From: Rhodothermus sp.
Lineage (GTDB): Bacteria; Bacteroidota; Rhodothermia; Rhodothermales; Rhodothermaceae
NCBI GenBank assembly: GCA_015487635.1
Contig: WFPM01000189.1
Location: 1 to 37,666 of the forward strand
DNA length: 37,666 bases
Direction of reading: 5' to 3'
Shown piece by piece: positions 1 to 37,666 of the stretch (position 1 is the first letter of the stretch; each line of letters begins with the position of its first letter). The notes beneath the pieces were generated by a model, which was given only the letters and a program-made list of their open reading frames with translations, had not been told where the DNA came from and searched no databases. The position numbers and the translations under genes are program-made.

Positions 1-99
1 CCCGGCGTCAAAGAGGCGCGGGTCGAGCTGACCTTTGATCCGCCTTACACGATCGAGCGCATGTCGGACGAAGCCCGGCTGGCGCTCGGCTGGATGTAA
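1..99 (+). CDS. Fe-S assembly DUF59/SufT-like protein, C-terminal end (partial)
   Basis: Frame 1 is open from the window edge to a TAA stop and encodes the last 32 residues of a protein. The tail reads GV-x-V-ELTFDPP-x-T-x-ERMS-x-EA-x-LGWM, which is the usual ending of the DUF59/MIP18 family (SufT, PaaD-like). Members act in the cytoplasm in iron-sulfur cluster assembly, often at the end of suf operons. The catalytic cysteine region would lie upstream, outside the window, so activity cannot be judged. The next gene starts 20 bp downstream on the same strand. Confidence 0.7.
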   Translation, partial: PGVKEARVELTFDPPYTIERMSDEARLALGWM

Positions 100-119
100 C
101 CGAACGCGACCGGATCCCC

Positions 120-3092
120 GTGCGGCACACGCAGACCATAGCACTGGCGCGCAGCCTGCTGGCCGAAGGGCGCAGCGGCGAGGTGGCCCGTATGCTGGAG
201 CCATTGATCGAGCCGTTGCCGTCCGATTCGGCCTCGGCCGACGCCTCGCAGTACCTGCTGCGGGCACTGCTGGCCCGCGTGCGGTTGCTGCGCCAGGACG
301 ACGTGTCCGGCACGCACCGGCTGCTGCAGCCGCTCGACGCGCCGGCCCTGCGCGAGCGTCTGGCACCAGCCGTCCGAGCCGAAGTGGCGCTCTGGCTGGG
401 CTGGCTCCATGCCTGGCCCGAAAACCGTGAAGCCGACCGCGCCCGGGCCTTCAACCTGCTGGCCGAAGCCGAGCGACTCTTCCGGCAGGAACTGAACACG
501 GCCGGGCGTTGCTGGGTCCACATCGGGCGCGCCCTGGCCTATCTGAGCATCGATGAATACGAACTGGCGCTGCAGGCGCTTGACGAAGCGGCTTCGCTGA
601 AAGAACGGCTGCCGGATGTACAGGCCGACGCCTGGATTCAGGACCTGCGCGTCTGGGCCACTCTGCTGACTGGTCGTTACCGTCGGGCTGAACACGATCT
701 GGACCGCCTGCAGGCGCTGGCCGCACGTCTTTCCGATACCCTTTTGGAAGGCCATGCGGCGGTCTACCGGGCGCTGCTCGAACAGGCGCGGGGCGGCCCG
801 GACACGGCCATCCTGGAAGCAGCCGAGACGGCCGAAGCACGGCTTTCCGGGCTGATGTCGCCGCCGCATCTGCTGGCATGGGCCCGGGCCACGCGCCTGG
901 CCATCCTGCGGCGCCAGGGCGTCTGGAACGAAATCGACCGCCTGCTACAGCGCTGGCTGTCGGACACGCCGCGCGAAATGCAGCCACCGCTCCTGCTGGA
1001 GGCAGCCGAACTGGCTCTGCTCCGGGAAGACCTCGACACCTGCGAGCAGATGCTCGAACAGACGCTGACCACCCCTGCGCCCGTCCAGGCTCGTCTGCTG
1101 GCAACCCGGGCGGCACTGCTTCAAGCCCGGCATTTTCTGGCGCGGAGCCAGTTGGCCCGCGCCCGGGAATGGGCCGAGCGCGCCTATCGCACCGCGCAGG
1201 AACTCGGGCTGGAGCCGCTGGCGCTCGAAGCGCTGCTCGTGCTGGCCCGGATCGCCCTGGCCGAGGGTGCACTGCCGCAGGCCCAGACCTACCTGCAACA
1301 TGCCGAAACCTTCGGCAACTACTTCAGCCTGCTGCCCTGGGCGGCCCGGCGTTTCTGGCTGCTCGGCGAGCGCCTGGAGGCCGAAGGTCAGCCCGACGAG
1401 GCGCGGGCACACTACGTGCAGGCGCTTTCGGCCTATTCGCTGCTGGGCGACCGTTACCATACGGCCCGACTGCAACTGGCCGTGGCGCGGCTGGTCCGCA
1501 TGAACGATCCCTCCCAGGCGCGGGCCTTACTGGAGGCGGCCGTTCAGACGTTCGACGCGCTGGGCGTCGCTACGCTGCACCAGACGGCCCGCCGAACGCT
1601 CCAGCAACTCCCCCGCCAGACGGTTCCTGTTGAGACGACTCCAGAAGCCCAGTTGGGCCACGCGCTGGCCCGGGCGGCCCTGTCGATGGAATTGGTGGCC
1701 GAAGCCTGGTTGCAGGTACTCCGCCAGCTCTGGCCCCACCGCTGGCTGGCCGTCTTCCAGCACGCGCCCGAAGGCGCATGGCGCATCGTTCGCAGCTACG
1801 GTACGGCTCCCGAACCGATCGCTTTTCCGCCGCTCGACCGGCCCGAAGCCTTCCTGAACGGCGTCGCCTGGCTGCGGCTGCGCCCGATGCCCGGCCCGGC
1901 TTTCTTCATGGCGGCCCGGGTATCCGAAACCGAACACTCCGACTGGGGGGCCGTTGTGGCGCGGCTGCGCCCATGGCTGCCGGTGGTGGCGCTGGCGCTG
2001 GACCATGCGCTGCTGCGAGCCCGCCAGTTCGGCGAGTTGGCCAACGGACACACGCCGAAAGAAACCCTGCCCTCGCCGCTGGAAGACTTCGTCTATGCCA
2101 GTCCCGCCATGCGGGCGCTGGTGAACCAGATCTACCGGGTGCGGAGCAGCCATAGCCCGGTGCTGATTACCGGCGAGAGCGGCACGGGAAAGGAGCTGAT
2201 TGCCCGGGCCGTGCACGCGACCAGCGACCGCCGGGATGCCCCGTTCGTGGCCTTCAACTGCGCCAACGTACCGCCCGAATTGATCGACAGCCATCTGTTC
2301 GGGCACGAAAAAGGTGCCTTCACGGGTGCCACGCAGGCCAACCCCGGTGTCATCCGGGCGGCCGACGGCGGCACGCTCTTTCTGGATGAGATCGGCGATC
2401 TGCCGCTCGAAGTGCAACCCAAGCTGCTGCGCTTTCTGCAGGAAGGCGAAATCTTTCCGCTGGGGGCCCGCCGTCCCGTGCTCGTTAACGTCCGGGTCAT
2501 CGCGGCCACGCACCGCGACTTGGAAGCACTCGTGCACGCGGGGCGCTTCCGCGAAGACCTCTACTATCGGCTCAACGTCATCCCACTGCATGTGCCGCCG
2601 CTTCGCGAGCGCCGCGAGGATATTCCGGTGCTCGTGCGCCATTTTCTGAACACGCTGCGGCCGTCGGGCGCTCCGGCCGTCTCAATCACAAGCCGCGCCA
2701 TGGAAGCACTCATGCGCTACGACTGGCCCGGCAACGTGCGCCAGCTCCGCAACGAGATCGAACGGGCGCTGGTGTTCGTGGCGAGCGAGCCGGTCCCCAC
2801 CATCGACCTGAAGGATCTTTCACCCGCCGTGCAGCGCGCGCTGAGCGACGAGCCCGCGCGTCCGGTCCGAACCACCCTCGACAGCAACCAGTCGCTGGAC
2901 GCCGTACTGGCCGACACCGAAAAAGCGCTGATCGAGCAGGTACTTGCCGAAAACCGCGGCCGCATCAGTGCCGCAGCGCGCGCGCTGGGTCTGACTCGCC
3001 AGGGTCTTTACAAGAAGATGAAACGGCTGGGCATCGATCCAACCCGCTTCCAACGCCGCCATACCGACGTGAACCCGACCTCAACCTCATAG
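120..3092 (+). CDS. Sigma-54 activator (AAA+, Fis-type HTH) with long TPR N-terminus
   Basis: The 990-residue product starts at GTG. Residues about 1-480 are alpha-helical, Leu/Ala/Arg-rich TPR-like repeats. Residues about 510-640 look like a degenerate GAF-type sensor. The AAA+ sigma-54 domain follows: Walker A GESGTGKE near 684, GAFTGA loop near 732, Walker B LFLDE near 755, and an arginine-rich sensor region. The C-terminus (about 935-975) is a Fis-family helix-turn-helix ending in LTRQGLYKKMKRLGI. An intact GAFTGA implies contact with RNA polymerase carrying sigma-54. There is no receiver domain, so control is probably by ligand or partner binding to the TPR/GAF part. This N-terminus is far longer than the usual one, giving about twice the normal family length. 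Target genes are not apparent; no convincing -24/-12 promoter was seen nearby. Confidence 0.93.
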   Translation: MRHTQTIALARSLLAEGRSGEVARMLEPLIEPLPSDSASADASQYLLRALLARVRLLRQDDVSGTHRLLQPLDAPALRERLAPAVRAEVALWLGWLHAWPENREADRARAFNLLAEAERLFRQELNTAGRCWVHIGRALAYLSIDEYELALQALDEAASLKERLPDVQADAWIQDLRVWATLLTGRYRRAEHDLDRLQALAARLSDTLLEGHAAVYRALLEQARGGPDTAILEAAETAEARLSGLMSPPHLLAWARATRLAILRRQGVWNEIDRLLQRWLSDTPREMQPPLLLEAAELALLREDLDTCEQMLEQTLTTPAPVQARLLATRAALLQARHFLARSQLARAREWAERAYRTAQELGLEPLALEALLVLARIALAEGALPQAQTYLQHAETFGNYFSLLPWAARRFWLLGERLEAEGQPDEARAHYVQALSAYSLLGDRYHTARLQLAVARLVRMNDPSQARALLEAAVQTFDALGVATLHQTARRTLQQLPRQTVPVETTPEAQLGHALARAALSMELVAEAWLQVLRQLWPHRWLAVFQHAPEGAWRIVRSYGTAPEPIAFPPLDRPEAFLNGVAWLRLRPMPGPAFFMAARVSETEHSDWGAVVARLRPWLPVVALALDHALLRARQFGELANGHTPKETLPSPLEDFVYASPAMRALVNQIYRVRSSHSPVLITGESGTGKELIARAVHATSDRRDAPFVAFNCANVPPELIDSHLFGHEKGAFTGATQANPGVIRAADGGTLFLDEIGDLPLEVQPKLLRFLQEGEIFPLGARRPVLVNVRVIAATHRDLEALVHAGRFREDLYYRLNVIPLHVPPLRERREDIPVLVRHFLNTLRPSGAPAVSITSRAMEALMRYDWPGNVRQLRNEIERALVFVASEPVPTIDLKDLSPAVQRALSDEPARPVRTTLDSNQSLDAVLADTEKALIEQVLAENRGRISAAARALGLTRQGLYKKMKRLGIDPTRFQRRHTDVNPTSTS

Positions 3093-3111
3093 ATCATCCA
3101 ACCGAAACGCC

Positions 3112-3534
3112 ATGCAACCGACCCGTAGCCCCGACATGCAACCGATCGCCGATGAGACGCTGGCCATCCAGCTCGACCATGCGGCGATCATGACCACGCA
3201 ACTGGATGCCGCCGTGGACTTCTACACGCGCTTCATCGGCCTGCACCTGCGCGTCATCGAAGAAGATCCTATCCGGAAAGGCCGGCGACGGGCACTGTTG
3301 ACCGACGCCAACGGCCGCGAAGTGCTGGAACTCATCGAAATGCCCGAGCTGAGCCACCCGACCATCCCCGGCCGGGGCGGCATTCATCATCTGGGATTCC
3401 GGGTGCCTGCAACCGACTGGCACGCGCTGCGGGCCCGTCTCGACGCGGCCGGCTATCCCTACCAGGAAGTGCACCAGCGCCTGTTCGTGCGCGACGCCGA
3501 CGGTCTCGTGCTGGAGATCGAGCCGCTCCGCTGA
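3112..3534 (+). CDS. VOC-superfamily (glyoxalase/dioxygenase fold) protein
   Basis: A 140-residue single-domain vicinal-oxygen-chelate protein with two beta-alpha-beta-beta-beta modules. Likely metal ligands are His23 (LDHAAI), Glu73 or Glu76 (VLELIE), His92/93 (IHHLGF) and Glu135 (VLEIE), consistent with a divalent-metal enzyme such as a lyase or isomerase acting on a small oxo-compound. Substrate specificity cannot be read from sequence. The start is either the ATG at 3112 or the in-frame ATG at 3136; the latter begins closer to the conserved fold and may be the true start. It lies 19 bp after the sigma-54 activator and could be co-transcribed with it. Confidence 0.85.
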   Translation: MQPTRSPDMQPIADETLAIQLDHAAIMTTQLDAAVDFYTRFIGLHLRVIEEDPIRKGRRRALLTDANGREVLELIEMPELSHPTIPGRGGIHHLGFRVPATDWHALRARLDAAGYPYQEVHQRLFVRDADGLVLEIEPLR

Positions 3535-3536
3535 GC

Positions 3537-4232
3537 CTATCGCTTCCGCCGACGTCCCCGTCGTTTTTTCGGCGGGGCTCCGCGCACGCGTAGCGTGTCG
3601 GCCAGTTCGTTCGTGTCGTCCGGGCGCAGCTCGACCCCGTGCGCGGCCAGCAACTGCCCGCACCGCTCGATAGCGGCCACCAGGCCATCCACCGGCCGCC
3701 CCTCGCGGATTCCCTTCCGGATGCGATCGACCACTTCGGCCCAGGCTTCGGGTCCTACCCGCTGATTGATACCGGCATCGCCGATCACCTCTACCCAGTG
3801 CTCGAAGAGCGATACGAAGATCAGAATGCCGGTGCGATCCCGCGTGTTGAACACCTCCTCTTCGACGAACGCCTGCAGCGCCCGCAGATGCACCTGCTCG
3901 GCCATGCGGGCTTCGCCCACCAACCAGCGCTGCACCGGCGCCACGTAAGCGCCCAGCAGGCCGCCCACCATACCGGCTAGTGCCGTCAGCAATGCCACCC
4001 CCCATCCGGTGTGCAGCAATGTCAGTCCCCACCCCTGGTAGAGGTAGTCAAACAGCAGCGCCACAGCAAGTACCGGGAGCATCAGCAGCACAGCTCCCTT
4101 CCACACGGCCTCGGGATAGGTACCGCTGCGCGGGACGATCACCGGGACGATCTCTCCGGCCGTCCGCTGCTCGGCGGCAGCAACCGCCTCGCGCACGCGC
4201 ATCAGTTCTTCTTCGGTGAACAGCAGGCTCAT
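3537..4232 (-). CDS. TPM-domain membrane protein
   Basis: The 231-residue product begins FTEEELMRVREAVAAAEQRTAGEIVPVIV, shown here only as a pattern: an acidic helix followed by the A-GEI-V-V strand typical of the TPM (TLP18.3/Psb32/MOLO-1) fold. Two hydrophobic helices (about 44-64 and 76-98) split the domain. The second half has the conserved RTGILIFVSLFE and E-VIGDAGI segments. The C-terminus is a very basic tail of Lys/Arg. TPM proteins are poorly understood; some have phosphatase activity or assist membrane complexes. Its ATG overlaps the stop of the upstream zinc-ribbon gene by four bases (ATGA), so translation is probably coupled. Confidence 0.85.
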   Translation of the reverse strand: MSLLFTEEELMRVREAVAAAEQRTAGEIVPVIVPRSGTYPEAVWKGAVLLMLPVLAVALLFDYLYQGWGLTLLHTGWGVALLTALAGMVGGLLGAYVAPVQRWLVGEARMAEQVHLRALQAFVEEEVFNTRDRTGILIFVSLFEHWVEVIGDAGINQRVGPEAWAEVVDRIRKGIREGRPVDGLVAAIERCGQLLAAHGVELRPDDTNELADTLRVRGAPPKKRRGRRRKR

Positions 4233-5233
4233 TGCGTCGATCCAGTGGTTTGCAGGCGATGAATCAACTGTAGAATCGTGTCGGCCTGGGCATATAGCGG
4301 CGAGCGCGGCCCGACGAGCCGCTGCACTTTCTCGAACTGGGCGCGGGCCTCGTCGAGCCGATTGATCTGCAGCAGCATGATGCCCAGGTTGAAATTGGCC
4401 TGAATGTGCGTGGAGTCTTTCTCCAGCACGAGCCGTGTCTGGCGCACGGCCTCCATGGGGTTGTCCGGATCGTACAGATAGGCAATGGCCATGTCGGCCC
4501 GCACGTCCAGATTGTCCGGCTCTTTTTCGAGCACGCGCCGATAGGACGCGATGACCCGACGGGCCAACGCCGCCTTGGCCGGTCCGTCGACCATCTCCAT
4601 CCAGTCGTAGAACAGATTGCCGGCCCGTCGCCAGGCCTCCGGGCTGTCGAGTTGGCGGGCGATTTCCTCCTGTACGAGTGCCGCACGATCGGGCCGTCCG
4701 ATGCCGATCAGCAGGTTCACCAGCGCCTGCTGCTTTTCCAACCGGGCCGATCCCTCCAGCCGGGCGATTTCGGCCTCCAGCGCCGCAACCTGGTCGGCCA
4801 CGGCGGCCGGGATTGGTCCGGGCTCCGGGAGTGGCAGCTCTACCTGCTGCGAAGAAGCCCCGGCCGGCGGTAACCCGCCCCGTCCGCCGCTGACCAGCGT
4901 AATCAGGTAGAGCGCCCCCACCAGCAACAGCCCACCCACCACGATAAAGGCCACATGCACCGGACGCAGCGACGACGCCACACCGGGTTCCTTTGCTTTA
5001 GGGGATTCGGTGGCCACGGAAGGCTGCTCGTGCGGCTCCAGCGACCGCACGCCCGGAAGCGTTGCCCCACACTGGTTGCAATAACGGGCCCCTACCGGGT
5101 TCGCGTGACCACACGCGTCACAGACCAGCACCCGCGGACGCTGCCGCACCGGCATGCCGCACAGATCGCACACCACCGCCTCCGGCTTCAACCGGGCACC
5201 ACAGGCCGGACAGACTGGCGTTGTCTCAGACAT
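4229..5233 (-). CDS. Double zinc-ribbon membrane protein with TPR domain
   Basis: A 334-residue protein. I chose the ATG at 5233 because the zinc ribbons begin immediately after it and AGGA lies just upstream; a longer open frame extends to 5422 but its extra residues look non-coding and would overlap the divergent peptidase gene. Two zinc ribbons occur (Cys 8/11/22/25 and 38/41/52/55). A linker, one membrane helix (about 93-115) and a Gly/Pro-rich stretch follow, then TPR-like repeats from about 180 to the end (for example A-NFNLGIMLLQINRLDEA). The expected topology is cytosolic ribbons with an extracytoplasmic TPR domain. This resembles bacterial proteins that handle cytochrome or membrane-complex assembly, but the function is unknown. 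It is coupled to the TPM gene. Confidence 0.82.
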   Translation of the reverse strand: MSETTPVCPACGARLKPEAVVCDLCGMPVRQRPRVLVCDACGHANPVGARYCNQCGATLPGVRSLEPHEQPSVATESPKAKEPGVASSLRPVHVAFIVVGGLLLVGALYLITLVSGGRGGLPPAGASSQQVELPLPEPGPIPAAVADQVAALEAEIARLEGSARLEKQQALVNLLIGIGRPDRAALVQEEIARQLDSPEAWRRAGNLFYDWMEMVDGPAKAALARRVIASYRRVLEKEPDNLDVRADMAIAYLYDPDNPMEAVRQTRLVLEKDSTHIQANFNLGIMLLQINRLDEARAQFEKVQRLVGPRSPLYAQADTILQLIHRLQTTGSTQ

Positions 5234-5366
5234 ACATCCTGTTCGCTTTTCCTGAAAACGGCGTTCCACGTCTTTCTGAACGCGACCCAGCCCTCGGAGT
5301 TCGAGCAAAAATGCAGGAGGCACTGTATCTTTTCCCACCGGTCCAGCAAACCTGATTCGCAAAGCC

Positions 5367-8300
5367 ATGCCACCAGTCGTACGGATCGCATCGGTGCTTC
5401 TGCTCTGGCTGTTGCTCTCCACCGCTTTCGCCGCAGCCCAGACCTCACCCGACTGGCAACAGCGCGTGCGCTACGAAATGAACATTCGCCTCGACACCGA
5501 GCAGCACCGCATGCGCGGCCATTCACGGATCGTCTACTACAACCACTCGCCCGACACGCTCCGTCACGTCTTTTTTCACCTGTACTTCAACGCCTTTCAC
5601 CCACAGTCCATGATGGCCGAGCGCAACCGACATCTGCCCGATCCCGACCGCCGGGTCGTCCCGAAAATCTGGCGGCTCGATCCCGACGAACAGGGTTTTC
5701 ATCGCATCACCTACCTGGCGCAGGAAGGCAAGCCGCTCACGTTTCGGATCACCGACACGGTACTGAAGGCCGAACTGGTCCGTCCGCTGGCACCGGGCGA
5801 CTCGACCGTTTTCGAGCTGCGTTTTCGCTCACAGGTGCCGCTCCAGACGCGTCGAAGCGGCCGCGACAATGCGGAGGGGATCGACTTTTCGATGAGCCAG
5901 TGGTATCCGAAGATCGCTGCCTACGACGGCCGCGGCTGGCATCCCGATCCGTACATCGGCCGGGAGTTTTACGGCGTCTTCGGCACATTCGACGTGCGCA
6001 TCACGCTGCCCGCCTGCTACACGATCGGCGCCACGGGCGTGTTGCTCAACGCGGAGGAGGTCGGGCATGGCTACGATCGCATCAGCAGCCGGAACTGGAC
6101 CCGCTTCGATCCGCGTGAGGCAGGCCTGCGCTGCACACCCGGCGATTCGCTCACCTGGCACTTCTATGCCGAGAACGTGCACGACTTCGCCTGGGCGGCC
6201 GATCCGGACTACATCCACGAAGCCTGGCACGACGACAGCCTGGGTGTCACCTATCACCTGCTCTTTCAGCCCGACGTGGCCGAACGCTGGCAACCCATGC
6301 GCCAATGGGTGCCCTGGCTCATTCGCTACTACAGTCGTCGCATCGGGCGCTACCCCTACCCGCAGTTCACCGTCGCGCAGGCGGGCGATGGCGGCATGGA
6401 ATACCCGATGATCAACTTCATCACGGGACGTCGCAGTCCGTTCTCGCTGCTGGGCGTGACGGCCCACGAAGCGGCGCACGAGTGGTTCTACGGCGTGCTG
6501 GCCTCCAACGAAAATGCCTACGCCTGGATGGACGAAGGCTTCACGAGCTGGGCCACCACCGAGGCCGTCGCGCACCTGCTGGGTCAGGCGCCCGACCACC
6601 GGAACGCCGCGCTCAGCGTCGTGCGCCTGCAGCAAATGGGCCTGTTCGAGCGCCTGAACACGCCCGCCGACTGGTTCGCCACCAACACCGCTTACAGCGT
6701 GGCGTCTTATCCCGGCGGCGAAATGCTTCTTGACCTGCTGGGCTATGTGATCTCCGATTCGCTGCGCAACGCCTTCCTGCAGGCCTACTTTCGCAGCTAC
6801 GGCCTGCGCCATCCCAATCCTTACGACGTCGAAAAAGTCGCCGAGCAGGTCAGCGGCCTGCGCCTGGACTGGTTCTTCGAGCAGCTGACCAACAGCACCT
6901 ATACCTACGACGACGCGCTGGCCGTGGCCGCACAGCAACCCTCACCGGAAGGGTGGCGCGTGACGCTCCGCCTCCGGCGCCGAGGCACCATGTTTCTGCC
7001 CGTCGATCTCCGGCTGACGCTGGCCGACGGAAGCACGCAGTGGGTACACGTACCGCTGGGCCTGGCCCAGGGGCACAAGCCGGTGCCGCCCGACTGGATC
7101 GTGGCCGAGCCGTGGCTGTGGACGTTCCCGCGCTACACGCTGACGCTCACGCTGCCGGCCCGTGTCGTGCGGGCCGAGCTGGACCCGCTTCAGCGCACGC
7201 CTGATCACAACCGGCTAAACAACACCTGGCCGTTTCCGCTGCGAACTTCCTTCCTGCAGCCACTTTCGTTCGATCCAGCCGCTTATCGGGCCACGTGGCG
7301 CCCGCTGGCCGCTTACGCCTATGACTTCGGCCCTGGCCTCGGGTTGCAGCTGCGGGGCCGCTACTTCTTCGACCGCCACGACGCCCTGTTGACGCTGAAA
7401 CTCTGGCCCGAAGTACTACTGAGCAACGGCCGACGACCGGAGCGCCCCGGGGTGCGCGACCGCAACGCCTGGTGGGCGGGCATCGACTACACGCTGCGCT
7501 ACAACGATCGGCTGGGTCCCCGCACCCGCTGGCACCTGCAGCTCGAAAAGCATCTCGGCGTACTGGAAAACCGCATCGGCCTCACGCACACACTGGGCCG
7601 TTGGGCGTCCCTGGGGCATGATTACGGGACGGTGGCCCTTTTCATTGTGCATCAGTATGCTCCAGGCGAACGCACCTTCTCCTTCGAAGACGTGTCTGTC
7701 TGGATGCCACGCAACCACCTGGCCTGGACCCAACTGAGCTATAGCCTGGATCGCCCTCGCTGGCGCGTGCGACTCTCATTAGAAATGGGTGAAGGCCAAC
7801 AGGGACGAGGTGCATTTCGAAGCCTTGCCGACCTATCATGGGATCTGCTGCAACGCTCCAATTTGCGTCTAACATTGCGGAGTATGCTTGGCCGCGGTAG
7901 TGGCCAACTTCCTTTCAGTCGCGTTTTTCGCCTGGGAAGTGCACCGGTAGAAATGGCCTGGCGCCATGCGGGCTTCCGGAGTGTGGCCGCGTTGTTTGCC
8001 AATGCTCGGGAATCGCTTCATCTGATCCCGCTCGATGCACCCGGCCCCGTGGCTTACTGGAGCCCCGAGGCTCGCGATATCCTGCGCATTCAGGGCAACG
8101 CACTGGTAGCCGCCGACCTACAGGTGCGTTGGACGCCTTTCCGGCTGCATCTACTTCAGCCGCTGCATCTGGAAGGCTTCTTTGGAGTCGGACAGACCTG
8201 GTTTACCGATCCAGCGCTGTCGCGCTATCGTTATACGTTCGGCTGGGATCGTTTCCTGGCCGATGCAGGCGTGGGACTCGGCTATGATCTGACCGCATTG

Positions 8301-8453
8301 CCCGGCCTCCAGCGCTGGACGGCCCAGTCGGAACTGTTGCAGGATTTGCGACTGCGGCTGCGTTTGCCGCTGTGGGTCAGCGATCCGGATCTGCTCGGCG
8401 AACGCGACGCGCTGCGCTTCCGATGGATGCTGGGGATCGTGGTCGGACGCTAG
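5367..8453 (+). CDS. Secreted M1-family metallopeptidase with beta-rich C-terminal half
   Basis: A 1028-residue protein with a Sec signal peptide (hydrophobic core 8-20, likely cleavage after AAA near residue 24). The gluzincin zinc site is complete: HEAAH at 367-371 and the third ligand Glu390 in DEGF, 18 residues later as in M1 enzymes; GGMEYP upstream is the variant of the GAMEN exopeptidase motif. It probably trims peptides in the periplasm or at the cell surface. After about residue 610 the sequence changes to alternating hydrophobic/aromatic strands (YAYDFGPGLGLQLRGRYFF and similar) and ends in a strand, like an outer-membrane beta-barrel or surface domain. The last third of the gene is visibly less GC-rich than the first. 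It is divergent from the zinc-ribbon gene. Confidence 0.92.
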   Translation: MPPVVRIASVLLLWLLLSTAFAAAQTSPDWQQRVRYEMNIRLDTEQHRMRGHSRIVYYNHSPDTLRHVFFHLYFNAFHPQSMMAERNRHLPDPDRRVVPKIWRLDPDEQGFHRITYLAQEGKPLTFRITDTVLKAELVRPLAPGDSTVFELRFRSQVPLQTRRSGRDNAEGIDFSMSQWYPKIAAYDGRGWHPDPYIGREFYGVFGTFDVRITLPACYTIGATGVLLNAEEVGHGYDRISSRNWTRFDPREAGLRCTPGDSLTWHFYAENVHDFAWAADPDYIHEAWHDDSLGVTYHLLFQPDVAERWQPMRQWVPWLIRYYSRRIGRYPYPQFTVAQAGDGGMEYPMINFITGRRSPFSLLGVTAHEAAHEWFYGVLASNENAYAWMDEGFTSWATTEAVAHLLGQAPDHRNAALSVVRLQQMGLFERLNTPADWFATNTAYSVASYPGGEMLLDLLGYVISDSLRNAFLQAYFRSYGLRHPNPYDVEKVAEQVSGLRLDWFFEQLTNSTYTYDDALAVAAQQPSPEGWRVTLRLRRRGTMFLPVDLRLTLADGSTQWVHVPLGLAQGHKPVPPDWIVAEPWLWTFPRYTLTLTLPARVVRAELDPLQRTPDHNRLNNTWPFPLRTSFLQPLSFDPAAYRATWRPLAAYAYDFGPGLGLQLRGRYFFDRHDALLTLKLWPEVLLSNGRRPERPGVRDRNAWWAGIDYTLRYNDRLGPRTRWHLQLEKHLGVLENRIGLTHTLGRWASLGHDYGTVALFIVHQYAPGERTFSFEDVSVWMPRNHLAWTQLSYSLDRPRWRVRLSLEMGEGQQGRGAFRSLADLSWDLLQRSNLRLTLRSMLGRGSGQLPFSRVFRLGSAPVEMAWRHAGFRSVAALFANARESLHLIPLDAPGPVAYWSPEARDILRIQGNALVAADLQVRWTPFRLHLLQPLHLEGFFGVGQTWFTDPALSRYRYTFGWDRFLADAGVGLGYDLTALPGLQRWTAQSELLQDLRLRLRLPLWVSDPDLLGERDALRFRWMLGIVVGR

Positions 8454-8490
8454 TACTTGTCCGGAAAGATAAGGGGTGATCTGGTAGGCC

Positions 8491-8679
8491 GGCACTGCAC
8501 TTCGTGCCTGAACGCGCGCACGCGTTTGTAGTGAGCCACGGAGCGTAAGCGGAGTGCGCTATCGGGCCGGCACTCCGCTTCGCTTCGTGCCTTACTACGA
8601 GCGTACTCGTAGCACGCTTCGAACCCTCGCCGAACCAGAAAGGGACGCTTTTTAGCGTGCAGGCGATGCAAGGCATCGC
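8491..8679. repeat. Cluster of small perfect inverted repeats
   Basis: In the first 270 bp of the non-coding stretch after the M1 gene there are five separate hairpins. They are: GGCAC...GTGCC at 8491-8508; a longer version at 8569-8591; CTACGAG-CGTA-CTCGTAG at 8595-8612; ACGCT-TTTT-AGCGT at 8645-8658; GCGATGC-AAG-GCATCGC at 8663-8679. The first two are direct copies, both preceded by GGCC. No protein-like frame fits. This looks like a REP/BIME-type intergenic repeat block. It could also end the peptidase transcript, but none of the stems has a proper T-tract. Confidence 0.6.
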
Positions 8680-8722
8680 AACGCAGTCGGTGCGTATTCG
8701 GCGGCCGTTTTATCCGTGCTTA

Positions 8723-9020
8723 TACGATTTCTGAGAAATCATAGTGCATGAGAAAGCCCGGGCGCACCGCAACGTGCTTCCTGCCCAAGCCCAGAATGAG
8801 CGACGCTCGGAACCATCAGAGCTACCCTCCCCCTGGCCCCCTCCCTGGCAGGGAGGGGGAAGCACCCGAGAGAAAGCCCTGGGGCGGAAACATGCGGAAT
8901 CGCCTGCCTCCACCGCCAACCGTGGCCAACGGACTCAGCTCCCCCTTCCAGGGGGAGCTGTCGCGAAGCGACTGAGGGGGTCATGGGAAGCCGATGCACC
9001 ATGATATCCAAGAAATCGTA
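8723..9020. mobile_element. Element A: 298-bp MITE-like element with 27-bp terminal inverted repeats
   Basis: The left end (8723-8749, beginning TACGATTTCT and ending GTGCAT) and the right end (8994-9020) are inverted repeats matching at 23 of 27 positions. TTA flanks both sides (8720-8722 and 9021-9023), which could be a 3-bp target duplication. Inside are two strong hairpins: CCCCCTCCCTG/CAGGGAGGGGG at 8837-8859, and CAGCTCCCCC/GGGGGAGCTG around 8938-8962. Short frames inside are artefacts of the palindromes; there is no transposase. The right end matches that of element B at 30929 at 23 of 27 positions, and both are preceded by GGGGGTCATGGGA-GCCG. A non-autonomous element or dispersed structural repeat is the best reading. 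Confidence 0.65.
8837..8859. repeat. Perfect 11-bp-arm hairpin inside element A
   Basis: CCCCCTCCCTG, a single G, then CAGGGAGGGGG. The corresponding place in element B (about 30691-30711) has a degenerate copy, CTCTCTGG-CAGGGAG, supporting common origin. The stem lacks a T-run, so a simple terminator is unlikely. Confidence 0.7.
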
Positions 9021-9092
9021 TTATAGGTTGCCGGTCTTGCGGTTGCGCGTGCCGCTAAATCGCAACAACCATTTTCGGAAAGCTTTTAAGCA

Positions 9093-10979
9093 TCAGCTTT
9101 CGAAGGCCACGGTGGCCATCATCTCCTCAATGGAAGTTTCGCCGGCCAGCACCACCTCGCGGGCGGCTTCCTGCAGCGTCTGCATGCCTTCCTTAATGGC
9201 CTGCTCGCGCAGCGCATCCTCGTCGATGACCTCGCGGGCAGCCACGATCATGTGGCGAATGGCCCGCGAGAACCAGAGCGTTTCGGTAATTGCCCGCCGG
9301 CCCTTGTAACCGACGCCCTTGCAGACCGGACAGCGCGGATTCTGGCCGGCCCTGTAAAACGTGGTGCGGGCGATCTGTTCTTCCGTAAAGCCGAGCCGCA
9401 TCAGCAGCACAGGGTCAGGGTCCGGATCCGGCACCCGGCACTTCGGACAGAGCTTCCGGATCAGGCGCTGGGCCACGACCAGATTGATCGCATAGGCGAT
9501 CAGGAACGGCTCAATCCCCATCTTGTAAAGCCGACTCACCGCACTGGGCGCATCGTTCGTATGCAGCGTCGAAAACGTCAAATGTCCCGTGTTGGCCAGC
9601 TTGATGGCCAGCTCGGCCGTCTGCCGGTCGCGCATCTCACCGACCATCACGATGTCGGGGTCGTGTCGTAGGATGGCCCGCAGCGCATCCTCCAGCCCCA
9701 GCTTGTGGCTGAGCTTGATCTGACGCACCCCCGGGATGATGTATTCGACCGGATCTTCAACCGTCAGCACATTTTTGCGCGGGCTGACGACCTGGTGGAG
9801 GGCGGCGTAGAGCGTGGTGCTCTTACCACTGCCGGTGGGGCCGGTGACGATTACCATACCGTAAGGCTGGCGAATGGCCCATTCGAAGCGTTCCAGCGCC
9901 CGCTCGGAAAGGCCCAGCATACGCAGGTCTTTGATGACCTTGCGGTCGTCGAGCACGCGGATGACGATCGACTCGGCGCGCACGTCGAAACTAGCCGTGG
10001 CGATAGGGAGCACGGAGACGCGGAAGCGGATGAGGTGGTCGTCGATCCAGCGCTGGATGAAACCGTCCTGCGCCTTTTCGCGCTCGAAGCGATCCACACC
10101 GCCCGCTTTATCCTTCACCACGGCCAGAAAAGCCTCCGGATGGACCTTGTCCTCCACGTGCCAGCGGTGCAGCTCGCCATCAATGCGAAAATGAATTTCG
10201 ACCTTGCGGTCGTGATTCGGAAAGATATGGATGTCGGAGGCGCCCTGTCGGACGGCTTCGACGAGCGTCGCTTCGAAGAGGTTGATCAGCTTGGAGCGAT
10301 TGATCTCGGCCTCCAGTGACTCCTCGTCGATCAGCTCGGAATCTTCCTCATAGCTCATCCCGAGATCGACCGCACCCTCCTCCTGCTGCACGCGCTCCAG
10401 ATATTCGTTGCGCCTGGGAAATGCCTCCTGAAAGATCTGCTCAATCGTCGAAGCCGGCGCATAGCGCAACTCGAAGCGATCGATCCCGAGCCGGGCGATC
10501 TGGCGGTGTAGATCGGGGCGGGTGGGATCGTGCGTGGCCAGCAACCAGCGCATCACATCGCGCTCGACATCCACCTCCTGGCCGATTGGCAACACCCGCT
10601 CCCGCTGCATCCAAGACCATTGCTCCTGCGTGAAGCGCTGGCGCTGATCACGAAGGAAGCGTAATACCTGGGCCCGATCGACACGAGCAGCCTTGAAGCC
10701 GTACACTTCGGCCGCCGTCGCGTAAACAACCTCTGGATTGATTCCGTCGACTTCAATCAGCAACCGCCAGAGTGGCCTGCGCTTATCTTTCTCAAGCTGT
10801 CGCCACTTTTCCCAGGCTTTGCGGACCTGCTCTTCACGGACCAGCTCCTGGAACAAGAGCATGATGACGACCGGATCGCTCAGATCGGTCAGGGAAAATG
10901 CCGCCTCGTTGACGTCATCGCCCGCGACCGATGGCTCCACAAAGGGTAACGGTTCCGAGCGGGGCCGATTTTCGGACAT
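9093..10979 (-). CDS. pilB: PilB/GspE-family secretion or pilus assembly ATPase
   Basis: A 628-residue hexameric ATPase that powers type IV pilus extension or type II secretion from the cytoplasmic face of the inner membrane. Residues about 30-200 form a MshEN/N1-like region, divergent in sequence. The catalytic core has Walker A GPTGSGKST (380-388), the Asp box LTVEDPVEY (405-413), Walker B RHDPDIVMVGEMRD (438-451) and the His box GHLTFSTLHTND (465-476). The zinc finger has Cys511, Cys514, Cys550 and Cys553. All key residues are present. The length is slightly above the usual 560-580 because of the N-terminal extension. No other pilus or secretion gene is in the window, so pilB versus gspE cannot be settled. 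Confidence 0.9.
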   Translation of the reverse strand: MSENRPRSEPLPFVEPSVAGDDVNEAAFSLTDLSDPVVIMLLFQELVREEQVRKAWEKWRQLEKDKRRPLWRLLIEVDGINPEVVYATAAEVYGFKAARVDRAQVLRFLRDQRQRFTQEQWSWMQRERVLPIGQEVDVERDVMRWLLATHDPTRPDLHRQIARLGIDRFELRYAPASTIEQIFQEAFPRRNEYLERVQQEEGAVDLGMSYEEDSELIDEESLEAEINRSKLINLFEATLVEAVRQGASDIHIFPNHDRKVEIHFRIDGELHRWHVEDKVHPEAFLAVVKDKAGGVDRFEREKAQDGFIQRWIDDHLIRFRVSVLPIATASFDVRAESIVIRVLDDRKVIKDLRMLGLSERALERFEWAIRQPYGMVIVTGPTGSGKSTTLYAALHQVVSPRKNVLTVEDPVEYIIPGVRQIKLSHKLGLEDALRAILRHDPDIVMVGEMRDRQTAELAIKLANTGHLTFSTLHTNDAPSAVSRLYKMGIEPFLIAYAINLVVAQRLIRKLCPKCRVPDPDPDPVLLMRLGFTEEQIARTTFYRAGQNPRCPVCKGVGYKGRRAITETLWFSRAIRHMIVAAREVIDEDALREQAIKEGMQTLQEAAREVVLAGETSIEEMMATVAFES

Positions 10980-11157
10980 GGTTTTCCGGATACGGATTCA
11001 TACATACGGATCGATCCTGCTCAGAGAATCGGCCAGTTGCGCCTTTTCTAAAATGGAAAGCAGGAAACCAACTTCCGATGGCTTCGCTGAACAGGCGCGT
11101 TTACAGTAGCCCGCTACAAAAGCCCCAAACTTTTATCTCAGGTTCAAGACGTGCAAT

Positions 11158-11210
11158 GCCCCTTCCCACACGTCATACCGCTCGGCCAAACTGGAAGGCC
11201 CCTTCCCACA
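11158..11210. repeat. 13-bp direct repeat pair in the pilB-oxidoreductase intergenic region
   Basis: GCCCCTTCCCACA occurs at 11158-11170 and again at 11198-11210, 40 bp apart start to start, close to four helical turns. It lies in the 374-bp divergent region (10980-11353) that must hold the promoters of pilB and the Gfo/Idh gene. I see no other clear signal in that region. The pair could be a tandem regulator site or chance. Confidence 0.4.
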
Positions 11211-11353
11211 ACACGGAACCCAATCCAATTCTCCTCATCCACTCTCGCGGCATTTTGCGTCGATAAAACCGGTCCCACGGCACACACTTCCCCTTACTAT
11301 TGCAAACACATGTAGTATTTATGACCACATACACACCAACCTCGTCAATCGCC

Positions 11354-12598
11354 ATGAAACGACTCGGTATTGGCTTTATCGGAAGCGGCTTCATCACGCG
11401 CTTTCACATTCAGTCCTGGCAGGCCGTGCGCGACGCCGACATCCGAGGCATCTGGAGCCCGAACCGGTCCCATGCCGAAGCGGCGGCAGCCCTGGCTCGT
11501 GAACTCCATGTGGGCGAGGCCCGGGCGTTCGACTCGATCGAAGCGATGGTAGCCGATCCTTCGATCGACGCGATCTGGATCTGCGGCCCCAACCACGCCC
11601 GCATCGAAAACATGGAAGCCATTGTGGATGCGCTGGAACGTGGTAAAGGCGAACTGGTCGGCGTGGCCTGCGAAAAGCCGCTGGCGCGCAACGTGGCCGA
11701 AGCGCGCCGCATGGTGGAACTGGTGGAGCGCGCCGGTCTCCTGCACGGCTACCTGGAAGACCAGCTGTTCACGCCGGCCATCCGACGCGGCCGGGAGATC
11801 CTCTGGAAACGCGGCGCCGCGCTGACCGGACGCCCCTACCTGGCCCGCGCGGCCGAAGAACACAGTGGACCGCACGCCCCCTGGTTCTGGTTCGGCAACC
11901 TGCAGGGCGGCGGCGTGCTCAACGACATGATGTGTCATAGCGTCGAGGTGGCCCGCTTTCTGTTGACAGAACCCGGCAAGCCGCGTCAGAGCATCCGACC
12001 GGTCAAGGTCACGGCCCAGATCGCCAGCCTGAAGTGGTCGCGTCCGGAGTACGCCGCCTGGCTCCGGGAGCACATGGACCCGCGTCTGGACTACGAACGC
12101 CATCCGGCTGAAGACTTCGCCCGGGCAACCATCGAGTTCGTGGACGAAGACGGCCGCCCGCTCATCGCCGAAACGACCACCTCGTGGAGTTATGTGGGTC
12201 CCGGCCTGCGCCTGACGGCCGAACTGTTGGGTCCCGAGTACTCGCTGCAGGTCAACTCGCTGGACACCGGCGCCCGGCTGTTCTTCAGCCGGCGCGTGCA
12301 GGGCGAAGCCGGCGAGGACCTGGTCGAAAAGCAGAATGCCGAGCAGGGCTGGATGCCGCTGGTGGGCAACGAAGCGGCCGAGTACGGCTACGAATGGGAA
12401 AACCGCTACTTCGTGCGCTGCTTCCTTGAAGGCCGCCAGCCGGAGGAAGACTTCCACGCAGGCCTGGAAGTGGTCGAACTGCTCATGACCGCCTACATGA
12501 GCGCCGAGCAGGAACGCACGCTCCCCTGGAAGCCGGAGGGACTGGAAACGTTCGTGCCGGCCGTTGCCCGCGGCACCTGGCAACCCGTCCGGAAGTAA
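11354..12598 (+). CDS. Gfo/Idh/MocA-family NAD(P)-dependent oxidoreductase (cytoplasmic)
   Basis: A 414-residue product. The frame is open from a TTG at 11300, but the Rossmann motif GIGFIGSGF starts only four residues after the ATG at 11354, so that start is preferred. The N-terminal nucleotide domain (1-140) includes the CEKPLAR motif with the conserved Lys; the C-terminal alpha/beta domain has GGGVLNDMMCHSVEV, the equivalent of the G-x-L-D-x-G-x-H substrate loop. There is no signal peptide, unlike the Tat-exported relative at 13869-15203. The family oxidises or reduces sugar carbons. Given the neighbours, a sugar C3 dehydrogenase or a ketosugar reductase is plausible, but this is inference. 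Confidence 0.88.
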   Translation: MKRLGIGFIGSGFITRFHIQSWQAVRDADIRGIWSPNRSHAEAAAALARELHVGEARAFDSIEAMVADPSIDAIWICGPNHARIENMEAIVDALERGKGELVGVACEKPLARNVAEARRMVELVERAGLLHGYLEDQLFTPAIRRGREILWKRGAALTGRPYLARAAEEHSGPHAPWFWFGNLQGGGVLNDMMCHSVEVARFLLTEPGKPRQSIRPVKVTAQIASLKWSRPEYAAWLREHMDPRLDYERHPAEDFARATIEFVDEDGRPLIAETTTSWSYVGPGLRLTAELLGPEYSLQVNSLDTGARLFFSRRVQGEAGEDLVEKQNAEQGWMPLVGNEAAEYGYEWENRYFVRCFLEGRQPEEDFHAGLEVVELLMTAYMSAEQERTLPWKPEGLETFVPAVARGTWQPVRK

Positions 12599-12632
12599 CT
12601 TTTGTCTGCGTAGTCCTTTCGGCGCAATGGGC

Positions 12633-12671
12633 TCTTGCATTATTTGCATTTCTCTTGCAAATTATTTGCAT
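12633..12671 (+). promoter_or_regulatory. Tandem operator-like repeat over the DUF4143 gene start
   Basis: Two copies of TCTTGCA-(AA)-TTATTTGCAT lie in tandem at 12633-12649 and 12653-12671, running directly into the ATG at 12670. The second copy contains the near-palindrome TGCAAATTATTTGCA. The block is very AT-rich in a GC-rich surround. Position over the start suggests autoregulation or an insertion-boundary repeat. Confidence 0.45.
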
Positions 12672-13851
12672 GTGGATTACACGACATGCAGAAAAATTAC
12701 TGCAGCAACTGGCCGGACAATTTCCGGCGGTACTGGTGACGGGTGCCCGTCAGGTGGGCAAAACCGCTCTCGTGCGGCACCTATTCCCCGAGGCCTCCTA
12801 TCTGACGCTGGATTATCCGGCCTATGCCGAAGCAGCCCGCACGGCACCTGAGGCCCTGCTGGAGCGCCATCCCCCTCCGGTGATCATCGACGAAATCCAG
12901 TATGAACCCTCCCTGCTGCGCTATCTCAAGCTTCGCATTGATCGGGATCGCACGCCCGGGCAATACCTGCTCACCGGCTCACAGCTTTTCCCGTTGATGC
13001 AGGGCGTTTCGGAAAGCCTGGCGGGACGTTGTGGCCTGCTGCACCTGCACACACTGGGTTATCAGGAAGTACAGCAGGCCGGCATTGCAATCGACGAGCC
13101 GACCTACCTCTTCCGAGGTGGTTATCCTGAACTGTATACCGGGGCAGATCCCGAACTCTGGTACCCGGCTTATGTAGCCACATACCTCGAGCGGGATGTG
13201 CGTAATGTGCTCCACGTAGTGGACCTGCAGGACTTTCACCGATTCGTGCGCATCTGTGCCCTGCGAACGGCCCAGGTGGTCAACTACTCGGAGTTGGCCC
13301 GCGACACCGGCATTGCGCCCAATACCGCCCGTCGATGGCTCAATCTGCTCCAGACATCGGCCATTGTCGCGCTGGTCGAACCGTACTTTGGCAATCGCAC
13401 CAAGCGTCTGATCAAGGCCCCCAAGCTGGTTTTCTGGGATACCGGCCTGGCAGCCTTTCTCGCGGGCTTTCTTTCGACAGAAGATCTGTTTGTTTCGCCC
13501 TATGCCGGCGCTTTCTGGGAAACCCACGTTTTCGGTCAACTCGCTCGCTTTTTTGCAGCCCGAGGCTATCGGCTTCCGATCTATTTCTGGCGCATTGCCG
13601 GTGGGGCCGAAGTGGACTGGGTCATTGAGCGCACGCCCATGCATCTGATCGGGGTTGAATGTAAATGGAAGGAGCGTCCGTCTCCACGCGACACGGCCGG
13701 CCTGCAGGCCCTGGAAAAAGCCGAAGCGCAACGGCGCGTGGAGAAGTTTATCGTCTGCCGGACGCCCGTCCCCTACCGGTTACCGGACGGCACCCGCGTG
13801 GTCGGCACCGAAGACCTGCTGCAGCACCTGGAAACGCTCCTGCCCGGCTGA
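12670..13851 (+). CDS. AAA_14/DUF4143 ATP-binding protein
   Basis: A 393-residue protein of a widespread, uncharacterised ATPase family. Residues 1-140 are the AAA_14 domain: Walker A GARQVGKT (25-32) and Walker B VIIDEIQ (71-77). Residues about 190-350 are DUF4143, with a winged-helix-like segment (YSELARDTGIAPNTARRWLNLL, cited as position about 210-232) and a PD-(D/E)XK-like GGAEVDWVIE...VECKW pattern (about 310-340) that is typical of the family. A TTG five codons upstream (12655) is an alternative start. Genes of this family move often and are found singly, as here, between two oxidoreductase genes. It ends 17 bp from the converging Gfo/Idh gene. Confidence 0.9.
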   Translation: MWITRHAEKLLQQLAGQFPAVLVTGARQVGKTALVRHLFPEASYLTLDYPAYAEAARTAPEALLERHPPPVIIDEIQYEPSLLRYLKLRIDRDRTPGQYLLTGSQLFPLMQGVSESLAGRCGLLHLHTLGYQEVQQAGIAIDEPTYLFRGGYPELYTGADPELWYPAYVATYLERDVRNVLHVVDLQDFHRFVRICALRTAQVVNYSELARDTGIAPNTARRWLNLLQTSAIVALVEPYFGNRTKRLIKAPKLVFWDTGLAAFLAGFLSTEDLFVSPYAGAFWETHVFGQLARFFAARGYRLPIYFWRIAGGAEVDWVIERTPMHLIGVECKWKERPSPRDTAGLQALEKAEAQRRVEKFIVCRTPVPYRLPDGTRVVGTEDLLQHLETLLPG

Positions 13852-13868
13852 CCCCGGAGGTGCGCTGC

Positions 13869-15203
13869 TCAGAGATGCCAGCCGCTGCGGTAGGTGGGCC
13901 GGATGTATTCCTCCGGCATCTCCACGTTCGTCACGCGCATGGCCTCGGCATCCCATTCGATCGTACCGCCCACGCGCACGGCCAGATTTCCTAACAACAC
14001 CATCTCCGTCAGCGGTCCCGCATAGTCCGGGAAGTTCGAATCCGGCTGGCCGCCGCGTTTGCAGGCTTCGATCCATTCCCGATAAACGCCCGGCGAGCGC
14101 GGATAGCGCGGCGCCGGGGCCGACGCGATCCATTCCCGGTGCCGCGACGTAGGCACCAGGTACGGATTTTCTCCATAAGTCCCGGCAATCAGCACCCCCT
14201 CGTCTCCGATGAACATCTGGCCATTGTCCATCGGCGGCCAGGGGCGGTCTTTCTCCCACCCGGGCGGACGTGGTGGCGCCAGGCTGCCGTCGCGCCAGAC
14301 CACTCGCAGCGCCGGCCGATTCCCACGGGCCGCAAACTCGTAGGTCACACGCGAAACCAGCGGCGCCGTCTCTGGAAAGACCGGCGTCGTCTCGGCCGTC
14401 ACCCGCACCGGATCGCGCAGATCGAACGTCCAGAACGCCGCGTCCATGATGTGGCAGCCCATGTCGCCCAGCGCGCCGGTGCCAAAGTCCCACCAGCCCC
14501 GCCATTTGAACGGCACGTAGGCCGGATGGTAAGGGCGCTCCGGGGCCGGCCCCAGCCACAGGTCCCAGGCCAGCGTCGGCGGCACATGGTAGGCCTCCAG
14601 CGGCCGCTTGATCGCCTGGGGCCAGATCGGCCGGTTCGTCCAGAAATGAATCTCCCGCACCGTGCCGATCGCACCCGCTTCGATCCATTCCCGGATCTGG
14701 CGGGTGCCTTCGCCCGCATGGCCCTGATTGCCCATCTGGGTCACCACGCCCTTTTCGCGGGCCGCCTCGGCCAGCCGCCGCGCTTCGTAAATCGTGCGCG
14801 TGAGCGGTTTTTCGCAGTAGACGTGCTTGCCCATCTGAATGGCCATCATTGCCGCCACGGCGTGCGTGTGATCGGGCGTCGAGATCACCACCGCGTCGAT
14901 GCGGGCGCCTTCCCGCTCCAGCATCACCCGAAAGTCCTTATAACGCGGCACGTTCGGAAAGGCCCGGTACGTTGCGGCCGCCCGCTCGTCGTCCACGTCG
15001 CAGAAAGCCACCAGATTTTCCGAAGAGACGCCCCGCACGTTCCAGGCGCCGCGACCGCCCACGCCGATGCAGGCGATGTTCAGCTTGTCGCTGGGCGGCA
15101 CAAAGCCCCGTCCGAGTACATGCCGGGGCACGATTGTAAAAGCGGCGCCGGCCGTGGCCATCGTGCCCAGAAACCGTCGCCGGGAGATTCGCTGACCTGC
15201 CAT
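13869..15203 (-). CDS. Tat-exported Gfo/Idh/MocA oxidoreductase
   Basis: A 444-residue protein with a twin-arginine signal (SRRRFLG at 7-13, then a weakly hydrophobic stretch), so it is exported folded with its cofactor. The Rossmann domain has IGVGGRG (46-52) and, near residue 135, CEKPLTR with the catalytic Lys. The C-terminal domain contains GALGDMGCHIMD, the substrate-binding loop with the conserved His. Such exported Gfo/Idh proteins are glycoside or sugar dehydrogenases. It is the last gene of the minus-strand operon, 10 bp after the DUF1080 lipoprotein, suggesting it supplies 3-keto-glycosides for that enzyme or uses its product. Confidence 0.92.
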   Translation of the reverse strand: MAGQRISRRRFLGTMATAGAAFTIVPRHVLGRGFVPPSDKLNIACIGVGGRGAWNVRGVSSENLVAFCDVDDERAAATYRAFPNVPRYKDFRVMLEREGARIDAVVISTPDHTHAVAAMMAIQMGKHVYCEKPLTRTIYEARRLAEAAREKGVVTQMGNQGHAGEGTRQIREWIEAGAIGTVREIHFWTNRPIWPQAIKRPLEAYHVPPTLAWDLWLGPAPERPYHPAYVPFKWRGWWDFGTGALGDMGCHIMDAAFWTFDLRDPVRVTAETTPVFPETAPLVSRVTYEFAARGNRPALRVVWRDGSLAPPRPPGWEKDRPWPPMDNGQMFIGDEGVLIAGTYGENPYLVPTSRHREWIASAPAPRYPRSPGVYREWIEACKRGGQPDSNFPDYAGPLTEMVLLGNLAVRVGGTIEWDAEAMRVTNVEMPEEYIRPTYRSGWHL

Positions 15204-15213
15204 GGCTTGCGCG

Positions 15214-15951
15214 CTATAGCTTGGTGTTTCCGTTCAGCAACCGGATGCGGATGTTGCGATACCAGACCGGATCGCCGTGATTCTGCAGGGCAATGTGACC
15301 CTGCCGCGCCTTTCCGAAGTTCGGATACGCCCGAAACTTGCTCGCCGCCACCCGGGCGTTCCAGTCGTCGCTTCCGAGCTCGTATTCGACCACCTTGCGG
15401 CCGTTGAGCCAGTGCTCGACGTGCGTGCTGTCGACCACAATGCGCGCGTGGTTCCATTCCCCGGCCGGGCGCACCGCCGAGGGATCCGTCGCATAAAGCG
15501 CATAGCAGGCGCCGGCACTCGTTTTCGGGTCGTTCCCGTTCGGATGCCCCGCGTTGTCCAGCACCTGATACTCCGGCCCGCTCATCCACGGGGCATCGTA
15601 CTCCTCGGTCACCCGGTACATGATTCCGCTGTTGCCACCCGGCGCCACCTTCCACTCCAGTTCCAGCACAAAGTCGGCAAACTGCTCCTTCGTGATCAGG
15701 TCGCCGCTGCCCTCGCCCGTGCAGTGCAACGTCCCGTCCTCGGCAATCCGCCAGCAAGGCGGGATCGTCTCGCTCCGGTAGCCCCGCCAGGCTTCCAGAC
15801 TCGTGCCGTCGAACAGCACGATCCAGCCGGACGTATCGGCGGTGGCCGCCTGCGTCGCCGCCGCCCCATCCGAACGCGACGGTCCGCAGCCAGCGGCCAG
15901 CAGCACCACGCCCAGTACCGCTATCGTAACAAGAGCTGTCGTGCGGTTCAT
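15214..15951 (-). CDS. DUF1080 (3-keto-disaccharide hydrolase family) lipoprotein
   Basis: A 245-residue protein with a lipobox LLAAGC, Cys22 being the lipidation site, and a short Ala/Ser/Thr linker. The rest is one concanavalin-like beta-sandwich: [17 protein letters not shown] near the start, [20 protein letters not shown], then [22 protein letters not shown] and the terminal [20 protein letters not shown], all hallmarks of DUF1080. Family members cleave 3-keto-glycosides. Its ATG overlaps the upstream TIM-barrel gene by four bases, so the two are translationally coupled. It is anchored in the same compartment as its two Tat-exported neighbours. Confidence 0.93.
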
Positions 15952-16877
15952 CGCTGTCCTCCCTGATCGTTTTGTGCTTCGGCCAGTTGCGTTCGCACCC
16001 GTTCCAGCAGTGCCTTCGTGGCCCGAATGCCTTCCATCTCGTCCAGCCGATCCCCTTCGTACTCGATCCCGATGTAGCCCCGGTAGCCGGCGTCCCGCAC
16101 AATGCGCAGCAGGCGCACGTAGTCCAGTCGCGTCTCGTTACCCTCGGCGTCGAAGTCGTACGACTTGGCGCTCACGCCTTTCGCGAAGGGCATCAGCTCG
16201 GCCAGTCCCCGGTAGGGATCGTACCAGGTGTTTTCGTCCACGCGCCAGTTGCCGAAGTCCGGGAGCGTCCCGCATCGCGGGTGATCCACCATCCGAATCA
16301 CGCCGGCCAGCCAGGCCCCGTTGCTCGAGAACCCGCCGTGGTTTTCCACGAGCACGTTCAGCTCGTGCTCGGCGGCAAACGCCACCAGTTGCCGCAGTCC
16401 GTCGGCCGCCAACTTCTGCTGCTCCTCGTAGCTCCCCTCGCTGGCCGCGTTGACCCGGATCGAATGGCAGCCCAGAAAGCACGCCGCCTCCACCCACTTG
16501 TAGTGGTTCTCGACGGCCTGCCGTCGCCGGACCGGATCCGGGTCGCCCAGCCGCCCCTCCCGGTCGCACATGATCAGCAGGCTGCGCACGCCTTCCCCCT
16601 CGGCCCGCCGCTTCAGTTCTCTGAGGTAGGCCCGGTCGCGGGCCCGGTCGAAAAAGAACTGGTTCACGTACTCGACTGCCTCGATCCCGAAATCGCGCCG
16701 GGCCACGACCGGAAAGTCCAGCGCATCCAGCTTCCCGCCAAAGATCGTCCGGTGCAGCGACCACTGGGCCAGCGAAATCCGAAACCACGGTGCTCTGTCG
16801 CGCCGGTTGCCCGGCCGCCCGCCCAGTCCGGCCGCCAGCAGTACGGAAGCCCGCTTGAGGAAATCACGTCGATTCAT
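15948..16877 (-). CDS. Tat-exported sugar isomerase/epimerase-like TIM barrel
   Basis: A 309-residue protein. The start is the ATG at 16877 because the Tat motif NRRDFLKR follows directly; the frame is open further upstream but overlaps the MFS gene. The mature part is an AP-endonuclease-2-type TIM barrel with metal ligands in LVENHGG, LPDFGNW and IGIEYEG, plus the characteristic [10 protein letters not shown]. The family includes isomerases, epimerases and hydratases of keto-sugars. Context (MFS upstream by 7 bp, DUF1080 overlapping downstream) favours processing of an unsaturated or keto sugar released in the periplasm. Confidence 0.9.
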
Positions 16878-16884
16878 AGGCGCC

Positions 16885-18147
16885 TCATTTTTCAACGGAT
16901 GCCGACGTGCCCGTCGTTGCCGGCGCCTGCTCCACCCGGTCATCGAACAGCAGCCCGAAGAGCACCATGACCCCGGCCGCAAACACCGCCGGGATGAACC
17001 AGAATTGCTGCCAGGCCTGCAGCGAGAGCGACTCGGCGCCGTTCAGGAAGCTGTTGTAGAGATTGCCCGCCACCTGTGCCCCGATGAGCATGCCCAGCCC
17101 GTAGGTCACCAGCACGAGCATGCCCTGCGCCTGGCCCCGGATTTCCGGCGTTGATTTCTTATCCACGTAGATCTGGCCCGTTACGAAGAAGAAGTCATAG
17201 CAGATGCCGTGCAGCAGAATGCCCAGAATGATCATCCAGAAGATCGTGCTCGGCGCAGCCAGCGCAAACAACACGTAACGCAGTACCCAGGCGCCCATTC
17301 CCACCAGCAGCATCCACTTGACACCCAGCCGCGCAAAGAACACGGGCATCAGCAGCATGAAGACCACCTCAGACATCTGCCCGAGCGTCTGCGTGCCTGC
17401 GATGTTCTGGAAGCCCGTTGCCTCCAGGAAAAGCTGCGTGAAATTGTAGTAGGCCGCCAGCGGAATGCTGATCAAAAACGAGCTAACCAGAAACACATAG
17501 AACGGCCTGCTGCCCAGTTGTTCGAGCGCATCCAGCCCCACAATGCTCCGGATCGAAACGCGCTGACCCTCCGCCGGCGGGGGCGTATGCGGGAGCGTGA
17601 AACTGTAGAGCCCCAGCAGAATGCTCGCCACGGCTGCCGTGTAAAGTGGCAACGGCGTCTGCTCCGGAAGCCGACCTTCGGCGACAAAGGCTTTCAGCAC
17701 AAAGCTCACGAACAATCCGGCCACGATCCAGCCGATCGTGCCGAACACACGAATCAGCGGAAACTGCTTTTCCTGGCTTTGAATGTGATGAAACGCCAGC
17801 GAGTTGGCCAGTCCCAGCGTGGGCATATAGCACAGGTTGTAGAGCAACAGCAACAGGATGAACACAAGGGGCGCTCCGCTGAACTGCGGTACGAGCAGCA
17901 GCACCAGTCCACCAAGCAGATGCAACACGCCCAGCACTTTTTCCGTGGCGAAATAACGATCAGCCACCAGGCCCAGGAAAAACGGGGCAGCAATGGCCGC
18001 GATCGGGTTGACCGTGTAGGGCCAGTGCGTGAGCGTCCCCATGCCCTCAGCCGCCATGTAGACGGCCACCGACGTGTACCAGGCGCCCCAGATAAAAAAC
18101 TCCAGAAACATCATTGCGCTGAGCCGCGCGCCAAGAAACCGCTCCAT
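16885..18147 (-). CDS. MFS permease, nucleoside/H+ symporter-like (NupG type)
   Basis: A 420-residue integral membrane protein with 12 predicted helices. The beginning ([18 protein letters not shown]) and the [11 protein letters not shown] region in the second half are typical of the nucleoside:H+ symporter branch, which in Bacteroidota often sits beside Gfo/Idh and DUF1080 genes and probably carries sugars rather than nucleosides. It is the first gene of a four-gene minus-strand operon (MFS, TIM barrel, DUF1080, Gfo/Idh). The leader upstream contains LacI-type palindromes, so it is probably induced by a sugar. Confidence 0.9.
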
Positions 18148-18690
18148 GACTCAGAGAAATCGTTTGCAGTGAAAGCGTTTAGTTTGGATAAAGCAGTTTA
18201 GAACGTAATAACAGAAAAATTCAAGTCTAAGAACCGAGCCTTTTAATTGGAAGCGCTCCCACCTTGAAAAAAGGTCATGGTTTCTGTTGTAGCCTGTCAG
18301 CGCGCGGCAAACTTGTGGGCTGGTCGAGTGTCAGACCAAAGGGCCTTACTGCCTGCACCGAGGCAGTGTTGTCAGCCGGATTGTGTTAACCTCCGGAATA
18401 TCCGGATAGCCCCGTCGGTACAGGATGTCGGCCTCCTCACGCAGTTGCAGGGAAATGCACCCTTTGTAAAAAACAGGGTGCCGGGCTGATCGGGTTCCAG
18501 TGCTACGACACTACCGGCCAGCGCAAGGATTCGACCGAACGGCTATCGTACGAACGCCTGCGCGGCAGGACCATTGGCGTCCGCGCCCGGGGAAGGGGCG
18601 GCGGAACGGCCGGATTCTTACGATCTGCGCCGGGAACGAGCACGGCAGCACAAGACCGCCTTCCGTTCAGCTTCACGTCTTTCCTGGTGT
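18148..18690. other. Long intergenic region with MFS promoter side and a possible decayed frame
   Basis: About 540 bp without an intact gene. The first 120 bp are AT-rich and should contain the promoter of the MFS operon. A 7-bp-arm hairpin, ACTGCCT-GCACCG-AGGCAGT, lies at 18348-18367 and another, GCACCCT/AGGGTGC, at 18457-18481; neither has a T-tract in the right place. On the minus strand around 18348-18540, two overlapping open stretches read like protein (LREEADILYRRGYPDIPEV in one frame, LALAGSVVALEPDQPG in another), as if a gene had been split by a frameshift. I do not recognise the product. Confidence 0.35.
18248..18261 (-). promoter_or_regulatory. LacI-type operator candidate upstream of the MFS operon
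   Basis: TGGAAGCGCTCCCA is palindromic at 12 of 14 positions, with the AGCGCT core typical of LacI/CcpA-like operators. It is 100 bp upstream of the MFS start codon. A weaker site, TGAAAGCGTTTA, lies at 18170-18181, about 22 bp upstream of that start. Confidence 0.45.
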
Positions 18691-20424
18691 TCAGAAATTC
18701 GCCTGCGCCAGCGCCTCCAGCGGCCGGCCAGTCCCCTCCACCAGACGCACTTCCTGATCGGCTGCAAAAGGCCCGAAGCGCTCACGCAATCCGGTGGCCC
18801 ATTCGACGTCAACGGCGTCCACCTGCCGGGCCGCGCCCAGCCCGAACGTCAGCGTCTTTTCGGAGATGGCCAGGTAGCTGCCGCCGGTGCGCACCCGCTG
18901 CTCCATCCACCGGTCGCCGACCCGGACCACCACCTGGCTGCTAATACCCTGCGGGTGACTTTTCGTGCCGACGAGTTGCACACGCAGGTAGTGTCCGACT
19001 CCCTTCGTGTCGTTACGCCAGAGATGCACCGGCCCGCTGTTTTCGACTACCAGGATGTCCACCAGACCGTCCCGGTTGAAGTCGCCGTAGGCGGCGCCAC
19101 GCGCGACGATCGGCTGTGCCAGCACGCCTCCGGCCTTCGGGGCGACATCCTCAAAGAATCCGTAGCCGTCGTTCAGAAAAAGGTGCGGGGGCTGTGCGTA
19201 GGTGATGCCGTCCTGCACACGCTCGATCTCGTCCTGCACGTGCCCGTTCGCGGCAAACAGATCCAGGTCGCCGTCCAGATCGACGTCAAACAGGAACAGC
19301 CCGAAGGTCAGCGTCTGAAGGCTCTGGCGGCCGATCCTGGAAATGGCGGCCCGGTCGATGAACAGGTCATTGCCGAGGTAGCGGTAGACGCCGATCATCT
19401 CTTTGGAGAAGTTGCCCACGAACAGGCTGATCTGGCCGGTCGTGTCCACGACACCCGCATCGATCCCCATGCCGGCCCGAGCCTTGCCGTTCTCGTCGTA
19501 GGCCATGCCGCTGAGCATGCCGATGTCGGTGAACGTCCCGTCGCCGTTGTTGCGGTAGAGTTGGTCCGGCTGTGTGTCGTTGGCCACGACCAGATCGGGC
19601 CAGCCGTCGCGGTTGTAGTCGGTCTCGGCCACGCCCAGCGTCTTGCCCGGCGCCGGCACAAACCCGGCCTTTTCGCTTTCGTCGGTGAACGTCCCGTCGC
19701 CGTTGTTGCGGAAGAAGTAGGGTGGCACGCCCGTATAGGCTTCGGGCGTGCAGTAGCCCTTGGTTTTTTCGTCGAGTGAGCACCAGATGTCGGTTTCCGG
19801 CGTCCAGTAGACGTAGTTGCCCACGAACAGGTCCAGGTCGCCGTCGCGGTCGGCATCGAAGAAGATGGCCGAGCTGCTCCAGACCGAATCGCCGGCCACC
19901 CCGGCTTCGTAGGTCACATCCGTGAACGTGCCGTCGCCATTGTTGCGCAGCAGGATGTTCTTCCAGAGCGTGGTGAAGTACAGGTCTTCGTCGCCGTCGT
20001 TGTCGTAGTCGGCGGCCGTGATGCCGATGCCGTAGGCGTTGAGCTGGCCGAGCCCGGCCTCGTCGGTTACGTCGGTGAACGTCCCGTCGCCGTTGTTGCG
20101 GAAAAGCCAGAGCGGCCGCACCCAGTCTTTGTCGCTGTGGCCGGGCCAGACGCCACCGCCCACCAGCACGATGTCGAGCCAGCCGTCGCCATCATAATCG
20201 ACAAAGCCGCAGCCCGGCCCCATCGACTCTGGAAACCACTTCTGGCCGAAGGCGCCCGTCTCATGCCGAAAGGCGCCCAGCCCGGCCGCCTCGGTAACGT
20301 CGGTGAAGGCGATCTGCACAGCCGGCACCGCGGCGACCTCTTCCACCGGCTTCTGTAGTTGCTCGGCCCGTTCGCAGCCGACAAAAAGCAGGAGCAACAG
20401 ACTTCCCCAGAGTCGTTTCTGCAT
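18691..20424 (-). CDS. VCBS/FG-GAP repeat lipoprotein with ASPIC/UnbV domain (CRTAC1-like), VCBS3
   Basis: A 577-residue lipoprotein (lipobox LFVGC, Cys17). At least six beta-propeller blades carry calcium loops (DYDGDGWLD, DYDNDGDED, DADRDGDLD, DYNRDGWPD, DVDLDGDLD, DFNRDGLVD). The phrase FRNNGDGTFTD or a close variant occurs four to five times, and the matching DNA is nearly identical between copies. Residues about 480-565 are the ASPIC/UnbV domain (GHYLRVQLVG...LTFGLGAA..VD.V.V.W), the defining end of CRTAC1 proteins, whose bacterial function is unknown. It starts 2 bp after the cytochrome gene stops, so it is almost certainly co-translated with it. It is expected at the outer membrane or in the periplasm. 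Confidence 0.92.
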   Translation of the reverse strand: MQKRLWGSLLLLLFVGCERAEQLQKPVEEVAAVPAVQIAFTDVTEAAGLGAFRHETGAFGQKWFPESMGPGCGFVDYDGDGWLDIVLVGGGVWPGHSDKDWVRPLWLFRNNGDGTFTDVTDEAGLGQLNAYGIGITAADYDNDGDEDLYFTTLWKNILLRNNGDGTFTDVTYEAGVAGDSVWSSSAIFFDADRDGDLDLFVGNYVYWTPETDIWCSLDEKTKGYCTPEAYTGVPPYFFRNNGDGTFTDESEKAGFVPAPGKTLGVAETDYNRDGWPDLVVANDTQPDQLYRNNGDGTFTDIGMLSGMAYDENGKARAGMGIDAGVVDTTGQISLFVGNFSKEMIGVYRYLGNDLFIDRAAISRIGRQSLQTLTFGLFLFDVDLDGDLDLFAANGHVQDEIERVQDGITYAQPPHLFLNDGYGFFEDVAPKAGGVLAQPIVARGAAYGDFNRDGLVDILVVENSGPVHLWRNDTKGVGHYLRVQLVGTKSHPQGISSQVVVRVGDRWMEQRVRTGGSYLAISEKTLTFGLGAARQVDAVDVEWATGLRERFGPFAADQEVRLVEGTGRPLEALAQANF

Positions 20425-20426
20425 GG

Positions 20427-23147
20427 TTATCGATCAATGTTTTGCCAGGCCAGCATCGGCGCTATACGAAGCCGTCCGTTTTCATCCACGGGATGCAGCT
20501 CGTGCTCGTGGATGGGCTGCGCCTCGCGGTTGGCCATCGGGTGGCGATGTTTATACGGCGTGCTCCAGGCCGAAGCCTCCTCGTCCACCTTGTGATATTC
20601 GTAGCGGGCTTTCGCCGCCCGGAACTCCTCGGTGCGTCCCAGCGCCCCCAGCGCCAGCATCCGGTTATAAAGCCCACCCAGATCTTCCGGATCGATGGCT
20701 AGGATGCGGTCGAACCACCGGAGCGCTTCTTCATAGCGGCCCGAAAGGTAATGGATACGCCCGATCTCCTGCAGCAGAACGCGATCGAGCGGATAGCGTT
20801 CGACCACGCGCATCCACTCGGCCAGCGCCCGATCGTATTCGCCCTGTCGCTGGTAGATCTTGCCCCGGAAGTAGACAGTCTTCAGATAGCCGGGACGACG
20901 CCGTTCGGCTTCGGCAAGCATCTCCAGGGCCCGGTCGAGCTGACCCTCGGCAATCAGCACGCGCGCCAGGTTGATGGGACCCTCGGGATTGTCCGGGGCC
21001 AGACGGCTCACCTGCTCGAAGGCGGCCAGTGCCCGGCGCGTGTTGCCTTCCAGGAAAAGGCCGATGCCGTAGTCGTTCCAGCGCTCCCAGAGCGGCACGT
21101 TGCTTTCGGGCGGTTGTCCGGCCACACGGCGTGCCGTGGCGATGGTGGTGATTGGAAGTTCGGGGGCTGTGCGGTCTTCATCCAGAATCCAGCGGCGATA
21201 GTCCACCTCGGGCGTAGCGAGCGAATCAGGCTGGCCGGGCGCCACACGCCCCCGGAACGTCCAGTTATTGAAGTACCACTTGAACTTCCGATGTTTGAAG
21301 GCCACCGTGAGCTCGATAATCGGCCGGGCGGGCGGTACGGTGAAGCGGTAATGGACCGTACGGGCCGTGCCCGGATTGATGACGTTCACGTAGACCGGGG
21401 TGCGGAAGTCGTGCGGGTTGCGCTTGTTGGCCTCCTGGCCGACCCGATCCACGAACACAGCCCCGAAAAAGTGCGCGGTGGAATCAACCCGCCCTTCGTC
21501 ATCCAGCAGCCCTGAGGCCACCACGGTCTGCCCTTCGCGGTCACGTCCAATCACCTCCAGCCAGAGTTCGTTCGAGTCGTTCGTGCCGCCGGGCAGCGCA
21601 TGGCCCACCTTGCGGTTGCGCACGACCACGGTCAGCTCCACGCGATCGCCGGAACGAAGTACGGGCATGGGCTCGTCGGGCCCGTAAGTGTGGCCGTTGA
21701 CGCGCACCAGAAAGAGATCGACCGTGGCGATGGAGTCCTGCAGAAATGCCTGCGTGGCCCGGAGCTGCTCGTCGTGTCCTTTGAGGAAGGGCAGTGCCGT
21801 GTTGGCGGCCAGGAAGCGGTGACTGCGCACGAAGCCTCCGTCGTTGCCCTGGTCGTCGGAGGGCACCAGCGGCATGTGGCAGTCGATGCAGGTGCGCGGC
21901 TGCGCCGGCAGGTAGAACGATCGCACCGTGTTGCCCGAGACGCCGCTCATCTGCCAGGCGTCATACTCATTCTGACCACGAAGCCAGCGATAGTAGTTGA
22001 CCGCGGGCGGCAGCCCTACTTTGTGGCAGGTGCTGCAAAACTGCTCGGTGCGGTGCACGGGGCGAAGCATGGCCTCCCGATGCGGCTCCGGCTTGGCCCG
22101 GATGAGCTGGCGGTGCAGCCATTGCCCCACCGGGTTCGTGCTTCGGGCAAAGGGATATTCGTCGGGCTCGGCGATCACGTAGCGACCGTTTCCGCGTAGA
22201 TCGCGCAGCCCCGTAATGGCGTGGCATGCCAGACAGGTGATCCCCTCGTGGGCCGTCCAGTGCGTGGTGTCGAGCGGTATGCGGTGGCCGAAGCGCCCCG
22301 AAAAGAGCATGACCGGATCGTGGCAGGAGGCGCACCAGCGGGCGGCTTCTACCGGCCGGCGTTCCAGCATGTATTCGATGGAGCGCCGGTAGTACGGATT
22401 GTTGAACGAAGAGAAATGATGGGCCGAGGCTTCCCACTGGGCATAGATGTCGGGATGGCAACCGGCCTGTCCACAGGTTTTCGAGCCGGATAGCGTGGCC
22501 TCCTTGAAAAAGCCCTCATGCGCCAGGAGCGCTTCGGAAGCGGCCAGCGGATTTTCGTTGCCGGTGTCGAGGTAGACTGGATCGGGCTGTTTGAGCCAGG
22601 GCACCAGGAAGAAGGCGACCGCAACCACCACGCCTGCGCAGAACGTCAGCGTCAGCGGGTGGCGCAGGACCTGTCCCCGACGCAACGCGGTCAGTCCCTC
22701 GGGCAGTAGAAAGCGGAAACGGACGCCCCGTTTGAGCGACACATGCACGAGAAAGCCCAGCAGTGCAGTGAACATGCTCACCACGTGGAGCGTCAGCAGC
22801 ACGCGCCGGTTCAGCGTCGCCCCTCCCCAGAAGAGCAGGACGCCGCTCACGAGTAGCACTACCATAGAGAGCGCCGTAAACACCCCGGCGACCGTCGCCC
22901 GTAGGTTCCAGCGCAGCGGCATCGTACGGATATGTGCCGGCAGAAACAGCAGGAACGGTACGATCAGCAGCAGGCCGAGTCCGACGTGCAGCAGCACGTT
23001 GCTCATGTAGACGAGCGCCGTCGAGCGATCGAACAGCACGAGCACCAAGCTGTTGAGCAGCATCACCAGAAAGCCGCCCAACAGGATGCTCACGAGCCGG
23101 CGCTGTCCGGCAGGCAGATGAAACAGCCGTTTACGCGGGCGAGGCAT
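20427..23147 (-). CDS. Membrane-anchored pentaheme cytochrome c with TPR domain
   Basis: A 906-residue protein. Five hydrophobic helices occupy about 18-186; helix 2 has His54 and His72 and helix 4 has His121 and His135 (HX13H, the cytochrome b spacing), so the membrane part may bind two b hemes. Five covalent heme sites follow: Cys225-Cys230-His231 (CX4CH, unusual), then CXXCH at 272-276, 305-309, 371-375 and 420-424. A beta-rich region (about 470-680) and TPRs (about 710-860) complete it. The c-heme and TPR parts should face the periplasm. Inference: electrons pass between the quinone pool and a periplasmic partner, possibly bound by the TPRs or by the VCBS lipoproteins encoded on both sides. 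Confidence 0.88.
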   Translation of the reverse strand: MPRPRKRLFHLPAGQRRLVSILLGGFLVMLLNSLVLVLFDRSTALVYMSNVLLHVGLGLLLIVPFLLFLPAHIRTMPLRWNLRATVAGVFTALSMVVLLVSGVLLFWGGATLNRRVLLTLHVVSMFTALLGFLVHVSLKRGVRFRFLLPEGLTALRRGQVLRHPLTLTFCAGVVVAVAFFLVPWLKQPDPVYLDTGNENPLAASEALLAHEGFFKEATLSGSKTCGQAGCHPDIYAQWEASAHHFSSFNNPYYRRSIEYMLERRPVEAARWCASCHDPVMLFSGRFGHRIPLDTTHWTAHEGITCLACHAITGLRDLRGNGRYVIAEPDEYPFARSTNPVGQWLHRQLIRAKPEPHREAMLRPVHRTEQFCSTCHKVGLPPAVNYYRWLRGQNEYDAWQMSGVSGNTVRSFYLPAQPRTCIDCHMPLVPSDDQGNDGGFVRSHRFLAANTALPFLKGHDEQLRATQAFLQDSIATVDLFLVRVNGHTYGPDEPMPVLRSGDRVELTVVVRNRKVGHALPGGTNDSNELWLEVIGRDREGQTVVASGLLDDEGRVDSTAHFFGAVFVDRVGQEANKRNPHDFRTPVYVNVINPGTARTVHYRFTVPPARPIIELTVAFKHRKFKWYFNNWTFRGRVAPGQPDSLATPEVDYRRWILDEDRTAPELPITTIATARRVAGQPPESNVPLWERWNDYGIGLFLEGNTRRALAAFEQVSRLAPDNPEGPINLARVLIAEGQLDRALEMLAEAERRRPGYLKTVYFRGKIYQRQGEYDRALAEWMRVVERYPLDRVLLQEIGRIHYLSGRYEEALRWFDRILAIDPEDLGGLYNRMLALGALGRTEEFRAAKARYEYHKVDEEASAWSTPYKHRHPMANREAQPIHEHELHPVDENGRLRIAPMLAWQNIDR

Positions 23148-23161
23148 TGGTTACCATATGG

Positions 23162-23764
23162 TTAGGAACCACGTCGTCGTTCCAGTTCGGCCAGATACTC
23201 CCGCAAGGTATTATCATTTGGGCAGTAGCGCAAGGCCTGGAGCCAGACCTGACGGGCGGCTTCGTACTGCTTTTGCGAGGCCAGCGCCATGTCCGGGTTC
23301 GGCCAGACATCGGCCGGCGCCATGCTGCCTCGGCGCTGCCAATCGCAGCACTGCATGGAACGTATCGCCCAGCAGCACAAGATCGGCGTGATCGATTCAC
23401 CGCCCGAAGTGATTCGGATCCCAGAAAATGGCAGCCCTTTCCTTCCTTGCACGCTTCCTCCATACCGTTCGCCTGAATCGGCCAGTTTATGCCGAACCGA
23501 ACACGCTGACTCTGAGGGACTTGCAAGCTCACCTGACTGATTTTGCCGGAGCATTCGCTCCAGAAAGACCGACCGCGCTTCCCTGCCCATGTGCCTCAGC
23601 AGAGGGCTACCCCAGATTGGGGCCCGATGGATGAGCGGGCTTTTCTGCCTCCCTCGTAGCAAATGCAAGCTACTTTTCCACAGCCACACTGCAGAAGCTG
23701 ACGTCCAAAGTTCGAGGGCGCCGATCGCCTGAAGAGAGGGCGCGGAGAAACCACCGATCTGCAC
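23162..23764 (-). pseudogene. Decayed TPR-protein gene
   Basis: The last 42 codons (from an ATG at 23290) read as a clean TPR end: MALASQKQYEAARQVW, then LQALRYCPNDNTLREYLAEL. Upstream in the same frame the text stops looking like protein (many Trp, Cys, Arg, Ser). A neighbouring frame contains DLVLLGDTFHAVLRL just before the TPR, as if one or more frameshifts had split a longer gene. It sits between VCBS2 (2 bp away) and the cytochrome gene (14 bp away), so the operon still reads through it. It could instead be a genuine 42-residue peptide; I think a remnant more likely. Confidence 0.45.
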
Positions 23765-23766
23765 TG

Positions 23767-26700
23767 CTACCGTTGGTCGTCAGGCGCCACCAGCACTTCG
23801 GGCGTTGTATCATTGCGCGCGGCCAGCAGCCAGCGGGTGCCACCTGGACGCCGGAGCCAGGCCAGATGACGTACCTGCCCACGCAACACCAGCCCGGAAA
23901 CGCCCGGCCGCAACGGCGTGAATCCTCCCTGTTCGGTCTGCACCAGCACGACGCCCGGGCTGTGGCCGTAATGACCCAGGGCCGGGTTGGCCTCGTCAAA
24001 GTTGCCCGCCGCGATCACATCCGGCCGGCCATCTCCGGTTACGTCGTCAATCTGCAACGCGCGCACCGGAAACCACTGCGCCGGTTCGGGAAGTGGCTGC
24101 AACGTGAAATGCCCCTGGCCGTCGTTTTCGGCCCGGACCGATGCAAAAGTACGGGCCAAGCGCACCGACGCCTGTCGCACTGTCTCTTCCCCGAAGAGTT
24201 CTTCAAGCGTACGGGCTCCCCAGGCGTGGTAGCTTTCAAACCGCCGCCCCAGCTCCGGGAAACGCCGTGCCAGTAGATCGATCGTCGCCACCGGGTAGGC
24301 CCGCTTGCCCTGGTAGGCCACGATCACCGGATCGGACTGACCATCTCGGTCGAAGTCCTGCAGATAGAGCTTCACCGGTTGCCCGGGTGTTGCCTGCAGC
24401 GAAGCGTTCAATCCCAGATTCCCGGCCACAAAGTCCAGATCGCCGTCGCCGTTGAGATCGGCCGCACGCACGCTGAACCACCAGCCTTCGGTGTTTTCCA
24501 GGACGGTCGGCACCAGACGGCCGTTCGCCTCCTGGAAAAACAGCGTCAGCGGCATCCATTCGCCCACCACCAGCAGATCCAGACGTCCGTCGCCGTTGAA
24601 GTCGCCCCAGGCAGCGTCGGTCACCAAGCCGATGTGGGCCAGCGCCGGTGCACGGGCTTCGGTGATGTCTGTAAAGGTACCGTCGCCCCGGTTCTCCAGC
24701 AGGTAGCTGCGCGGCGCTTCGCCGTAACGGCGGCTCACGACGCGCCCGCCCACGAACAGATCCGGATCACCATCACTGTCATAGTCGGCCACGCGCACGC
24801 AACAACCGTTCGCAAACAGATCCGGCAGCGCCTGCTCGTCGCGGCGGAACTGCCCGTGGCCGTCGTTCCGGTAAAGCCGATCGCGCAGCGCCTCGGCCCG
24901 CCCCCACCATTCGTTGCCGGCGCTGACCACATACAGGTCCAGGTCGCCGTCGCCGTCCGCATCGAAAAACGCGGCATCCACATCTTCATAGCGGCTTTCG
25001 GCCTCCCAGAGCGCTTCGTTGGTCGGCCGAAACGTCCCGTCCGGTTGCTGCACGAGCAACCGGGCCGGCTGCCACTTGGCCCCGCCCAGAAACACATCGT
25101 CCAGCCCGTCGCCGTTCACATCGCCCACGGCCAGCGCCGGTCCCTCACGCGAGAGTCGATGGGGTTGCAGTGGCTCGCGGGTAAAATCCACAAAAGCGTT
25201 CTCTTCGTGCCGATAGGGCAACGCGTCGGGAACTTCCCGGAAAAGCGGCGGGGGCGGCGTCGGCGGACGATAGCGTCCCCGTGCCTCGGCCTGGCGGAAG
25301 ATCAGCGTCTGATCGGCCGCTACATTTCGGCGCACCTCGTAACGACCATCAGGCCAGACCACCATCACCGAATCCACCTGCGTATGGGGGCCCAACCCGA
25401 AGTGCAGTACGGGCTCGACCGATGAGAGCCAGCCGCGCACGGGCTGCTGCTCACGGAGCTGCAGGCTGTCGCCATAGTGCACGGTCACCCGGGCGCCAAT
25501 GCCCCACCGGTTCATCCCCTCGCCTTCCAACACCACCTGCAGGTAGTGGGCGCCGGTGCGCTCGCGTGTGTGGTTGCGGTACACGGCCGCAGGGGCGTTG
25601 ATCTCGCTGGTGACCAGATCCAGGTCGCCGTCGCGGTCCAGGTCCACATACACGGCCCCGGTCGAAAAGCCGGGCTGCCCCAGTCCCCACACCTGTGCCC
25701 GGTTCGTGAAAGTTCCGTCGCCGTTGTTGCGAAAGGCGAAGTTGGGTTGCGGCACCTGCGGCATGTGACGCAGCAGATCTTCCAGCAGCTCCGGCGTGAT
25801 GCCCCGCGCCAGTGCCTCCTGGATTTCGGGCTGTCCGACGTAGCGGATGTAGTCCAGATCGTTCGGCCGGTGGTAGATGCCATTTGTGACAAAGAGGTCC
25901 TGGTAGCCGTCGTTATCCAGGTCGGCCAGCAGCGCAGCCCAGCTCCAGTCGGTGGCGGCCACGCCGGCCCGAAAGGCCACGTCCACGAACTGCCAGGCGC
26001 CCAGATTGCGCAGCAGCACGTTATGGGGATACTGGGGATGGTAGCCGAACTGCCGCTTGCGTTGAAACAGTTCGAACGACTCCGGCCCGTCGGCCGTCTT
26101 GAAAATGACGGGATCGAAGGGCATCATGTCGAGCACGATCAGATCGGGCAGCCCGTCGTTGTCGACGTCGCCCGCATCCACGCCCATCGATGCCTGCGAG
26201 GTATAGGCCGTGGCCGTGCGCAGCACATCGGTGAAGGTGCCGTCGCCGTTGTTGCGGTAGATCCGGTCGTCTTCATGGAAGTCGTTGGCCACGTACAGAT
26301 CGGGCCATCCGTCCTGATCCAGGTCACTCACCACCACGCCGAGCCCGTAGCCGATGAGTCCGTCCACGATCCCGGCCTCGGCCGTCACCTCCACAAAGCG
26401 CCCGCCGTCGTTGCGCAGCAGTCGGTCGCTGGTATTCGGATCGAAACGGCGGCGCAGCGGCTCGGCCGGACCGAAGCTCTCGTCGGTATGCAGTGCCCGG
26501 TTCAGCAGGTACAGATCCAGATCCCCATCCCGGTCGTAATCGAAAAAAACGGCCTGTGTGCCGTAGGCAGCGATGTCCAGCCCGAATTCGGCCGCCGCTT
26601 CGCGAAAGCGCGGGATGCCCGCTGCGTCCGGCCCCTGGTTCAGAAAGAGCTGGTTGCGTCCGGTGCGATTCAGGTAGTTGCTGAAGGTGACCAGGTAGAG

Positions 26701-27072
26701 ATCGAGCCATCCGTTGCCGTCCACGTCGGCCACGGCCACGCCCGTGTTCCAGTTGCCCGAACCGGCCACGCCGGCCGTTTCGGTGACGTCCTCAAAATGC
26801 CAGTCGCCCCGGTTCAGGTACAGGCGGTTTGGTCCCCGGTTGGCGACAAAGTACAGGTCCGGCCAGCCGTCGCCGTTGAAGTCGCCTGCCGCCACGCCCG
26901 CTCCGTCGTAGTAGTACATATAGTTGACAATGTTGAAAGCGGTATCGACGGGCACTTCGTTCACGAAGGTGATGCCGGTCCGATCGGGATTCATCCGCTC
27001 GAACAGAGGCGGTTCGGCGGGCCGACAGGCGGCCAGTCCGGCAAGGCCGAACAGCAGTAGCAGCTTGCGCAT
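23767..27072 (-). CDS. Large VCBS/FG-GAP lipoprotein with ASPIC/UnbV domain, VCBS2
   Basis: A 1101-residue lipoprotein (GLAAC lipobox, Cys16). It has two propellers: VCBS blades at about 55-500 with calcium loops such as DFNGDGWPD, DVDGNGWLD, DYDRDGDLD and DLDRDGDLD; an ASPIC/UnbV module at about 520-600 (GIGARVTVHYG...LHFGLGP...DSVMVVWPDGR); and a second propeller at about 640-1090 (DVNGDGLDD, DADGDGDLD, DYDSDGDPD, DFNGDGRLD, DLNGDGDLD). The same order occurs in the 1120-residue gene just upstream, so they are tandem paralogues. It starts 5 bp after that gene's stop. Probably surface- or periplasm-exposed; the ligand is unknown. Confidence 0.92.
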   Translation of the reverse strand: MRKLLLLFGLAGLAACRPAEPPLFERMNPDRTGITFVNEVPVDTAFNIVNYMYYYDGAGVAAGDFNGDGWPDLYFVANRGPNRLYLNRGDWHFEDVTETAGVAGSGNWNTGVAVADVDGNGWLDLYLVTFSNYLNRTGRNQLFLNQGPDAAGIPRFREAAAEFGLDIAAYGTQAVFFDYDRDGDLDLYLLNRALHTDESFGPAEPLRRRFDPNTSDRLLRNDGGRFVEVTAEAGIVDGLIGYGLGVVVSDLDQDGWPDLYVANDFHEDDRIYRNNGDGTFTDVLRTATAYTSQASMGVDAGDVDNDGLPDLIVLDMMPFDPVIFKTADGPESFELFQRKRQFGYHPQYPHNVLLRNLGAWQFVDVAFRAGVAATDWSWAALLADLDNDGYQDLFVTNGIYHRPNDLDYIRYVGQPEIQEALARGITPELLEDLLRHMPQVPQPNFAFRNNGDGTFTNRAQVWGLGQPGFSTGAVYVDLDRDGDLDLVTSEINAPAAVYRNHTRERTGAHYLQVVLEGEGMNRWGIGARVTVHYGDSLQLREQQPVRGWLSSVEPVLHFGLGPHTQVDSVMVVWPDGRYEVRRNVAADQTLIFRQAEARGRYRPPTPPPPLFREVPDALPYRHEENAFVDFTREPLQPHRLSREGPALAVGDVNGDGLDDVFLGGAKWQPARLLVQQPDGTFRPTNEALWEAESRYEDVDAAFFDADGDGDLDLYVVSAGNEWWGRAEALRDRLYRNDGHGQFRRDEQALPDLFANGCCVRVADYDSDGDPDLFVGGRVVSRRYGEAPRSYLLENRGDGTFTDITEARAPALAHIGLVTDAAWGDFNGDGRLDLLVVGEWMPLTLFFQEANGRLVPTVLENTEGWWFSVRAADLNGDGDLDFVAGNLGLNASLQATPGQPVKLYLQDFDRDGQSDPVIVAYQGKRAYPVATIDLLARRFPELGRRFESYHAWGARTLEELFGEETVRQASVRLARTFASVRAENDGQGHFTLQPLPEPAQWFPVRALQIDDVTGDGRPDVIAAGNFDEANPALGHYGHSPGVVLVQTEQGGFTPLRPGVSGLVLRGQVRHLAWLRRPGGTRWLLAARNDTTPEVLVAPDDQR

Positions 27073-27077
27073 GGCGT

Positions 27078-30000
27078 TTACCGTCGCACGACAAAAAATC
27101 GAGGCGTGTCGTCGTTACGGGCCACCAGAATCAGCGGGGGCCGGCCCGGCCGTGCCAGCTTCTGGATGTCCCGCACCTCACCCCGCACGAAAAAGCCGCT
27201 GTCGCGGGGCGTCACCGCCGTGAAGCGGCCGGTCCCGTCGCCCCTGAGCCAGAGGCCGTAAGTCGCTTCCATCAGGCCCAGACTGGTCTGCGCCCAGCGG
27301 AAGTTACCCCCGGCCAGCACGTCCAGGTGGCCGTCGCCGTCAAAATCATCCACCAGCAACCCGTAGAGCGGGGCCCATTGCGCCTCGGGCGGGAGTGGAT
27401 GCAGGCGGAAGCGTCCCGCTCCGAGGTTTTCAACGTACAGACTGCGCAATTCCCGGACTTCCAGCACAATGGCTCCTTCCAGTTCGGCCGGCTTCAGGAA
27501 GTCCTCCAGCATCATGCGGGCATAGGCGGCATGTGAGGGAATACGGCCGCTCAGGAAGGGCAACTGGCCGAGCACTTCCCGGCGCAGGTTCAAGGGACGA
27601 TGCCGGAGACCGACCTCCGTGCTTTCGGGACGGGCCAGCAGGTGGTCGGCAAAGCCGTTTCGGTCGAAGTCTTTCACGAAGAGCCGGAGCGGACTGTCCG
27701 GCGAGGCTTTCAGCGGCGTGTTCAGGCCCAGGTTGGTGGCGATGAAGTCCGGATCGCTGTCGCCGTCGAAGTCGGCCACGGCCAACCGGTGCCAGATGCC
27801 CGAGGTTTCAGCCAGATCGGACAGCTCCCAGCGTTCCAGCCGTCCACCGCCGGCGTTCCTGAAAATCGTGAGCGGCATCCACTCACCCACGATGAGCAGA
27901 TCGAGCCGGCCGTCGCCGTCGAAGTCGGCCCAGGCCGCATCGGTAACCATGCCGATGCGGGACAGGCCGGGCGCCAGCGTTTCGGTAACGTTTGTAAAAT
28001 GCCCGCGGCCGTTGTTCTGCAGCAGGAGGCTTTCAGGCGCCATGCCGTAGAACCAGGGTTCGATGCGGCCGCCGACGAACAGATCGATGTCGCCGTCGCC
28101 ATCGTAGTCGGCGGCCGCGACGGGTCCGCCGCTGCTACGAATGCGGGGCAGGCGATCCGTCGCCTTCCGGAAGCGCCCGTGGCCGTCGTTCAGGTACAGC
28201 CGATCCTGGAGCGCCGGTGCCCGGGGTGCGTAGGCGTTGCCGCCGCTGACCACATACAGGTCCAGATCGCCGTCGCCATCCGCATCAAAAAACGCGGCAC
28301 CCAGGTCTTCCGAGAGCGCATCGGCAGCAAACAGTGCCTCGTTGGTGCGCACAAACCGACCGTCGGGCTGCTGCACGAAGAGCACGCCGGGAAAGCCTTT
28401 GGCTCCGCCGATGTAGAAATCGTCGCGGCCATCGCCGTTCACGTCGCCTATGGCTACCCGGGGTCCTTCGCGCGAGCGCATCCAGGGCATGAGTCCTTCG
28501 CGCAGAAAGTCCACAAAGTTATCCTCCTGATGCCGGTAATCGAGTGCCACCTGGGCCGTCACGTCGGCAAAACGCGGCGTTGCCCGCGTCGGCAATAGCG
28601 GCAGCTCCGGCTGCCCTTCCACGGCCTCTTCCTGCCGAAAAACCAGCCGCCGGTCGGCCGCCACGCGGCGGCGCACTTCGTGGCGGCCGTCGGGCCAGAC
28701 CACAACCACGGCATCGACCGTGTTGTGCGGGCCCAGCCCGAAGGTCAGCACCGGATCCACCGACGACTGGAAGCCCCGGTTGGGCATCTGCTCCTGGTAA
28801 AAGCGCTGATTTCTGACCAGCACGGTCACCTGCGCGCCGATGCCCTGCGTGTTGGGCGGCGTGCCGATCAGCTGCACCTGCAGAAAATGCCCGCCGGATT
28901 GCTCACGCGCCTGGTTGCGGTAGACGCGGACCGGACCGTTCACATCGTTGACGATCAGGTCCAGATCGCCGTCACCATCCAGATCGCCGTAAGCGGCTCC
29001 GCTGGAGAAGCCCGGCCGCGCAAGTCCCCATTTGCGCGCACGGTTCGTGAAGGTGCGGTCGCCGTTGTTGTGGAACGCGTAGTTCGGCAGTGGATGTGAG
29101 GGCATTCTCCGGATCAGCGCCAGGTAATCGACCCCTTCCTCCCGGATCACCGCCCGCATCGTCTCTTCGGCCGAAAGGTACTCAAGGTAATCCTGATCGA
29201 TTACATCCCAGAAGATGCCGTTGGCTACGAAGATGTCTTTATAGCCATCCAGGTCGGCATCGAAGATCAGCGCGGCCCAGCTCCAGTCGGTGGCGGCCAC
29301 GCCGGCCCACATGCCGATTTCGCTGAAGGTACCGTCTCTGTTGTTATATTGGAGCGTGTTGCGGGTAAACTGGTGGTAGAAGCCATTTTCCACCTTGGTC
29401 TGATAGAGTTGCCAGCCCTCGAAGGTGGTGGTGGTTTTCAGGCGGACATCGTCTTCAGGCAGCATGTCCGTCACGAACAGCTCCGGGAAGCCGTCGTTGT
29501 CGATATCGGCCGCATCGGCACCCATGGACGAGAGGCTGATCGACGCCATCGCGTCTTCCAGCACCTCCCGGAAGGTGCCATCCCCCTGGTTCAGGTAGAG
29601 GTAATCGCGTTCAAAAAAGTCGTTGGAGACATAGATATCGGGCCAGCCGTCGCGATTGAGGTCGGCCACGGTCACGCCGAGCCCGAAGGCGATCTCCGGT
29701 CCGTAGATGCCGGCCTCGGCGCTGACGTCCACGAAGCGGCCGCCGTCATTGCGGTAGAGGCGGTCGCCCCCCTCGTGATTACGTTCGTGGCGCGTGTTGC
29801 GAAAGTCCAGGCTGATGATCGGCCGCATAGAGTTGTTCAGGACGTAGACGTCCAGGTCGCCATCCCGGTCGTAGTCGAAGAAGGCGGCATGGACCGAAAA
29901 GCCCGTATCGGCCAGGCCCAGTTCGGCCGCCGCTTCCCGGAAATGCGGGATGCCGTTTTCGTCGGGCCCCAGGTTCAGATAGAGCTCGTTGGCACGGAGG

Positions 30001-30440
30001 CTGTCAGCAAACGGTCCGGCATGGCATACATACAGATCGGGCCATCCGTTGCCGTCCACGTCGGCCACAGCCACGCCGGTGGTCCAGGGTTTTGTGCCGG
30101 CCACGCCGGCCGTTTCGGTGACGTCCTCGAAGCGCCAGTTGCCTCGGTTCAGATAGAGCCGGTTGGCGCTCTGGTTGGCCGTCAGGAAGACGTCCAACTG
30201 TCCGTCGCCGTTGAAGTCGGCCAGTCCGACCCCTCCCCCGTTATAGAAGTTGCGGTAGATGAAAACGTTGAACTCCTGCGTTTCGCGCAGGCGGTTTTCG
30301 AAGCGGATGCCTGTCTGCCGGGGGGATAGTTCTGCAAACAGCGCATCGGCGGGCACGCCGGGCTTGCGACACCCCCCCAACACCAGCAACCCCAGCAGGC
30401 CGAGGTTCCGGAAACCGCGCAGCAAGAAGCGATGCATCAT
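27078..30440 (-). CDS. Large VCBS/FG-GAP lipoprotein with ASPIC/UnbV domain, VCBS1
   Basis: A 1120-residue lipoprotein (lipobox VLGGC, Cys24) and the first gene of the VCBS-cytochrome operon. Propeller 1 occupies about 65-510 (DFNGDGQLD, DVDGNGWPD, DYDRDGDLD, DLNRDGWPD, DLDGDGDLD), the ASPIC/UnbV module about 530-610 (GIGAQVTVLV...LTFGLGPHNTVDAVVVVWPDG), and propeller 2 about 650-1110 (DVNGDGRDD, DADGDGDLD, DYDGDGDID, DFDGDGRLD, DFDGDGHLD). An ATG one codon downstream (30437) is an equally good start. No strong Shine-Dalgarno is visible. Its leader lies inside element B, whose terminal repeat begins 6 bp from the start codon. Confidence 0.92.
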   Translation of the reverse strand: MMHRFLLRGFRNLGLLGLLVLGGCRKPGVPADALFAELSPRQTGIRFENRLRETQEFNVFIYRNFYNGGGVGLADFNGDGQLDVFLTANQSANRLYLNRGNWRFEDVTETAGVAGTKPWTTGVAVADVDGNGWPDLYVCHAGPFADSLRANELYLNLGPDENGIPHFREAAAELGLADTGFSVHAAFFDYDRDGDLDVYVLNNSMRPIISLDFRNTRHERNHEGGDRLYRNDGGRFVDVSAEAGIYGPEIAFGLGVTVADLNRDGWPDIYVSNDFFERDYLYLNQGDGTFREVLEDAMASISLSSMGADAADIDNDGFPELFVTDMLPEDDVRLKTTTTFEGWQLYQTKVENGFYHQFTRNTLQYNNRDGTFSEIGMWAGVAATDWSWAALIFDADLDGYKDIFVANGIFWDVIDQDYLEYLSAEETMRAVIREEGVDYLALIRRMPSHPLPNYAFHNNGDRTFTNRARKWGLARPGFSSGAAYGDLDGDGDLDLIVNDVNGPVRVYRNQAREQSGGHFLQVQLIGTPPNTQGIGAQVTVLVRNQRFYQEQMPNRGFQSSVDPVLTFGLGPHNTVDAVVVVWPDGRHEVRRRVAADRRLVFRQEEAVEGQPELPLLPTRATPRFADVTAQVALDYRHQEDNFVDFLREGLMPWMRSREGPRVAIGDVNGDGRDDFYIGGAKGFPGVLFVQQPDGRFVRTNEALFAADALSEDLGAAFFDADGDGDLDLYVVSGGNAYAPRAPALQDRLYLNDGHGRFRKATDRLPRIRSSGGPVAAADYDGDGDIDLFVGGRIEPWFYGMAPESLLLQNNGRGHFTNVTETLAPGLSRIGMVTDAAWADFDGDGRLDLLIVGEWMPLTIFRNAGGGRLERWELSDLAETSGIWHRLAVADFDGDSDPDFIATNLGLNTPLKASPDSPLRLFVKDFDRNGFADHLLARPESTEVGLRHRPLNLRREVLGQLPFLSGRIPSHAAYARMMLEDFLKPAELEGAIVLEVRELRSLYVENLGAGRFRLHPLPPEAQWAPLYGLLVDDFDGDGHLDVLAGGNFRWAQTSLGLMEATYGLWLRGDGTGRFTAVTPRDSGFFVRGEVRDIQKLARPGRPPLILVARNDDTPRFFVVRR

Positions 30441-30445
30441 GCCTA

Positions 30446-30929
30446 ATATGTGATCGCTGATTTACCGGTGCATGATGTGGCCCCCATCCCGTGTGCCGGG
30501 CATAGTCCGGCACATACGACAGGGCAGCCACCGCGGTCCGCCCCTACTTGGTGGGGGCGTCGTCGTGAGTCTGGTAGGTGCCTCCTCTCTGCCCGAAGTG
30601 CGCGATGCCACCCCCCAACGCCGGCTTCCCGAATGTCGGCGCCGGCAACCAGCAGGAGCCACCCTCCCCCTCCCCCTTCCCCCTCTCTGGCAGGGAGGGA
30701 GAAGCACCTGAGGGAACGCCTCGACACTGCAACACGCGCGGGCGCCTGCCTCCACCGCCCGCCGTAGCCTGTAGACACCGCTCCCCCTTGTAGGAGGAGC
30801 TGGCCCGAAGGGCATAAGGGGGGCATGGGAGCCTCTTCCGAGGCTGCCATGATGCGCGTGCGATCAGCGCCCGAAGGGCATAAGGGGGTCATGGGAGGCC
30901 GCTGCACCATGATATCCCGGAAATCATAT
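30446..30929. mobile_element. Element B: 484-bp MITE-like element related to element A
   Basis: The right end (30903-30929, starting TGCACCATGATATCC) matches the right end of element A at 23 of 27 positions. The left end (30446-30472, ending GGTGCA) is a weaker inverted copy (17 of 27). Inside are: hairpin TGTGCCGG/CCGGCACA at 30492-30514; the degenerate CTCTCTGG-CAGGGAG stem; AGCCTC-TTCC-GAGGCT at 30830-30845; and a 29-bp direct duplication (30803-30831 and 30869-30897, one mismatch) beginning GCCCGAAGGGCATAAGG. That duplication partly explains why B is longer than A. No transposase frame. It lies between the susD terminator and VCBS1. Confidence 0.58.
30803..30897. repeat. 29-bp internal direct repeat in element B
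   Basis: Copies at 30803-30831 and 30869-30897 differ at one position, 66 bp apart start to start. Between them is the AGCCTC-TTCC-GAGGCT hairpin. The second copy, not the first, has GGGGGTCATGGGAGGCCG leading into the terminal repeat, as in element A, so the first copy is probably a duplication. Confidence 0.7.
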
Positions 30930-30951
30930 GAATCTCGAACAGCTTTGCCCC

Positions 30952-31000
30952 AAAGAAAACACCGCCGGAGCGCTGCTGCAAGGCAGCACCCCGGCGGTGT
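30952..31000 (-). terminator. Intrinsic terminator after susD
   Basis: Reading the minus strand downstream of the susD stop: ACACCGCCGG, a loop with an inner GCTGC/GCAGC stem, then CCGGCGGTGT followed by TTTCTTT. The 10-bp GC-rich stem plus T-tract is a classic rho-independent terminator. It implies that at least part of the susCD transcript ends before the VCBS operon. Confidence 0.8.
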
Positions 31001-31024
31001 GAGGTCGCACTTCTTATTGGACCA

Positions 31025-32647
31025 TTAATAGCCCGGATTCTGAACCAGGTTCGGATTGGCGTCGAGTTGCTGCTGCGGAATGGGAAGCAACAACACTTTC
31101 GGATCACTTTGCGGCTTGAACTGGTAGGCCCGCGTGAACTTGCCGTGGCGAATCAGGTCCTGCCGCCGCTTGGCTTCCCAGGTAAATTCAAAGAGTCGTT
31201 CATTCAGGATGGCCTCCCGCATCGCCTCCTTGGTGGGATAGTCGGCGAGACTGATCGGCTTGTCCGGCTCGAAGACCCGGTTCCGTACAGCGTTGATCAG
31301 ATCCACCACCTCCTGCGTTGGGCCGTTCAGTTCATTGAGCGCTTCGGCCTTGATCAAATACATCTCGGGGAGTCGGAACCAGGCATAGTCGTTGCCGTGG
31401 TCCCCGCCCACGTGGTTCGGGTCAGGCCCGTACTTGAGCACGCGCACGCCCTCGTATTCGGTCGCATTGAAGATATTCTGGATCTCCGGGGTATAGACCA
31501 GCGGGTTGCCTGCTCGGTCGGTCAGCGGCTCGCCCTGCGAGTAGCACTGGCGTCCGATGCAGTTGCCGCGCGGCTCGGCATACTGCTGTCCGACCAGAAA
31601 GATGGTTTTCCGCAGGTCGTCGTCGTCGAACATGTTGTAGGTTTCGGCCAGAATCGCGTGGCCGTTCCAGGGCGACGGCTCCAGTTGGAAATAATGGAGC
31701 GTCCGCATCTGGAAGTTCATCCCCAGCCCGGGTTCGGGCAGATGCTGCGTGGCAAAGATAATCTCCGGTGAGTTTTCGTTGTTGGGCAGGAAGTTCTGGA
31801 ACCATTCCTCCCCTTCGGCCAGCCGGAAATAGCCGGAGTTGATCACGTTGTCGGCGTGCTGGACGGCTGCCTGGCAGGCATTCTGCCCGCCGCTGGTCTG
31901 CACATCCATGCAGGAGTTATAGCCGTTCGGATCCAGCTCAGTGCTGTTCTTCGTGAAGACCCCGGCATTCAGGTACAGGCTGGCCAGCAACGCTTCGGCC
32001 ACCCACTTTGTTACGCGCCCCGGCAGCGGAGGCGTCTCCGGCAGGTTATCACGGGCAAACAGCAGTTCACTTTCTACGAAGCGGAAGACTTTGTCTCGCG
32101 GCTCCGTGGCCGGCGGGTTATTGGGGTCTACAACAAACTCATCATCGCCCACAATAGGCACATTGCCGAAAAGATCCAGCAGGAAATAGTAATAGAGAGC
32201 CCGAAGCAGGCGCACTTCGGCTTCCAGTTGTGCCTCGTTGGGTGCTTCAATTTCCTGCAAGGTCTGGAGCAGCCCGTTCGCACGGGCAATGCCGGTATAC
32301 AGGTCCACCCAGGCGCCATTGAAGTCCACCTGCGTGGGCTGGAAATTATGTTCATGCAGGTTAAGCCAGCGGCGGTCGTCGAACCAGTCCTGCCCGCGCG
32401 TCGGCACCACCGTCTCATCAGTGGTGACCTGGCTCATCGTCCAGTAGCTCCACTCCAGCGCCCGCAGTTGCGCATAGATGGGTGCCAGGGCGGCGGTGAT
32501 TTCCTTGTCGGTTTTGTAGAACTTATCCGGCGTGATCACCGAGAAGGTCTCCTCACTCAGATCCGTACAGCCGCTAAGCAGCAGGAACGCCAGTAAGGTC
32601 CATCCTGCAACCCGCCGCCCGTTGCGATTCCAGCGAATCATGGCCAT
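31025..32647 (-). CDS. susD: SusD/RagB-family outer-membrane substrate-binding lipoprotein
   Basis: A 540-residue lipoprotein (lipobox LLLSGC, Cys27), the lid that closes over its SusC transporter. It has the SusD helical TPR scaffold: LYTGIARANGLLQTL, EVRLLRALYYYFLLDLFGNVPIV, the conserved FRLPEMYLIKAEALNELNG and, near the end, NERLFEFTWEAKRRQDLIRHGKF. Four extra cysteines (NSC...NAC and RGNCIGRQC) are unusual for the family and may form disulfides. It starts at ATG 32647 (or 32641), 51 bp after susC. The ligand cannot be deduced; the pair could import glycans, peptides or other oligomers. Confidence 0.94.
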   Translation of the reverse strand: MAMIRWNRNGRRVAGWTLLAFLLLSGCTDLSEETFSVITPDKFYKTDKEITAALAPIYAQLRALEWSYWTMSQVTTDETVVPTRGQDWFDDRRWLNLHEHNFQPTQVDFNGAWVDLYTGIARANGLLQTLQEIEAPNEAQLEAEVRLLRALYYYFLLDLFGNVPIVGDDEFVVDPNNPPATEPRDKVFRFVESELLFARDNLPETPPLPGRVTKWVAEALLASLYLNAGVFTKNSTELDPNGYNSCMDVQTSGGQNACQAAVQHADNVINSGYFRLAEGEEWFQNFLPNNENSPEIIFATQHLPEPGLGMNFQMRTLHYFQLEPSPWNGHAILAETYNMFDDDDLRKTIFLVGQQYAEPRGNCIGRQCYSQGEPLTDRAGNPLVYTPEIQNIFNATEYEGVRVLKYGPDPNHVGGDHGNDYAWFRLPEMYLIKAEALNELNGPTQEVVDLINAVRNRVFEPDKPISLADYPTKEAMREAILNERLFEFTWEAKRRQDLIRHGKFTRAYQFKPQSDPKVLLLPIPQQQLDANPNLVQNPGY

Positions 32648-32698
32648 GGTATGCTGAACGTTTGGTCGTCTGCGTCCTTTGCGAGTCTATCTGTCTGG

Positions 32699-35600
32699 TT
32701 AGAAGCCCAGGCTGATACCCAGCGTAAAGCTCCGGGCCCGCGGGTACTGGGCATAGTCGATGCCCAGCGAAGCCAGGCCGGCATTGATATTAACTTCGGG
32801 ATCGTACCCCGAGTAGGGCGTGATCACCAGCAGGTTCTGGCCGGTGACGTAGATGCGGGCCCGCCGCACATAGCGGCCCCAGAGGCCTCCCAGATTCCGG
32901 AAGGTGTAGCCGATCGTCACATTGTCTACCCGGAGGAAGGAGCCGTCCTCGATCCAGCGCGAGGAGTAGATGGCCGGCTCATCCAGGGCATCCGGATCGT
33001 CAAGAGCCGCTTTCAGGAAGTTCTGGTTCTGGAGCACGGCGCTCTTCGTCTGGTAGACCAGCGCCGTGTTGTTGAAGACGTCGCGGCCCTGTTCGCCCCG
33101 GATAAAGATGTTGATGTCGAAGTTGCCCCAGTAGATGTTGGTCCGGAAGCCGTAGGTGAAGTCCGGCTGGGCATTGCCGATGATCGTGCGGTCGGCGTCC
33201 GTGATCTGACCATCACCGTTGAGGTCGCGGAACTTCTGACGACCGTTTTCTACGCCTTCGAAGATCCAGCCATAGAAGGTACCCACTGGCTCTCCGGGAA
33301 TCAGACGCTGGGCGAACGTACCGGACTGCCCGCGTCCGCTGACCACACCCGTTACGATGAACTCATGGGGTCCAAGGCTGACCACTTCGTTTCGGTTCGT
33401 GCTAAAGACCAGCCCCAAGAGCACGCTCAGGTTAGGCCGGTCAACGGCCAGTGCGTCGAGCGACAGCTCGAAGCCCCGGTTGCGCGTCTTACCGATGTTT
33501 TCGATCCGCGTAGGCACCGGCGCCGGCTGGGGCACGGGAATTTCCAGCAACAGATTGCTGGTATTCTTGACATAGTACTCGATGGTACCGGAGAGCTTAC
33601 CATTGAACAGGTCGTAGTCCAGGCCGATGTTGAATGTGGCCGTTTCCTCCCACTTCAGATCCGGGTTTGCATAATTAATCGGTGCAAAGCCGGTATAGGC
33701 CGTCTGGTTAAAGACCGCCTGCAGGTCCTGCCGGGCGCCGAGCTGTGCCAGCGACAGGTAGTTGCCGATTTCCTGGCTACCCGTGATCCCATAGCCGATC
33801 TTCAGGCGCAGGTCGGTGAGCCAGTCCAGTCCCTGCATGAAGGGCTCGGCGCTCAGCCGCCAGGCCCCGGAAATAGCAGGGAACAGGGCCCATTTGTTGC
33901 CTTCCCCGAAGCGTGAGGAGCCATCGTAGCGAAGCACGCCGGTCAGGTAGTACTTATTCTGATAACTGTAGTTAAGGCGTGTAAAGAAAGAAACCAGCCG
34001 GCTTTTCTCTTTGAAGGAGAACGTTCCTTCTTTAACGAGCTGAGCTCCGGCCTGTACTGCGTTATATGAGGTCGCATCGGTTACGTAGTCGCGACCCTCC
34101 ACGCCGAATTCTTCGGTCATGTACTCGTTGAACTCATAGCCGCCCAGCAACTCCACACTGTGGACCTGGGCGAACATGTTGCGGTAGGTCAGGTAGCTCT
34201 GGAAGGTCAGCGACGAATGCTCTCGGTTGCGCAACAGGGCGCGTCCGCCGAACTCGGCACCGGTCGGGTTCTGCTGCGGGAAGTACTGGCGGCGGCTCGC
34301 CTGCGCTCGATCGGCCCCAAAGTTCACCTTGGCCGTCAACCCGGGCAGCAGATCCAACTCGGCGGCAATGTTGCCCAGAGCCCGCGTGGTCTTGGCAATG
34401 TCTTCAACCTGTTCAGCCATAGCCACCGGGTTGCGCACCGAAGTGCGTCCCTCGGCGACTTCAAAGTACCCATCTGTGGCCGGCGTACCATCCAGGTTGG
34501 TCTCCGAATAGATTGGATAGGTCGGGTTCATCTGGAACACATTCGAGAGCACACCGCCCTCAAAACCGGCCGTCTGGTTATAGGGCAACAGATCGTCGAA
34601 CTGGAACGAGCCGGTCAAGTTGAGCTGCAGACGCAGCCGTCCGTCAAAGGCCTGGTGATCCGCATTCAGGCGGCCCGTCAGCCGCTCCAGCCCCGAATCG
34701 ATCACTTGGCCCTGCTGGTTCAAGTAGCTGACCGAGGCCCGGTAGCGGGTCTGGCTCGTACCGCCCGAAAAGGCCAGGTTGTGGAATTGCGTGATGGCCG
34801 TACGCATGACGGCCTCCTCCCAGTCCGTGTTGGCATTGCCCAGCACATCCCGGGCGCTGGGCGGCAGATTCCCGGCCTGAATCTGCTCTTCCACGAAACG
34901 ACGGTACTCCTCGCCGTTCAGCACGTCCATCTTCTTATAGGGCGAGGCCGCTGTGATGTAGGCGTCATAGTCCACCTGCAGTTGCCCCTGACGGCCTTTT
35001 TTCGTTTCAATCAGAATCACACCGTTGGCGCCACGCGAACCGTAGATCGCCGTGGCTGCTGCGTCTTTGAGGACCGTGATCGACTCAATGTCGTTCGGAT
35101 TGATCAGACTCAGCGGGTTACGCGGCGGAGGAGGTGCTCCGTTGACTCCGGCCCCCTGCGGCATGAGCGGCACGTTGTCAATGGGCACGCCGTCGATGAC
35201 GATCAGTGGCTCATTGCTGGCGCTGATGGAGGTGCCGCCGCGCAGCCGGATGTTCAGACCGGCTCCCGGTTCGCCGTTGTTCGAAATAATTGTCAGGCCG
35301 GCCACCCGCCCCTGCAGGAGCTGGTCCGGCGAAATGTAATTGCCCTGGTTGACATCGTCGGCGTTGATGGTGGCCACCGAGCCGGTCACGTCTTCACGCC
35401 GCTGCACCCCGTAACCGACCACCACGATTTCCTGCAGCACCTCGACGGTAGGCTGCATGCGCACGTTGATGACCGTGCGGTCCCCCACGACTTCCTGCAC
35501 CTGCTCGTACCCTACAAACGAAAAGACCAGAACCGCCTCGGGGCCGGGCACTTCGATCTGGTAGCGCCCCTCCACATCGGTGGTCGTTCCGGTCATGGTG

Positions 35601-35755
35601 CCCAGCACCACAATGTTAACACCGGGCAGCGGTTCGCCCGTCGAGGCGTCGGTTACCGTCCCGGTCACCGTGCGCGGTTGCCCGATGGCAACGCTTACAC
35701 CCCAGCATCCAAGCAAAATTCCCAGCCAGAAGCCGCGTGGAAGCAACGTTCTCAT
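32699..35755 (-). CDS. susC: SusC/RagA-family TonB-dependent outer-membrane transporter
   Basis: A 1018-residue protein. The start is the ATG at 35755, which is followed directly by a signal peptide (LPRGFWLGILLGCWGVSVAIG); the frame stays open to 35893 but that part is promoter DNA. After the signal comes the CarboxypepD_reg-like domain (VTGTVTDASTGEPLPGVNI...), the linker EIVVVGYGVQRREDVTGSV, the plug (about 130-250, with LIVIDGVPIDN and ATAIYGSRGANGVILI) and a 22-strand barrel ending in FTLGISLGF. It imports a substrate delivered by SusD using TonB energy. A Bacteroidota promoter and LacI-like palindromes lie upstream. Confidence 0.95.
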   Translation of the reverse strand: MRTLLPRGFWLGILLGCWGVSVAIGQPRTVTGTVTDASTGEPLPGVNIVVLGTMTGTTTDVEGRYQIEVPGPEAVLVFSFVGYEQVQEVVGDRTVINVRMQPTVEVLQEIVVVGYGVQRREDVTGSVATINADDVNQGNYISPDQLLQGRVAGLTIISNNGEPGAGLNIRLRGGTSISASNEPLIVIDGVPIDNVPLMPQGAGVNGAPPPPRNPLSLINPNDIESITVLKDAAATAIYGSRGANGVILIETKKGRQGQLQVDYDAYITAASPYKKMDVLNGEEYRRFVEEQIQAGNLPPSARDVLGNANTDWEEAVMRTAITQFHNLAFSGGTSQTRYRASVSYLNQQGQVIDSGLERLTGRLNADHQAFDGRLRLQLNLTGSFQFDDLLPYNQTAGFEGGVLSNVFQMNPTYPIYSETNLDGTPATDGYFEVAEGRTSVRNPVAMAEQVEDIAKTTRALGNIAAELDLLPGLTAKVNFGADRAQASRRQYFPQQNPTGAEFGGRALLRNREHSSLTFQSYLTYRNMFAQVHSVELLGGYEFNEYMTEEFGVEGRDYVTDATSYNAVQAGAQLVKEGTFSFKEKSRLVSFFTRLNYSYQNKYYLTGVLRYDGSSRFGEGNKWALFPAISGAWRLSAEPFMQGLDWLTDLRLKIGYGITGSQEIGNYLSLAQLGARQDLQAVFNQTAYTGFAPINYANPDLKWEETATFNIGLDYDLFNGKLSGTIEYYVKNTSNLLLEIPVPQPAPVPTRIENIGKTRNRGFELSLDALAVDRPNLSVLLGLVFSTNRNEVVSLGPHEFIVTGVVSGRGQSGTFAQRLIPGEPVGTFYGWIFEGVENGRQKFRDLNGDGQITDADRTIIGNAQPDFTYGFRTNIYWGNFDINIFIRGEQGRDVFNNTALVYQTKSAVLQNQNFLKAALDDPDALDEPAIYSSRWIEDGSFLRVDNVTIGYTFRNLGGLWGRYVRRARIYVTGQNLLVITPYSGYDPEVNINAGLASLGIDYAQYPRARSFTLGISLGF

Positions 35756-35876
35756 AGCAACCCTGCGTTCAAGTTGTTCAGAAACATGCAAGAATTTTCG
35801 CATACTGTGAGACCGCTTCCAAATCTCTGCGCTCTGCAGAGAAAATGCAATCCCTTTTTCAGGGGACACCGCACCA

Positions 35877-35890
35877 TCGAACCGGTTCAA
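35877..35890 (-). promoter_or_regulatory. LacI-type operator candidate in the susC leader
   Basis: TCGAACCGGTTCAA contains a perfect 10-bp palindrome, GAACCGGTTC, centred on CG as in LacI-family operators. It lies just downstream of the predicted transcription start of susC. Confidence 0.45.
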
Positions 35891-35898
35891 CAAAAGTT

Positions 35899-35930
35899 CA
35901 ATTGTAACGCTTTTGCAACATTAAAACAAA
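35899..35930 (-). promoter_or_regulatory. Bacteroidota-type promoter of susC, with overlapping inverted repeat
   Basis: On the minus strand TTTG (35927-35930) is followed after 20 bp by TACAATTG (35899-35906). The family consensus is TTTG-N19-21-TAnnTTTG, so there is one mismatch. The inverted repeat TTGTAA-N5-TTGCAA (35902-35918) overlaps the -7 box and would block polymerase if bound. Confidence 0.5.
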
Positions 35931-35938
35931 CTTCACAT

Positions 35939-36379
35939 TCAATCGCGCCGCGTCGTAATAACGTGCACCACACCATGTGCGCCGCGTGCCCCGTACGCGT
36001 CCACAGCTTCCTCTCCCTTCAGAATCTCGATCCGCTCAATAGACCGGGGATCCAACTGCTGCAGCGCTTCCAGGGTGGTCGGCTTCCCGTCCAGCAAGTA
36101 AAGGGGTGCCTTCTTTTTCGCCGACCGGCCCTGTACCCATACCGTCCACTCCCCCGGAGCGGCTTCCATCACATGGACCGCCGTTACCCGTCCCGGCACT
36201 TCCAGCGCAACCCGACTGCCCGTCTCTTCTTCCTGCTCCTGAACCGAAACGACCACCTGTTCTTTTTCTGAAGACAACGCGCTTGTCTCCTGTCGGCCGA
36301 CCGAACGACTTCCGAGACAGCCGATCAGCAACAAGCTGCTCAGCAGCCAGCTTCCGAGTAACCAGGCTTCCCGTCTCAT
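35939..36379 (-). CDS. Small lipoprotein with stand-alone TonB-plug-like module
   Basis: A 146-residue lipoprotein (lipobox LLIGC, Cys21). After a Ser/Glu-rich linker and a strand-rich middle, the C-terminus reads PLYLLDGKPT, then LDPRSIERIEILKGEEAVDAYG and ARGAHGVVHVITTRR. That pattern is the plug segment of SusC-type receptors (DG-P...I-SIE-LK...A-YG-RGANGVI-I) without any barrel. Similar short plug-like proteins occur in Bacteroidota; their role is unknown. It is 183 bp upstream of susC on the same strand. A TTG-N20-TATAGATTG stretch upstream resembles, imperfectly, the promoter consensus. Confidence 0.82.
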   Translation of the reverse strand: MRREAWLLGSWLLSSLLLIGCLGSRSVGRQETSALSSEKEQVVVSVQEQEEETGSRVALEVPGRVTAVHVMEAAPGEWTVWVQGRSAKKKAPLYLLDGKPTTLEALQQLDPRSIERIEILKGEEAVDAYGARGAHGVVHVITTRRD

Positions 36380-36492
36380 GGCTTTTGCCGAATCGTTGCT
36401 TTAACGGGCCTTTATCAATCTATACAAACAAAAGCTCTTTAACGCAAGCACTGAATTCATCCCGATCTGAGCCCACTTGGCTGAACGCGCTT

Positions 36493-37666
36493 TCATTTCA
36501 TCGGGAGTCGCAGCGTGCGCCGCACGTAGCCAGCGCCTTGCCCTTCGAAGCGAACCTGCAAGCGATAGCCGCCGGACTCACGCGCAAGCTGCACGCCTTC
36601 GACGGCCTGCACCCGACGCGGCGTGCGCACCTGCAGCGTGTAAGTCCGTCCCACCCTTCCCTCCAGCACCAGCAGCAGGCTGTCGGTGCCGGCCCGCACG
36701 CGTAGCATCCGGAGTCCGCGGTTGTCCATCCCGGGCACCAGCGGCTCGGGGGCCACATAGACATCGGTGCCCGGGCGCATGCGGTAGTGGATCGTGGTCG
36801 GCCCGGCCACCGGCACGCGAATACGCACGCGCTGCAGGTCGCCTTCCTCCCGCACTTCGAAGACGGCCGGCCGATCGTTTACGGTCACGGCCTCCACGCG
36901 GGCATCCAGCGGAAAGGCTGGCGCCAGATCCAGCGAGACGGGCGCCGCCTCGCCTTCAGGCGTCACCTCCACCAGAAAGGCTTCGTCTGTGCGCCGGATG
37001 GTCAGCGCATACCGATCACGTCCCACCGGCACGTGCCGTAACCGCAGCGAATCCCACACGGCCGGAAGCTGGGGCGCCACGCGCAATACCCGGCCGCCCT
37101 CCCGCACCTCCAGTCCCAGCAGTCCCCGCACCAGCGGGGTCACCACCATGGCCTCGGACCAGATCTGGTGGTGCGACGAGCGCCCGAAATCCCGGTTGAA
37201 AGCACCCGAGAGCAATTCGGTCACGTATCCCAGCGCCCCCTGGTAGGTCAGCAGCGCGTTCGCCATCAGCGCCTGATAGCCGATGTGTGGCTTTTCGTAG
37301 CGATAGGCCGCCATTGATGCCCATCCGGTAAACAAAGGCCAGACCGATCCGTGGTGGTAGGAAAGCGGGTCGTAGCGGCTGCTGGCGTTCGACAGGATCC
37401 GCAAGCCCCAGTCGGTGGCCATCTGGGCGCTGCCCACCTGCTCCAGTGCCCGGCGGGCACGTTCCGGACGAAGCAGCCGCCACCAGAGCGGCACCGCCTG
37501 CAACACAGTGTTTTCGGGGAGCAGTTCGGGCGCCGCGGCTCCGTTCGGCTTCCAGGTGGCAAACGCATAGAACCCTTCGTCTTCCAGCCAGTAGGTGCGC
37601 TCGATGGCCGCCCGCACCCGCATCGCCCGCTGTCGCACCTCGGCCGCCAGTTCGGTCTCCCCCAGC
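36493..37666 (-). CDS. (alpha/alpha)6-barrel glycosidase, C-terminal part (5' end outside window)
   Basis: The frame is open to the window edge (LGETELAAEVRQRAM...), so the first in-frame starts at 37638 (GTG) and 37623 (ATG) are probably internal. Residues near the edge show a six-hairpin glycosidase core: EDEGFYAFATWKPNG, then DPLSYHHGSVWPLFTGWASM (about 20 residues) and HHQIWSEAMVV, as in amylo-alpha-1,6-glucosidase and GH63/GH37-like enzymes. The distal 200 residues are beta-sandwich. It probably hydrolyses alpha-linked oligosaccharides; whether it is exported cannot be seen. It lies 113 bp upstream of the plug-like lipoprotein and may point to a glycan as substrate for the nearby SusCD. 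Confidence 0.75.
   Translation of the reverse strand, partial: LGETELAAEVRQRAMRVRAAIERTYWLEDEGFYAFATWKPNGAAAPELLPENTVLQAVPLWWRLLRPERARRALEQVGSAQMATDWGLRILSNASSRYDPLSYHHGSVWPLFTGWASMAAYRYEKPHIGYQALMANALLTYQGALGYVTELLSGAFNRDFGRSSHHQIWSEAMVVTPLVRGLLGLEVREGGRVLRVAPQLPAVWDSLRLRHVPVGRDRYALTIRRTDEAFLVEVTPEGEAAPVSLDLAPAFPLDARVEAVTVNDRPAVFEVREEGDLQRVRIRVPVAGPTTIHYRMRPGTDVYVAPEPLVPGMDNRGLRMLRVRAGTDSLLLVLEGRVGRTYTLQVRTPRRVQAVEGVQLARESGGYRLQVRFEGQGAGYVRRTLRLPMK

Follow-up and report, generated by a model that had tools for sequence, protein, structure and literature searches.

A Rhodothermus gene row read as two neighbouring gene sets: a SusCD unit with double propellers and a cytochrome-CRTAC1 pair

On one contig of Rhodothermus sp., a SusCD pair, three proteins of the CRTAC1 type and a multiheme membrane cytochrome are encoded side by side, which raises the question of whether these genes form one system. 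We refer to the whole stretch of DNA that was analysed (37,666 nucleotides) as the window; the gene row occupies positions 18,691 to 35,755. Every gene named in the original prediction was present, all on the minus strand, with gaps of 2 to 51 bp apart from two larger ones. The prediction had also stated that no described system of such composition was known, and none was found in the open-licence papers searched. To our knowledge, CRTAC1/ASPIC proteins have no established function in bacteria, and the open-licence titles, abstract openings and passages searched gave none.

The gene row

The first part of the row, which we call unit 1, begins with susC (32699 to 35755, minus strand), encoding a TonB-dependent outer-membrane channel with Plug and beta-barrel domains (TIGR04056, E 1.2e-255); its open frame extends as far as a TTG at 35893. 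The adjacent susD (31025 to 32647, minus strand; PF07980, E 3.3e-30), which encodes the surface lipoprotein partner of SusC, follows after 51 bp. Behind susD are the genes of two double-propeller FG-GAP/ASPIC lipoproteins, propeller A (27078 to 30440, minus strand; FG-GAP_3 E 2.8e-87, ASPIC E 2.1e-21) and propeller B (23767 to 27072, minus strand; FG-GAP_3 E 7.8e-90, ASPIC E 1.4e-24), which are 5 bp apart and contain 12 and 11 FG-GAP_3 stretches, respectively, with one ASPIC domain in each. Propeller A also matched the cartilage acidic protein 1 structure 9etn (E 4e-14). Upstream of unit 1, an MGH1-like glycoside hydrolase gene (36493 to 37665, minus strand; PF22422, E 4.5e-10) is cut by the window end; homologues of 866 to 932 aa were found upstream of SusC in loci L058 to L061 and not in L057.

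The second part, unit 2, comprises a membrane pentaheme cytochrome with TPRs (20427 to 23147, minus strand), assigned from heme motifs, hydrophobic segments, alignment and a structure model, and, 2 bp further on, a CRTAC1-type FG-GAP/ASPIC protein (18691 to 20424, minus strand; FG-GAP_3 E 4.2e-43, ASPIC E 5.9e-12), named as the partner of the cytochrome from the conserved pair.

Larger gaps separate susD from propeller A (584 bp) and propeller B from the cytochrome (619 bp). Comparison with relatives identified in the former a 484-bp dispersed repeat, element B (30445 to 30928, assigned to neither strand), which has 71 matched stretches across its own genome, itself counted, and is missing from the corresponding position of the two closest genomes, G002 and G005 (loci L038 and L057). 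Element B is not part of the system. An open reading frame at 30443 to 30910 was rejected as a gene because it lies almost wholly inside this repeat. Just 3' of susD is a terminator-like hairpin (30959 to 31000, minus strand) with an 18-pair stem and a T run; it was 1 of 20 hits, against 15.9 (sd 4.2) in shuffles, but had the longest stem. Its folding z was -4.9, and the matching stretches of L038 and L060 gave -5.7 and -4.2. The Bacteroidetes-type promoter pattern had no match, and neither Rfam models nor a tRNA scan gave a hit in the window.

Two gene sets in the genus

Unit 1 and unit 2 were on the same stretch in all seven genus genomes. In five of the seven, the units were separated by 8 to 11 kb and by at least four other genes, among them those of a TonB receptor, a T9SS-tail-like protein, a PorV-family protein and a TPR lipoprotein. 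These intervening genes rule out a single conserved SusCD-propeller-cytochrome cassette.

The TonB receptor-PorV stretch is missing from the window and from G006, both of which kept the cytochrome and CRTAC1 genes, and the two losses were apparently independent. Alignment of the window with L037, a near relative, ends at 23375 and resumes, with L038, at 23807. At 23162 to 23375 (minus strand) is the 3' remnant of a TPR lipoprotein gene, which aligned to L037 and matched TPR_11 at E 6e-4, below the cut-off. The gene is whole in relatives and the window keeps its 3' end only. A 200-aa TPR open reading frame was rejected as a gene since its 3' part alone aligns to the intact gene of the near relative. 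Judged by this alignment and by the gene neighbourhoods of the relatives, the remnant is the scar of a lost TonB receptor, T9SS-tail-like protein and PorV-family protein together with most of the TPR gene. The residue of a second TPR lipoprotein gene (18416 to 18690, minus strand), which stands behind CRTAC1 in relatives (L037, L039, L041, L042 and L043), falls within the L037 alignment over 18416 to 23375.

Outside the genus, one locus was read in each of 20 of the 25 genomes with double propellers. SusCD was found with double propellers in 17 of these 20 loci across Bacteroidota and a multiheme cytochrome in none. In G016, the two units lay about 350 kb apart on one contig. The proposal that SusCD, the two double propellers and the cytochrome make up one system was not supported. 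We conclude, as far as sequence comparison can tell, that the window contains two neighbouring gene sets and not one system. A striking gene row in a single genome can be a deletion junction, the halves of which have different histories.

The cytochrome and its CRTAC1-type partner

The pairing within unit 2 fared differently. We analyzed the best 80 of 586 confirmed cytochrome relatives, a choice that biases the loci towards the cytochrome type of the window. In 46 of these 80 loci, from six phyla, the cytochrome strand carries a CRTAC1-type gene no more than 700 bp away; the same motif test was passed by 3 of the 275 genes lying over 6 kb off in these loci. Forty-four of the 46 neighbours were downstream of the cytochrome and two were upstream only (L084 and L113). 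The 44 downstream gaps were -4 bp in 18 loci, -1 bp in 6, longer overlaps in 6, 0 to 43 bp in 7 and 157 to 615 bp in 7, so that 24 CRTAC1 genes overlap the cytochrome gene by exactly 4 or 1 bp. A domain scan of 41 of the 52 candidate neighbours, representing 41 of the 46 loci, found FG-GAP and ASPIC in 42 of 42 proteins (P0001 and the 41 neighbours). Among the same best 80 loci, the CRTAC1 cluster was present in 53, followed by the ABC ATPase (10) and SDR (9) families.

By group, and again among the best 80 of 586, the neighbour was present in 37 of 44 Acidobacteriota, 3 of 4 Gemmatimonadota, 2 of 7 Rhodothermales, 1 of 1 Snuella, 1 of 5 Neomarinimicrobiota, 1 of 2 Calditrichota and 1 of 1 Latescibacterota loci. 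It was missing in 34 loci, 9 of them at a contig end; these include all 14 Poribacteria loci, the only KSB1 locus and the only Planctomycetota locus. Sixty related genomes were also compared, at thresholds of 1e-20 and 1e-80 that were our own choice: 31 had both genes, 1 the cytochrome only (G040, without CRTAC1 at E 1e-80), 3 CRTAC1 only (G007, G010 and G049) and 25 neither (Fisher p 1.5e-12, ignoring shared ancestry). Ten further loci were picked for containing CRTAC1 hits or unit 2. A second cytochrome elsewhere in the genome is divergent and TPR-less, and the order cytochrome-CRTAC1-TPR was found in all five loci read (TPR by Pfam in one). The cytochrome and the CRTAC1-type propeller evidently belong together, and the pair is conserved across phyla, often with overlapping frames. 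The gene overlap is evidence of linkage, not of a complex.

The CRTAC1-type protein of unit 2, a single propeller, matched 9etn by sequence (E 1.7e-10). Its N terminus is lipobox-like by eye and was not passed by a regular expression. A lipobox pattern applied to cytochrome-linked CRTAC1s gave 7 of 54, with start sites too crude for a conclusion. A Cys-x7-11-Cys loop was present in 37 of 42 cytochrome-linked rows and in 25 of the 38 remaining CRTAC1s from the loci retrieved; being common in both, it does not cleanly set the linked proteins apart. Pairwise dN/dS values were 0.046 to 0.058 for the cytochrome and 0.049 to 0.053 for CRTAC1, averaged over the time before and after the neighbour loss. 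Both genes are intact and under strong constraint.

The cytochrome consists of an N-terminal membrane part with no Pfam match, a pentaheme c and Ig-like part and C-terminal TPRs. It has five hydrophobic segments and five heme motifs, the first of which is CX4CH. All five heme motifs end in CH, which rules out the nitrite reductase NrfA, whose active-site heme motif is CXXCK. Five c-heme motifs were present in 115 of 115 aligned rows, which had been selected for at least five motifs or taken from the cytochrome cluster, with some genomes in both collections; this alignment replaced a visibly misaligned one of 123 rows. The structure model, from 59 rows (13 relatives and 46 of 60 diverse loci), had a pLDDT of 86 over residues 1 to 690, with the strands of the Ig-like part at 474 to 675, behind the heme part. 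In a Foldseek search, 5ze8 alone passed E <= 0.001, at 1.2e-11, with a TM of 0.64 (normalised by target length) and an rmsd of 8.6 over 509 columns; it was also matched by sequence (E 5.4e-6). An earlier fold, made from the same 13 rows (out of 35 relatives), had a pLDDT of 71, was weak in the heme region and was replaced; its search also returned 5ze8, ranked behind TPR proteins.

Possible roles of the pair and related systems

The reading that we prefer, with a probability of about 0.47, is that the window holds two units joined by deletion, unit 1 for nutrient uptake and unit 2 for quinone-linked electron transfer. Unit 1 would be a common Bacteroidota nutrient-uptake unit, its propellers probably occupying the position of surface-binding lipoproteins. 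Unit 2 would be an electron-transfer module with CRTAC1 as its substrate- or partner-binding subunit. The membrane part of the cytochrome would bind a b heme and exchange electrons with the quinone, which we take to be menaquinone; the five c hemes would wire this part into the periplasm, and the TPRs would dock CRTAC1. The link to the quinone pool proposed earlier is plausible, given the near-invariant membrane histidines His54 and His121 (111 of 115 rows; His72 was found in 52 and His135 in 56).

Of the two directions, we think it likelier that a periplasmic or surface compound is oxidised and its electrons pass to the quinone, because a gene for an FAD or PQQ dehydrogenase stands next to the cytochrome in some relatives. 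A FAD_oxidored-type gene stands directly upstream of the cytochrome in six of six f15 genomes and occurs in 4 of the best 80 of 586 loci, partly in the same genomes (one member scanned). In L080, a PQQ-dehydrogenase-family gene comes straight after CRTAC1, and in L154 one precedes the cytochrome by 249 bp; on recheck, only two of the four PQQ-family genes were near the cytochrome. These FAD and PQQ cases are few. A broader and doubtful proposal is that in bacteria the ancestral function of the CRTAC1-type propeller was that of the substrate-facing subunit in multiheme cytochrome complexes linked to quinone, and that SusCD and TonB/PorV surface systems took it over later. If true, these complexes would define an unrecognised class of respiratory module in at least six phyla.

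An alternative is that CRTAC1 helps to assemble the multiheme cytochrome or serves as its scaffold, acting in maturation, anchoring or outer-membrane bridging without ever contacting substrate. The overlapping frames, a CRTAC1-family gene in hydrazine-synthase-like clusters (available text of PMC12758564) and the TPR match to a CcmH/CycH model, which fell below the cut-off for the cytochrome and exceeded it for the TPR lipoproteins of L043 and L037, are consistent with such a role. However, some CRTAC1 genes follow TonB receptor and PorV genes at sites distant from the cytochrome, and others, in double-propeller form, accompany SusCD, showing that the fold is not generally cytochrome-bound, and we regard this alternative as unlikely.

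Ranked behind it, and rather unlikely too, is a quinol-driven periplasmic reductase serving a TonB-dependent importer. The TonB receptor/PorV/CRTAC1/TPR operon would import a metal chelate or an organic compound in oxidised form, for reduction by the cytochrome. The order TonB receptor-T9SS-tail-like-PorV beside the cytochrome in five of seven genus genomes, G011 (L246) and L080 favours it, as do T9SS-tail-like and PorV genes with CRTAC1 and TPR directly before the cytochrome in L105, L110 and L151. However, the cytochrome and CRTAC1 outlasted this stretch in the window and in G006, and no such TonB receptor was found among the listed neighbours of Acidobacteriota loci with one BLAST reference at E 1e-6, a blunt test.

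A single integrated system is improbable. In it, SusCD would import a polymer fragment for the three propellers to bind or process, with the cytochrome accepting or donating the electrons. In its favour are the closeness of the genes on one strand in the window, the presence of both units on the same stretch in all seven genus genomes and a SusC-SusD-CRTAC1-cytochrome-GH97-GH101-like row in Snuella sedimenti (L084), preceded by sigma-factor-like and FecR-like genes (named by eye); CRTAC1 there is short with no double propeller. Against it are the genes between the units in five of the seven genus genomes, the distance in G016, the terminator-like hairpin behind susD and the lack of a multiheme protein in all 20 unit 1 loci read outside the genus; among the best 80 of 586 cytochrome loci, that of Snuella sedimenti is the only one with a SusD by profile search.

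With two units joined by deletion as the preferred reading, the new part is the unit 2 pairing, recurring in distant bacterial groups, while unit 1 is a common uptake set. A cross-phylum partnership with one defined membrane cytochrome provides a handle on bacterial CRTAC1 function, making testable whether CRTAC1 binds the cytochrome and what the pair oxidises or reduces.

Unit 1 resembles SusCD uptake units and polysaccharide utilisation loci in its tandem SusC and SusD, the lipoprotein genes behind SusD and the upstream glycoside hydrolase, but its lipoproteins are double FG-GAP/ASPIC propellers of about 1100 aa; SusD together with UnbV or with VCBS was not found in the open-licence papers searched. 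All three propeller proteins share FG-GAP repeats and an ASPIC domain with CRTAC1/ASPIC-UnbV proteins such as cartilage acidic protein 1 (9etn), from which the CRTAC1-type protein differs in being bacterial and adjoining a cytochrome.

In hydrazine-synthase-like clusters of clades I to III, a CRTAC1-family/FG-GAP gene likewise accompanies multiheme cytochrome genes, alongside the alpha and beta-gamma genes, and in clade I the beta-gamma proteins also carry cytochrome c554 domains; the cytochromes differ from that of unit 2, clade IV is without the CRTAC1-family gene, and the available text gives no role for it (PMC12758564).

The cytochrome itself has the features of the pentaheme cytochrome (PHC) family, as described in the available text of PMC11976967: an Ig-like domain behind five c-heme motifs, and the family fold, as in Thermochromatium tepidum c552 (PDB 5ze8; "low-potential" in a title cited there), Geobacter ExtKL and Gsu2801, and cable-bacteria sPHC/lPHC. 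The fusions named there are truncated hemoglobins, and the terms "tetratricopeptide", "FG-GAP" and "CRTAC1" are absent from that text. Unlike these relatives, the window cytochrome adds an N-terminal membrane part, a C-terminal TPR array and the pairing with CRTAC1.

Two units in the genus

In the window, susC, susD, two double-propeller FG-GAP/ASPIC lipoproteins (A and B), a TPR remnant (23162-23375), the membrane pentaheme cytochrome with C-terminal TPRs and a single-propeller CRTAC1-type protein lie on the minus strand; the gene order, strand and gaps of the original prediction were correct on re-reading. These genes had also been taken for one system. We compared the same region in six other genomes of the genus (G001 to G006). 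In five of the six (G001 to G005), SusC, SusD and propellers A and B were followed by a TonB receptor, a ~740-aa protein, a PorV/PorQ-family protein (identified from the G001 copy) and a TPR lipoprotein, and then by the cytochrome, CRTAC1 and TPR genes. The T9SS-tail match of the ~740-aa protein (G001 copy scanned) was below its cut-off. Propeller B lay 8.2 to 8.4 kb from the cytochrome in four of these genomes and 10.6 kb in G001, 619 bp in the window and 553 bp in G006. In another genome, G016, both units were present some 350 kb apart. The one-system claim is not supported, and gene order indicates that SusCD/propellers and cytochrome/CRTAC1 are two units.

A gene tree of the cytochrome placed the window as sister to G002 plus G005 and G006 was sister to G004, all three intact. 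Because the window and G006 each group with intact genomes, two separate losses of the intervening genes are the simplest reading. It is possible that the short distances reflect a wrong assembly join, since the window (from a 3.03-Mb assembly of 233 contigs) and G006 are both drafts, but the decayed TPR remnant points to a true loss. Alignment of the window to its relatives stops at 23375 and resumes at 23807; the stretch between occurs once in the window's own genome. Pairwise dN/dS, a mean over the periods preceding and following the loss of neighboring genes, was 0.046 to 0.058 for the cytochrome and 0.049 to 0.053 for CRTAC1.

Copies of a dispersed repeat that is non-coding and has 71 matched stretches in the window's genome, itself included, were found at 8791-9021 and at 30445-30928, the latter inserted between susD and propeller A. 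Upstream of susC, 35939-36379 encodes a 146-aa lipoprotein which extends scarcely beyond a SusC-like plug domain and has homologues in three further genomes of the genus. Directly downstream of the row (13869-18147) are genes for a Gfo/Idh/MocA oxidoreductase, a 3-keto-disaccharide hydrolase, a Tat-type protein (by eye) and a nucleoside-H+-symporter-like protein; this set also adjoins the cytochrome unit in G003, G004 and G006.

Pairing of the cytochrome with CRTAC1 across relatives

Among 586 confirmed cytochrome relatives, the best 80 were kept for neighbor counts. A same-strand gene with at least 3 FG-GAP motifs within 700 bp was found in 46 of these 80, downstream in 44 and solely upstream in 2. 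Of 275 genes at distances above 6 kb in these loci, 3 passed the motif test. The 44 downstream gaps were -4 bp (18), -1 bp (6), longer overlaps (6), 0 to 43 bp (7) and 157 to 615 bp (7); 9 of the 34 misses were at contig ends. By our own taxonomic assignment of the best 80, pairing occurred in Acidobacteriota (37/44), Gemmatimonadota (3/4), Rhodothermales or Bacteroidota MAGs (2/7), Snuella (1/1), Neomarinimicrobiota (1/5; 4/5 within 5 kb), Calditrichota (1/2) and Latescibacterota (1/1), and no such neighbor was found within 700 bp in Poribacteria (0/14), KSB1 (0/1) or Planctomycetota (0/1). Pfam identified FG-GAP plus ASPIC in all 42 CRTAC1-type proteins scanned. In 60 related genomes, 31 had both genes, 1 the cytochrome alone, 3 CRTAC1 alone and 25 neither (Fisher p 1.5e-12, ancestry ignored). 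The window's own genome also encodes a second cytochrome, which lacks TPRs; CRTAC1 and then a separate TPR gene come after it, and 5/5 loci examined have this order. Genomic context shows that the cytochrome and CRTAC1 genes are paired.

Other surroundings of the two units

All six f15 Rhodothermales genomes had, instead of this pairing, a FAD_oxidored-type gene before the cytochrome; in the three of them that were also examined at other loci, CRTAC1s were behind TonB receptor-PorV genes. A gene of the FAD_oxidored type whose start looks twin-arginine by eye was directly upstream, with CRTAC1 not adjacent, in L047-L052 and in L078, L079, L081 and L082, two lists of loci with genomes in common. 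A PQQ-dehydrogenase-family gene was nearby in L080 and L154. A recurrent separate operon encodes a TonB receptor, a T9SS-tail-like protein, a PorV-family protein and then one to three CRTAC1s plus TPR proteins. It was found in 8 of 10 selected, not random, loci (L239-L244, L246 and L248); L245 was partial (CRTAC1 upstream instead) and L247 had no CRTAC1. Penicillin amidase genes (one scanned) were behind the cytochrome-CRTAC1 pair in f14 genomes (L054, L056, L062 and L063). Eight Acidobacteriota loci (L120, L126, L133, L139, L143, L145, L149 and L152) had a family that looks amidase-like by eye, within 4 kb of the cytochrome in seven. The order in Snuella was SusC-SusD-CRTAC1-cytochrome, with glycoside hydrolases next.

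A propeller A-like protein (E <= 1e-100) was found in 30 of 118 Bacteroidota genomes, the 118 including five of the window's genus. SusC and SusD were upstream of the double propeller on the same strand in 17 of 20 loci outside the genus, with one or two intervening ORFs in L216 and L232, and were missing from L218, L234 and L235; a multiheme protein was found in 0 of the 20. Near double propellers in several Bacteroidota families were PAP2/vanadium-haloperoxidase-like ~440-aa genes (L217, L221, L222, L225, L228 and L234). Of six scanned, five matched PAP2 above cut-off and the sixth (L222) a vanadium chloroperoxidase domain below it. GH65 and MGH1-like hydrolases were likewise present.

Cytochrome structure and comparison with known systems

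The cytochrome family (E <= 1e-60) was found in 27 of 395 Bacteroidota genomes, all in the window's class. The five heme motifs and periplasmic His243, His356, His443 and His516 were present in all 115 aligned rows (35 from related genomes and 80 from best relatives, some genomes in both), membrane His54 and His121 in 111, His72 in 52 and His135 in 56. Because only four invariant periplasmic histidines lie outside the motifs, versus five c hemes, one of the hemes may use a different distal ligand or lack one. The membrane part would also bind heme, and CRTAC1 would dock on the cytochrome. We infer a quinone-linked electron-transfer module in which CRTAC1 would be the partner- or substrate-binding subunit; as to electron direction and substrate, oxidation of a compound seems more likely than reduction.

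In the open-licence papers searched, neither UnbV nor VCBS was found together with SusD, and searches for CRTAC1, ASPIC, PorV and multiheme combinations turned up no description of the cytochrome-CRTAC1 pair. The nearest published case among these papers is the hydrazine-synthase-like gene clusters of clades I-III, where a CRTAC1-family/FG-GAP gene lies alongside (PMC12758564). When the predicted model of cytochrome residues 1-690 (pLDDT 86, pTM 0.84) was searched with Foldseek, one structure passed E <= 0.001: that of the pentaheme cytochrome c552 from Thermochromatium tepidum, at E 1.2e-11, with a target-normalized TM of 0.64 and an rmsd of 8.6. According to PMC11976967, cable-bacteria c552-like proteins, ExtKL and Gsu2801 form one family of pentaheme proteins that carry an Ig-like domain, and its heme arrangement resembles that of an archaeal nanowire cytochrome. 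Unlike in that family, the pentaheme part of the window cytochrome is fused to a membrane part and TPRs.
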